Assembly: GCA_903834475.1 (NCBI GenBank) | Contig: CAILJH010000283.1 | Location: 1-49,683 of the forward strand | Length of the DNA: 49,683 bases | Origin: an uncultured Prolixibacteraceae bacterium | GTDB lineage: Bacteria > Bacteroidota > Bacteroidia > Bacteroidales > Prolixibacteraceae | Direction of reading: 5' to 3' | Part shown: positions 1-49,683 of the stretch, one piece after another | How the letters are laid out: each line of letters opens with the position of its first letter | Position numbering within the stretch: position 1 is the first letter of the stretch | Position numbers and translations under genes: made by a program | Notes under the pieces: generated by a model | Databases searched by the model: none | Told to the model about the DNA's origin: nothing | Seen by the model: the letters and a program-made list of their open reading frames with translations, nothing else

Positions 1-1
1 T

Positions 2-358
2 CCGAATCTGGCATATTTTTCACACACCTATTCATTAAAAAAGATGGTTGACCATATTTATGGCCGCACCAATGTGATGGAGCGTACCGATCGTCCGAAT
101 TTATTCGTGAAGGAACTGGGTATGTACATCGAATATCTGGGAGGAAAAATTGAGGAAACCCTCAAACCTATTTCGGATAAGCAGAAGAAGCATTTTGATA
201 CCTTTCAGGAAAACCTGAACAAAGGCGTTGAATACTACAAAGACTTGTTCCAGAAATGCAAAACCCAACTGGAAGATTCCACTTCAAAAAATAATCTGAT
301 GCACGATTTGGAGAATATGAAACTCGAGCTTTTAAAGCTGAAAGCGAAGATGTTATAA
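2..358 (+). CDS. 3' end of an unidentified gene (partial)
   Basis: The frame is open from base 2 to the TAA at 356-358, so the visible part is probably the C-terminal end of a gene that starts left of the window; the first ATG at 44 may be internal. The visible 118 residues read from PNLAYFSHTY onward. The last 70 residues are rich in Lys, Glu and Leu with no membrane segment or signal peptide, and look like a helical, possibly coiled-coil tail of a cytoplasmic protein. I do not recognise the family. A perfect-stem terminator follows 22 bases after the stop, so the transcription unit ends here. The alternative is a complete 104-residue protein from the ATG at 44, which I consider less likely because the frame stays open and protein-like upstream of it. 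Confidence 0.55.
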   Translation, partial: PNLAYFSHTYSLKKMVDHIYGRTNVMERTDRPNLFVKELGMYIEYLGGKIEETLKPISDKQKKHFDTFQENLNKGVEYYKDLFQKCKTQLEDSTSKNNLMHDLENMKLELLKLKAKML

Positions 359-379
359 GAGTTCCAAATTTCAAATTCC

Positions 380-430
380 AAGTTCCAAATTTCAGGTAAA
401 ATGCCTGAAATTTGGAACTTTTTTATTTTT
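380..430 (+). terminator. Rho-independent terminator with a perfect 17-bp stem
   Basis: Arms AAGTTCCAAATTTCAGG (380-396) and its exact complement (404-420) enclose a 7-nt loop and are followed by a T-rich run (421-430). It ends the partial gene. Just upstream (361-379) lies another half-copy of the same GTTCCAAATTTC motif, so the stem may derive from a dispersed repeat. The T-run lies only on the + side, so it does not look bidirectional. Confidence 0.8.
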
Positions 431-725
431 ATATGCCAAGTGTTTTAGGATTCATTTTATTACCCCTGAAACTGACTAATTCGACAATTTCGCCACTAAA
501 CCGATCATACAAAGTTGTTTGATAGTTTATTACACAACGTCTAAGATTTTTCTTTTTGTCAGAATAAGGATATAAAAACGGGTTTATGGAAATTTGATTA
601 ACTACTCCCTCAAAATACGTATCCACTTTTGCTGCTGTGGCAATTCCAAACTTGCCTGATACATATTCAAGTATATCTTCGTATTCTATATAGGCCCGGG
701 TTGAATAGACAACTGGATATAGCAT
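429..725 (-). CDS. RelE/ParE-family toxin
   Basis: This 98-residue basic protein has the length and layout of the RelE/ParE toxin superfamily: an N-terminal strand with Tyr/Ser-rich start (LYPVVYSTRAYIEYEDILEY), a helical hairpin, and C-terminal strands including RRCVINYQTTLYDRFSG and IVELVSFRGN, where the conserved Arg/Phe positions of ParE-like folds lie. ParE proteins act on gyrase and RelE proteins cleave mRNA on the ribosome; the sequence does not decide which. The upstream gene ends in TAATG, so its stop and this ATG share one base (725), implying translational coupling to the antitoxin. The order antitoxin then toxin is the usual one for this superfamily. The assignment to the superfamily is firm; the target is not known. 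Confidence 0.75.
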   Translation of the reverse strand: MLYPVVYSTRAYIEYEDILEYVSGKFGIATAAKVDTYFEGVVNQISINPFLYPYSDKKKNLRRCVINYQTTLYDRFSGEIVELVSFRGNKMNPKTLGI

Positions 726-958
726 TACTTGAAATTGAACCGTTCTTTGATTTTAGACCTAACTTGTGAGTGTGTTAAATGCTCACCTCGGTCAAGCTGC
801 TCGATTCCTTCATTAATAGCATTTTTGTCTTTATCACTGGTGTTATCCCACCAATCGGCTTTCTCTTTTTGTATATTCTCCACCTTCTCCAGGATACTAT
901 CTTCTTGTATGGTAGATATCCAGTTAATAAGGTTTATTTTTCTGGTCTCTATATTCAT
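725..958 (-). CDS. Putative antitoxin of the ParE-like module
   Basis: A 77-residue acidic/helical protein preceding the toxin gene with a 1-base TAATG overlap. The C-terminal half contains NAINEGIEQLDRGEHLTHSQ, resembling the toxin-wrapping C-terminal segment of ParD-like or addiction-module antitoxins (a helix ending in Gly, then a basic tail SKIKERF). The N-terminal half has alternating hydrophobic residues and no clear ribbon-helix-helix or Xre motif, so how it binds DNA, if it does, is unclear. Its role is inferred mainly from size, position and coupling to the toxin. A TAAATTTG box 17 bases upstream of the ATG fits a Bacteroidota promoter, where autoregulation would be expected. Confidence 0.65.
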   Translation of the reverse strand: MNIETRKINLINWISTIQEDSILEKVENIQKEKADWWDNTSDKDKNAINEGIEQLDRGEHLTHSQVRSKIKERFNFK

Positions 959-975
959 GACTTCTGATTTTATAA

Positions 976-983
976 CAAATTTA
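976..983 (-). promoter_or_regulatory. Candidate -7 box of the toxin-antitoxin promoter
   Basis: On the minus strand this reads TAAATTTG, a full match to the Bacteroidota TAnnTTTG -7 consensus, 17 bases before the antitoxin ATG. No clear -33 TTTG is seen at the usual spacing, so the call rests on one box. Confidence 0.4.
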
Positions 984-1051
984 ACGATGAACTTTGTTTT
1001 TGGTTCTTTTTTAATGGATTAAAATTTAGTCTTTCGTATTGTTTGTACAAA

Positions 1052-4036
1052 TTATTCCTCAAACGAAATCAAAGCCTGCCGGTTTTTTCCATCCATCACA
1101 ATATTGAGTTCATTGGTAAAGGAGACATGTTTGATGTATTTTCCTTCCTCAATGCATGGCATTTTCATCAGCAGATCCATGTTGATGGTTGCATCCTGAG
1201 AATTGTGCGGAATCGTAAAATAACCCACATTCATGGAGGTCACATTGTGAAAAAAGTGTGAACCGAGCGAGCCATCGAGTGGAAAATCTTCCAGTCCCAT
1301 TTCAACAATAATTCGGGCTTTCGAAATATGCGCCCATAAAACCGGAATTCCGGTAAACGGATCGCGTGTGCCCCAGCGGCCCGGACCAATCAGCACATAT
1401 TCTTTCTTTTGAAATTCCATCTGCCGGTTAAAATGATTGATTTCGGCGGCAATCTCGCGGGTTTTCATTTTATCGAACCGATCAGGATCAACAAATATGA
1501 CATCCTGAATACCATTTACAATACCATTTCCCATTCCACGTTTGGCATACAACAGGGTTTTCGCCGGATCAATTTCCCCTAAATTAACCGTCAGTTGATC
1601 GTCCCGCCGGATCAGTGGCTTGATTTGCAGCAGGTAGAAGGTTGGAAGCTGGTTTTCGCCCTTTTCCAGATCAACGGCGTATTCTATTTCCACAGGTGAA
1701 CCCATTGCTTCACGGAATAGGCGTAACAATAAAGTCAGGGTATCGGCAAACGGAATATGTTTATATTTCAGGATGTTGGCAAAGTCGATTACACGTAATC
1801 CAAGGCTGTCGATTCCCGGAACCAGACAATCGTTTTCGTGATCGTAAACCGAAGCACAGTGTTGCAATACACCATCCTTTTCTGCTGCATTGATTTTCAT
1901 TTTCCGGATTGCTGCATTTTCTCCACCGCCTTCAAGATCAAATTGGGTGTGGTCCATGTCGATGGCGTAAAATTCCTTCTGTGTATCGCGTATCAGGTCG
2001 TGATCGCTCGATGTGTTGATTTGCGGATATTTTGGACAAAACCGATAGGCTTTTTCACCACCTACAACATACATTCCCAAACCTACAGCTGCCACTGCAA
2101 AGCCATCTTCGGGTTCCATATACGATACCGGGTAAAAGTTGTATGACTGAGCCACACCGCTAAACGACGGATAATAGTGGTCGCCGTACTGATGGCCAAC
2201 GACTTCCTGGATCACCACAGCCATTTTTTCTTCCTCGATTTTGTAGTTCACCACATCGAAATACGACATGGCCGATTCAGTAAATATACTGGCATATACC
2301 AGTTTGATTGCCGTTTCGAGTTGCTGTTGCCGAACCTGAATGTCCGGATGATTATTCGGAATCAGGTAAGTTGCATACACTCCGGAAAATGGCTGTATCA
2401 GCGAATCTTCGAATAATCCGGAGGACCGGATAGCCAGCGGACTGGTCATTTTTTCCAGATAGCTGTACAATCGATCCTGAAGTTCTTCGCTGAACTGTGC
2501 TTCGATGAAAATAGTCTTGATTCTCTCGTAATCGCTGCTCGAATAGATTTCATCGAACAGGTCGTTGCTTTCAAGAAACTTATCGAATTCCATTGCTCCG
2601 ATGACTGCAGTAGCTGGAATACGGATATTCAGTTCAGGAATAATTTTGGCAAAATCGATGTTTTCGATAAAGTTGCACATAAAAGCCATTCCGCGGCCTT
2701 TGCCACCCAACGAACCATTGCCAAGTCTTACCACATATCGGTTGCCTGTTACCAGAGAAGGATCAAAATCGATGATGCTGCCACGAAGTTTCTGTATCCT
2801 TGAACTTTCGAATACATCCAGGCAAAACTTTCGCAAATCGTTCGGGTTGTTAAAATCCTCGGTCCGGTAGGGAAGCAACTGTTCCGCGATGTTAATCTCT
2901 CCGCGTGCCATAAGCCAGGTGGAGAAGGAATTCCTCCGGGCGTGATAAACCAGTGCCATTTCAGGAACGATTCGAAACATCTCCTGAAACTCGGCCAGAT
3001 TACGCGCAATCATAATCGGATTGCCATCGAGGTCTTTAAATACGAAGTTTCCGAATCCAAGCCGCTTGTAGATGTAATTGTGAATATCGAGCGCCAGGCT
3101 TTCGGAATTCTTGTTTATAAAATCGGCGCCCACATCGCGGGCACGCTGTGCATTGTTTACATCGTGGCTCTGTAGTAAAATCGGGATTGGAAAGCGAAGC
3201 GTAGAATTTACATACCGCAGCAGATCGACACCAGCTTCATCGTCGTCGATTCCATTTCGCTGAAATTTCACATCAGAAATAACCGAAAGCAGATGGTTCT
3301 TGTATTTGTTGATCATCGTTACAGCTTCCTCGAAATTACTGACCAGAATAACTTTTGGCCGGGCACGCATTTTCAGGATTTTGTGCAGTTCATCGGCCGA
3401 TTTATCCTCCACCAGATTCTGGGTTTGAGTCATGATATTGGTGTACAGCATGGGCAGGTACCTCGAATAATACTGAATGGAATCTTCAACCAGCAGAATA
3501 ATCCGGACGTTGCCATTTTTCGTATCCGCTTCTACATTTTTTTTGTCTTCAATGTATTTGATCATTGCCAGGAAGACATTCGAATTCCCATTCCAGACAA
3601 ATACCCGGTCGATCGAATCAATTTTGTACGAAGAAGTCTGGAAGTAGCGCAAATCGCCGTTGTTATTGACGAGCAATAAAATGGGTATTTGTGGTTTCCT
3701 TTTGTAGAGCGCATTGGCTGCAACGATTGGAATATTTTTATCCAATCCAACCATGATAATGGTCAGATCAAAATCCCGGGAATCGATCAGCCGGATTGCT
3801 TCTTCTTCAGTATTTACGCTCGTAAAACGGGGATAGGTATAGAGGTTTAACTGTAGGAATTCGCCGAATATTTTGTCGGTGAACTGGCCTTCCCGAACGA
3901 TGGAGTAGCTGTCGTAAAGCGTAGCCAGTAAAAGTATTTCTTTCACCTTGGTTGGCATCAACTCCTGAAAGATGTCACGATCGCTTTTCTTTAGTTTGTA
4001 AATCGATGAAAGTGATACAGAATCAATGTTTTCCAT
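1052..4036 (-). CDS. Receiver-like domains fused to a PPDK_N / PEP-synthase nucleotide-binding domain
   Basis: The protein has 994 residues from the ATG at 4036; a TTG 36 bases upstream is in frame but less likely. Residues ~30-165 form a degenerate receiver-like domain. Residues ~175-330 form a second one with the acidic pair in LLVEDS (183-184) and a candidate phospho-acceptor Asp in ISDVKF (255). From ~430 the chain matches the ATP-grasp N-terminal domain of pyruvate phosphate dikinase/PEP synthase, with SLGGKGRG (~442-449) and AIRSSGLFEDS (535-545). The central phosphohistidine domain and the C-terminal PEP/pyruvate TIM barrel of true PPDK are not seen, so it cannot run the full reaction alone. 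Related proteins are common in Bacteroidota and are often called PEP synthase. Its role is probably regulatory or in a partial phosphotransfer. No signal peptide is present. It stands alone, divergent from the C69 peptidase. Confidence 0.75.
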   Translation of the reverse strand: MENIDSVSLSSIYKLKKSDRDIFQELMPTKVKEILLLATLYDSYSIVREGQFTDKIFGEFLQLNLYTYPRFTSVNTEEEAIRLIDSRDFDLTIIMVGLDKNIPIVAANALYKRKPQIPILLLVNNNGDLRYFQTSSYKIDSIDRVFVWNGNSNVFLAMIKYIEDKKNVEADTKNGNVRIILLVEDSIQYYSRYLPMLYTNIMTQTQNLVEDKSADELHKILKMRARPKVILVSNFEEAVTMINKYKNHLLSVISDVKFQRNGIDDDEAGVDLLRYVNSTLRFPIPILLQSHDVNNAQRARDVGADFINKNSESLALDIHNYIYKRLGFGNFVFKDLDGNPIMIARNLAEFQEMFRIVPEMALVYHARRNSFSTWLMARGEINIAEQLLPYRTEDFNNPNDLRKFCLDVFESSRIQKLRGSIIDFDPSLVTGNRYVVRLGNGSLGGKGRGMAFMCNFIENIDFAKIIPELNIRIPATAVIGAMEFDKFLESNDLFDEIYSSSDYERIKTIFIEAQFSEELQDRLYSYLEKMTSPLAIRSSGLFEDSLIQPFSGVYATYLIPNNHPDIQVRQQQLETAIKLVYASIFTESAMSYFDVVNYKIEEEKMAVVIQEVVGHQYGDHYYPSFSGVAQSYNFYPVSYMEPEDGFAVAAVGLGMYVVGGEKAYRFCPKYPQINTSSDHDLIRDTQKEFYAIDMDHTQFDLEGGGENAAIRKMKINAAEKDGVLQHCASVYDHENDCLVPGIDSLGLRVIDFANILKYKHIPFADTLTLLLRLFREAMGSPVEIEYAVDLEKGENQLPTFYLLQIKPLIRRDDQLTVNLGEIDPAKTLLYAKRGMGNGIVNGIQDVIFVDPDRFDKMKTREIAAEINHFNRQMEFQKKEYVLIGPGRWGTRDPFTGIPVLWAHISKARIIVEMGLEDFPLDGSLGSHFFHNVTSMNVGYFTIPHNSQDATINMDLLMKMPCIEEGKYIKHVSFTNELNIVMDGKNRQALISFEE

Positions 4037-4240
4037 GCCAGAATAGTTTTTGAAGGTGGTATCCGGATTCAATGAATCAGGGAGTGGAAAAGTATAAAAA
4101 ATATGGCGGAAACGAACATGCTACCGGATTAGATTTTTCGGAATGTCATTCAGGGTGTTCCAAAATGGCCGGCAAGTTAAATTCATTGGTATCATTTTAC
4201 TAAACTGACTTTTTTCTACATTTACACAAAAAGTTTTCTC

Positions 4241-5977
4241 ATGATTAAACGAATTCTAAGCTTCTGCCTGACTTTACTAATTACTTCAGGAACAACCCAT
4301 GTATTTGCCTGTACCAACCTGATTGTAACCCGGGGTGCAAGCAGCGACCAGTCTGTGATGATTACCTATGCGGCCGATTCGCATGTTCGTTATGGTGCCA
4401 TCGCTTTTTATCCGGCGGCCGACCATCAAATAGGCGATTTGTGCCAGGTTTATCATTACGAAAACGGAAAACTCCTCGGTACAATTCCTGAAGTCGCTCA
4501 TACTTTTTCGGTTATTCAGCTGATGAATGAATTTCAGGTGGCCATTGGTGAAACCACCTTTGGCGGACTTGATTCACTGAGTTCACAGCCCGGAGCCATT
4601 CTCGATTATGGCTCATTGATGCGGATCGGACTTCAGCGCTCCAAAACGGCACGCGAAATGATCCGGGTGATGACCGAACTTGTTGCCCAATATGGTTATA
4701 TTTCCGGTGGTGAATCGTTCTCTGTTTCCGATGCTAATGAGGCCTGGATCATGGAAATGATCGGGAAAGGCAAATACGAAAAAGGAGCCGTCTGGGTAGC
4801 TCGTTTAATTCCAGACGGATATGTATGTGGTCACGCCAACCAGGCCCGCATTACCACTTTCCCTTTCCAGAAAACCAACAATTGGAATGATACGAAACAA
4901 AGCGTTTATCATTCACCGGACGTGATCAGCTTTGCGAAAAAGCATGCATACTATCAGGGAACCAATGAATCCTTCAGTTTTTCAGATGTGTACAATCCGG
5001 TTCGTTTCGGAGGTGCCCGTTTCTGCGATGCCCGGGTATGGTCGTTCTTCCGGAAAATCAACAAGGAAGTTCGTGAAAATCAGGATTACACCAATTATGC
5101 GATGGGAAAGTTTGATCGCAATGCTCAGTTTTCAAATCAAACTGCGAATCCAAATGGCTATGTTTCAAACCGCTTGCCTTTGTGGGTGAAACCTGATTCT
5201 CCGGTTACGCTTCAGCAGGTCAAAGCAGCGATGCGCGACCATTACGAAGATACTCCATTGGATATGCGGAATGACCCGGGTGCCGGTCCTTTTGCTTCAC
5301 CTTATCGCTGGCGTCCGATGGAATTTGTCGTTGACAGCGTGATGTACCTTTGTGAACGTGCGATTGCAACCCAGCAAACAGGGTACAGCTTTGTGGCTCA
5401 GTCGCGCAGCTGGCTTCCGGCACAGATTGGCGGTATTTTCTGGTTTGGTGTCGACGATGCCGACGGATGCGTTTATACACCGATCTACTGTGGAGTCAAG
5501 CGGATACCGGAAAGTTATGCGGTCGGCAATGGCTCTATGATCAGCTGGTCGGAAACCTCCGCATTCTGGACTTTTAATCAGCTAAATAACTGGGCATATT
5601 CGCGGTACAACCTGATCCATCCTGAAATCGAAAACTATCAGACTCAGCTCGAAAATCAGTTTGCGACTGAGGTACAGCTTGCCGATCAGCAGGCATCAAC
5701 GCTTTTTAAACAAAATCCTGCTTCGGCAAGCGAATACCTGACCGGCTATTCAGTTTATACCGGCAATAAGCTGGTCGCCGATTGGAAAGTATTTTATCAG
5801 TACCTGTTTATGAAATACATGGATGGAAATGTAAAAAACTCGGACGGTCGCAAATTACTGGACAACGGAAATGGTAAAAATATTCCGAAGGCACCGGCCC
5901 AACCAGGTTACGGTAAAAATTGGGAACGAATCATGATTCAGGGAACCGGTGACCGGCTGGTTGTACCGAAGAAATAA
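4241..5977 (+). CDS. Secreted C69-family dipeptidase (PepD-like)
   Basis: Family C69 peptidases are N-terminal-nucleophile hydrolases that cleave dipeptides. The 578-residue product starts with a signal peptide (about residues 1-23, ending in VFA) followed directly by Cys24 in ACTNLIVTRGAS. This is the family arrangement in which signal or propeptide removal exposes the catalytic Cys. Further family features are ETTFGG, the GESFSVSDANEAWIMEM segment and CGHANQARI. Length is close to that of other Bacteroidota members. It is monocistronic as far as can be seen: the gene to its left is divergent, and a 305-base repeat-bearing gap follows. Amino-acid scavenging in the periplasm or outside the cell is the likely role. 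Confidence in the family is high; substrate choice is not determined. Confidence 0.9.
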   Translation: MIKRILSFCLTLLITSGTTHVFACTNLIVTRGASSDQSVMITYAADSHVRYGAIAFYPAADHQIGDLCQVYHYENGKLLGTIPEVAHTFSVIQLMNEFQVAIGETTFGGLDSLSSQPGAILDYGSLMRIGLQRSKTAREMIRVMTELVAQYGYISGGESFSVSDANEAWIMEMIGKGKYEKGAVWVARLIPDGYVCGHANQARITTFPFQKTNNWNDTKQSVYHSPDVISFAKKHAYYQGTNESFSFSDVYNPVRFGGARFCDARVWSFFRKINKEVRENQDYTNYAMGKFDRNAQFSNQTANPNGYVSNRLPLWVKPDSPVTLQQVKAAMRDHYEDTPLDMRNDPGAGPFASPYRWRPMEFVVDSVMYLCERAIATQQTGYSFVAQSRSWLPAQIGGIFWFGVDDADGCVYTPIYCGVKRIPESYAVGNGSMISWSETSAFWTFNQLNNWAYSRYNLIHPEIENYQTQLENQFATEVQLADQQASTLFKQNPASASEYLTGYSVYTGNKLVADWKVFYQYLFMKYMDGNVKNSDGRKLLDNGNGKNIPKAPAQPGYGKNWERIMIQGTGDRLVVPKK

Positions 5978-6090
5978 ACTGAATTTTATCTATAGAAGAA
6001 TATTAGTGACCAATAATAAATTTTTAATCTTCTTGATATCTCTATAATGGCAATACTTACAAGTTTATTTCGCTCCACCGAAGCTTGACT

Positions 6091-6212
6091 TCCTTGTCTA
6101 AGGAGATTCTCTACAAATATTTTGCGACTCTGTCGCTTTTGAAAAGGCTGCGGAGCAGCGATATATTTGTAGTCAGATAGTTAAGCAAGAACGCATGAAG
6201 CTACAGAGTAGC
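6091..6212. repeat. Nested-hairpin intergenic element
   Basis: This lies in the 305-base gap 5978-6282, in which I see no gene. CTACAAATAT (6111-6120) and its exact complement (6163-6172) enclose two short hairpins with 5-bp stems and 3-nt loops: GCGAC-tct-GTCGC (6124-6136) and GCTGC-gga-GCAGC (6147-6159). A third of the same geometry, GCTAC-aga-GTAGC, lies at 6200-6212, and TCCTT-gtct-AAGGA (5-4-5) at 6091-6104. The layout matches that at 31584-31696 though the stems differ. Such palindromic fillers are common between Bacteroidota genes; function is unknown. Confidence 0.6.
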
Positions 6213-6282
6213 GGAATAATTTTATTCAATTTTATGATAGAAAAAGTACAGTAAAAATCATTCACATTCAAACCTGCAACCC

Positions 6283-8283
6283 ATGAACAAGCAATTTCTG
6301 ATCATCATTTCCATTTTGATAGTTGCCCTGGGATCTTTCGCAAAGGATAACCGTAATTCGTATTACATTACCAATCAGGCTCCGCTGGCAGTTCAACCAT
6401 ACACGGCGCTGCCATTGGGAGCAATTAGACCAAAAGGACTGTTGCTGAAAATGCTTGAATTGCAGCGTGACGGACTTTCCGGTCATCTGGACAGTATTTA
6501 CAGTCTGGTTTGCGGCAGCAACAATGGTTGGCTCGGCGGAACAGGCGATGGCTGGGAACGTGGCCCATATTGGCTCGACGGACTTGTCCCATTGGCGTAC
6601 CTTTTGGATGATGCCAAATTGAAGGCAAAAACTCAGAAATGGATTGAATGGAGCATCAAAAACCAACGGGAAGATGGTTACTTCGGACCAAAACCTTTGC
6701 CCGATGGATATCATAAAATTCCGGGAACTCAGCAGGATATGCGCGAAGACTGGTGGCCAAAAATGGTTATGTTGAAGGTTTTGCAGCAGTATTACTCGGC
6801 AACAAACGATGATCGTGTGATAAAATTGATGACCAATTATTTCAGGTATCAGTTGAAAACCCTGCCTGAAAAGAAGCTCGGCTTCATTACCTTCTGGGGC
6901 GAACAGCGTGGTGGCGATAACCTGGCCATTGTTTATTGGCTTTACAACATTACCAAAGAAAAATTCCTGCTCGATCTCGCCGAAATCATTCACAAGCAGA
7001 CATTTAACTGGACCGAAATTTATTCCGGAAATGTGATCCGGCAATTAAATCCTTTGCCGGACCTTCATTGCGTCAATGTGGCTCAGGGCCTGAAGGAACC
7101 GGTGATTTATTATCAGCAACATCCGGAGCAGAAATACCCGGATGCGGTGAAAGGCGGATTGCAAGCTCTGAAAGATTGCCATGGTTTTGTAAACGGAATG
7201 TATGGGGCAGACGAAAACCTGCATGGAAATGATCCCAATCAGGGTTCCGAATTGTGTTCGGCGGTGGAGATGATGTTCAGTTTCGAAAGCATTCTGCCGA
7301 TTACCGGCGATGTGTATTATGCTGATTACCTGGAGAAAATTGCATACAATGTGCTCCTGACGCAAATCACCGACGATTTCATGCGAAAACAATATTTCCA
7401 GCAACCGAATCAGGTTTTGATTACTGATGTCGAACGTAATTTCTTCAACGATAAAAATGCACGGATTTGTTTTGGAACCACCAGTGGTTATCCATGCTGT
7501 TTGACCAACATGCACCAGGGCTGGCCCAAGCTTGTGCAGAATCTTTGGTATGCCACTGCTGATAATGGAATAGCGGCTTTGGTTTACGGTCCGTCTGAAG
7601 TGACTGCAAAGGTTGCTGATGGCGAAGAAGTAACCATTTCCGAAACGACCGATTATCCGTTTAAAGAGAATATCCACTTCTCTGTTGAGACCAAGAAAAA
7701 CATCCGGTTTCCGTTTCATTTGAGGATTCCGCTGTGGTGCAAAAATGCTGTGATCAGTATCAATGGGAAAACAGTTGCCGTCAATGCGGTCAATAATATT
7801 GCGATTCTCGACCGTGAATGGTCTTCCGGAGACGTCGTTGAACTGAATCTGCCCATGGATTTCCGTTATAGCCATTGGTTCGAAAATTCGCTTGGAATTG
7901 AGCGCGGTCCGCTTGTTTATGCGTTGAAAATAGAGGAAGAGTGGCATGAAAAGTCGGAAAAAGGATATGATGATACATTTTGGGAAGTTTTGCCCAAATC
8001 TCCCTGGAATTATTCCATTCAGAAAAATGAGATCGATAAAAATTTGCTGAAAGTTGAGGTGAAAGACCAGATTGCGGGCTACCCCTGGAATCTGGAGAAT
8101 GCGCCAATTTCTGTAAAGTTAAAAGCAAACCGTTTGCCGTTCTGGATACTGGAAAAAAATTCAGCCGGAAAACTGCCATCGCCTTCGTGGCCAGGAAGAA
8201 CTGTCGAGAAGCAGGATGAGGAAATTACCCTGATTCCTTACGGTTGCACTACACTGAGAATATCGGAGTTTCCAACCCGCTAA
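6283..8283 (+). CDS. GH127-like (DUF1680) glycosidase, putative beta-L-arabinofuranosidase
   Basis: The 666-residue product begins with a signal peptide (MNKQFLIIISILIVALGSFA) and has the all-helical catalytic barrel of the DUF1680/GH127 group. The signature residues of the zinc-thiolate site of GH127 are present: an E-x-C in GSELCSAVE (E323, C325) and a Cys pair in GYPCC (C405, C406). In the characterised GH127 enzyme HypBA1 the equivalent residues are E338, C340, C417 and C418, the first Cys of the pair being the nucleophile. The C-terminal third is beta-rich (LRIPLWCKNAVISINGK), as in the family. Members act on beta-L-arabinofuranosides, but the group is broad and substrate is inferred. 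It leads the + strand sugar block; the GH2 gene starts 68 bases later. Confidence 0.85.
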   Translation: MNKQFLIIISILIVALGSFAKDNRNSYYITNQAPLAVQPYTALPLGAIRPKGLLLKMLELQRDGLSGHLDSIYSLVCGSNNGWLGGTGDGWERGPYWLDGLVPLAYLLDDAKLKAKTQKWIEWSIKNQREDGYFGPKPLPDGYHKIPGTQQDMREDWWPKMVMLKVLQQYYSATNDDRVIKLMTNYFRYQLKTLPEKKLGFITFWGEQRGGDNLAIVYWLYNITKEKFLLDLAEIIHKQTFNWTEIYSGNVIRQLNPLPDLHCVNVAQGLKEPVIYYQQHPEQKYPDAVKGGLQALKDCHGFVNGMYGADENLHGNDPNQGSELCSAVEMMFSFESILPITGDVYYADYLEKIAYNVLLTQITDDFMRKQYFQQPNQVLITDVERNFFNDKNARICFGTTSGYPCCLTNMHQGWPKLVQNLWYATADNGIAALVYGPSEVTAKVADGEEVTISETTDYPFKENIHFSVETKKNIRFPFHLRIPLWCKNAVISINGKTVAVNAVNNIAILDREWSSGDVVELNLPMDFRYSHWFENSLGIERGPLVYALKIEEEWHEKSEKGYDDTFWEVLPKSPWNYSIQKNEIDKNLLKVEVKDQIAGYPWNLENAPISVKLKANRLPFWILEKNSAGKLPSPSWPGRTVEKQDEEITLIPYGCTTLRISEFPTR

Positions 8284-8351
8284 ATTTCATAAGAAATAAG
8301 GAATCGGAAATTGCAAATGAACAACAATTGAAACCATTTAACCATTCAGCC

Positions 8352-10589
8352 ATGAAATCCTTTTTCATTTTCCTTTTACTTTGCTTTTCGTTTCTGGCCC
8401 ATGCTGCCAATGAAGGCGGGCGTTTTGTGATCAATCTGAACGGTACTTGGCAGTTCGACCAAACAGTCAATGCCTTCCCTCCGGAAAAATTTACACGAAC
8501 CATCCCTGTTCCGGGTCTGGTACATTTGGCTGAACCTAAAATTGAGGATTACGATAAGTTTTTTAGGCGAGCAGATCAGGTGGTCGCCAAAGAACAACAT
8601 AATTTGTACAAGATCGATTACACACCGCAATACAGCTGGTATCGGAAATCGATACAAATTCCAAAGGAAATGGAAGGCAGGGAATGTGCCATTACAATTA
8701 AAAAAAGCCAGTATGTGACTCAGGTTTACGTGAATGGTATGGATATGGGAACGTCGATGTCGTGCTATACACCTGTGGAATTTCAGATTACCAATGCATT
8801 GAAGTTTGGTGCCGAAAATGAAATTCTCATACGGGTGGGCGATCGTACTTGGTTGCCTTCGGAAGCCGCGGGCGGAACCGATAAGGAGAAAGAGCATTAT
8901 CTTCCCGGCATTTGGGATGATGTGTTGCTTTCCTTCACCGGAAAAGTCAGGATAAACCGACTGTTGGTTTTACCTTCAGTTGCCGGGAAGAAGCTTACTG
9001 TAAAGGCGCTTATCCGCAATCTGATTCCGGCTCAGATTTTTTATGGCGATGCAATGAATGATTCGGTTACCCTGGATATTTCGATTACGGAAAAGCTTTC
9101 AGGAAAAGTAGTTGCAAGCAAAAGCGGTCGGTTCAGCACCAAACGCGACAATATTTCTGAGGCGATACTCGAAATTCCAATGAAAGAATTCACCAACTGG
9201 TCACCCGATCAGCCATTTTTGTATGTAGCAAAAGCTACTCTCAAAACGAACAAAGGTATTTCCGACGAAATAGGAAAGCAATTTGGAATGCGCGATTTTA
9301 CCCGCAAAGGGAAGTTTTTCTACCTGAATGGCGAAAAAATTATTTTACGCGGTACGAATGTCACCCTTCAGCGATTCTTCGAAGATCCTGATTGCGGGAA
9401 CCTGGTTTGGGACAAGGAATGGGTCAAAAAACTTTTGGTCGATTATCCCAAGAAACTCAATTGGAACATGATGCGCATCTGTGTGGGAATTGCTCCAGAT
9501 TTCTGGTACGACCTGGCTGACGAATATGGCCTCATGTTTCAAAATGAATGGCTTTACTGGCAAAATCATGGATGGAACGATCAAATTCGAAAGGAATATA
9601 CTGATTGGGTTTGGGCAGATGGTAACCACCCCAGCATTGCGATTTGGGATGCCATCAATGAAAATAAGGACGATTACATTGGCAACACGCTAATTCCGGA
9701 GTTGAAAAAGCTCGATCCTACGCGGGTTTGGGATGCCGGATATATGTCGGGCGAAAACATGGCACTGGATGAAATGGACGAACCTCATCCATATCAGGGA
9801 CCATGGGGTCAAAAAATCAGTGAGTTTGAAAAAAAACCATATCCGCTTGGAAATCTGGATTTCAAACCTGACCGGATAAAAGAAATTCAGGAAGCCAGCT
9901 CGGCCCAGTTGGTCAATGAATACGGCTGGATCTGGCTTTGGCGCAATGGAACTCCAAGTAAACTCACAGTGGATGTGTACAACTATTATTTGGGCAAGAA
10001 TTCAACGCCCGAACAAAATTGGGAATTGCAGGCCTACTGGATGCAGCTCGAAACCGAATGGCTGCGCAGCGAACCCTCTGTTGCCGGAGTTTTGGCATTC
10101 TGTTATCTGGCCAATAATTATGGCTATACCGGCGACTGGTTCACCGGAAATATTAAAGACTTGAAGCCCACACAAACATTAGATTGGTTCCAACATGCTT
10201 TTGCTCCGGCAGCTACTTTTATAAATCTGACCGATGAGCGTTACACCAAATATATAAAACCGCATCTGCCGGGCTCAAATCTGCTGTTTAATCTGGCCGG
10301 AATAAACAATCAAACTGCTACAGTTAAAGGAAATGTCAAGGTTAAACTAATTGGCCAGAATGGGAAAAGCAGCTCAGAACAGAATTTTCCGGTCAGCCTG
10401 AATTCCTTTTTGCGCACTGATATTCCGGTTTCAATCCATTTGCCAACCGAAGCCGGTGGTTATGTTTTGGTTGCCGAATTTACTCCTGAAAACGGAAACC
10501 CGGTTATCAGCCGTCGCTTTCTGAAAGTTGGTCAGTCTGAGAATTACAGGTATTATCAGTTAAACCCGAAATATTCATGGAGCTTTTAA
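8352..10589 (+). CDS. Secreted GH2-family glycoside hydrolase
   Basis: I place the start at 8352, where a clean signal peptide begins (MKSFFIFLLLCFSFLAHAA); an in-frame ATG at 8244 lies inside the previous gene and would bury the signal. The 745-residue protein shows the GH2 order: jelly-roll sugar-binding domain (~25-200, with LNGTWQFDQ and VYVNGMDMG), an Ig-like domain (~200-310), and a TIM barrel (~320-680). The acid/base Glu is probably E437 in IWDAINENKDD and the nucleophile E523 in LVNEYGW. GH2 covers beta-galactosidase, beta-mannosidase, beta-glucuronidase and others; this is closer to the short Bacteroidota types than to LacZ, and the substrate cannot be read off. Its last 13 bases overlap the next gene, implying translational coupling. 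Confidence 0.85.
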   Translation: MKSFFIFLLLCFSFLAHAANEGGRFVINLNGTWQFDQTVNAFPPEKFTRTIPVPGLVHLAEPKIEDYDKFFRRADQVVAKEQHNLYKIDYTPQYSWYRKSIQIPKEMEGRECAITIKKSQYVTQVYVNGMDMGTSMSCYTPVEFQITNALKFGAENEILIRVGDRTWLPSEAAGGTDKEKEHYLPGIWDDVLLSFTGKVRINRLLVLPSVAGKKLTVKALIRNLIPAQIFYGDAMNDSVTLDISITEKLSGKVVASKSGRFSTKRDNISEAILEIPMKEFTNWSPDQPFLYVAKATLKTNKGISDEIGKQFGMRDFTRKGKFFYLNGEKIILRGTNVTLQRFFEDPDCGNLVWDKEWVKKLLVDYPKKLNWNMMRICVGIAPDFWYDLADEYGLMFQNEWLYWQNHGWNDQIRKEYTDWVWADGNHPSIAIWDAINENKDDYIGNTLIPELKKLDPTRVWDAGYMSGENMALDEMDEPHPYQGPWGQKISEFEKKPYPLGNLDFKPDRIKEIQEASSAQLVNEYGWIWLWRNGTPSKLTVDVYNYYLGKNSTPEQNWELQAYWMQLETEWLRSEPSVAGVLAFCYLANNYGYTGDWFTGNIKDLKPTQTLDWFQHAFAPAATFINLTDERYTKYIKPHLPGSNLLFNLAGINNQTATVKGNVKVKLIGQNGKSSSEQNFPVSLNSFLRTDIPVSIHLPTEAGGYVLVAEFTPENGNPVISRRFLKVGQSENYRYYQLNPKYSWSF

Positions 10590-11140
10590 AAATCAGCAAA
10601 TCGCCGGTCGATCTGAATCCGGAAAATTTTAAAATGACTGGAAGTCCAGTGATTGATCAAGTGAGGAAATTACAAGATCTCTCCGGAATTTTTCAGGATC
10701 AGGAAGCTTTTAATCGTATGGATCAGGAACAGCTGGCTTACACCGTTCAATCGTGGTTGCCTGTTTTAGAAGGAACCCCGGGTGGATTGTTTTTTGGAGC
10801 ATCTACCATATTCCCCGGAAAAGTGGGCAACGAATATTTCATGACCAAAGGACATTTTCATGCAAAGTCTGACCGGGCCGAATTTTACTGGGGCATTCAG
10901 GGGAAAGGAATGCTGATCTTGATGGACCGCGAACGGAACACCTGGGCTGAAGAAGTTTATCCCGGAAGCCTGCATTATATCGGTAGCGAAATTGCTCACC
11001 GATTGGCGAATACTGGTATTGAGAATCTCATAGTTGGCGCTTGCTGGCCTTCGGATGCCGGGCACGATTACGAGGAAATTGCCAAAAATGGATTTTCCGC
11101 CCGGCTGGTGGAATTTGAAGGAATACCAAAATTAATTTAA
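10577..11140 (+). CDS. Cupin-type glucose-6-phosphate isomerase (archaeal/PF06560 type)
   Basis: This cytoplasmic enzyme would interconvert fructose-6-phosphate and glucose-6-phosphate with a bound metal. The 187-residue cupin contains TKGHFH (H93, H95), E102 and H141. This is exactly the spacing of the four metal ligands of the Pyrococcus furiosus enzyme (H88, H90, E97, H136), so the assignment is strong. YWGIQGKGMLILMD (104-117) is the strand after the first cupin motif. Its ATG lies 13 bases inside the GH2 reading frame. It stands in the same block as a sugar transporter, a ROK kinase, a mannose-6-phosphate isomerase and a second cupin isomerase (15694-16473). A 161-base gap holding a hairpin repeat separates it from the transporter gene. 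Confidence 0.88.
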   Translation: MELLKISKSPVDLNPENFKMTGSPVIDQVRKLQDLSGIFQDQEAFNRMDQEQLAYTVQSWLPVLEGTPGGLFFGASTIFPGKVGNEYFMTKGHFHAKSDRAEFYWGIQGKGMLILMDRERNTWAEEVYPGSLHYIGSEIAHRLANTGIENLIVGACWPSDAGHDYEEIAKNGFSARLVEFEGIPKLI

Positions 11141-11253
11141 ACACGAAGACACCAAGGCACAAAGGGAGTTGGTGAAATGAAACGAACATAATAAAATCAA
11201 TCTCACACAAGATGATGATTGTAAAAGTAGAAAATGTTGAATTCGCCTTTTTT

Positions 11254-11289
11254 AAGCCTCCCCTTTTGGGGGAGGTTTGGAGGGGGCTT
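11254..11289 (+). repeat. G/C hairpin repeat, family A, copy 1
   Basis: The element runs from AAGCCTCCCC to GGAGGGGGCTT, with an inner hairpin CCTCCCC-TTTT-GGGGGAGG and outer ends AAGC/GCTT that can also pair. It ends 12 bases before the ATG of the transporter gene. Copies 2 and 4 have the same orientation and the same 12-base spacing to their genes. It is a recurrent type of repeat in Bacteroidota intergenic DNA. Confidence 0.85.
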
Positions 11290-11301
11290 TAAATCCTAAA
11301 A

Positions 11302-12630
11302 ATGAAATCATACGTTATTCTCATTTCAGTTGTCGCTGCCTTGGGTGGTCTTTTATTCGGGTTCGATACTGCAGTTATTTCCGGTACTATCAATTTTATT
11401 CAGCCGTATTTCGGCCTTTCAGAAGCCGGATTGGGTTGGACTGTCAGCAGTTTGCTTTTTGGCTGCATTGCCGGGGTCTTCATTGCCGGAAAGGCTGGAG
11501 ATCGTTATGGCCGCAAAAAAGTGTTGATGTCAGCAGCATTGTTATTTTTCTTTTCTGCCATTGGAAGCGCATCTGCTCATTCGCTTTCCATTTTCCTGAT
11601 TGCACGAATCCTGGGTGGAATTGCAGTAGGAGTAGCTTCCATCCTTTCTCCGATGTATATTGCCGAACTTGCTCCGGCCAAATACCGCGGAACATTGGTT
11701 TCACTGAACCAATTGGCCATTGTAATCGGCATTTTGGTGGCTTTCTTCAGCAACTATCTTTTGGTCGGAACCGGCGAAAACAACTGGCGCTGGATGTTGC
11801 TTGTCATGGCGGCTCCCGCAGTGTTGCTTTTTTTTAGTCTGTTTTTGGTTCCTGAAAGTCCGCGCTGGTTGGTTGCTAAAAATCGAAATGAGGATGCCCT
11901 GAACGTTTTAGTCAAAACTTCAGGAAAAGAATTCGCAACTTCCGAATTGAAAGAAATTCAGGAAACCCTTAAAAACCTGGAAGAATCAACTTTTAGCGAA
12001 TTGTTGTCACCGAAGATCAAACCGCTTTTGTTTATCGGTATTATTCTCGCAGTTTTTCAGCAGATAACCGGAATCAACACGATTATGTATTATGCACCTA
12101 AAATATTTGCCAATGTGGGTCAATCGAACGATTCAGCTTTATTGCAAACCATTCTGATTGGCGGTAATAACTTGATATTTACTCTGGTTGCCATGGTTCT
12201 GATTGATCGATTCGGGCGGAAACTCTTAATTGTTGCCGGTTCAGCCGGAATGATGCTGATGCTTGCCGGACTTTCGTTTTTGTACTTTACCAATCAAACT
12301 TCAGGAGTCATGGTGTTGGTATTTATCATGGCATATTGTGCCTTTTTTGCCGCTTCATTAGGACCGACATTGTGGGTGGTTACTGCCGAATTATTTCCGA
12401 ATCGTCTGCGCAGCAAGGGAATGTCGGTTGCTATTGTGTCGCTTTGGATCGCATGCACCGTGGTATCTGTTGCTTTCCCGATTATGCTCGAAAAGCTGAG
12501 TGGAGGCATCACCTTCCTGATTTTTGCACTGATCTGTCTGTCCAATTTGCTGTACGTTCTGAAATACGTACCCGAAACCAAAGGCAAAACCCTGGAAGAA
12601 CTGGAAAAAGAATTTGACCGTAAACTTTAG
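11302..12630 (+). CDS. Sugar-porter family MFS transporter (XylE/GalP-like)
   Basis: This inner-membrane sugar:H+ symporter has 442 residues and about 12 predicted membrane segments. Sugar-porter signatures are all present: GGLLFGFDTAVISG in TM1, GDRYGRKK in loop 2-3, PESPRWL after TM6, QQITGINTIMYYAPKIF in TM7, DRFGRK in loop 8-9, and PETKGKTLEELEKEF at the C-terminus. QQITGIN is part of the hexose/xylose site in XylE. The position between a cupin phosphoglucose isomerase and a ROK kinase argues that it imports a free hexose, perhaps mannose or glucose; this is inference. A family A hairpin ends 12 bases before its ATG. Confidence 0.92.
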   Translation: MKSYVILISVVAALGGLLFGFDTAVISGTINFIQPYFGLSEAGLGWTVSSLLFGCIAGVFIAGKAGDRYGRKKVLMSAALLFFFSAIGSASAHSLSIFLIARILGGIAVGVASILSPMYIAELAPAKYRGTLVSLNQLAIVIGILVAFFSNYLLVGTGENNWRWMLLVMAAPAVLLFFSLFLVPESPRWLVAKNRNEDALNVLVKTSGKEFATSELKEIQETLKNLEESTFSELLSPKIKPLLFIGIILAVFQQITGINTIMYYAPKIFANVGQSNDSALLQTILIGGNNLIFTLVAMVLIDRFGRKLLIVAGSAGMMLMLAGLSFLYFTNQTSGVMVLVFIMAYCAFFAASLGPTLWVVTAELFPNRLRSKGMSVAIVSLWIACTVVSVAFPIMLEKLSGGITFLIFALICLSNLLYVLKYVPETKGKTLEELEKEFDRKL

Positions 12631-12640
12631 AATAATTTCC

Positions 12641-12672
12641 TTGTAGAGACGCACGGCGGTGCGTCTCTACAA
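12641..12672 (+). repeat. Perfect palindromic repeat, family B
   Basis: Arms TTGTAGAGACGCAC (12641-12654) and its exact complement (12659-12672) flank the loop GGCG. No T-run follows on the + strand, so it is not a classical terminator. It fills the gap between transporter and kinase, ending 14 bases before the ATG at 12687 and only 5 before an in-frame ATG at 12678. The GTAGAGACGCA palindrome is a known kind of dispersed bacterial repeat. Confidence 0.85.
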
Positions 12673-12686
12673 AATACATGATCCAT

Positions 12687-13634
12687 ATGAAATACACCAT
12701 TGCCATCGACCTCGGAGGAACCTTCATCAAAATCGGTTTGCTGAAAGAAGGTCATCTTGTTGATCGGAACGAAATTAGAGCTCAATCGTCTTCCGGATTG
12801 AAATCACAGTTGTCGGAATTGGAAACTGTTGTCAATCAATTATTGCTGACGAATGAAGTTTTGAAGGCAGATGTATTGGGAATCGGCTTTTCGTTTGCCG
12901 GATTGGTTGATTCTGTTCAGAACAGGATTTTATCGACCAATCAGAAATATGACGACGGACCGGAAACCGATCTGGTTGGATGGGCAAATGAAAAATGGAA
13001 CTGGCCGCTTTATGCTATGAACGATGCCCGAATGGCTTTGCTGGGTGAATGGCAGCATGGTGAATGGCAGAGGTTTTCTGATCTGGTTTTGGTTACACTC
13101 GGTACCGGAATAGGTTCTGCCGTTTTAGTCGGTGGAAAATTGCTGATTGGCAAACATTTTCAAGCCGGTAACCTGGGCGGTCATTTCGTTGTGAACCATA
13201 AAGGTTCAGTCTGTACCTGCGGAAATATTGGTTGTGTCGAAGCAGAAGCTTCCACCTGGAGATTGCCTTCGTTGTTGAAGGAGCATCTTGAATTTTCCGG
13301 AAGTTCGATGAAAAATGAAGATATCCTGGACTTTAAAGCACTTTTTAACCATGCCGGAAACGATGACCAGGTTGCCAAAGAGGTTTTGGAGCATTGTTTT
13401 TCTGTCTGGTCTGCCGGGATCATCAGTATGATTCATGCGTTCGATCCGGAAAAAATTATTTTGAGTGGCGGCATCATGAAAAGTTCATCGGTCATTCTGC
13501 CTGCCCTTCAGGAAAAAGTGAATGAACTGGCCTGGACTCCATGGGGAAAAGTAAAACTGGTCGAAGCAAAATTTCCGGATTCGGCAGCTTTGTATGGTGC
13601 AGATTATCTGGTTCGATCATCAGTAGCAATTTAA
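12687..13634 (+). CDS. ROK-family sugar kinase
   Basis: ROK kinases phosphorylate free hexoses with ATP in the cytoplasm. This 315-residue protein has the N-terminal phosphate-binding motif IDLGGTFIKIG (~7-17), the catalytic Asp in YAMNDARMA (D113), the LGTGIGSAVL segment (138-147), and the ROK zinc motif CTCGNIGCVE (C176, C178, C183). There is no N-terminal helix-turn-helix, so it is a kinase and not a ROK repressor. An in-frame ATG at 12678 would add three residues; I prefer 12687 because the upstream palindrome would then leave a 14-base leader. Between a sugar porter and mannose-6-phosphate isomerase it is a good candidate for a manno- or glucokinase, but the sugar is not proven. Confidence 0.9.
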   Translation: MKYTIAIDLGGTFIKIGLLKEGHLVDRNEIRAQSSSGLKSQLSELETVVNQLLLTNEVLKADVLGIGFSFAGLVDSVQNRILSTNQKYDDGPETDLVGWANEKWNWPLYAMNDARMALLGEWQHGEWQRFSDLVLVTLGTGIGSAVLVGGKLLIGKHFQAGNLGGHFVVNHKGSVCTCGNIGCVEAEASTWRLPSLLKEHLEFSGSSMKNEDILDFKALFNHAGNDDQVAKEVLEHCFSVWSAGIISMIHAFDPEKIILSGGIMKSSSVILPALQEKVNELAWTPWGKVKLVEAKFPDSAALYGADYLVRSSVAI

Positions 13635-13664
13635 TAAATCCAGAATAGAGATTTTGTCTTTTTT

Positions 13665-13699
13665 AAGTCCCCCTTTCGGGGGAGGTTTGGAGGGGGCCA
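13665..13699 (+). repeat. G/C hairpin repeat, family A, copy 2
   Basis: Same family and orientation as copy 1: a C-rich arm beginning AAGTCCCCC, a TTTC loop, GGGGGAGG, then TTTGGAGGGGGC. Twelve bases separate its aligned end from the ATG at 13712. It is preceded by a T-run, as are copies 1 and 4. Confidence 0.85.
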
Positions 13700-13711
13700 A
13701 AAAACACATAA

Positions 13712-15511
13712 ATGAAGAGATATTTAAACAAGCAATCGAAATTTACAAACCTTCCATTTGTTGAAGTTACAAATACTTCGTACAAAGTTGAGAATGGTTG
13801 GGAAGCCATATGTACTCGATTAAACAAAGAAATTTCAGCGATAAATGGTCCAAAAAAACTGGTGGTGATCGAAACTTATCAGGGCGTGATTCATGAAGAA
13901 TTGATTTCCAATCTTCAATCAAAACTCAACTATGATCGATTTATTCGGACCGAGGATTTCATGCTTCCGGAAGAAGAAATCAAAAAACTGGTTTTCCAGG
14001 ATGTGACCAACGACCGCATTTTTGGTTTCCTCACCCGACTGACGATGGATGCTTTTTTTGATCCTGAAAAAGTCAAAGCTATTCAATCCGAAATTGCCGA
14101 CACGAAGGAAGGAATCATCTTTATTTACGGCTGCGGTGCGAGTTTGCTGCGCCCCAACTCCCCCTCCCACGGAGGGGGTTGGGGGGAGGCTTTTGTTTAT
14201 GCCGACATGGCCCGCTGGGAAATTCAACTCCGTATGCGACAGCATTTGGTGGATAATCTGGGTGTTAAAAACCGCGATACCTCCGATTGGATGCTCCTTT
14301 ACAAACAGGGTTTCTTTGTTGATTGGCGCGTTTGCGATCGTCTGAAAAAGACGCTGTTCGATCAATGGGATTTCCTGCTCGACACCAACAAAATTGGTCA
14401 ACCTAAACTGGTTGAAGGTAAAGCAATTCTGGAAGGATTGGAATTAGCAACCAATCGTGTGTTTAGCGTTGTTCCGTTTTTTGATCCAGGACCGTGGGGC
14501 GGACAATGGATGAAGGAGGTTTGTAATTTAGATGAATCGGCACCCAATTATGCCTGGTGTTTCAATTGTGTTCCTGAAGAGAATAGCCTCTTGCTGAAGT
14601 TTGGTGACGATGTGATTGAAATTCCCTCTATCAATCTGGTATTCCGTCATCCCCGTGAACTGATGGGCGACCCGGTTCACGGTCGTTTTGGTGATGAATT
14701 TCCCATTCGTTTTGACTATCTGGATACCATGGAGGGCGGTCATCTGAGCCTTCAGGTTCATCCATTGACTGAATACATTCAGGAGAAATTTGGTTTGCAT
14801 TATACGCAGGACGAAAGTTACTACATGATGGAAACCGGAGACGATGCTATCGTTTATCTTGGTTTGCGCGAAGATGTAAATCCGGAAGAAATGTTGGCTG
14901 ATCTGGAAGAAGCACAAACTGGAGGAAAACCATTCGAAGCCGAAAAACATGTGCAGACCTGGCCGATGAAAAAGCACGACCATGTTTTGATTCCGGCAGG
15001 AACCATACATTGTTCCGGAAGAAGTAGCATGGTACTTGAAATAAGTGCCACTCCCTATATTTTCACATTCAAGTTATGGGATTGGGGACGATTGGGTTTG
15101 GATGGAAAACCTCGGCCAATCAACATTGAGCATGGCAAAAAGAACATTCAATGGGATCGGACAACAGAATGGACACGAAAAAATTTGGTCAATAACATTC
15201 AGATAGTTGCTGAAGGTGATGGCTGGGTGGAAGAATGCACCGGTTTGCACGAAAGCGAATTTATTGAAACCCGCCGCCACTGGTTTACCAAAAAGGTGGA
15301 ACACCATACCAATGGTGGGGTTCATGTGATTTGCCTGGTTGAAGGCGATGAGGTGATTGTTGAAAGTCCGGGCAATACATTTGAACCTTTCGTGGTGCAT
15401 TATGCCGAAGTTTTTATTGTTCCGGCCAAAGTTGGTGCCTATACTATTCGTCCGTCCGGTACCGGTGAAGGCCAAAAATGCGGCACGATGAAAGGATATG
15501 TAAGGTTTTAG
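13712..15511 (+). CDS. Type I mannose-6-phosphate isomerase with extra N-terminal domain
   Basis: The 599-residue product interconverts mannose-6-phosphate and fructose-6-phosphate. The C-terminal ~350 residues are the zinc-dependent type I isomerase: PWGGQWMKEV (261-270), the cupin motif LSLQVHP (345-351, with Q348 and H350), ESYYMME (368-374) and IPAGTIHCSG (427-436, H433). The first ~240 residues are a separate domain seen in Bacteroidota homologues, with LVVIETYQGV, GIIFIYGCGASLL and YADMARWEIQLRMR. It resembles a kinase or P-loop-like alpha/beta fold without an obvious Walker A; its role is unknown. Residues 147-160 are encoded by a G/C palindrome (14151-14190) that keeps the frame, so the gene appears to have absorbed a repeat. 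It lies 77 bases after the kinase gene. Confidence 0.88.
   Translation: MKRYLNKQSKFTNLPFVEVTNTSYKVENGWEAICTRLNKEISAINGPKKLVVIETYQGVIHEELISNLQSKLNYDRFIRTEDFMLPEEEIKKLVFQDVTNDRIFGFLTRLTMDAFFDPEKVKAIQSEIADTKEGIIFIYGCGASLLRPNSPSHGGGWGEAFVYADMARWEIQLRMRQHLVDNLGVKNRDTSDWMLLYKQGFFVDWRVCDRLKKTLFDQWDFLLDTNKIGQPKLVEGKAILEGLELATNRVFSVVPFFDPGPWGGQWMKEVCNLDESAPNYAWCFNCVPEENSLLLKFGDDVIEIPSINLVFRHPRELMGDPVHGRFGDEFPIRFDYLDTMEGGHLSLQVHPLTEYIQEKFGLHYTQDESYYMMETGDDAIVYLGLREDVNPEEMLADLEEAQTGGKPFEAEKHVQTWPMKKHDHVLIPAGTIHCSGRSSMVLEISATPYIFTFKLWDWGRLGLDGKPRPINIEHGKKNIQWDRTTEWTRKNLVNNIQIVAEGDGWVEECTGLHESEFIETRRHWFTKKVEHHTNGGVHVICLVEGDEVIVESPGNTFEPFVVHYAEVFIVPAKVGAYTIRPSGTGEGQKCGTMKGYVRF
14151..14190 (+). repeat. G/C hairpin repeat (family A variant) inside the isomerase gene
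   Basis: The element starts GCCCCAACTCCCCCTCC and ends GGAGGGGGTTGGGGGGAGGC, with an ACGGA-type centre. It is the variant whose reverse complement starts GCCTCCCCCC. It encodes residues 147-160 (RPNSPSHGGGWGEA), a Gly/Pro/Ser-rich stretch unlike the flanking conserved sequence. The reading frame is intact on both sides. Confidence 0.8.
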
Positions 15512-15522
15512 ATTGTTGAATT

Positions 15523-15555
15523 AACTCTGACAGGGTTTTAAACCCTGTCAGAGTT
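15523..15555 (+). repeat. Perfect palindromic repeat, family C
   Basis: Arm AACTCTGACAGGGTTT (15523-15538) and its exact complement (15540-15555) are separated by one base. It lies 11 bases after the isomerase stop. No U-tract follows (TATTAAATAAA), so it is not a typical terminator, although it could stall or protect a 3' end. The motif is a known type of dispersed palindrome. Confidence 0.85.
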
Positions 15556-15645
15556 ATTAAATAAATAAAGATGAAATGTTAATAGCAAAATATTGATTTA
15601 CAGGCTATTGATAAAAAAACGAGAATTGATGAACCTGCTTTTTTT

Positions 15646-15681
15646 AAGCCTCACCCTTCGGGGGAGGTTTGGAGGGGGCTT
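15646..15681 (+). repeat. G/C hairpin repeat, family A, copy 4
   Basis: It begins AAGCCTCACCC and ends GGAGGGGGCTT, in the same orientation as copies 1 and 2. The ATG at 15694 follows after exactly 12 bases. A run of seven Ts lies immediately upstream. Confidence 0.85.
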
Positions 15682-15693
15682 ATATTTTAAGAA

Positions 15694-16473
15694 ATGATAT
15701 TTTATCCCGGATTTGATATCCAACCCACCATTCAACCCATGGGTTTTACCTATGGTTCCAATGTTTTTGGACCTGAGGTAGAGAACCGCAAATTGGATTC
15801 GATTCGGAAAAGTTTGCTCGATCCTGAATGTTCAGGACCTGATCCGGTTTATTCCATTGCAATGGATGTGGGTAAAATGGAGCACCTCCACCTACTCAGG
15901 CAACATCACTTGTTATATGGTGCGGTGACATACGCTGCCGGTCGTTTGGGCGATGAACCGGTTCGAAGCCAGGGGCATATTCATAAGGTTTCACCACTTT
16001 CAGGCTGGTCAACTCCGGAAGTTTATGAAATCTGGTCGGGCAAAGCTATCATTTACATGCAGGAAACGGCTGAAGATCAGCCGGGGCGATGCTTTTCGGT
16101 GCTTGCCAATCCGGGTGATGTGGTGATTGTGCCGCCCTATTGGGCACACGCCACTATTAGCGCTGATGCCAATCAACCGCTCACTTTTGGTGCCTGGTGC
16201 GATCGTGAATATGGTTTCGAATACGACGGAGTCCGGGCTCACAAAGGCCTGGCGTGGTTTCCGGTAATTGCCCCTTCCGGAGAAATCGAATGGATGAAAA
16301 ACCCGAACTATCTGGAATGTGAATTAACAGTAAAAAGTCCTGAAATCTATTCACAGCTTGGAATAGAATCAGGAAAATCGATTTATACTCAATTTGAGGA
16401 AAATCCGGAGAAGTTTTTGTTTGTGCCCCAACCGCAATTGGTCAGGGAAGTTTGGGCGAAATTTTTCCCGTAG
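15694..16473 (+). CDS. Second cupin phosphoglucose-isomerase-like enzyme
   Basis: The 259-residue cytoplasmic cupin is of the glucose-6-phosphate isomerase family (PF06560 type). Metal-ligand candidates are H95 and H97 in SQGHIHK, E109 in TPEVYEIWSGKAIIYMQ, and H152 in PPYWAHATI; the H-x-H to Glu gap is longer than in the 10577-11140 protein. It is about 70 residues longer than that paralogue and has its own C-terminal extension ending VREVWAKFFP. Two divergent isomerases in one block suggest either two substrates or a second sugar phosphate, but this cannot be settled here. It is the last gene of the + strand block; a hairpin follows its stop, then convergent genes begin. Confidence 0.82.
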   Translation: MIFYPGFDIQPTIQPMGFTYGSNVFGPEVENRKLDSIRKSLLDPECSGPDPVYSIAMDVGKMEHLHLLRQHHLLYGAVTYAAGRLGDEPVRSQGHIHKVSPLSGWSTPEVYEIWSGKAIIYMQETAEDQPGRCFSVLANPGDVVIVPPYWAHATISADANQPLTFGAWCDREYGFEYDGVRAHKGLAWFPVIAPSGEIEWMKNPNYLECELTVKSPEIYSQLGIESGKSIYTQFEENPEKFLFVPQPQLVREVWAKFFP

Positions 16474-16475
16474 AA

Positions 16476-16507
16476 AATCCCTTCCTGCAATACTGCAAGA
16501 AGGGATT
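16476..16507. terminator. Hairpin between convergent genes
   Basis: AATCCCTTC-c-TGCA pairs with TGCA-a-GAAGGGATT around a short ATAC loop. It starts 2 bases after the isomerase stop and lies 22 bases from the end of the opposing gene. T-runs are short on both sides (ATTTTC on the minus strand), so it is a moderate terminator candidate that may serve either direction. Confidence 0.55.
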
Positions 16508-16529
16508 CGCAATGTCACGATCAATCAAA

Positions 16530-18536
16530 TTATTCAATGATTTCCAGGATGGAATGAATTTCAAGTTTCGGAATCAAAACTGTTGATTTACCATTAGCAT
16601 AGTTCATATTCAGTTCTTTACCTTCGGGTTGCAAAATAATCTTTGCTGGTTTTGAGGCTGTTTTCAAGCTAACCGTCAGGTCGGTCAGAGAGGGAATTTC
16701 ATCATATCCGATCGCCGATTGGTTGGTGCTTTCACCTGCAACATTAATCAGATTGACGTAGGTTTTACCTTTCAGCTTGTTTATGGCAACATGCACCATA
16801 TGCGAACCCGAAACTTCAACCATTTTTTCCGGAGACAGCCGTGAAATCGTTTCGGCAATAAAATCTCGAACTACAAATGTTTTGTACTGAGAATAATCAG
16901 ATCCTGCATTAAAATAGATGCCGGCAATTTTTCCTTTTCCGACCTGCCTCATTGAAGCTGCAATAGTTTTGCTCTTATACTGGAAATCGCCAACATCGTA
17001 GAAATTGGATAATATTTTGCTGTCAGCAGCCAATTCAACCGAAAGCAGAGGTGAGCGAATGCTTCCCAGTCGATTGTTTGCTGAGAGAAATGTGGTTGTT
17101 TCGTCGGTCATTTTGGACGACTGAATTCCCAATTCACCTGCAAAAATACCGGTTGCCTGTGCTCCAATAACCAACAGCTTGCCGCCATTTTGTACATAAG
17201 TTCGCAGTTCACCAAGCAAAACGGGTTCAATGCTATCACATTCAGGAATTACAATCATCGGATATTGACTTGTTTTTCCAAGCATATTGTGTTCCATCAA
17301 AACTTCAACCGGAAGCTGATTGTCGAGCAAAGCATAAAGTGTTCCCCGAAGCTTTTCGGGCGCTCCTGAAAATGCCGACGATGCACTGTGTTGATAAGCG
17401 CGGGCAGGGTAAAGCAAAGCAATTTGCGGTATAGCCTGTGCTTTGTGACAGAACGACTGTCGTTCACGGCAGAAAGTTCCCAGCTCCGATAATGTTGTTG
17501 CCAGCCAGGGTTTGAGTGACAAGTCGCGGTTTTGCTGGAAATAGAACTGAACCCCACCGCCCATGGCAATGATCTCTGCTGCTTCCTGCTCCAATTGAAC
17601 GACTGATTTGTTGCTCATCGGCATTTTATCGCCGTTCCATGAAAATCCCCAGGCCATCAAATCCCATGGTTTGCCTTGCGGAGCCATGCAGCGGGCCTCA
17701 AAAGCCGAACGGTAAACTCCGTTTTCCGGCGTCACATCGCCCGACAAAAAATCAACCTTGTTTTCAACTTTCTCTGGCATCAGCGACGAATACGACCAAT
17801 TGCTGGTGATCTGGAATTTCGGGTCGTAGGTATGAATGGCATCCACATATTTTTTCATGTATTCCCGAAAAAGGCCCCGGGTGTATTCCAGATATTTTGG
17901 ATAATTCGGATCGTCTTTTTTTCTGGGAACTTCTGAATTTCCGGTTTTGTTTTTCCAGTCGTTCAGGACTGCTTTGCTATAATCCGGTTCAACGGCCCAG
18001 CAATCGCCATCGATCCAGGCTCCGTCAACATGATATTCACCGCTTAATTCCTTGAGCTGCGGAATCAGAATCTGATCGAGATACGGACTGAAAAACGATA
18101 TTTTTTCTCTGCTGATTTCTCCCGTGGATTTTACCAGCGCCCAATCGGGATGTTCGGTCGCTGCTTTGGCATCCATTACTCCGGAATAGTGCATGAACAG
18201 TGCCACTTTATTCTTTTCGGTCACCTCTCTCCAGAGTTTTAGCGGATCTTTCTGAAAGCCTTTGACATGATAACCAGCTTTGGTTGGATAACTCGAAATT
18301 CCGGGGTGACCTTTGCAGTCGATCTGAATAAAATCAGGGCGGACTTTGGTCAGAAAAGTGTCCACCATTTCCGGAGTTAAAGTTCTGCCGGCATCCGTGA
18401 TATCTTCGCTGGCATGCAAATCGAAATGGACTCCGAAAAAACAATCGGCACGACGAAGTTTCTCTGGATTTTGTGCCTGAGTGGTGAGGTATATCCATGT
18501 GAAGAGGATCAGGATTACGAGTATCTGTTTATTCAT
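16530..18536 (-). CDS. Putative secreted TIM-barrel glycoside hydrolase (GHL6/alpha-L-fucosidase-like)
   Basis: The product is 668 residues with a signal peptide (MNKQILVILILFTWIYLTTQA). The N-terminal half is a (beta/alpha)8-type sequence with FFGVHFDLHA (34-43), DFIQIDCKGHPG, ALFMHYSGVMD and YHVDGAWIDGDCWA. These resemble alpha-L-fucosidase-like and GHL6 hypothetical glycosyl hydrolases, where an Asp in a W-x-D/D-G-D strand is the nucleophile. From ~380 to ~520 there is a glutamine-amidotransferase-like segment (QIALLYPARAYQH, YPMIVIPECDSI, YVQNGGKLLVIG) as in beta-galactosidase trimerisation domains. A beta-rich C-terminus follows. I cannot assign a CAZy family with confidence. It is the last gene of the minus-strand glycan region. 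Confidence 0.6.
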   Translation of the reverse strand: MNKQILVILILFTWIYLTTQAQNPEKLRRADCFFGVHFDLHASEDITDAGRTLTPEMVDTFLTKVRPDFIQIDCKGHPGISSYPTKAGYHVKGFQKDPLKLWREVTEKNKVALFMHYSGVMDAKAATEHPDWALVKSTGEISREKISFFSPYLDQILIPQLKELSGEYHVDGAWIDGDCWAVEPDYSKAVLNDWKNKTGNSEVPRKKDDPNYPKYLEYTRGLFREYMKKYVDAIHTYDPKFQITSNWSYSSLMPEKVENKVDFLSGDVTPENGVYRSAFEARCMAPQGKPWDLMAWGFSWNGDKMPMSNKSVVQLEQEAAEIIAMGGGVQFYFQQNRDLSLKPWLATTLSELGTFCRERQSFCHKAQAIPQIALLYPARAYQHSASSAFSGAPEKLRGTLYALLDNQLPVEVLMEHNMLGKTSQYPMIVIPECDSIEPVLLGELRTYVQNGGKLLVIGAQATGIFAGELGIQSSKMTDETTTFLSANNRLGSIRSPLLSVELAADSKILSNFYDVGDFQYKSKTIAASMRQVGKGKIAGIYFNAGSDYSQYKTFVVRDFIAETISRLSPEKMVEVSGSHMVHVAINKLKGKTYVNLINVAGESTNQSAIGYDEIPSLTDLTVSLKTASKPAKIILQPEGKELNMNYANGKSTVLIPKLEIHSILEIIE

Positions 18537-18597
18537 GGTTCAGGAATATTTTATGAAATGTGAGTTAAAAATAACAAATGTTTTCTTCATTTATCTC

Positions 18598-18633
18598 AAA
18601 AAAAATCCCTTTGCCGTTTCCGGAAAAGGGATT
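18598..18633 (-). terminator. Rho-independent terminator after the six-hairpin glycosidase
   Basis: On the minus strand AATCCCTTT pairs with AAAGGGATT around a CC/GG-closed loop and is followed by eight Ts. It lies 50 bases after the stop of the 18683-21370 gene, so the 16530-18536 gene likely depends on readthrough or its own promoter. Confidence 0.75.
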
Positions 18634-18682
18634 AACTAAAACCTGATTAATAATTAAACTATTTATGAAAAAGAGATGCCCG

Positions 18683-21370
18683 TTATTTTATGCGATAGAT
18701 TTGTAGGACATCAAGCATCGCCTGGTTGATTTCGACATTCATGTTTTCATTGGAAGGCTCAAAAGTGATGCTAATCTGATGTTTACCTTTGGTCAGATTC
18801 GTTTGCACGGCATTTGTAAATCCCCAGTTCGACCATTCATTGGTTCCACGTTGTGGAAGAACGATGGTTCCGGAAAAGTTTCCATCAATTTTTAAGCTTC
18901 GAATTGCACATTTGTTTTCGGTATTGATCGGACCGTTTCCGTTGGCATACCTGAAGTTAAAAGCATAAGTTCCTGAACTGGAAATCTCAACCGGAATGGC
19001 AATTGTTCGGTTCACTGTTTTACTGAATTCCACAAAACCATCGCCCTGGAAGTTCTTGAATGAATTGTTTGATTTTGGAGCAAATTTCTCTACTTCAATT
19101 GTTTGGACAAATTCTTTACTGACAATAACTACCGGTTCGGATGCAAATGATGGAATATTGTTTGCATCAACTGTTATTACCTGATATTCTGCAAAATCAG
19201 TTGGGTCTACTTTTAAGGATGTTTTTGTTGTTTGCTGAATAGGCTTTCCATTTTTCAGAATAGTATAGAATTTCGCGCCTTCAATTGGCTTCCACGAAAG
19301 GTTTCCACCTGTATAGCTTACTACTGGCGTTTCCAAGGTGGTATAGTTGGACACTTTATTGATTTTGGATTCCGGAAATTCACGATTTGTCAATACGATT
19401 CTGATGTCATGTTTTCCGGTTAAAGTACTTGAAATGGCGGACATTGCCGCGATTTTTCCGTCCAGTTCAAACGATTTGATTTCGTTGCCAAAACCTTCCA
19501 GTTCGATCTTCAGGATTGACTTCCGGTATTTGAAATTGGTCAACGAGCGTTTACCGGCTAAAGCCTTTGGAACAAAAGGATGAAACACCAGACTGTCGGC
19601 ATGAAAATCAATTCCGAACAGAACTTTGTGAACCAGGCTCAGATTGCCGGAAAGGCTCCAAAGCATGTTGCTTGAATTGATTTGTGTTCCGGCAAAATCG
19701 CCATTATCGGATACAAAGTTTTCCTTGTTGGTCAGGAAAAGTGCGGCAGGGCGATAAACCGCTGCAATTGATTCTAAAACCGCTTTTTCATTTCCAGCCT
19801 TTGCTGAGGCCAATGCCCAGTATGACTGGACAAACGGCCAGACTGCATTGTTGTGATAAGGTGGAATTCCCGGGATTTGTGGATAAATGCACGAAATCCC
19901 GAAATCAGTTTCCGGAGTGTTCGCGATAACCGTTTTTTGCTGCTGTTCATCGACAATTTCAAATATGACTGTCAGCGCTTCTCCCAGAGCTTCGGCACGC
20001 GAAGAAAGGCTTTTGAAATTTCTTCCGTAGATATATTGTCCGTAATAACCTTTGTCGCTCATCCATAAATGAGCATTGATTCCATTTTTAATGTTGGTAG
20101 CTAACTGGCTGTATTTTTCCGCAGCCGCTTGATCATTGAGCAATTTTGCCATTTGTGCAAGTACAATATTGGCCTGATAATGCACCGCATTTGTGCCGAG
20201 ATTTTCTGATTCGTAAATATCAACTGGTTGCATCCATCGTGGATAAGTTTCTTCCCGCCAGTCGAGAAAGGAAGATTCGCCTCGAACCATGCCGGTTTCT
20301 GGGTCATAAGCGTTTTTAAGGTCATCTTCAACAGAGTTTTTGATGATTGAATAAGCCTGTTTCAGCCAGTCCTGCTCGCCGGTCACTTTGTACAATTCCC
20401 AAGCAGCCACTGCCCAAATGATGCGATCGGTCGAAGCCGGATAGGCACCGCCTGTGCCCGTATCCTGAATGATTCGCCCGTTTTTCACCTTTCGCATCAA
20501 ACTATATTTCGCGACTTTCGGTTGTAAATGAGCCATCGAAAGAATGATGCTATAGCTGATATCCCGCGTCCAAACTCCTGCCCATTCTTTACCGGTTCGG
20601 AAAGTGCTGTCGGGTTCAACGGCATTCATCATTTCATCCAATGCCAGATTGTAAACTGCATCTGAAATCGGATATCCGGATTGATATTGAGGAAATGCTG
20701 AAGTATTGTACACTTGCTTCCAGCTTACAGCTGTTTGCTTTTCATTCGTTTTGGCATTCATAATCAGCGAAGTTTCGAAAATGCCATCTCCATCCGGATC
20801 TTTTAGTTCAAGTTCGGGATGATTGTGCAGATTATTGAAATCCCAGATTAAAGGGGCCGAATTTCCGGCTATAAACACACCTTTAAAATCAGCCTGATCT
20901 AATTTGTAGCCATTAAATAAAGTGTAAAATCCTTTTTCTTTAAATGCCTGAAATACTTCGCGCATGTCCAAACGAATGTTCCACCGGGTATTTGGCTCCA
21001 GATTTACACCTTTGGCGACTGGTAAAATATTCAAATTTTGCTTTCCAAACTGAACAGTTGTTGTACAAGTTCCTTTTTCCGGTTGAAGGGTCACTGCATG
21101 ATCTTTGCCGGAAACCATTTCATTGTCGCGTGAATTGATGCTGAACTTAAATTGAATGGTTGGATTATATCGGTCTGCCTCTGGACTGCGGTAATTTGAA
21201 GTCATATCGGTTGGAGACAGTACTTCTGATTTGAATTCGCTTTGCTCCACCCGGTTGGGATAAATGGTATATGCGTTCGATTTATAAATTACCTGTTCTT
21301 CTTTTTGCGCGAGGACGTAGATTTGCACACCGAATGCTATCAAGGTCAGAATTAGGTTTTTTGTATTCAT
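18683..21370 (-). CDS. Secreted six-hairpin glycosidase with C-terminal carbohydrate-binding module
   Basis: I start the 895-residue protein at the ATG 21370 (MNTKNLILTLIAFGVQIYVLA, a signal peptide) and not at the in-frame TTG at 21394. Residues ~230-620 form an (alpha/alpha)6-barrel-type domain with EWAGVWTRDIS (WTRD 267-270), GAYPASTDRIIWAVAAWELY and NNAVWPFVQSYWALASAK, as in GH63/GH78/GH37-like families. A beta-sandwich lies N-terminal to it (~25-220), including DPDGDGIFETS, a calcium-loop-like segment. A fibronectin-like stretch follows (~670-750), then a CBM6/CBM35-like module (~755-895, from TIEVEKFAPKS). The family and substrate are not determined. Its start lies 38 bases after the end of the GH27-like gene, so the two are probably co-transcribed. 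Confidence 0.7.
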   Translation of the reverse strand: MNTKNLILTLIAFGVQIYVLAQKEEQVIYKSNAYTIYPNRVEQSEFKSEVLSPTDMTSNYRSPEADRYNPTIQFKFSINSRDNEMVSGKDHAVTLQPEKGTCTTTVQFGKQNLNILPVAKGVNLEPNTRWNIRLDMREVFQAFKEKGFYTLFNGYKLDQADFKGVFIAGNSAPLIWDFNNLHNHPELELKDPDGDGIFETSLIMNAKTNEKQTAVSWKQVYNTSAFPQYQSGYPISDAVYNLALDEMMNAVEPDSTFRTGKEWAGVWTRDISYSIILSMAHLQPKVAKYSLMRKVKNGRIIQDTGTGGAYPASTDRIIWAVAAWELYKVTGEQDWLKQAYSIIKNSVEDDLKNAYDPETGMVRGESSFLDWREETYPRWMQPVDIYESENLGTNAVHYQANIVLAQMAKLLNDQAAAEKYSQLATNIKNGINAHLWMSDKGYYGQYIYGRNFKSLSSRAEALGEALTVIFEIVDEQQQKTVIANTPETDFGISCIYPQIPGIPPYHNNAVWPFVQSYWALASAKAGNEKAVLESIAAVYRPAALFLTNKENFVSDNGDFAGTQINSSNMLWSLSGNLSLVHKVLFGIDFHADSLVFHPFVPKALAGKRSLTNFKYRKSILKIELEGFGNEIKSFELDGKIAAMSAISSTLTGKHDIRIVLTNREFPESKINKVSNYTTLETPVVSYTGGNLSWKPIEGAKFYTILKNGKPIQQTTKTSLKVDPTDFAEYQVITVDANNIPSFASEPVVIVSKEFVQTIEVEKFAPKSNNSFKNFQGDGFVEFSKTVNRTIAIPVEISSSGTYAFNFRYANGNGPINTENKCAIRSLKIDGNFSGTIVLPQRGTNEWSNWGFTNAVQTNLTKGKHQISITFEPSNENMNVEINQAMLDVLQIYRIK

Positions 21371-21408
21371 TGGTTTGATGTTTTTGGGATTCAATTCAAG
21401 CTAAAAAT

Positions 21409-23949
21409 CTAATTCACCTGAATTTTAAAAACTGCATTTGTTTTTTCAGTAACAACATGTACCAGAATAAGATCGGTTGCCAGAAGGCTCTTCAAACTGA
21501 TATTTTTACCTGAATAGTCAAGCATTTCCCGATGGATGATTTTCCCTTCAGAATTGAATATTTCCAGATTTGCCTTGGATTCCTGACCTAAGTCAACGGT
21601 TACAAAATCGTTGGTTGGATTTGGATAGACTTTGATTTGATTGATTTGATTGTCAATGGTTAAACTCGGAACTTCCCTGACAATTGAATACGCCAAGGTA
21701 ATATCATTAAATGTGATGGTATATGTTCCGTCCTGAGGGATAGTAAACTTCAGGTTTGGTTTTCCTCCGGTAGTCAATTTGGCAGTGCCGATTAAACCAC
21801 TGGCATCGCCCCAGTCGTTGCCGCTAAAGTTGAACGAATTTGCAAATTTTAATTCATAGCTGCCGGCTTTAATCGCTACTTTTTCGATTTTCCAGCTATC
21901 AGTGGTTAAAGTCATAGCTTTGGCTGCCCAGTTTGAGAATGTACCCGAAACGTACATGGCCTTGTTTAGCTGAATAGTTGGATTGGGTTCAATTTTGTAA
22001 GCAAGGGTAGTTTCATTAAATGAAATGTCGTAAAGGGCTGTATTGCTGATATTAAAAGTGATATTTGGCGCACCGCCTGTTGATACTTTTGCCGTTCCTG
22101 AAAGCCCAACTGCATTTCCCCAATCAGCACCAGTCCAATTGCTGGTGTTGGCAAATTTGAGCTCATGGGCTCCTGATGCGATCAGTATTGAGTCGTTTCT
22201 CCACCACCCATTTTTATTTTTCATGGGCTGCAAAATCCACTTATTAATCGTTCCGCCGATAAACATGCTGGTTCCTACAGAAGTAATTATGTTTTGATCA
22301 GCGGCATAAATGTATGATTCGTGGCTGACATTAGTCACCTTAGCGTTTACTTTGACAATTCCGGACAATGAAGCTGTTGTTAGCAAGGTGGCCGTGCCAT
22401 CATTTCCGGTAATTCCTGAAACTGATTCGTTAAACGAAGCAGAAAAAGTAACCGAAACTGTGGCACCTTCAATCGGATTCCCTTTATTGTCGGTTATGGC
22501 AACCGTAGCTGTTCCTTTGCTTTGGTCAACTCCTGAAATTTGTGGTCCGGTAGAAAGTGACTTTACAAATATTGCATCTATTCCGGTAATGGTTCCTGTG
22601 CTTGGTACAACTTTAATAATCCGGCATCCATGTGATGGAATATTCGCAGAATATGAACTCGCTGAAACCAAATTACTGTGATCCCATAAATCTCGTATTT
22701 GCGCATTTCCCACAATTCCTAACGAACTAAAGTCTAAACTTCTAATTCTTGGGATATTTTCACGATTAAAAAGTCCGATAATCCAATCTCCGTTGGATAG
22801 TTGCCCTTTCCATATCTGACTTTCAACTTTGGTCGGGTCGTTTGTTAGTGGTTTCCCAACAAAGCCATCAGTATTTAATGCGGTTAACTCTTTGTTTTGA
22901 TATAACCAAAGATCGTTTCCTATGGTATTGTACTGGTCTGAAACAGTTAACGCGCCACCCGATATCAGGCAAAGCGACAATACACTTTTCTTTTCTTCGT
23001 TGTTTGCAAAAGTATTGAGCCGGATAAAGTCAGGGTCAAGGATTACATTATTTCTTCCGGATAAATATGACCAATACGTCAATCCATCCACCGCATTGGC
23101 ATAAACCGACCAGCCATCCCGTTTTTGTCCGCGGGCATTTTCGCTCCATCTCGACCACTTTCCTTCACCGGTATCTTCATTAACCCGGAACATGTGTCCA
23201 TATTGTTTTTCAGCTTCAGCCTCGTTGGTCAGGTTTGGCATCACCAGACTGAGAAATACCCCATTGGCATCAGCCGCTTCCCGCATCCAGCGCAATGCGG
23301 TCAAATAATATTCGCGTGGTCTTTTAGGTCCAACTGTTCCCAAATAACGGTCCTGTCCGGTTTCGAACCACGAAAGAAAATCAACCCGAAAGTACTTTAT
23401 GCCCATATCGGCATAGTATTTCACATATCCTTTCACATATTCTTCGGCACCGGGATGATCGACCTGAACCCAGGCAAATTTTGCATTTTCGGTCGGGTCG
23501 AGCAAACTTGAAACGAAAAGGTTGGTGCCAACAATTTTGGTTGTATTATTTCCACTGCCAACATGTACCCACAAAGGATTTCCGTACATACCCAATTTCA
23601 TTCCCTTTCCCAGCAGGTAATTCGACCACCAGGCAAAATCATGAGTCCAGTATTTTGAGTGAGAAGCCCGGTACCCGTTTACATTCAATTTAGACAGGTC
23701 GCCCCAGCCATCCATACAAATCATGTCGCAGCCCTGACTTTTCAAGTTCTTTTCCACCCAATCGATATTGGCCGAAAGTTCAGATTCAGGAATGTAATTT
23801 TCAGTAACTCCCTGTTGTTCCTTCAGGATATGGTGTTCATAAACACTCCAGTAGAAAGGGGCTTTGTATGGGTTATTCTGACTAAAACCCGATTGGCCGA
23901 GTATTAACAAGCATAGGATAATTGGAAGCGAATAAGTTTTGAATTTCAT
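21409..23949 (-). CDS. GH27-like alpha-galactosidase-type enzyme with SusE-like modules and T9SS signal
   Basis: The 846-residue product has a signal peptide (1-23) and a clan GH-D-like TIM barrel (~25-450). It shows CMDGWGDLSK (78-87) and KYFRVDFLSW (185-194), with D190 as the likely nucleophile. Next come an invasin/Big_1-like Ig domain (~455-545, NKGNPIEGATVSV) and two similar ~95-residue SusE/SusF-like modules (~560-655 and ~662-758), each with a [S/T]MFIGG or AMYVSG start, an ELKFAN motif and a TAK-TTGG segment. The end is a T9SS type A sorting domain (~770-846, IKVYPNPTNDFVTVDLG). So it is probably a surface-attached or secreted alpha-galactosidase or related exo-enzyme. The exact specificity is not visible. 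Confidence 0.78.
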   Translation of the reverse strand: MKFKTYSLPIILCLLILGQSGFSQNNPYKAPFYWSVYEHHILKEQQGVTENYIPESELSANIDWVEKNLKSQGCDMICMDGWGDLSKLNVNGYRASHSKYWTHDFAWWSNYLLGKGMKLGMYGNPLWVHVGSGNNTTKIVGTNLFVSSLLDPTENAKFAWVQVDHPGAEEYVKGYVKYYADMGIKYFRVDFLSWFETGQDRYLGTVGPKRPREYYLTALRWMREAADANGVFLSLVMPNLTNEAEAEKQYGHMFRVNEDTGEGKWSRWSENARGQKRDGWSVYANAVDGLTYWSYLSGRNNVILDPDFIRLNTFANNEEKKSVLSLCLISGGALTVSDQYNTIGNDLWLYQNKELTALNTDGFVGKPLTNDPTKVESQIWKGQLSNGDWIIGLFNRENIPRIRSLDFSSLGIVGNAQIRDLWDHSNLVSASSYSANIPSHGCRIIKVVPSTGTITGIDAIFVKSLSTGPQISGVDQSKGTATVAITDNKGNPIEGATVSVTFSASFNESVSGITGNDGTATLLTTASLSGIVKVNAKVTNVSHESYIYAADQNIITSVGTSMFIGGTINKWILQPMKNKNGWWRNDSILIASGAHELKFANTSNWTGADWGNAVGLSGTAKVSTGGAPNITFNISNTALYDISFNETTLAYKIEPNPTIQLNKAMYVSGTFSNWAAKAMTLTTDSWKIEKVAIKAGSYELKFANSFNFSGNDWGDASGLIGTAKLTTGGKPNLKFTIPQDGTYTITFNDITLAYSIVREVPSLTIDNQINQIKVYPNPTNDFVTVDLGQESKANLEIFNSEGKIIHREMLDYSGKNISLKSLLATDLILVHVVTEKTNAVFKIQVN

Positions 23950-24089
23950 TTGATGTATTGTTCCGTAACTATTTGCAGGTTAGGGTTCTCTATTAAATTT
24001 CCTGTGCGGAGTTACATTTTAAATTACTAATTATCTCTTTGACGAAGCACTTAAATCGGTCGGAAAATTCTCTACTTTGCGCCTTTTTT

Positions 24090-25775
24090 TTATTGATTTT
24101 TGCCCTCAACTAAAAGGTAGATAGCTGATAATCCTTTTATTTTCATTCGAATTCCTTGCCTGGTGTTTTTTGTAAAGGCAGGTATTTTTTTAATACTTTC
24201 TGATGGTCCACCCTTAGAATACTTAGAGTTTGAAATTCCATTTACAGCAATTTTTTCAGACCAGATATTACCATCTTCATATTTTGATAATTCATACCAG
24301 TAATAATTGTTACCAATACTAAAATTAGGCAAATCAATCTGGAATGTCTGATCAGTAGCGGATTTATTTATAATTACCATTCCAATACCTCCGCTTTCAT
24401 ACGACGATGCAAAACACAATAAACTATCTAAATCGGGAACAATTTGATTTTTAACCATTTTGTCACCGATTATCTTGTTCAAATAGTACAAATGATAAAA
24501 AGTTGGATATGGTTCTGATTCTGGCAGCACGGGGTCCTTATGACTAAACATTCCAAAGTCACCTTTTTCGCCTTTCCAATAATCGTTTAAGGAAAAAAAG
24601 CAGGATGCACCAAACCCAATTTCCTGCATTTTACAAATAGCAGCTATTGCCTGTAAGCCACCGGCTTGTGTTGTTTGATGCGGTTGTTTAATATTCCATT
24701 CGGTTAATGCTAAGGGAACTTGCTCAACTTTAGCTTCATCAAGTTTTCTATATATAAAATCCTGAATCTCTTTTGAAACGCTGAAACTATTTATTATATC
24801 ATTGGGCGTTTTTTCGTTTTTATTCAAAAAGTAGGAGTGTACTGAGATAAAATCAGCATAGTTGCTTCCATCCCTATTTCTTAACTCTTGTGCTAAAAGA
24901 CTATTCCAGTTTTTTGTAACATTCATACCACTACCATCCCAGATTTGATCATCATCGCCAAAGACTGCGCCAATGAATATTTCAGTTCCAATCTGTTTTG
25001 CTGCAGCTCGCATGGAATCGGCAAAAATTTTAAAATGTTCGCCATAGAGCTTACCATTAACATATTCGGGTTGACCATCTTTGTTCAGCATGGTGTCAAT
25101 TCGAAATCCACCTTCCCAGCAGGCATAGGTTTCATTGCCTATTTCCCAATATTTTGTTCTTCCATTGTCAAACCTAACCCAGTCTGCGGCGAGTGATGCT
25201 GCTTTTTTAACTGGATTTGCACTTGTACCGTAACGAGCATAAGGATAATTTACTGTAATTATTCCTTCTGCTTTTACTGAATGAAGAAATGCATAATACC
25301 TTGGAGTGTTCATTTTCCAGTTAATATCTGCCTTGCCGTCCGAAAAGTCAGACCATTCGCCATTATAAGTTAATGATTTGGAAGGTAAATCATCTGGAAG
25401 CCCGTTAAAGAAATACATGTTGCTGGCATCTCCACCCGGAAACCTTATGATACTTGGATTCAGTGCATTAACATATTCTAATAATTTATGGTCTTCCAAA
25501 TAATTGCCAGTGTAGGTTGTCGCATTGATGCCTGAAATGAATCTGGAAACCTTATTCAGAATGATATCAGAACTCACAGTAATATTGAAACTTACATTTT
25601 CAATCCGTTTTTCAGAACTTTTAATTGATTGTGGTTTTTTAAAAGGCTTACCTTGCCAGTCGTTAAGGAATATTGATTGATTGGAAAAACTGCCCTGTCC
25701 ACTTGTATTATTCGATATTATATTGGCTAAAATCAGTATGATTGTTACATTCTTCCAGAAGAAGTTAAATTTCAT
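24090..25775 (-). CDS. GH51-like (clan GH-A) enzyme, putative alpha-L-arabinofuranosidase
   Basis: The 561-residue product has an N-terminal signal peptide (to about residue 26). The barrel starts with SGINATT and IIRFPGGDASNMYFF (109-123), typical of GH51-like enzymes. KYWEIGNETYACW (209-220) carries the likely acid/base E215, and VPLALTEWNIK (353-363) the likely nucleophile E359. A C-terminal beta domain follows (~450-560), ending in a segment (SAIYLLVEGKN) common in arabinofuranosidases. GH39, GH79 and related clan GH-A families are possible alternatives. Unlike its neighbours it has no T9SS sorting domain. It sits between the SusF-like gene and the GH27-like gene, with gaps of 108 and 140 bases. 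Confidence 0.72.
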   Translation of the reverse strand: MKFNFFWKNVTIILILANIISNNTSGQGSFSNQSIFLNDWQGKPFKKPQSIKSSEKRIENVSFNITVSSDIILNKVSRFISGINATTYTGNYLEDHKLLEYVNALNPSIIRFPGGDASNMYFFNGLPDDLPSKSLTYNGEWSDFSDGKADINWKMNTPRYYAFLHSVKAEGIITVNYPYARYGTSANPVKKAASLAADWVRFDNGRTKYWEIGNETYACWEGGFRIDTMLNKDGQPEYVNGKLYGEHFKIFADSMRAAAKQIGTEIFIGAVFGDDDQIWDGSGMNVTKNWNSLLAQELRNRDGSNYADFISVHSYFLNKNEKTPNDIINSFSVSKEIQDFIYRKLDEAKVEQVPLALTEWNIKQPHQTTQAGGLQAIAAICKMQEIGFGASCFFSLNDYWKGEKGDFGMFSHKDPVLPESEPYPTFYHLYYLNKIIGDKMVKNQIVPDLDSLLCFASSYESGGIGMVIINKSATDQTFQIDLPNFSIGNNYYWYELSKYEDGNIWSEKIAVNGISNSKYSKGGPSESIKKIPAFTKNTRQGIRMKIKGLSAIYLLVEGKNQ

Positions 25776-25837
25776 ATTTCAATTTCCCTCATATTTGCTT
25801 TGAACCTTTAATTGTGGGTGATAATTCTACAAAATTT

Positions 25838-25870
25838 ATTACTCCGACGACTACAAGTCATCGGAGTAAT
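25838..25870 (-). terminator. Hairpin downstream of the SusF-like gene
   Basis: On the minus strand ATTACTCCGAtGACT pairs with AGTCgTCGGAGTAAT around TGT, with one wobble, followed by AAATTTTG. The stem is strong and the T-run weak. It lies 14 bases after the stop and may act as a terminator or a 3'-end stabiliser that sets this gene's mRNA apart from the enzymes downstream. Confidence 0.6.
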
Positions 25871-25883
25871 AAAATGGACAGGT

Positions 25884-27161
25884 CTATTTTTTTATAAACT
25901 TCACTGCAGCGTATGAATTTTTGTTGTCATTTAGTTTCAGCAGGTATATTCCAGTTTTCAGATCATCAACATTGATTATTCCATTGGATGAATTACCTTC
26001 TTTTAACATAGCTCCTGTAATGTTAAACATCTGATAATTAAACTGGTTGATATATGTAACAACCAGCTTTTCATCCACCATATTCGAAAGAAGCATAATT
26101 TCTTTTGAATAGGCTTTTATTTGATTTCCGGAAGTAGCCGCATTAATAAATTCAACTTTAAAGTTCTTCACATCTACATTGATGTCGTACCACCCCGCTA
26201 CACCAATCTTCCATTTACTGTCATCAGCAGCGCCACCGGTATGGTAATACATCTTGGTTGTATCGTTCGTGTCTTTCATGTACATATCCTGAGCCCAATC
26301 CGTTTGCTGGTTGATCGGAAATTTTAATTCTCCGGGAACCAGGTATTCATAGGATGAAAACAAAAACGATGAATCAGCATCCTGACTAAATTGAATTGCA
26401 TTACTAATATCCCAACCAATGGAGGTAGCTGAACCAACCATATAAATCTGGATTGGCTGATATTTAATTGCTGAAAGTGCGAAATTTAATTCAACATGAT
26501 ACCAGCCCGCTTCTTTTACTTTCCATTGGACATCATCGCTGGCTCCGCCAATATGTTTGTAAAATTTCGTACTATCCGAAGCATTGCACATGTACATGTT
26601 TTGACCCCAATCCGTATTTCGGTTCACAGGAAATTTAAAAGATCCGGGTTTTAGCAAACCATCCCAGATAAAGGTATTCCCTGATTTTGCAAGTTGAACC
26701 GCTTTATCGATTGCCCAACCGTTTGGTGTCGCATCGCCAACCATATATAATTGAGCCGGAACAGACGAAGGATCGAAATTCAGGATTATTTCAACATACA
26801 ATGTAGCGACATCAATAGTTACCGTATAATTTCCTGCTTCGATAATTTTCCATTTATTATCGTCAGGTTGTCCACCGATATGCAAATAGGCCTCCGTATC
26901 ATTATCCGGATTTTTCATGTACATATTCTGATTCCAATCAGAATTCCGGTTTACCGGAAACTTGAATTCGCCAACAACTAAATTGCCTTCATAGGTATAT
27001 ACATTCCCATTTTGCTTGAGTTTTATGGCCTTGGTGATATCCCAGCCAATAGGCGTGGCGCCACCAACGATAAAAAGCGAATCTACCGTACTGGCAAAAC
27101 TTTTTGAAATGGGTAAAATGATTATTACCAGGGCAAAAATGATAAGGTAAACTTTCTTCAT
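25884..27161 (-). CDS. Triple SusE/SusF-like glycan-binding protein with T9SS sorting domain
   Basis: The 425-residue product has a signal peptide without a lipobox (ending SFAS, ~24) and three tandem ~100-residue repeats at ~28-128, 137-233 and 238-338. Each starts [L/I]-[F/Y]-[I/M]-VG-x-AT-x-x-GW, then has K-FP-[V/I]-N-x-x-[S/T]-DW-x-Q-[N/D]-MYM, an H-[I/T]-GG segment and a W-K core. The repeats resemble SusE/SusF outer-membrane starch-binding domains. Residues ~345-425 are a T9SS-type C-terminal sorting domain ending SYAAVKFIKK. Classical SusE/F are lipoproteins; this one seems to use T9SS for the surface. It is the first gene after the regulator's terminator and has no enzymatic motif, so a surface glycan-binding role is inferred. 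Confidence 0.78.
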   Translation of the reverse strand: MKKVYLIIFALVIIILPISKSFASTVDSLFIVGGATPIGWDITKAIKLKQNGNVYTYEGNLVVGEFKFPVNRNSDWNQNMYMKNPDNDTEAYLHIGGQPDDNKWKIIEAGNYTVTIDVATLYVEIILNFDPSSVPAQLYMVGDATPNGWAIDKAVQLAKSGNTFIWDGLLKPGSFKFPVNRNTDWGQNMYMCNASDSTKFYKHIGGASDDVQWKVKEAGWYHVELNFALSAIKYQPIQIYMVGSATSIGWDISNAIQFSQDADSSFLFSSYEYLVPGELKFPINQQTDWAQDMYMKDTNDTTKMYYHTGGAADDSKWKIGVAGWYDINVDVKNFKVEFINAATSGNQIKAYSKEIMLLSNMVDEKLVVTYINQFNYQMFNITGAMLKEGNSSNGIINVDDLKTGIYLLKLNDNKNSYAAVKFIKK

Positions 27162-27349
27162 AGCTTTTGTTTTTATGGATTAATAATTAGTTGAATTTCT
27201 ATTTCAGCAGGATAAAAGTATATCCTTTCAGGCCGGAAGATTTTTGTTATTTGCATAAAGTAGTTTTTATAGTAATTTAAGAAGCTTAATGGTTTGTTAT
27301 CCTTTATGTTACGATCTTTGTGAGCGAAAAAAAAGTAGTGATTTTCAGA

Positions 27350-27390
27350 CAAAAAAATGGACTTCAGGGATAAATTAACCCTGAAAGTCT
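27350..27390 (-). terminator. Terminator of the DUF6377 regulator gene
   Basis: On the minus strand GACTTTCAGGG pairs with CCCTGAAGTC (one bulge) around TTAATTTAT, then CATTTTTTTG follows. It lies 20 bases after the stop, separating the regulator from the SusF-like gene. Confidence 0.75.
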
Positions 27391-27409
27391 GACAAAAGTA
27401 TGATGATCG

Positions 27410-29068
27410 TTATTTCTTAAATGTGCCTATTTGCATCACTTTAGATTCAAATTCATCGCGCGGACCTTTAGCTTTGTTTCTGAATTTTGTACGGAAGTTG
27501 TAAATTGTAGTGACAGAATACCGAAGGAAGAATGAGATTTTCTCGCTGTCTTTAATTCCAAGGCGAATCAGAGCAAACACCCGCAAACCGGAATTCAGGA
27601 TTTCTCCTGATTTGAGTTTAATTTCGTCATCATCAATCAGCAAATCACTGATTTCTTCAATAAAATCCGGAAAAAGTTGGATGAAAGTCCGGTCGAAATT
27701 GGCATAAAACTCTTTGAGTTCTTCATCAATAAACTTGGTTGACACAATTTCATTGAGCAAATCATCCACCTTTCCTTTCAAAGACAATTTATGTAAATGG
27801 CGTCGGTATTCGTCCAGCTTGTTGATGTAAACCGAACACTGATCCATAAACCGGCCAATATAGACTTCTTTTATCAGGTTGGCTTCCAGTAAAGTATGAT
27901 TGGTTTCTTCCAGCTGAATATTCGTTGCCGACAGCTCCCTGTTCAGGTTGTTTAGGAGTTGGTTGGCGTCGTTCAGGTTTTTTCGTGCCACGGCCAGCTT
28001 TTTCATTTGCCGGTAAACCAATATCACTGCGACCATCAGTAACAATGACAAAATACTGATGCTGATCAAGGTGATCATCATCAACCTTTGTCGTGCCTTG
28101 GATTGCTGCTGATAAGCTTTGTCAATGACCGGCATCATTTTCGAAATTTCGTATGTACGTAGCCTGGCATTGCAAAATAATGCGTCATCAAGCGATCGTT
28201 TCATATATTGATATGCCCGGTCAAGGTCACCATCTTCGTACAACAGAAAGGCCAGATTGCGCAGCGAAATGTATTCCTTGGTTGCCGATTGTAAATCGTT
28301 TATAGCAGAAATTACTAACCAGTGTTTCTCAAGTCCCCGGTCATTTTTACCCTCAAAAGCCAATGCAATACTATAGGCAATAATAGCTTTGTCGTGAATA
28401 TTTTCCTGAATGGTTGGATAATATTCCAGCAAAAGTTTCAGCGCTTCATCGTATTGTTTGCCAACAATAAGCTGATCAGACTTTACCATAACATGAGGCT
28501 CTGAATTCTTAGCATTCACTATTAACAAAGAATCGCGGAATGCAGCTGTAACTTCCTCGTAATGGATTTTATCCTGACTTGAAGCGGCATAATCGGCCAT
28601 AAAGCCGTAAACTGTCCGGTAAATATGAAAGTAATAAGCTTTTAAGTCTGGCGTTTCGTTGATGTTTACTTTATTGAGTATGTCCATCGACTCTTTGTAC
28701 ATACCAGCAATTCCCATGATTGATGCAAGATTCAACCTTGAATCTGTGAGACTTCTTTTATCATTTAATTTCTCGGCGATTTGCAGTTTTTTTCTGGCAT
28801 AAATCAGCGCCGAATCTGATTTATAAGCACTGTATTCATCGTACAATTTACCGCAAACATCATATCGTTGATTGTCGGTCGAAGCTTGTTTCAGCAAAGC
28901 TTTAAATTGATCCAGCTTTTCTTCTTTTTGGTTCGAATAGATCTGGAAATTTTCTACCGTTTGATCCAGCACCATTAACAACGAATCAGTACTGTTTTGT
29001 GCCAGAAGTGAAACCGGAAAAGCTAAGAACAGAACTATGGAGAAGAATCTATTCATAAATCCTAACAT
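27410..29068 (-). CDS. DUF6377-family membrane-spanning regulator
   Basis: The 552-residue product has a signal peptide (~1-23), a helical TPR-like periplasmic region (~25-325), one membrane segment (~330-352, [20 protein letters not shown]), a coiled coil (~355-400), and a cytoplasmic C-terminal region. This last ends with [38 protein letters not shown], a helix-turn-helix-like segment typical of DUF6377 proteins. The layout suits a one-component sensor that couples a periplasmic ligand to transcription; SusR-type regulators of Bacteroides glycan loci share this general plan. That it controls the flanking glycan genes is inferred from position only. An in-frame ATG at 29056 would also serve as start. 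Its gene starts 65 bases after the DUF4432 gene on the same strand. Confidence 0.75.
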
Positions 29069-29133
29069 TTTGACCGGTTCCTGACCTATAGTCCGGTTTG
29101 AGAATGATTTTCTTGACGTCCTTTCAGCTTTAT

Positions 29134-30204
29134 TTATTGAAGTTGGTTTATTTTTTGAATCAATTGATCAATTTCAATTTGTCCGTTTACCAATTCAATA
29201 GTCAGGTCGAAGTTACGGATTTCTCCTGGTTCAAGGTATTCCAATATTCCGTTCTCCGTTGCATCTTTCCGTCCACCCACATAGCAATTGCAGGGTTCCA
29301 TTCCCATCACGTAATCGCCTTCACCCATTTGCTTCCATTGGGTAAAGTTGAAAAGCTGATTTTTATTGAAGTGAATTGCAGCGCCAATTTCAAGCTTTTG
29401 ATTGATCAGGGCAACGCAGGTTTCCCCATTCTGATCTGATTTCAGGTTGTGATAAAAAACCTGCTCGGCATAATCCGGAGTTGGCGGCTGGCATTGGTTG
29501 TATTCCTTTTCACCTGAAATTGCTTCCTGATCACGGGGAGTCAGTTCCCCGGTTGGAGTCACCAGAATGGCATTTTCATCCAACAACGGATATCCCATGT
29601 TGAAGTGGAACAACAGCATGAGCGCTTCCTTTTTGAATCCCTGATTCTCTACCTTATTTTGCAGGATAATCTTGTTCTCTCCGTATTTGCAGATGATTTT
29701 CCGTTCAAGCACGATGTTCTCACCGAAAAGCCTGGCTTCACGCATCTTTCCGCTGATTGTCAAAACAGGAACATCATCAATCCATTCGGTAGTTCCTGAA
29801 ACTTCTTCGCCGGGAGTATTCGAAATCCTTCCGTGGAGCGGAAATGATTCGCCATCCACTTCACAGGGAGAACCTACATTGCGCAAACCGCAGGTCGTCA
29901 GGAAACCTGCAAAATAACTTCGCAAAAAACCGATTCCGTTTTCATCATAGTATTCAGGAGCAACAATCCCGTTTTTTGTGATGTAACTGCAGTTGATGCC
30001 TTTAATCGACAGTCCGGAAATATCGAGACAACGGTCGGCAAGGATTGTAAACTCAAGCCCCGAGCCGGTTTTAACATCGAAAGATTTTACGCCTTTCGCT
30101 TTTCCGCCGGAAAGGGTATATTCTTTAATTCCAAAAAGCTGACTAACGTTTCCAACGTATTTCAGCATTTGCCGTTTATTCAAATTCGTTTTTGTCATTG
30201 TCAT
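29134..30204 (-). CDS. DUF4432 aldose-1-epimerase-like protein
   Basis: The 356-residue cytoplasmic protein belongs to the galactose-mutarotase-like superfamily (DUF4432). It has [14 protein letters not shown] (56-69), [17 protein letters not shown] (95-111), [13 protein letters not shown] (121-133, with H124) and [12 protein letters not shown] near the C-terminus. Mutarotase-fold proteins bind free or phosphorylated sugars and many epimerise the anomeric carbon; the DUF4432 substrate is not known to me. There is no signal peptide. An in-frame ATG two codons later (30198) could also be the start. It is 23 bases from the URO-D-family gene, so the two are almost surely co-transcribed and may act on the same compound. 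Confidence 0.85.
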
Positions 30205-30227
30205 ATTATTTTAAACATTTGATAATC

Positions 30228-31469
30228 CTATTTATTAAATTCGTTTACAGCTTCAAACATGGCCACAATATTTTCCGGCGGAACGTCAGGCATAATGTTG
30301 TGGACCGTCGTAAAAACAAATCCACCGCCAACCGAAAATGCTTCCAGGTTCTTCTTTACATGATCTTTTACTTCTTGAGGAGTTGCCCTGTTTAGGATGC
30401 TTTTGGTATCGCAACCACCACCCCAAAAGGTAATATCCTTGCCAAATTCCTTTTTCAGCCGCCATGGTTCCATGTTAATGGCATTGATCTGAACCGGATT
30501 CAGAATTTCAAAGCCTGCATCAATCAATTCCGGAATCAGTTCATAGATGCCACCACAACTGTGCAGCATGGTATGTGCTGAGGAATTGGCTTTGACATAG
30601 TCGCACATCATTTTGTGTCGTGGTTTGAAAAACTCGTTATACATCTCCGTTGATATAAATGGTCCACTATTCATACCTAAATCATCGCCAAATTTGATGA
30701 TATCCACCACATCGCCTACTGCTTCGATTGTTTTTTGCAACCCGCTCATGTGACTCTCCATCAACGCGTCCAGAAACCGGTGGACCTCTTCGGGTTCGGC
30801 CAGCAGATCCATCAGGAAATTGTCCATTCTTCGGATGAAAGTGCCCCATTCGAACAGGTTGCAGCCAATTCCCAACAGCAATGCCTTGTCGGTCTTTGAT
30901 TTTAAATCGATGGTTTTCTCACGCAGCAGTTTCCAGAAGTCCTTTTCTTCTGACCAGTCCCAGGGAGTAAAACCAACACCGCCCCAGATCACCCGTTTCA
31001 TATCTTTTGACAGATTTTTATAATCTGACGGATAACCATTAATATAAGGGAAAATGGTCTGATCGAAAAAAGTTGCTCCAAGTGGCATCCGGCCAATGAT
31101 TTCGCCTGTAGATCCGTAGATAACATTTGAATCATCTGGCAGTCGCTGAGTATTCAACCAATGCGGATAGAGTGCCCGATGTCCGGAAATGATCTCGATT
31201 TCTTTCCAGTAATTTTCGTCCGTATTGAAATGCCGGCCAATGTCAATCACATCTACCCCAAAATGATTCAATAACTCCATTTCGGGTTGAGCAACTTCCT
31301 GTATCACATCATAAACCTGAGTTTTCAGATGCGACTTTCCCAAATATTTGATCAGGTTTTGGTAGGCAACAACCGAAATTCCTGAACTTGGTGTAGCACC
31401 CAGATCAATTGGAACCCGGTCCGGCTTCTGATGATTAATTGCTGCAAGAATTCGTTCCCGAGGTGTCAT
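30228..31469 (-). CDS. Uroporphyrinogen decarboxylase (URO-D) family protein, non-HemE
   Basis: The 413-residue protein has the URO-D barrel layout: MTPRERILAAINHQKPDRVPID at the N-terminus, MLHSCGGIYELIPELIDAGFEILNPVQ and TFWGGGCDTKSILNRATPQEV late in the chain, and VHNIMPDVPPENI near the end. It is longer than HemE (~340-350) and matches the MtaA/CmuA-like and uncharacterised members that often stand in catabolic loci. MtaA-type proteins transfer methyl groups between corrinoids and thiols, but no corrinoid protein or partner is in the window, so a methyltransfer role is only a possibility. It is co-directional with DUF4432 and lies 244 bases from the GH92 gene across a repeat-rich gap. Confidence 0.82.
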   Translation of the reverse strand: MTPRERILAAINHQKPDRVPIDLGATPSSGISVVAYQNLIKYLGKSHLKTQVYDVIQEVAQPEMELLNHFGVDVIDIGRHFNTDENYWKEIEIISGHRALYPHWLNTQRLPDDSNVIYGSTGEIIGRMPLGATFFDQTIFPYINGYPSDYKNLSKDMKRVIWGGVGFTPWDWSEEKDFWKLLREKTIDLKSKTDKALLLGIGCNLFEWGTFIRRMDNFLMDLLAEPEEVHRFLDALMESHMSGLQKTIEAVGDVVDIIKFGDDLGMNSGPFISTEMYNEFFKPRHKMMCDYVKANSSAHTMLHSCGGIYELIPELIDAGFEILNPVQINAINMEPWRLKKEFGKDITFWGGGCDTKSILNRATPQEVKDHVKKNLEAFSVGGGFVFTTVHNIMPDVPPENIVAMFEAVNEFNK

Positions 31470-31549
31470 GAATTTAACTGTTTAAAGAAGAATCCGATTT
31501 CTATTCCAAATATAATTCGCGATTGTCAGCTAAACAAAAAGGTTTATCA

Positions 31550-31696
31550 GCTACGCGGAAATGTGGATTGTGTTTATTCCGATCTATAATACTTTATCCC
31601 TGCCTGCGGCTGGCAGGCGCTACGCGGAAAGTTCTCCGTAGGAGATTTAGTATTGTAGAGAAATCAAGTCCTCATCGTAAAATACCTCGTAGAGGT
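31550..31696. repeat. Nested-hairpin intergenic element with direct repeats
   Basis: CTATAATACT (31584-31593) and AGTATTGTAG (31649-31658) form an outer inverted repeat with one G.T pair. Inside are GCCTGC-ggctg-GCAGGC (31602-31618) and TCTCC-gta-GGAGA (31633-31645); outside is ACCTC-gta-GAGGT (31684-31696). GCTACGCGGAAA occurs twice (31550-31561, 31619-31630). The layout matches the element at 6111-6212, although stem sequences differ. It fills the gap between the GH92 and URO-D genes; no gene seen. Confidence 0.6.
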
Positions 31697-31713
31697 TAAA
31701 CTATACTATGTTT

Positions 31714-33948
31714 TTAATTAATTTTTGTACCCCAGTTTTTATTTGGCCGGTCGCCCATCAACAACTCAAGTTTGCCTCCTTTTACAATGTCGGTATGACT
31801 AATAAAAGGTCTGTTCAAAGCTTCTCCATTTAATTCGGCCGATTGGATGTATTTATTCTTCTTCGAGCAATCTTTAGCAATGACCGAAAAGGTTTTGCCA
31901 TCGGGAAGCTGAATTTTCACCGAGTTGAAAAACGGACTTCCGATAGCATATTCGCCACTTCCTGGAGTTACCGGAAAAAATCCCATGGCCGAAAAGACAT
32001 ACCAGGAGCAAAGTCCGCCGCCATCCTCATCGCCCGGAATTCCCAATGGGCGGTCATCGAACCACATATCCATAATTTCGCGAATCCGGCGCTGAGTTTT
32101 CCAGGGTTGTCCGGCGTAATTGTAAAGGTATGGGATATGAAGCGAGGGTTCATTACCAGCCACAAACATGCCGTTCAATCCTGATGAATCAGGAGATCTA
32201 CCCATAAACTGCCATTTCGAAATGTGGGTTGGTTCGTTAAAAAGCGCATCCAGCCGGTTGACGAAAGCATCGTTTCCTCCCAGCAATTTGATCAAATCAG
32301 GAATATCCTGCTGAACGCTGAAATTCCAGGTCCATGCATTGTTTTCGGTGAAATAGGAGCGGCTACCAACTCCTCCTGAGAGCTGCGGATCGAAAGGTGT
32401 AATCCATTTGCCATTCGCCATTTTGGGTGCAAAAAATCCGGTTGCCGGATTAAAAACATTCCGGTAATTCTTTGACCGTTTCAAAAAAAAGTCGCAATCT
32501 TCATTTTTACCCAAAGCTTTAGCCAACTGAGCCAGACACCAGTCATCGTAGCTGTGTTCAAGTGTTAAGGAAACAGCCTGTCGTTTTTCAAAGCCATCAA
32601 CCATTTTAACAGTTTCTGCACTGTCTTCCGGAAGGGCCGGATACCAGCCATTTTTCAGGTAGAAACTATCAAGAGAGCACATGGGACCGGTTCGCCAAGG
32701 AAGCATGGTTGCATGAGTTGCGTTCCATTTCAATCCTTCATAGGCTTTTTCAACCTCAAAGTTGGTTGCTCCTTTTTGATAAGTATCCCAAACCAAAGCG
32801 GCAGAATGGAATCCGATCATTGCAGGGAAATCGCCGTAAAACTGAGGGAATCCGGGCATCCAGCCACTTTGCTCATACATTTTGGTATATGACTCCACCA
32901 TATCTGCCTGTTGTGAGGGATTAAGAATCAGCATTAATGGGTGAAGGCTACGATAAGTATCCCAAAGCCAATCGTCCACAAAGAATGGGCGCCCGCCGTC
33001 CTCATGAACCTTGCAATCGTATCCACTGTAATACCTTCCATCTTCCGAAATATTGACCATTCGCTCTTCGCAGCGGTAAAGTGAAGTGTAAAAAATCCGT
33101 TTCTGACGTTCCGTTCCACCATCAATTTGAATTTTACCCAGTTCGTTTGCCCAAATCTGGTGACCTTCTTCCTGGATGGATTCAAAGCTTTTACCATTCG
33201 TCTCTTTCTGAAGATTTTTGGCAGCCTGATTTTCATCGATGTAGGAGATTCCTATTCGAACTTCCAGAGGAGCTTTCAGTCCTTCAAATTGGGCAAGCAA
33301 ACCAATTTCATTGGTTTGAGTTTCTGCATCAGAAGCTGTTTTCGCAGGTTCGAAATTAACAGAATAGGAGAATGGCTGGCTGAATTCGGCATGGAAATAC
33401 TGACGTGTTTTCTCAAATTCCTCCCATCCCTCAACTATATTTTTGTCAATTCCCTGAAAAAAAGCTTTCTGGCTGGAACGAAAAATCACCTTGGCTAAAG
33501 GATTTGTGCCGTAGTTAAACCGGTAAATTACAGCACGTTCAGTGGTCGTCCAGTCTGCCTCAATCCCGGAATCTTCAAGCAAAACCTTGTGGTACCAAGG
33601 GTGAACTTCTTCCTGATCGTGGTCGTAGGTTGATGCGTATTCATCCCGATTCAGGTTTAGTTTTCCGGAAGTTGGCATCAACTCAGTCACATGGCCCATG
33701 CGGTAGGCGGGCATATTCAGGGCAAAACCGTAGATTTTATCGCTCAGGTAGCGGTCGTTCAGTCCTGGTTTGGTAATCGGAAACACGCGGACCATGCTGT
33801 GCGGACGATGTACCGTCGGGTTTTTGGTTGTCAGCAAAGTGGCAACGCTGCCGATGTTTGGATCGATATATTGGGTTACGTCTTTTTGATGGCACGAGGC
33901 GAATAAAATAATGAAAAGAATACCAAGTAATTTATAATGTTGATTCAT
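31714..33948 (-). CDS. GH92-family alpha-mannosidase lipoprotein
   Basis: The 744-residue product begins with a lipoprotein signal peptide whose lipobox ends LFASC (Cys19), so it is probably anchored to the outer membrane or in the periplasm. The GH92 signature is clear: GIPGDEDGGGLCSWYVFSAM (636-655), where the Asp residues D640 and D642 correspond to the catalytic-base region of characterised Bacteroides GH92 enzymes. Also typical are FFVDDWLWDTYRSLHPL and the N-terminal jelly-roll opening TQYIDPNIGS. GH92 enzymes are calcium-dependent inverting exo-alpha-mannosidases acting on N-glycans and mannans. The gene is preceded by a family A hairpin repeat (11-base spacing) and by the GH38 gene on the same strand. 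Confidence 0.93.
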   Translation of the reverse strand: MNQHYKLLGILFIILFASCHQKDVTQYIDPNIGSVATLLTTKNPTVHRPHSMVRVFPITKPGLNDRYLSDKIYGFALNMPAYRMGHVTELMPTSGKLNLNRDEYASTYDHDQEEVHPWYHKVLLEDSGIEADWTTTERAVIYRFNYGTNPLAKVIFRSSQKAFFQGIDKNIVEGWEEFEKTRQYFHAEFSQPFSYSVNFEPAKTASDAETQTNEIGLLAQFEGLKAPLEVRIGISYIDENQAAKNLQKETNGKSFESIQEEGHQIWANELGKIQIDGGTERQKRIFYTSLYRCEERMVNISEDGRYYSGYDCKVHEDGGRPFFVDDWLWDTYRSLHPLMLILNPSQQADMVESYTKMYEQSGWMPGFPQFYGDFPAMIGFHSAALVWDTYQKGATNFEVEKAYEGLKWNATHATMLPWRTGPMCSLDSFYLKNGWYPALPEDSAETVKMVDGFEKRQAVSLTLEHSYDDWCLAQLAKALGKNEDCDFFLKRSKNYRNVFNPATGFFAPKMANGKWITPFDPQLSGGVGSRSYFTENNAWTWNFSVQQDIPDLIKLLGGNDAFVNRLDALFNEPTHISKWQFMGRSPDSSGLNGMFVAGNEPSLHIPYLYNYAGQPWKTQRRIREIMDMWFDDRPLGIPGDEDGGGLCSWYVFSAMGFFPVTPGSGEYAIGSPFFNSVKIQLPDGKTFSVIAKDCSKKNKYIQSAELNGEALNRPFISHTDIVKGGKLELLMGDRPNKNWGTKIN

Positions 33949-33959
33949 AGTTTATAATT

Positions 33960-33994
33960 AAGCCCCCTCCAACCTCCCCCGAAGGGTGAGGCTT
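33960..33994 (-). repeat. G/C hairpin repeat, family A, copy 5
   Basis: On the minus strand it runs from AAGCCTCACCC to TTGGAGGGGGCTT, the same orientation relative to its gene as copies 1, 2 and 4. Eleven bases separate it from the ATG of the GH92 gene at 33948. Confidence 0.85.
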
Positions 33995-34077
33995 TTAAAA
34001 GCAATGTCATCATTTTTGGTTTTATAATCATTCCCGTGTATGTCAAAATTTGGTCATGGAAGATTCTTGATGTATCT

Positions 34078-36969
34078 TTAAAACTGAACTTCTACAAACT
34101 TTACTTCAAATGGGTTGAACTTGATGGATTGTACCGGTTTCCCAATTTCTTTTCCAATCGCATTGACTTCTGTTATCTGCTTGATTGAACGTCCGGCAAT
34201 CTTCGATTCCAATTTTAATTCCGCTGTCTTACCTTCCAATTCCCTGAAATGAAGCAAAATGGAAGCTGGATTTTTAAACGATGGCCGGCTGTTGATTAGA
34301 ATCGCATTGGATGAACCGGTGATTTTCAGAGTTTCCAAAATCGGTGATTGAAACTCATTTTTTCCGGCAGGGAAAGTTCGGGTCGCAAAAGCGTTTCGCT
34401 CGCCCCAGGCAAATTTTGTAGCGCTGGTATTCGTGGTGTCCTTGGTTGAGGTAATCTGGTAGCCCCAGTGGAAGCCGCCTTCCTGAAAGGCCCTGAAATT
34501 GGTAAACCAGTAATTGTTCATCACCCAGGAATAAAGCCAGGTTTTACCTGGTTTTGGATTGGCTTCGAATTTGCCCATGTTCAAATCGCTGAACTGCCAC
34601 AACGGGATTTCGTTGCTGACCACAACAATTTGACTGTTCGTGCCCCGAACCAATACGAAATTTTGTGCTGCATTCCAGTCGGTAGAAGAACCGGGCAATT
34701 GCTGGCCTTGCGAAAGAATTCCGCCAATGGTTTCGAAAACTATCCTTGATTTGGGCAAGGTAAACGGGAAGGCCACATAAATCGCTTCCGGCGAGGTCAC
34801 GATTTCTTTCGCTGCATGGTATTGAAAATCAATTTTCTTGACATTTTTGAACAGCCTGATTTCAAGTTCCATTCCTTTGGGTTCATTCTCTTTTCCCTTT
34901 TCGCAACCTTCCAGATCCGCTGAGATTCGAAGGCTTTCCCAAACCGGCCCGTTGGTTCCCTTTTCAATTTTGACATTCGAAACTGTTGAATGGGACGGTG
35001 TCATTTTGTTCCGGTCAGGAAGTGTTTCATGAATGACTTGCCCTAATTTCCATGGATTTTGCAGATCAACCAAATCCTGATTCAACGCTTTATCAAACAG
35101 ACTGCTGATGGCTCCTGAAGATTTATCAATCACTATTTTGTAGTAGGCATTTTCAAGTGTTTCAGTATTTGCATTTTCTTTGGCTTTTTCCTCCGGTTCG
35201 TTGGTGACCTCAATCTTTAAGGCTTTATAGCCCAATGCCGGCACATTCGGAACATCCAAAATCCAGTAGGCACCTTCGCGGCGTTCGCGCACAACCTGTG
35301 CCGTAATCGCTTTTCCCGTGGAGATATCCGTAATTTTAAATTGTTTGTGAAGCGGAAGAATCTGGTAATCGATGAAGAGTTCAACCGCTCCCGAGCGTTC
35401 CCAACCCATGGAGTTGACCACATAAATCAGTGGGAAATCAGCTTTTTTCAGGTATTCCTGCAAACGTGCCAATGCTTCTTCATTCAATAAGGTTACTTTT
35501 TTCAGGGCTTCCCAGGCATATGCGCCTTTTTGCAACCATTGCCGGGTTGAGTTTTCAGAATAAGGCCGGTCGATGCTTTCATCTGCGCCGCAGGTGTGCT
35601 CATCGAAGAAAATGGCATTCTCGCTGATGTGATTCATGTTGGCCTCCAATGCCGGATTTTGTTCACCGCCAAGCATCGAAACCATGGCAAACATGCCTTC
35701 ATCAACCTGTTTCAGGTTCTGCGTTTTTCGAACTTCCGCCGTTTCACGCGAAGTTGAGCCATAACCATCGGTCCACCAGTCGAGCCAGGCATTCCGGTAA
35801 ACGGGTAGGGTAGCGGCATAGTTTTTTTCCACATATTCGAAAAACTCACTGACTACCGAAAGCTTAAGTTTTGGAGATTCATATGTTTCATTCCACTTCC
35901 TGATTAGTTCACAGGCAGCTGTCGAAGGTGGCGCATTGTCGGTAAAATAGCCTGAAAATTGGATGCCAATGCGGTCGAACGGATATTTCTTTTCATCGAG
36001 ATTGGCCAGATGATCGAGTAATTTCTCCGGAATTATTGCTTTGGATTCGAATCCGAAGAAATTGCCGGTCATGTAATGGTCGGCACGAAAGGCGAGCAGT
36101 TTTTCGCCCGAAGGAGCTTCCCACCAAAAGCAGGTAGGTATTTCAAAAGGAAGGAGCGAGCGGGTTTTGTTGATTCCCATGTCGAGGTATTTGACTCCCG
36201 TATTTTTAAAATAATCGGGCATGCACCAGGCTATTCCGTTCACGTCATCCTGCATGGCAGCTTTTACCGGTATACCCAGTTTGCTGAATTCCTTTAATGG
36301 CTGAAGAAAATCGGTCATGATGTTTTCGTCCGAGATTTCGGCCATGTTGCAATACATTCCGGTTACTTCAATTCTACCTTCTGCAATCCGTTTCTTCAAA
36401 CGTTCAATTTGAGAGGACGGGCGTGAGCGTAAATATTCGCGGGTCACCCAGGCTGATTCGCAGGTCCATCGAAATTTGGCCTCATCGGGCATCGCATCGG
36501 TCTGATCGCAGTAATCCAGCGCATAATCGATGTAGCGCATGTGTTCGGCGAGTATTTCCGATTGCGGACGCGTGTATCCGATATCGGTATGCGAATGCTG
36601 AACCAGATAGACTTCCCATTTCTTAACCGGCGTGATTGTAAACGGATAACTGCCAGCCAAATCAGCATCACCTTTGATTGAAATGTTTATTTTCTTTGAG
36701 GATGAAACCGCTGGAACATTTAGTAAGATAAGGTTGTCTCCCTTTTTAACCGCAGTTTTTTGTATTTGCTTTCCGGAGATAAAAAATTCAATTTCAGAAG
36801 TTTTTTCTGATTTGAAATCAGTCAGGATTTGCTGAACCATTTTACCCTCTTTATGGAATAAAACCGGAGCATTTCTGAATTTTACAGCTGCGTTTTTTTC
36901 TATTTTACCAGCAAACAGAAGGTTGGTGAGAATGAAAAAAGCGGCAAGAATTGAAATAAGATTTTTCAT
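34078..36969 (-). CDS. GH38-family alpha-mannosidase
   Basis: The 963-residue product has a signal peptide (MKNLISILAAFFILTNLLFA) and so acts outside the cytoplasm. GH38 zinc-site and nucleophile segments are visible: VQHSHTDIGYT (123-133, with H127 and D129 as likely zinc ligands) and AAMQDDVNGIAW (237-248, the nucleophile being D241 or D242). The NGWERSG-like segment VVNSMGWERSG starts the C-terminal beta domains. GH38 enzymes are retaining exo-alpha-mannosidases. With GH92 next to it (129 bases downstream), it suggests removal of alpha-linked mannose from a branched glycan. It follows the DUF5690 transporter gene by 60 bases, making an apparent transporter-GH38-GH92 operon. Confidence 0.9.
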   Translation of the reverse strand: MKNLISILAAFFILTNLLFAGKIEKNAAVKFRNAPVLFHKEGKMVQQILTDFKSEKTSEIEFFISGKQIQKTAVKKGDNLILLNVPAVSSSKKINISIKGDADLAGSYPFTITPVKKWEVYLVQHSHTDIGYTRPQSEILAEHMRYIDYALDYCDQTDAMPDEAKFRWTCESAWVTREYLRSRPSSQIERLKKRIAEGRIEVTGMYCNMAEISDENIMTDFLQPLKEFSKLGIPVKAAMQDDVNGIAWCMPDYFKNTGVKYLDMGINKTRSLLPFEIPTCFWWEAPSGEKLLAFRADHYMTGNFFGFESKAIIPEKLLDHLANLDEKKYPFDRIGIQFSGYFTDNAPPSTAACELIRKWNETYESPKLKLSVVSEFFEYVEKNYAATLPVYRNAWLDWWTDGYGSTSRETAEVRKTQNLKQVDEGMFAMVSMLGGEQNPALEANMNHISENAIFFDEHTCGADESIDRPYSENSTRQWLQKGAYAWEALKKVTLLNEEALARLQEYLKKADFPLIYVVNSMGWERSGAVELFIDYQILPLHKQFKITDISTGKAITAQVVRERREGAYWILDVPNVPALGYKALKIEVTNEPEEKAKENANTETLENAYYKIVIDKSSGAISSLFDKALNQDLVDLQNPWKLGQVIHETLPDRNKMTPSHSTVSNVKIEKGTNGPVWESLRISADLEGCEKGKENEPKGMELEIRLFKNVKKIDFQYHAAKEIVTSPEAIYVAFPFTLPKSRIVFETIGGILSQGQQLPGSSTDWNAAQNFVLVRGTNSQIVVVSNEIPLWQFSDLNMGKFEANPKPGKTWLYSWVMNNYWFTNFRAFQEGGFHWGYQITSTKDTTNTSATKFAWGERNAFATRTFPAGKNEFQSPILETLKITGSSNAILINSRPSFKNPASILLHFRELEGKTAELKLESKIAGRSIKQITEVNAIGKEIGKPVQSIKFNPFEVKFVEVQF

Positions 36970-37029
36970 GGTTCAGGTTTTTATTCAGGTTAATGGTCAA
37001 TGAGGTAAAGCTTTCCGATAAATTTTCTC

Positions 37030-38304
37030 CTATTTTTTCTCCAGATTTCTGAAATAAATGAATGTCAACACCGAAACGCCAATCATCAAAACGCCGGTTG
37101 CAACGGCGCTTATCTTGAAAAATTCGACCCAGCTGATTTTTGTGGTACTGAAATTTTTGAACAGAAGTACGCAGGTACTTCCGAAATAACCGGCAGCATC
37201 CGAAACATACATCAAAAACCCAATGTTGCTTTTGAACCTGAAATGCGCGATCCACCGTTCGAAAAAGAAGGATTGGTAAGTAATGTATGGAAGATACATG
37301 GCGAAACCTGCAATTACCATCCATTTTACCGGGTCAAGATTTCCGGATATGAACAGCAGAGTGGTTGTCAGAAGCAATATTCCGCTCAGAAAAATGATTC
37401 CGATATTCGAAAAAAATGCAATCCGGTTATTCCGGATCAAAATCATAAGTGCAACAATGGCCAGAACGCATACCGCAATCGGAACTTCAGACATGATAAG
37501 CATTTGGGGCGTATTTTTGAATCCCAGTCCTGTCCAGAATTCTACGGCAAAGTTGTCGCGAAGATCCCTGAAGATGGTAAGTCCGACATAAATCACCACA
37601 GCGAAAATAATTCCCGGGGCAAACTGCCTGAAAAAGTTCATGCGTTGTTTATTATCCATCGGTATTCGTTCTGTTCGCAAAGCCACGTCAATTTCATCGG
37701 GAGGCGGCAATTTATGCAACATGTAGATTCCGAGCAGCAATACGGGAACAAAGATAAGTCCGGTTAAAAACGGCATCCACATTTCCGGAACATGAAAGTG
37801 ATCCATCATAAAACGTCCGCAAGCCTTTACCAGTCCTGAAGAAAGAATAAAACTTGAAGCCATTGCCGAGCCCAAAAGTTCGGTGTACCTGCGGCCTTCC
37901 ACATAGCTGAAGACCACGCCCCAGATCATACCCAGCGGCAAGCCGTTCAGAAACATAAACGGGAAATTGTATGGATACGGAATAATGGCAAACATCAGGA
38001 GAAATGCCCAGGCTGTACCCATCAGAATCAGCAATAGTTTTGTCCGTTTTTCGTGATTAAGTTCTGAGATGATCTTTATCCCAAAGAATTTGGATAGGGT
38101 GTAGCCAATTAACTGAGAAATAATCAGCAAGATTTTGTAGTCGATTCCCCAAAGCGAAAGTCCGTCGAATGTCGCCGCCGTGAAGGGTTTCCTGAAAGCA
38201 TACATGCTGAGATAGGTAATAAAAGCAGCCAAAGCAGCAAACAAAACAAAACGAATCTCACGGACACTTAGTTTGGGTTTTGGCAGCGTGTTTGTTGATG
38301 TCAT
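37030..38304 (-). CDS. DUF5690-family MFS-like membrane transporter
   Basis: I start at the ATG 38304; an in-frame TTG at 38424 would add 40 residues before it and looks wrong. The 424-residue product has about 12 membrane segments and MFS-like features (SYVEGRRYTELLGSAMASSF, FRKPFTAATFDG). This matches DUF5690, a Bacteroidota family related to the major facilitator superfamily. The substrate is unknown; its place before two alpha-mannosidase genes suggests import of a released sugar or a small glycan, but that is inference. A 427-base gap lies upstream of it. Confidence 0.78.
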   Translation of the reverse strand: MTSTNTLPKPKLSVREIRFVLFAALAAFITYLSMYAFRKPFTAATFDGLSLWGIDYKILLIISQLIGYTLSKFFGIKIISELNHEKRTKLLLILMGTAWAFLLMFAIIPYPYNFPFMFLNGLPLGMIWGVVFSYVEGRRYTELLGSAMASSFILSSGLVKACGRFMMDHFHVPEMWMPFLTGLIFVPVLLLGIYMLHKLPPPDEIDVALRTERIPMDNKQRMNFFRQFAPGIIFAVVIYVGLTIFRDLRDNFAVEFWTGLGFKNTPQMLIMSEVPIAVCVLAIVALMILIRNNRIAFFSNIGIIFLSGILLLTTTLLFISGNLDPVKWMVIAGFAMYLPYITYQSFFFERWIAHFRFKSNIGFLMYVSDAAGYFGSTCVLLFKNFSTTKISWVEFFKISAVATGVLMIGVSVLTFIYFRNLEKK

Positions 38305-38731
38305 AAGTTCACATTTATAGGGCAGAAATTTCAAAATAAATGTAGATAAAAAATAACAGAGTTCTAATTTAATATTACCCCACAATAATGCAATTTTACC
38401 TTTGCTCAACGGTATTTTGTCCAAATCGTTTTAACTGGACCAGTTTCAGGCTATTCTTTGGACTTCAGGCAAAGGCGTAATTGTTGCGGTGATTGTGGCA
38501 CACAAAAATGCCTGTCACATCTTTCAGACTTACTCCTGATGTTTTCACAGCCTGGGAATTTGCTAAGAATTAGCGTGTCACTCAAAATGCAATCAAAAAT
38601 CGCAGATATTTTTCATAGGGATTTCAGGTTAGTTTCCATCTATTATCGATGGCCAAAATTGACCATCAACGATGGAGATACTTAATCTAAAATCCCAATG
38701 TAATTTTAGCTGAAACACTTGATTAGTTGAT
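38305..38731. other. 427-base gap without a recognisable gene
   Basis: I see no credible protein gene here. On the minus strand, sequence just before 38304 is A/T-rich and holds TACATTTA (7 of 8 matches to TAnnTTTG), a weak promoter candidate for the transporter gene. An imperfect inverted repeat GATGG-c-CAA / TTG-a-CCATC lies near 38648-38668. No terminator with a clear T-run was found after the dipeptidyl-peptidase gene that ends at 38732. Confidence 0.4.
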
Positions 38732-40924
38732 TTACTGAAGCTTCTCTTTCAGGAAATTAGTCATTTTGGTATAGAGTTGCAGGGAAGTATTTCCGCCTCT
38801 GATTCCATGATTCCGGTTGGTGTAAATGGCCATATCGAATTGAACTCCGGCCTGAACCATGCGTTCGGTAAATTCCATCGTATTCTGCAAATGCACGTTG
38901 TCATCGGCAGCACCATGAATAATCAGGAATTTTCCTTTTATTTTTTCTGCATGCGAAAGCGGCGAATTGTCATCGTAACCATCCGGATTTTCTTTTGGAG
39001 TCCGCATGAACCGTTCGGTGTAAACACTGTCGTAGAACCGCCAGTTGGTGACCGGTGCAACAGATATTCCGGCCTTGAACACATCAGCGCCTTTTTCCAT
39101 GCAAAGTGCTGACATGAAACCGCCATAACTCCATCCCCAGATCGCGATGTTGTTTTTATCGACAAATGGCAATGATCCCAAATATTTCGCGGCTTCAACC
39201 TGATCGTCTGATTCGTATTTTCCGAGTTGCATATAGGTCATTTTCCGAAATTCTTCGCCACGGGCACTGGTTCCGCGAGGGTCGACACAGGCAACAACAA
39301 AACCTTCCTGTACCATATAATCATCGTATCCAATGCTCCAATGATCGAGAACCTGTTGCGAATTTGGTCCGCTGTACTGGGTCATTACCACTGGATATTT
39401 TTTCGCAGGATCAAAATTGACCGGTTTGAGCATCCAGCCGTTTAACTCAACACCTTCCGAAGTTTTAAAAGTGAAGAATTCTTTTTTGCTGAGCTGATAA
39501 TCTTTCAGGAGTGTTTTCAAGGTTGAATTGTCTTCCAAGGTACGGATGAGTTTGCCGGTTTGATCACAAAGGGTGGCCAGATTGGGCGTTTCAATATTGT
39601 TGAAATAATTGATGTAATATTTCATTCCATTGCTGAAATCGGCATTATTGGTTCCAATTTGTGTCGAAAGTTTACCTGATTTTTTGCCGTCAAGGCTGAC
39701 AAAGTACACTTCGCGTCGCATAGGAGATTCTTTGGCTGCCTGGTAATAGAACAACCTTTTAACCGGATCGAAACCATAAAATTTGGTTACATCATATTTT
39801 CCATCGGTCAGTTGTTTGACTTCAAATCCCTGACGGTCATAAAGGTAAAGGTGTGAATATCCGTTTCGTTCACTGTTCAGGACAATATATCTATTGTCAG
39901 GCAGAAAAATGAAATTGTCGTAGAATGCCTCGTCAATGTACCTTTTATTTTTTTCAGTAAAGAAAGCACGGGTATCGCCGGTAAATGGATTTGCCAGAAC
40001 AATATCTACTTGGTTTTGTAAGCGGTTGACTTTCATAATGGCCAGATCAGTAGCATCGGCAGTCCATCTGATGCGTGGGATATATTGTTCCTTATCATCT
40101 CCGATTTCTGCTGTCACACTGCTTTTAGCCTTTAAATCGTAGATGCGCACACTTACAACCGAGTTCTTTTCTCCGGCTTTCGGATATTTGTAACTGGTAT
40201 TTCCGGGATATAGTTCATATTCTTTCATAGCCGGTTTTTGCCCCTGGTACATTGGAATGTTGAACATTGGAACTTCCGTTTCGTCGAACTTGATAAAAGC
40301 CAGAAATTTACTGTCGGGTGACCACTCAAAAGCCTTGCTGAAGCCGAATTCTTCTTCATAAACCCAGTCGGGCGCACCATTGATAATTTCATTGGTTTTA
40401 CCATCGCGGGTAACCTGACTTTCGGTGCCGAATTTCAGGCTTTTGATAAAGATGTTGTTGTTCCTGACAAATGCAACACGTTCGCCATCTGGAGATAAAG
40501 TAGCCAGTTGTTGTGATCCGTTTGCAGAAAGTGGAGCCATTTCTTTGGTAGTCTGGTTCCAGATGAAATATTCGGCGGTAAAGGAATGGCGGTAAATAGA
40601 CTGGCTTTTTGTTGTGAAAAGAATTTTTGATTCATCGGTACTGAAATCGTAATCGCTGAATTCTGAAAAGCCTGGGTTTTCAATTTTTGATAAATCAAAC
40701 ACGACTTCGAGCTTTTCGCCGGATTTATAACTGTATTTAACAATCTGATTGCCTTCTTCCTTTTTGGTATAGTTCAAGCCATCACTCATCGAACGAAATC
40801 CTGAACTGTTTTTTTGCTGAAAAGTTCGTTTGGCTACTATATCGGTCAACTCAATTTTTTTTTGCGCGAATCCAATTAATGAGATACTTACAAGTAGTGC
40901 TGTCAGGAGCTGTCTGAAATTCAT
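38732..40924 (-). CDS. S9B-type dipeptidyl-peptidase (DPP IV)
   Basis: I use the ATG at 40924, which gives a signal peptide (MNFRQLLTALLVSISLIGFA); the ATG at 40978 would bury it. The 730-residue enzyme has an eight-bladed beta-propeller region and a C-terminal alpha/beta hydrolase. The DPP IV glutamate motif is in PDWVYEEEF. The catalytic Ser is S599 in GWSYGG, with Asp in HGAADDNVH (674/675) and His in NRNHGI (H706). DPP IV removes Xaa-Pro dipeptides from peptide N-termini. Its gene is divergent from the DUF6588 gene. Nothing ties it to the glycan genes except position. Confidence 0.93.
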   Translation of the reverse strand: MNFRQLLTALLVSISLIGFAQKKIELTDIVAKRTFQQKNSSGFRSMSDGLNYTKKEEGNQIVKYSYKSGEKLEVVFDLSKIENPGFSEFSDYDFSTDESKILFTTKSQSIYRHSFTAEYFIWNQTTKEMAPLSANGSQQLATLSPDGERVAFVRNNNIFIKSLKFGTESQVTRDGKTNEIINGAPDWVYEEEFGFSKAFEWSPDSKFLAFIKFDETEVPMFNIPMYQGQKPAMKEYELYPGNTSYKYPKAGEKNSVVSVRIYDLKAKSSVTAEIGDDKEQYIPRIRWTADATDLAIMKVNRLQNQVDIVLANPFTGDTRAFFTEKNKRYIDEAFYDNFIFLPDNRYIVLNSERNGYSHLYLYDRQGFEVKQLTDGKYDVTKFYGFDPVKRLFYYQAAKESPMRREVYFVSLDGKKSGKLSTQIGTNNADFSNGMKYYINYFNNIETPNLATLCDQTGKLIRTLEDNSTLKTLLKDYQLSKKEFFTFKTSEGVELNGWMLKPVNFDPAKKYPVVMTQYSGPNSQQVLDHWSIGYDDYMVQEGFVVACVDPRGTSARGEEFRKMTYMQLGKYESDDQVEAAKYLGSLPFVDKNNIAIWGWSYGGFMSALCMEKGADVFKAGISVAPVTNWRFYDSVYTERFMRTPKENPDGYDDNSPLSHAEKIKGKFLIIHGAADDNVHLQNTMEFTERMVQAGVQFDMAIYTNRNHGIRGGNTSLQLYTKMTNFLKEKLQ

Positions 40925-41075
40925 ATGGATTGAAGTTTGTGGTTTTTTAGTGTGCCAAAAATCCAATTTATTTTCCATATAAAAAAGCGAATGGCTCGTA
41001 TAACATACATTCCAGATTATTTTAGGAACTGATTCAGATTTTTGGAAAAGATTAAATGAACTGCCTTGAGATTAT

Positions 41076-41083
41076 TACATTTG
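41076..41083 (+). promoter_or_regulatory. Candidate -7 box upstream of the DUF6588 gene
   Basis: TACATTTG is a full match to the Bacteroidota TAnnTTTG consensus, 63 bases before the ATG at 41147. No -33 TTTG is seen at the typical 19-21-base spacing. Confidence 0.45.
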
Positions 41084-41146
41084 TTGTGTGAGATGAACAA
41101 TGAGATCATTGTTCCGTGAAGCTATTAAATATTAAAAGTAAGAACC

Positions 41147-42205
41147 ATGAAAAAATCTTTATTACTTGTTTGTGCTGCAAGTTTATTGCAATTTTCTTAT
41201 GCTCAAACAAATGTTGCAGAGTTCCTGAAAGCTGGTCAGGCCGATGCCAATGCGCTCGTGAAAGCTTATTTAAATCCGTATGCAATGGCGCTGGGCGACG
41301 GCTTAAACAATGGATGGTATAATTCAGCTGCTACACATCGCTTGTTTGGTTTTGATTTGAGCATTTCTGCAAGTGCAATACAGATTCCCGGAGAAGCGAA
41401 AACATTTGACATTAGTAAAATAGGATTAAGCCATATTTCGGTGGTTAGCGGAGGCAATTTGGCACCTACGATTGCGGGTGCTGATGCACCGGGTCCACTG
41501 ATGCAAATAAAAGATGCAAAGGGAAAGAACATCGGTACGTTCAATACACCCAATGGTTTTGGAGTGGATATTGTACCTGTTCCTATGGCTCAGATTGGAT
41601 TTGGCCTAATACCAAATACCGATATTATTGGCCGATATGTTCCCGATTTGAGTTATAATTATGGCACGAATAAAATGAAACTTGGCTCCTGGGGTATTGG
41701 AGTTAAGCATGATTTCATGAAATGGTTGCCATTTCTTAAAAGCCTTCCATTTGATGCCTCTGTTTTCGGAAGTTATTCGGAAGTGAATGCACAAAATGCC
41801 TTGAGTTTTACTCCGGAAAACTATAATCTGAACAATGTCGTTGTAACATTCACGAGCGATAACAGTCAGTTGATGAAAGTAAAATCAAAAACATCTAAAT
41901 TTGGCCTGATTGTATCGAAGAAACTTGGAGTTATAACGTTTTTTGGAGGAATTGGACAAAGTACAAGCGAATCCGGAGTCAATCTGGTTGGGAAATATCC
42001 GGTCATTACAACAGCTCAGGGTGGAGGTCAGGTAATTACAAACGAAGCAGCTTTGATTGACCCAATTTCCATTCAGTTTACTTCAAAAAATATATGTATG
42101 GATGCTGGATTAAAACTTAAACTATTGTTTTTCAGTATTTTTGGAACAGTTAATAAGGCAGAATACATCTCTTTCAATGCCGGTATCAGCTTTGGAACCA
42201 GATAA
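41147..42205 (+). CDS. DUF6588-family secreted/outer-membrane protein
   Basis: The 352-residue product has a signal peptide (MKKSLLLVCAASLLQFSYA) and a beta-rich sequence with alternating hydrophobic strands (FGVDIVPVPMAQIGFGLIP, SWGIGVKHDFMKWLPFL, KFGLIVSKKLGVITFFGGIG) ending YISFNAGISFGTR. The final aromatic/Arg strand suggests an outer-membrane beta-barrel. It resembles DUF6588 proteins of Bacteroidota. No enzymatic motif is visible and function is unknown. It stands alone between the divergent dipeptidyl-peptidase and thrS. Confidence 0.7.
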   Translation: MKKSLLLVCAASLLQFSYAQTNVAEFLKAGQADANALVKAYLNPYAMALGDGLNNGWYNSAATHRLFGFDLSISASAIQIPGEAKTFDISKIGLSHISVVSGGNLAPTIAGADAPGPLMQIKDAKGKNIGTFNTPNGFGVDIVPVPMAQIGFGLIPNTDIIGRYVPDLSYNYGTNKMKLGSWGIGVKHDFMKWLPFLKSLPFDASVFGSYSEVNAQNALSFTPENYNLNNVVVTFTSDNSQLMKVKSKTSKFGLIVSKKLGVITFFGGIGQSTSESGVNLVGKYPVITTAQGGGQVITNEAALIDPISIQFTSKNICMDAGLKLKLLFFSIFGTVNKAEYISFNAGISFGTR

Positions 42206-42340
42206 AATATAGGAATACAGTACAATGAAGGTATCAGTATGAACGAATTCTTCGTGTTGGTGCCTTCATTTTTATTCAAAATCCTTATTTTTTAGCTGCA
42301 AAAAACAGTTGCAAAATCATTCATATCAGCTATTAATATT

Positions 42341-42348
42341 TATCTTTG
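42341..42348 (+). promoter_or_regulatory. Candidate -7 box of the thrS operon
   Basis: TATCTTTG fits TAnnTTTG, 29 bases before the thrS ATG; the same box occurs before the GH36-like gene at 45766. The -33 element is not clear. Confidence 0.5.
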
Positions 42349-42377
42349 CACCCTGTTTTTTTTAAAGAAGAATACTG

Positions 42378-44327
42378 ATGATTCATATTACTTTACCGGA
42401 TAATAGTGTGAGGGAATTCGAAAGCGGGATTTCCGGATTAGATATTGCCAAATCGATTAGTACCCGATTGGCGCAAGACGTTTTGTCAATTTCAGTGAAT
42501 GGCGAAGTCTGGGATTTAACGCGTCCTATTCATTCGGATGCTACTATTAAACTCTTTTTATGGGACGACCGTGAAGGAAAGGAAACTTTCTGGCATTCGT
42601 CTGCTCACCTGATGGCAGAGGCCATTGAATCTTTCTACCCTGGAACTCAATTCGGGATTGGTCCAACGGTTGACAATGGGTTTTACTACGATATCGATTT
42701 ACCTCAGGGAGAACAGTTAGCTGAAAAAGATCTGGAAAAACTTGAAAAAAAGATCATCGAACTGGCCCGCGAAAAACATGATATTGTCCGGAAAGATATT
42801 ACGAAGGAAGACGCTCTCAAAATGTTTTCTTCAAAGGGAGATAGCCTGAAAGAAGAACTGATCAGTGAATTGCTGGATGGAACCATTACGGTTTACAATC
42901 AGGGTGGATTTACCGATTTGTGCCGTGGACCGCATTTGACAAATACAGGTTTTATTAAAGCAGTAAAACTGACTTCTCTTGCCGGTGCATATTGGCGCGG
43001 AAATGAAAAAAACAAAATGCTGACGCGTGTTTACGGGATTACATTTCCAAAGCAAAAATTGCTCGAAGAATACCTTATTCTGGTTGAAGAAGCCAAAAAA
43101 CGCGATCACCGCAAGCTGGGTAAGGAACTGGAATTGTTTACCTTTTCACATAATGTTGGTCAGGGATTGCCTATGTGGTTGCCAAAAGGAGCCATGCTGC
43201 GCGAGCAATTGGAGAATTTTTTGAAAAAAGTTCAGAAAAAGTACGGTTACGAGCAGGTAATTACTCCTCATATCGGTGACGTCAATTTGTATAAAACTTC
43301 TGGCCATTTTCAGAAATATGGTGCTGATTCGTTCCAGACTATAAAAACTCCGGCTGAAGGTGAAGAATACATGCTAAAACCAATGAACTGTCCTCACCAC
43401 TGCGAGTTGTATAAATTCAAGCCACGTTCATACAAAGATTTACCGGTTCGATTTGCCGAGTTTGGTACCGTCTATCGTTACGAACAAAGTGGCGAGCTGC
43501 ATGGTTTGACCCGAGTTCGCGGATTTACTCAGGATGATGCACATTTGTTCTGTCGTCCCGATCAGATCAAGGATGAATTCAAGAAAGTAATCGATATTAT
43601 CTTTATCATTTTCAAAGCGTTGAACTTTGATAATTATTCGGCTCAGATTTCACTGCGCGATCCAAATAAACCTGAAAAGTATATTGGTTCGACTGAAAAC
43701 TGGGATAAAGCCGAGCAAGCAATCATAGAAGCTACTGCAGAAAAAGGCTTAAAAACGGTAACTGTTTTAGGTGAAGCTGCTTTCTACGGACCAAAGCTTG
43801 ATTTTATGATCAAGGATGCCCTCGGACGAAGCTGGCAGTTGGGAACCATTCAGGTCGATTATAATCTTCCGGAGCGGTTTGAACTGGAATATATCGGAGC
43901 AGATGACAAACGCCATCGCCCGGTAATGATTCATCGTGCACCATTCGGATCGATGGAACGATTTGTGGCTGTATTGATTGAACATACTGCCGGGAAATTC
44001 CCGCTTTGGTTAACTCCTGAACAAGTGGTTGTGTTACCAATCAGCGAAAAGTACAATGATTATGCGAAAAGTGTTTCGGAATTTCTAAATAATTCCGATA
44101 TTCGCACCATAATTGACGACCGGAATGAGAAAATTGGTCGGAAAATCAGGGATAACGAATTAAAACGTATCCCTTATTTATTGATAGTTGGTGAACAAGA
44201 GGCTGAAAATCAGCTTGTTTCTGTAAGGAAGCAAGGAGATGGTGATAAAGGATCGATGAACAATCTGGAGTTTGTTGATTTCATCAAAGCTGAAGTAAAA
44301 GAGCAATTATCAGCGTTATACAATTAA
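42378..44327 (+). CDS. thrS: Threonyl-tRNA synthetase
   Basis: The 649-residue enzyme charges tRNA-Thr. Domains are in the usual order: TGS (~1-61), editing domain with HSSAH (H73, H77) and the later CRGPHL segment, class II catalytic core with [15 protein letters not shown] (a zinc-binding Cys) and [13 protein letters not shown] (motif 3), and a C-terminal anticodon-binding domain (from [13 protein letters not shown]). Length is normal. The chain starts at a good ATG with a -7 box 29 bases upstream. It heads thrS-infC-rpmI-rplT, a conserved cluster order in bacteria. Confidence 0.97.
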
Positions 44328-44345
44328 AGAATATTAATTAATAAT

Positions 44346-44351
44346 AGGAGG
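44346..44351 (+). promoter_or_regulatory. Strong Shine-Dalgarno that sets the infC start
   Basis: AGGAGG is a full anti-SD match and stands out in a genome region where such sites are weak. It lies 8 bases before the ATA at 44360. The stop TAG at 44345-44347 overlaps it, so the reading frame can only begin downstream. Confidence 0.75.
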
Positions 44352-44359
44352 AACTGGCC

Positions 44360-44914
44360 ATAGCAGTAAAAAGACCATACAATGGTGGAAGGGTAGAAGT
44401 TGCCCCTCAGCATAAAATTAATGAGAAAATTCGTGCACAACAAGTTCGGGTTGTTGGCGAAAACATCGAAAATCCGGGTGTTTTTTCGCTTTTTGATGCC
44501 TTGAAAATGGCTGACGCCCTTAATCTTGATTTAGTAGAAATCTCGCCGAATGCAGATCCACCGGTTTGTAAAATTACTGATTATCAGAAGTTCCTGTATC
44601 AGCAGAAGAAAAAACAAAAGGAAATAAAGGCAAAAACTGTTCAGGTTGTGGTAAAGGAAATCCGATTCGGACCCAATACCGACGACCATGATTTTCAATT
44701 TAAAATGCGTCATGCAGAGAAGTTTCTACAGGAAGGCGCCAAGGTAAAAGCTTATGTGTTCTTTAAAGGCCGGTCAATTTTATTTAAGGAGCAGGGCGAA
44801 ATTTTACTTTTGAAATTTGCTCAGGAATTGGAAGAAGTTGGCAAAGTTGAACAATTGCCGCAGTTGGAAGGAAAACGAATGACCATGTTTATTTCACCTA
44901 AAAAGAAGAAATAA
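44360..44914 (+). CDS. infC: Translation initiation factor IF-3, apparent ATA start codon
   Basis: IF-3 keeps ribosomal subunits apart and proofreads initiation. Conserved IF-3 sequence runs upstream of the first ATG (44501), including residues that read [12 protein letters not shown] and [16 protein letters not shown], the family's N-terminal motif, so the gene must start earlier. The only frame-consistent start behind the AGGAGG is ATA at 44360 (8-base spacing); a CTG at 44354 is too close. This gives 184 residues, normal for IF-3. Enterobacterial infC uses AUU, and such rare starts let IF-3 repress its own translation, so the same control is expected here. The C-domain includes [15 protein letters not shown] and [11 protein letters not shown]. 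It is 32 bases after thrS. Confidence 0.93.
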
Positions 44915-44942
44915 ATTTCTTACATAAATTAATTTTAGGAAG

Positions 44943-45137
44943 ATGCCAAAAATGAAGACCATCTCCGGAGCAAAAAAAAGGTTTAGATTAACCGGCACCG
45001 GAAAAATTAAAAGAAAACATGCATTTAAAAGTCACATCCTGACCAAAAAAAGCACCAAGCAAAAACGTAACCTGACTTATTGGGGAACCGTTCACAAAGC
45101 TGATGTGCCTAATGTTAAGGCAATGTTGACCATCTGA
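44943..45137 (+). CDS. rpmI: Ribosomal protein bL35
   Basis: The 64-residue basic protein shows the L35 pattern: [30 protein letters not shown], and the C-terminal [12 protein letters not shown]-x-x-VKAML. It belongs to the large subunit. It lies 28 bases after infC and before rplT, the standard order. Length is normal for the family. Confidence 0.97.
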
Positions 45138-45237
45138 TTGTGTTCTCTTTTTCAGATTCGTAAATTTAGTTATCAATCGAATGAATTAGCTTGAAGATTC
45201 CGGTTTCGGGACGCTAACCATTCTAAAATCAGTTATT

Positions 45238-45582
45238 ATGCCAAGATCAGTAAATGCAGTCGCATCAAGGGCTCACAGGAAAAAAATTCTGAAGCTTACC
45301 AGAGGTAACTTCGGAGCCCGCAAAAATGTTTGGACCGTTGCTAAAAACACCTGGGAAAAGGGTTTGCAATATGCCTACAGAGATAGAAAAGCAAAAAAGA
45401 GAAACTTCCGCGCTTTATGGATTCAGCGTATCAACGCAGCCGTTCGCCCCGAGGGTTTGTCTTATTCACAGTTAATCGGCCTGCTTAAAAAAGCAAATGT
45501 CGAAATCAACCGTAAAGTTTTGGCTGATTTAGCAATGAATCATCCGTTAGCTTTTAAGGCTGTTGTTGACAAGGTGAAATAA
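45238..45582 (+). CDS. rplT: Ribosomal protein bL20
   Basis: The 114-residue protein binds 23S rRNA early in assembly. Family segments are clear: [20 protein letters not shown], a long basic helix with [20 protein letters not shown], and [21 protein letters not shown]. It is the last gene of the cluster; a terminator begins 32 bases after its stop. Length is normal. The 100-base gap to rpmI has no visible gene; L20 autoregulation is known in other bacteria, but I see no convincing structure for it here. Confidence 0.97.
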
Positions 45583-45614
45583 TCATCATCCGATTAGGTG
45601 TTATAAACATACGA

Positions 45615-45641
45615 AACCTCGCTGCAAAGCGGGGTTTTTTG
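45615..45641 (+). terminator. Terminator of the thrS-rplT cluster
   Basis: AACCTCGCT pairs with AGCGGGGTT (one T.G pair) around the tetraloop GCAA, followed by a TTTTTT run. Confidence 0.85.
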
Positions 45642-45765
45642 TTTTGAAGGCCACAATTAAGATTCTCGCGGCTTTGTGATTTGATCATGGTTTAAGAGGC
45701 CGTAATGGCTGGTCTTCTGCTCTATGAAATAAAAGTTGAACGATGATTTGATAAGCGAGTTTTTT

Positions 45766-45773
45766 TATCTTTG
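45766..45773 (+). promoter_or_regulatory. Candidate -7 box of the GH36-like gene
   Basis: TATCTTTG fits TAnnTTTG, 27 bases before the ATG at 45801. A TTTG at 45747-45750 is nearby but only 15 bases away, closer than the usual 19-21. Confidence 0.45.
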
Positions 45774-45800
45774 ATCCGACAATTACTTTAATATTTTCGG

Positions 45801-47663
45801 ATGAAAGTCAATTTTGGTTTTGGTATAAAGTTATTCGGATTGATTGTGTTGATCCTGAATTTGGCATGGAGTTTGAATTCGAATGGTGCAGAATCGGATA
45901 ATCTTTATGTGTTCAATAAGAGTAAAATCCATATCGAAGGAGTTCTGACTCCTTTTGAAGCGACCATTGATATTCAGGAACAAGGACTTCAAAAATATAT
46001 ACTGAAAATTTACCTTCATTCTGCTTCCGCTTCAACACCTCCTTCATTTAATGTATCAGTAAAATTTCCGAAAGACAAGATCAATCAGATTTGGAATTCT
46101 AAAACCTGGTCGAATAAATCTTTTTTCACGCTGCCTTCGTATGACCGCGCTGCTGCCGGGTTTTCAATTGTTTCGGGCCTTACCATCAACGATCAGAACC
46201 AGATTACTTTTACCTGCAAAGACGCCTACAAAGCAAAATTTGTGAGTTCAAATATCAGGGAAGACAATGACTCCATCGTTTTCAGCCTTGGTTTTTTTGA
46301 AGATAATCCGCCCTTATCAAACCTTCAGGATTATCAGGCTGAAGTTTTAGTCGATTTCCGGAATGTTCATTTTTCCAAAGCTATTTATGATGCCTCTTCC
46401 TGGTTTTTGGCTGATGAATTCAAAATGGGAGTGGCAAGCGTCGATACGACCAATGTTCCCGTTTTTTCAACCTGGTATCCGATGCATCGCAATATTCCGC
46501 TCGAAAACATTACCCGCGAGCTGGATTCGCTGCGTACATATAATTTTAAATCCATTCTGGTTGACGATGGCTGGCAGGCACTGGTCAACATGAAGGTGGA
46601 TACTTCTTTTACCTACGAAGACAGCAGCTTCAAAACGATGAACCTTTTCCGGAAGAAATGTCAGGATATGAAACTCCCATTGTACCTGTGGTATTCTATT
46701 CCGTTCATGGGCGGAAATCCGGTTGTCCTGAAAAAATTTGAAGGAAAATACATCCGGTATCGTGCACCACGTCAAATGTATGTACTCGATCCACGATATG
46801 CCGAAATCAGAAAATACCTGGTCAGCACCTATGCCAATTTTCTTTCAGAGTGGCAGTTCGACGGATACTGGTTCGATTTTTTAAAGGGATTTTATCCCAA
46901 GGAAGGTGCTGTGATTGAGCAGGATAAGGGACGCGATTTTGTTTCGATCGATTTGGCTGTAGATACTTTGTATGCTGACATGGAGGCCCGTTTGAAAACC
47001 ATCAAACCAAATATCTTCATGGGACAGAAGTTCCCCATAGTGGGTCCTTACCTGGTCAGCTATCAGAATTTTCTGACAGGTTTTGTAGGTGTGGAAAACT
47101 GCCAGGTTGTGCGCGAAAAGATGGTAAATAACCGGCTGCTTTATGGAAAATACACTCCATTCATGGAAGTTGTTGCGTTTAACCCGAGAGAAAAAGCGGA
47201 AGATGTAGCCCGTAAAATCCAAGCGGTTTTATTTGGAAATCCTTACCTCTCGTTTTATCAAACAACGATGCCTCAGGATCAAAAGCAGACCATCCGCTTC
47301 TGGCTCGATTACTGGAAAAAGAATTACAAGGTTATTTTCGAAGGTGACTTTGAACCCTTTCAGGTTTCGAGGTTTTATCCGGTGGTGAGGGTGCAAAATG
47401 AGAAGAAATCGATTTATATGCTTTATGAAGATTATACTGTAAATATTCCTATGCAACTCACTCAAACGGTAGATGTGATCAATTCAAAAATTACCCATAA
47501 TGTTCATTTCCAGTTGAGTAACTCAACCGTCGGGTACAATTATGAGATTTATAATTGTCAGGGTGGAAGTACCGAAAAAGGTGTTTTAAAAAGCAAGAAT
47601 AAGAATTCAGTGGACTTCTCAGTTCCTACCGGTGGTTTTATCCGTGTCACACCTCTCAAATAG
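45801..47663 (+). CDS. GH36-like (clan GH-D) putative alpha-galactosidase
   Basis: The 620-residue product has an N-terminal hydrophobic segment (~8-30), probably a signal peptide. A beta-sandwich (~35-205) precedes a TIM barrel with GH36-like signatures: FSTWYPMHRN (222-231), LVDDGWQA (253-260) and FDGYWFDFLKGF (353-364), where D359 is the likely nucleophile. A small C-terminal beta domain follows. GH36 covers alpha-galactosidases, alpha-N-acetylgalactosaminidases and raffinose synthases; the substrate is not determined. It is monocistronic with its own -7 box and lies downstream of the ribosomal-protein terminator, away from the main glycan region. Confidence 0.75.
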   Translation: MKVNFGFGIKLFGLIVLILNLAWSLNSNGAESDNLYVFNKSKIHIEGVLTPFEATIDIQEQGLQKYILKIYLHSASASTPPSFNVSVKFPKDKINQIWNSKTWSNKSFFTLPSYDRAAAGFSIVSGLTINDQNQITFTCKDAYKAKFVSSNIREDNDSIVFSLGFFEDNPPLSNLQDYQAEVLVDFRNVHFSKAIYDASSWFLADEFKMGVASVDTTNVPVFSTWYPMHRNIPLENITRELDSLRTYNFKSILVDDGWQALVNMKVDTSFTYEDSSFKTMNLFRKKCQDMKLPLYLWYSIPFMGGNPVVLKKFEGKYIRYRAPRQMYVLDPRYAEIRKYLVSTYANFLSEWQFDGYWFDFLKGFYPKEGAVIEQDKGRDFVSIDLAVDTLYADMEARLKTIKPNIFMGQKFPIVGPYLVSYQNFLTGFVGVENCQVVREKMVNNRLLYGKYTPFMEVVAFNPREKAEDVARKIQAVLFGNPYLSFYQTTMPQDQKQTIRFWLDYWKKNYKVIFEGDFEPFQVSRFYPVVRVQNEKKSIYMLYEDYTVNIPMQLTQTVDVINSKITHNVHFQLSNSTVGYNYEIYNCQGGSTEKGVLKSKNKNSVDFSVPTGGFIRVTPLK

Positions 47664-47710
47664 TCTTTGTAACTTTGGTTAACCTTTCAGTCATTTGGCA
47701 GCATTACCAA

Positions 47711-48505
47711 TCACGAAACAGGTTTGTAATGCCGTTTCAGCCATTTTGCCAGGCCATCCAATCCGGGGAAAAGTACGCGTTCGGTAATGTTTGCCTGATC
47801 GAGCTTGTCCCTGATTTCCAGTTTTAATTCTTTGGGTATGATAATTCTTCGGTAGAGTTCCGGATGTTGAATAAGCCAGCTGTCAAGTATGACCGTGGGG
47901 CTGTTGGTTACCGAAAATAATGCAAACTGATTCACAATGCGTTCGTCGAGCGATGGCGGCTCAAAAAACAGCACCTGATTTTCAGAGAAAAGCTTGTCGA
48001 AATCGGATAAGGAAACAATTTTCTCGAGCATTTCGAGGGTAAAAGCATTGCACTTTTCTTCCATTAAATGGTTACTGAATGGCGGTGGAACCAATTGGTT
48101 TACTTTTACAAAATCAATCTTCCAGATCACACCATCGACGTCGTGTTTTTCGGTATTTGCCGTAGCAAAATGCATGGCAATAAAAGGCGAATAGGTCCAG
48201 TCGATCAATCGTGTGGGCAAACCATGATGCTGGGCAAGGACCAATGAACGCCAGAAAGTACTGGTAAGTTGTGGATCTTCGCTGATCGAATATTTTCTGA
48301 AATTCCGCAGCAGGTGATATTCCAACTCCGACTGATCGCCGCAATTGCGCAGGAAACTGTTTTTAAGCTCATAATTCATGTCTGACAATCCGCGGAAGGC
48401 ATAATCAGAACGGTACCGTCCCATGTCAGGTTTCCACGAATCGTGGTAAACTTCCTCGCAGAGCTGTTGCCAGCTTTGAACTGTGATGTCGTTTTGCCGG
48501 ATCAT
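47711..48505 (-). CDS. FRG-domain protein
   Basis: The 264-residue cytoplasmic protein carries an FRG domain from the motif YAFRGLSDMNYELKNSFLRN (35-54) to AQHHGLPTRLIDWTYSPFIA (91-110), the hallmark of the family (Phe/Tyr-Arg-Gly plus the HGLPTRLLDW-like box). FRG domains are widespread and of unknown biochemical activity; they recur near phage-defence and toxin genes, but also stand alone. The C-terminus (from ERIVNQFALFSVTNSP) continues a second conserved segment. Single-domain form and convergence with the GH36-like gene give no functional clue. Confidence 0.82.
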   Translation of the reverse strand: MIRQNDITVQSWQQLCEEVYHDSWKPDMGRYRSDYAFRGLSDMNYELKNSFLRNCGDQSELEYHLLRNFRKYSISEDPQLTSTFWRSLVLAQHHGLPTRLIDWTYSPFIAMHFATANTEKHDVDGVIWKIDFVKVNQLVPPPFSNHLMEEKCNAFTLEMLEKIVSLSDFDKLFSENQVLFFEPPSLDERIVNQFALFSVTNSPTVILDSWLIQHPELYRRIIIPKELKLEIRDKLDQANITERVLFPGLDGLAKWLKRHYKPVS

Positions 48506-48588
48506 TTTTTCAGGAATTAAGAATAAAGGTAAATATAATTTGAATATCCGTTTTCTTTCCTAATTGCGATTCTTTTCCGTCAAAAGTT

Positions 48589-48642
48589 GTCATTTGATTG
48601 TCATTCATTGTTTTATACACGACTTAATGACAATCAAATGAC
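48589..48642. repeat. 17-bp perfect inverted repeat between FRG and oxidoreductase genes
   Basis: GTCATTTGATTGTCATT (48589-48605) is exactly complemented by 48626-48642, around a 20-base spacer. Its right part ends 18 bases from the end of the oxidoreductase gene. Short direct copies of the same word (CTTAATGACA) flank the arm. There is no T-run, so it may be an operator-like or repeat element and not a terminator. Confidence 0.7.
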
Positions 48643-48660
48643 CACTTAATGACAAAGACC

Positions 48661-49653
48661 TCAATCGTGCTCGGGAAATACAATTCCTGCATCTTTCCGG
48701 ACACGATCCATAGTTTCCATCAAATCTGCTGATAATGACAGCGGCATCATATCACTTTCCGTTTTTCCAGCATCGAGACATTCCATTACATGCGTTGCTT
48801 CCAGTTCATACCCGAACCCGATTCCCTTTTCAAACGTGATTACCTTTTCCTCTTCATTACCACTTTTCCAATAAGTAATCGTCGTTGGACAAAAGAATCG
48901 CCGGTTAAGCCTGATAAATCCGTTTTCGAATGAAAACTCAGTTTGTGTGGATGAATGCGAGGCAAAACTGGATACCAAAGAAGCGATTTCACCTCCCGGA
49001 TATTTGAATGACATCATGATTGATTCTTCAGCTCCGGTTGGACAAATCGAAGCCAAGGTCTTCATTTCAGAAGGTTTCCCCAAAGCCATGAGTGACATGA
49101 AAATCGGGTAAATTCCAATATCAAGCAAAGATCCGCCGCCAAGAGCCACATTGTAAAGTCGTTTCTCCGGATTGTAGTCAGCGTTGAAGGCAAAGTCGGA
49201 ATGAATCATTTTCAAAGCGCCCAATTCTCCTGAACGGATGATTTCCATGGCCTTCTGAAAGCTGGGCTGAAACATGGTCCAAAATGCTTCCATCAGGAAA
49301 GTCTTGTTCTTCCGTGAAGCTTCAATCATGAGGGCGACTTCTCTGGAATTCATCGCAAACGCCTTTTCGCACAACACGGCTTTTTGATGGTTCAGGCATA
49401 AAAGGGTGTGCTCGCAATGGTGCGAATGCGGAGAGGCAATGTAAACCACATCCACTGCCGAATCCAGTAACATTTCTTCGTAGCTTCCATACGCTTTTTC
49501 GAAGCCAAATTCATTGGCAAATTCCTGTGAATTTTCAAGTGATCTCGATGCTGCAGCATATAGTCGGACGTTTGGCAGGAGTTTCAGGTCCCCGGCGAAT
49601 TTTCGTGCAATTTTACCACATCCCAGAATGGCCCAATTGTATGTCTTTCCCAT
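48661..49653 (-). CDS. Gfo/Idh/MocA-family oxidoreductase
   Basis: The 330-residue NAD(P)-dependent dehydrogenase has the Rossmann motif AILGCGKIARKFA (8-20), the YIASPHSHH segment (71-79), and CEKAFAMN (95-102), which has EKA in place of the usual EKP while keeping the Lys (K97). GGGSLLDIGIYPI carries the conserved Asp and a Tyr where some members have His. Members oxidise or reduce sugar and cyclitol C-OH groups or dimeric sugar compounds. The substrate is unknown. Its upstream end is 30 bases from the window edge, so its operon cannot be judged to the right. Confidence 0.88.
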   Translation of the reverse strand: MGKTYNWAILGCGKIARKFAGDLKLLPNVRLYAAASRSLENSQEFANEFGFEKAYGSYEEMLLDSAVDVVYIASPHSHHCEHTLLCLNHQKAVLCEKAFAMNSREVALMIEASRKNKTFLMEAFWTMFQPSFQKAMEIIRSGELGALKMIHSDFAFNADYNPEKRLYNVALGGGSLLDIGIYPIFMSLMALGKPSEMKTLASICPTGAEESIMMSFKYPGGEIASLVSSFASHSSTQTEFSFENGFIRLNRRFFCPTTITYWKSGNEEEKVITFEKGIGFGYELEATHVMECLDAGKTESDMMPLSLSADLMETMDRVRKDAGIVFPEHD

Positions 49654-49683
49654 GTTATTTTATTTGAATAGTTTATGATACAA

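Follow-up and report, generated by a model that had tools for sequence, protein, structure and literature searches.

In one Bacteroidota family, hairpin repeats usually stand about 15 bases before start codons, in a slot that is not specific to a single repeat family but common to unrelated palindromes. In the consulted text of open-licence papers we found neither palindromes described as keeping a set distance to the start codon nor the leader element (X) described below, and the placement rule seems to be without an earlier description in that literature.

The family A hairpin and its leaders in the window

Four copies of the hairpin repeat, termed family A, occur in the window (the whole stretch of 49,683 nucleotides that was analysed). 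The positions and orientation reported in a preliminary description were confirmed (copy ends at 11289, 13699, 15681 and 33960), as were the distances of 12, 12, 12 and 11 nt to the next ATG, and the same four starts were chosen by our own gene caller, which was blind to the upstream sequence. Copy 1 (11254..11289, + strand) precedes the ATG at 11302 of a sugar porter gene, the initiation region of which (11290-11301; 11290..11304 with the ATG) was delimited from the sequence and the gene caller. This copy folds into a single long hairpin (−32.3 kcal/mol), in which the T-run pairs with the G-rich arm via G-U pairs. Copy 2 (13665..13699, +) precedes the ATG at 13712, copy 3 (15646..15681, +) the ATG at 15694 of a GPI-type cupin gene, and copy 4 (33960..33994, −), which was found by profile and has a one-base deletion, the ATG at 33948 of a GH92 gene. 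The porter, cupin and GH92 labels held, whereas the label mannose-6-phosphate isomerase for the gene at 13712-15511 is unsupported, this gene being without Pfam or NCBIfam match at E ≤ 0.001.

Directly 5' of copy 1 lies a degenerate form of X, a start-codon leader element (11177..11255, +, starting with ATGAAACGAACATAA), which scored 36.0 bits with our model R1 (E 4.8e-6 for the window and 8.2e-5 for 850 kb). Another degenerate X (33994..34068, −, containing TTTTGACATAC....GGAATGATTATAAAAC) lies 5' of copy 4, with 22.4 bits and an E-value of 0.0058 for the window but only 0.099 for 850 kb. A weak X-like leader, which model R1 did not report, precedes copy 3 (15571..15645, +; local score 48), and neither local scoring nor model R1 found X 5' of copy 2. 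The junction between the porter and ROK-kinase genes is filled by an unrelated, unstranded palindrome, GTAGAGACGCACGGCGGTGCGTCTCTAC (12643..12670), 12 nt 3' of the stop and 16 nt 5' of the ATG at 12687.

Placement before start codons in the genome and the genus

The fixed spacing and orientation, for which the preliminary description had called for a genome-wide check, hold in the genome and throughout the genus. The own genome contains 28 family A matches at ≤3 mismatches; at ≤2 mismatches, 20 of 21 have an ATG 14-24 nt after ...GGGGGC (14-17 nt in 18), the sole exception being a copy at a gene 3' end. In the genus we collected 112 distinct copies from 18 genomes (4/111 initial matches were left out, and orthologous copies were counted separately). 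In 83 of the 112, the first ATG to open an ORF of ≥80 aa is found 13-24 nt downstream of the core, with a mode of 16. Such an ATG follows within 250 nt for 90 copies, and 76 of these 90 have their core end 13-18 nt before it, as compared to 5.6 expected from uniform placement within the same interval (maximum 17 in 20,000 simulations), a control that rules out chance. Among random intergenic points, measured from the CTT end, 1.6% fall 11-16 nt before a start. An annotation artefact is ruled out by the independent gene caller choosing the same starts.

It is mainly the right end of the repeat that lies flush with a gene (102/112, of which 5 overlap a gene 3' end, versus 3/111 for the left end). 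This short, many-copy palindrome is extragenic, with a single copy of 112 inside a gene. Behind a co-directional gene, the total spacer measures 63-105 nt for 19 of 78 start-flush copies and 118-862 nt for the other 59, where other places are free. Gene 3' ends host 20 of the 112 copies: in 15 the stop lies −1 to 7 nt from the right end, and in 5 the element is overlapped by 31-55 nt of the gene.

The slot is occupied by other palindromes as well, a fact missed by the preliminary description. An unrelated CACATAG palindrome lies in it in 14 of 16 cases (3.0 expected; simulations up to 10), and a third palindrome, GTAGAGACG, in 8 of 15 (2.9 expected), a preference that is weak because simulations reached 10. 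As in the family A test, where 22/112 copies were set aside for lying >250 nt from an ATG-ORF, these counts leave out 24/40 CACATAG and 20/35 GTAGAGACG copies. In 11 records from outside the genus the family A hairpin was in the slot in none, 9 of the 11 being left out of the slot test by the same >250 nt rule. The junction before the 13712 gene is empty in the genomes of two relatives, where it measures 10-11 nt; in six more it is occupied by hairpins, of which there are at least three different kinds.

The 76 slot copies precede genes of 51 families, so that the shared, possibly sugar-related function once considered for the downstream genes is not borne out; likewise, the 29 genes tested behind intact X fall into 29 families. 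Ten proteins encoded behind X were scanned, and the ispF, MurG-like, adenylosuccinate synthetase and thioredoxin families are among them.

Anatomy and distribution of the leader element X

About half of the start-flush hairpins form the 3' portion of an element that runs from start codon to start codon, which had also escaped the preliminary description. Intact X measures about 90 nt (ATGAAACGA...GAGTTCCATNTG...AAATTATAAACAN|ATGAAA); it starts at one start codon (ATGAAACGA) and ends in an A-rich initiation region, directly followed by the next start codon (CANATGAAA). At the 1% null score, X is present in 44/82 start-flush copies versus 3/30 others, and by the same score it is absent from 38/82. 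It nearly always starts 86-98 nt before the family A core, or 108-133 nt in the presence of an extra palindrome. At least 639 model matches were found, distributed over 23/23 genomes of the genus with up to 88 per genome, and the X core occurs in 55/140 genomes of the bacterial family (control matches, 6). Head-to-tail copies of X occur at four loci (L403, L405, L414 and L416). Apart from a tRNA, Rfam gave no match over the gathering score, whether for the window or for 15 loci containing X alone or together with the hairpin.

The gene start falls exactly at the last ATG of X in 25 of 33 cases, and 24 of these 25 read ATGAAA. In another set of X copies, for which ATGA had been required, 29/29 read ATGAAA versus 21% of 542 genes (37% of those with ATGA). 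Among family A copies, the motif AAATTATAAACA (≥10 of 12 positions) stands before the ATG in 47% of those with X and 21% of those without, compared with 1.1% of 468 genes. We dropped the reading of X as a coding mini-gene, examined by eye, because stop/start overlaps are trivial for any ATGA start.

An internal CATNTG of X covaries with the CANATG that includes the start codon: 39 of 46 copies can pair (shuffled mean 18.9, maximum 30 in 10,000 shuffles), and double changes occur in 20/45 (9.1 shuffled; 0-1 in slid controls), with the C-G, A-T and G-C pair types all found inside single genomes. Only one of the six base pairs of this start-codon helix varies, with strong covariation there; counts of covarying pairs and of pair types are not above shuffles, and the consensus energy is only −0.1 kcal/mol. 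The core is flanked by matching GCC/GGC, CC/GG and GC/GC pairs, and an apical stem that we had proposed was unsupported (p 0.07). The CATNTG/CANATG pairing could equally be a matter of end recognition at the DNA level.

Presence and absence between species, and transposases

By eye, units are present in some species and absent from others at the L011 gene (2 of the 21 genomes read), leuB, and the porter and 13712 junctions. Together with the unrelated palindromes found at the same junction, this makes the sites look like insertions, and we infer from the presence/absence differences that X/hairpin units probably move. At two orthologous junctions (the 13712 gene in genome G009 and leuB in G008), the stretch that separates hairpin and ATG is native-like and unlike the end of X. 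The signal for an initiation region duplicated on both sides of the unit is weak, with mixed results over three tests: the permutation p-value was 0.0055 on 30 loci (39 loci before orthologous duplicates were left out) and 0.10 on 7 loci (narrower X motif, 8 loci), and no mean effect was seen in 76 (percentile 0.53; 8 above 0.95).

Transposases of the Y1 kind are present in 23/23 genomes of the genus, and one family A copy (L105) precedes a Y1 gene by about 490 nt. Of 30 sampled Y1 transposase (PF01797) loci, none had family A within about 1.5 kb and a single one had a weak X match (E 0.11); a Y1 transposase flanked by family A or X was not found among them.

The hairpin as RNA

The hairpin is strand-specific in its predicted RNA folding, being far more stable on the strand that reads into the gene (−25.0 versus −13.8 kcal/mol) in 82/82 start-flush copies, with the T-run paired to the G-rich arm via G-U in 78/82. 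The 3'-end copies share this bias (20/20), though their stable strand is antisense to the adjoining gene. Positions −13 to +3 are predicted to be slightly more open with the hairpin than with its shuffled versions (0.691 versus 0.633; higher in 54/76), and the gain over deletion of the hairpin is small (0.691 versus 0.665; 43/76). No general peak of hairpins or structure was found in 299 upstream regions.

Genes of these genomes are as a rule preceded by A-rich sequence at −13 to −11, and the available text of a study on Flavobacterium reports that A-12 and A-13 matter for initiation (PMC6847099). The GGAGG of the hairpin was set aside as a Shine-Dalgarno candidate: it lies about 20 nt from the ATG (by eye), and such sequences go unrecognised by Bacteroidia ribosomes, according to the parts consulted of PMC6847099 and PMC9976891. 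The intrinsic terminator reading was dropped because the T-run is 5' of the hairpin on the strand of the gene.

Possible explanations of the start-codon slot

From the positions and orientation of the copies, the slot shared with unrelated palindromes, the anatomy of X, its covariation with the start codon and the presence/absence differences between species, we propose, with about even confidence, that the hairpins belong to small dispersed elements that are anchored on start codons and bring their own initiation region. These units would move and carry the start codon along, and their internal CAUNUG would sequester the start codon in RNA. Intact X leads from one start codon through an A-rich initiation region to the next start codon. 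In the family A form, a G-C-rich hairpin would stand in place of the 3' half of X, with its terminal initiation region kept, so that the hairpin-to-ATG distance would be built into the unit, not tuned for each gene. A unit landing at a start codon would supply a new initiation region, and the gene would thereby stay expressed. Copies without X and unrelated palindromes would stop at the same place before the ATG because both the A box (−13 to −11) and all that lies 3' of it must stay intact and unpaired. Against this proposal stand the 38/82 start-flush copies without X, the native-like hairpin-ATG sequences in G009 and G008, the weak initiation-region duplication, the lack of family A at the 30 sampled PF01797 loci, the 20/112 copies at gene 3' ends (which the start-codon rule does not explain), the start-codon helix (one varying pair of six, counts of covarying pairs and pair types not above shuffles, a consensus energy of only −0.1 kcal/mol), and the unsupported apical stem of X. 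In a more specific version, which we regard as a real but rather doubtful prospect, a mobile element would target the start codon itself, inserting at ATGAAA with its right end recognised via CATNTG/CANATG; since it would bring its own initiation region and start codon, the interrupted gene would be rebuilt at once.

The preliminary description had offered two readings, a hairpin acting in the 5' leader and a preference of insertion for this site, and each catches part of the picture: the presence/absence differences and the unrelated palindromes at one junction agree with insertion, and the predicted strand-specific hairpin adjoining the initiation region agrees with a leader. Palindromes of any origin might be selected where they abut the ribosome landing region, keeping it single-stranded or protecting the mRNA, and be lost elsewhere. 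The stability on the gene-reading strand (82/82), the unrelated palindromes in the same place, the slightly greater openness relative to shuffled hairpins (54/76) and the importance of A-12/A-13 in Flavobacterium, as given in the consulted text (PMC6847099), speak for such selection. We hold it to be fairly unlikely, given the small gain over hairpin deletion (43/76), the antisense 3'-end copies with the same bias, the lack of a general hairpin peak in 299 upstream regions, the unrelated downstream genes, and the presence in about half of the copies of X, which would fix the spacing without selection on the hairpin. Less probable still is that ordinary REP/MITE-like repeats insert widely and survive only where the coding sequence and the initiation region are spared, the flush place being the only one left in short operon junctions. 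The 10-11 nt of the empty junction, the 19/78 copies in spacers of 63-105 nt, the Y1-kind transposases in 23/23 genomes and the right ends that also abut stop codons, as REPs do in Proteobacteria in the text consulted (PMC3733652), would suit such survival, but 59/78 copies have other free places in their 118-862 nt spacers, the within-interval control (5.6 expected versus 76) strains it, the right end is flush in 102/112 versus 3/111 for the left, and 0/30 sampled transposase loci have a copy alongside. The view of X as a conserved cis-regulatory RNA is similarly improbable: it would be a start-codon switch, with CAUNUG pairing either to the downstream CANAUG or to the upstream AUG, and would have spread by ordinary duplication rather than as a mobile element. 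Such a switch would account for the covariation with the start codon and the matching GCC/GGC, CC/GG and GC/GC pairs around the core; yet the 29 downstream genes represent 29 families with no pathway theme seen, a genome can hold up to 88 copies, and the same pairing could be DNA-level end recognition.

Dispersed repeats are usually viewed as tolerated wherever they are harmless. Here, unrelated families follow a common rule of placement that is precise almost to the base, and both ends of a leader with hundreds of copies coincide with start codons. Should the units be mobile, they would show how an important gene can receive an insertion without harm, its start being rebuilt. Should they act in RNA, they would make up an extensive and so far unrecognised set of translation leaders, in a phylum whose ribosomes do without Shine-Dalgarno pairing. 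Both cases have consequences for start-codon choice, 5' ends and gene calling in these genomes.

Comparison with known systems

Similarly to the REP/RAYT system, family A consists of short dispersed extragenic palindromes, many per genome and close to coding sequences, in genomes with Y1 transposases. In the consulted text on two Proteobacteria, REPs lie near gene 3' ends at varying distances from downstream ORFs (PMC3733652), whereas the distance of family A to the downstream start is fixed. Family A also lacks the GTAG/CGTC tag described there, its foot reading TTTTTTAAGCC / GGGGGCTT, and it adjoins 0/30 sampled Y1 loci. The TAACTGA repeats of Beggiatoaceae resemble it in being dispersed, mostly in one orientation just 5' of start codons, with no gene-function pattern and a proposed role in translation (PMC4679880, as far as consulted). 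They differ in being direct heptamers that overlap the expected ribosome-binding site and are not hairpins by sequence, and the part consulted mentions neither a leader element nor covariation with the start codon. The MITE of Porphyromonas gingivalis (PMC4596501, consulted in part) is likewise a small non-autonomous repeat; as compared to it, terminal inverted repeats and a clear target duplication were not evident in our elements, which have start-codon-to-start-codon limits. Presence/absence at orthologous sites, as for MITEs, was seen here by eye.

Translational riboswitches and other leaders that sequester the start codon carry an anti-start sequence, and X likewise has one that covaries with the start codon region; it differs from them by its high copy number, tandem copies, presence/absence between species, and lack of a functional theme or Rfam match. 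In single-strand elements of the IS200/IS605 type, an internal guide pairs with the cleavage site, a rule that the CATNTG/CANATG covariation may fit. A mobile element targeting the start codon, if real, would parallel introns and inteins at that site, and would account for the accumulation of palindromes from several families 15 nt upstream of starts.

Placement of the hairpins

The preliminary description had reported that four copies of the hairpin-repeat family A, at 11254-11289, 13665-13699 and 15646-15681 (+ strand) and at 33960-33994 (- strand), share one orientation relative to the downstream gene and a fixed spacing to its ATG; both points were confirmed, the spacing being 12, 12, 12 and 11 nt, respectively. 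The pattern extends to the 3.6 Mb assembly from which the contig comes (287 contigs, 66% complete), where the 20-base core has 28 matches with up to three mismatches, and where 20 of the 21 copies with at most two mismatches are followed, in the right orientation, by an ATG 14-24 nt downstream. The records matched by the hairpin are mostly labelled as Prolixibacteraceae or unplaced Bacteroidota, and its 22-base core occurs in 18 of 61 genomes, namely 17 of the genus's 23 (this one included) and one outside it.

It is certain that the hairpins are placed before start codons. In a set of 112 distinct copies, which retrieved all but four of 111 core matches, an ATG that opens an ORF of 80 or more amino acids lies 13-24 nt past the core in 83 cases (mode 16). 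Among the 90 copies preceding a start, 76 do so at 13-18 nt, as compared with 5.6 expected when each copy is shifted uniformly inside its own interval (maximum 17 in 20,000 simulations). Because these 76 copies precede 51 gene families, orthology inflates the count only modestly. Altogether, 82 copies are start-flush, i.e. their right end stands just before a start codon (69 via gene calls, 13 via a simple ORF rule); 20 stand at the 3' end of an opposite-strand gene (the stop falls between -1 and 7 nt in 15 of them, and in five the gene extends 31-55 nt into the element); nine lie elsewhere and one within a gene. Of 111 left ends assessed, 3 are flush. Similarly, when some 850 kb chosen without regard to hairpins were scanned with a profile, 30 matches to this and related families emerged; their right ends, too, lay close to starts or stops, and their left ends at varying distances.

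What appears to be one gene in three genomes (loci L008, L039 and L114), presumably rlmB-like from its first residues, has inverted family A hairpins on both sides; at L008 its reading frame continues into the 3' copy.

Other palindromes in the same slot

The start-codon slot is general and not limited to family A. Two palindromes with no evident sequence in common with it were sampled, CACATAG (40 occurrences in 30 loci) and GTAGAGACG (35 occurrences in 19 loci). Of 16 CACATAG cases, 14 end 13-18 nt before ATG (3.0 expected; up to 10 in simulations); for GTAGAGACG the figure is 8 of 15 (2.9 expected; up to 10), which is only suggestive. Outside the genus, none of 11 records with the family A hairpin (Prevotella or Prevotellaceae, Bacteroides, Ferruginibacter, Chitinophagaceae and two without family name) has it at 13-18 nt, and just two have it before any start.

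In two genomes the junction before the gene at 13712-15511 is empty and 10-11 nt long. Two others carry family A there, three carry CACATAG and one carries another hairpin; in two more, a different gene lies upstream. Likewise, sequences of the leuB spacer often agree over the final 14-20 nt preceding the ATG, and different palindromes occupy the part upstream of this. Furthermore, 17 of 78 start-flush family A copies are accompanied by an inverted related hairpin right behind the stop of the preceding gene.

The 13712-15511 gene encodes a 599-aa protein with no Pfam or NCBIfam match at E<=0.001, flanked by a ROK kinase and a GPI-type cupin isomerase; 12 nt past its stop lies an unrelated stop-flush palindrome, ACTCTGACAGGGTTTTAAACCCTGTCAGAGT (15524-15554). 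The window also contains inverted repeats at 48584-48647 (22 nt arms, 95% complementary, 20 nt between) and 6111-6172 (30 nt arms, 73% complementary, 2 nt between). In loci sampled across the genus (L323-L352), the CACATAG arms are 9-nt repeats, CACATAGNN, with variable loops; the right arm counts 82 in genome G008 and 86 in G006, on both strands, so that one palindrome may count twice.

A start-codon leader element

There is good support for the placement being, in part, an intrinsic property of a start-codon leader element, which we call X. Scored as present above the 99th percentile of shuffled sequence, X lies upstream of the hairpin in 44 of 82 start-flush copies versus 3 of 30 other copies, and it starts mostly 86-98 nt before the family A core, or 108-133 nt with an extra palindrome (L004 has a weak match, out of place). 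The 46 intact elements (86-99 nt as extracted, mostly 88-92) run from ATGAAACGA to the next ATGA; their conserved middle, CACACAGGAGNATGATTAT, is followed in turn by GAGTTCCATNTG, AAAAAACAAATTATAAACAN and the start codon, and head-to-tail copies span ATG to ATG. In the family A form, the hairpin stands in place of GAGTTCCATNTG with its surroundings, and there is a tendency to retain the terminal AAATTATAAACA, so that for about half of the copies the spacing is part of the element. This terminal segment (at least 10 of 12 bases) was found in 47% of copies with X, 21% of copies without X and 1.1% of 468 genes.

In the window, X matches directly precede hairpin 1 (11177-11255, E 4.8e-6) and hairpin 4 (34068-33994, E 0.0058); the latter is the weakest (0.099) of six matches up to E 0.1 in the 850-kb sample. 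The X core is present in 55 of the 140 family genomes searched, as compared with 6 control hits, and it is from these genomes that the intact elements come; a model of X has at least 639 matches in the genus, in 23 of 23 genomes, with 4-88 per genome among 150 candidates scored in each. Of 33 matches examined, 25 have a gene that begins exactly at the last ATG of X. Variants whose apical parts differ (L264, L403, L408 and L418; e.g. ATGAAACGAACATGTTTGC...GCAAACATGGAGTTCCATCTG) suggest a leader with several subfamilies.

Predicted pairing of X with the start codon

RNAalifold predicts a single helix in X, between an internal CATNTG and CANATG, i.e. the last three bases before the gene and its ATG, with a consensus energy of only -0.1 kcal/mol. 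The two motifs pair in 39 of 46 elements (shuffled mean 18.9, maximum 30 in 10,000 shuffles, relatedness uncorrected), the variable pair being C-G in 19, A-T in 13, G-C in 7 and others in 7; three pair types occur inside single genomes (G018, G062). In an alignment of 45 elements, 94.8% of helix cells pair versus 87.4% shuffled, and both sides change in 20 cells versus 9.1 (0-1 in slid versions). Covariation concerns just one of the six pairs, and neither the number of covarying pairs (1 versus 1.1) nor that of further pair types (4 versus 5.0) exceeds the shuffles in these 45. Flanking pairs, GCC/GGC (17), CC/GG (10) and GC/GC (10), are suggestive of a further short stem, and by eye the first AUGAAAC of X could pair with GUUCCAU. 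An apical stem was unsupported (own versus swapped arms, p 0.07).

Possible mobility of the units

Presence or absence at orthologous genes indicates that the units come and go. The L011 gene has the unit in the genome of the window and in G021, whereas inspection of 19 further genomes by eye showed it in none; its initiation region is nearly doubled around the unit (AAAATTAGAAACAATGAAACGA / AAAATCAGAAACAATGAAACGA). Left and right initiation regions are more alike within than between loci (4.07 versus 3.37, p 0.0055, 30 unique loci); a stricter test on seven loci gave p 0.10, and a looser one on 76 copies gave no mean effect. Y1 transposases, the kind found in REP/RAYT systems, occur in all 23 genomes of the genus; in 30 sampled Y1 loci no family A copy was seen within about 1.5 kb, and one of them gave a weak X match (E 0.11). 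The simplest account, we infer, is that X moves and carries its own start codon. Searches of the open-licence literature turned up no description of the fixed placement or of the leader.

At locus L105 (contig C64 of G021), a Y1 transposase gene is preceded, at about 490 nt, by a unit closely paralogous to that of L001 (X plus a hairpin with a loop palindrome).

Hairpin folding and the initiation region

In 78 of 82 start-flush copies, the T-run pairs through G-U with the G-rich right arm, and in all 82 the strand reading into the gene folds more stably (-25.0 versus -13.8 kcal/mol for the other strand). The 20 copies at gene 3' ends have the same bias (-21.6 versus -12.2 kcal/mol), their stable strand being antisense to the adjoining gene. 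As G-T pairs also occur in single-stranded DNA, this strand-specific fold is no proof of an RNA role. The predicted openness of positions -13 to +3 drops from 0.691 with the hairpin to 0.633 when it is shuffled and to 0.665 when it is deleted, the hairpin being favoured in 54 and 43 of 76 cases, respectively, which suggests that any insulating effect on initiation would be only small.

Hairpin and ATG are separated by an initiation region that has A at positions -13 to -11. The A frequencies at -13, -12 and -11 are 0.68, 0.92 and 0.76 in 76 copies versus 0.51, 0.54 and 0.58 in 431 genes; in Flavobacterium johnsoniae, adenines at these positions are known positive determinants (PMC6847099).
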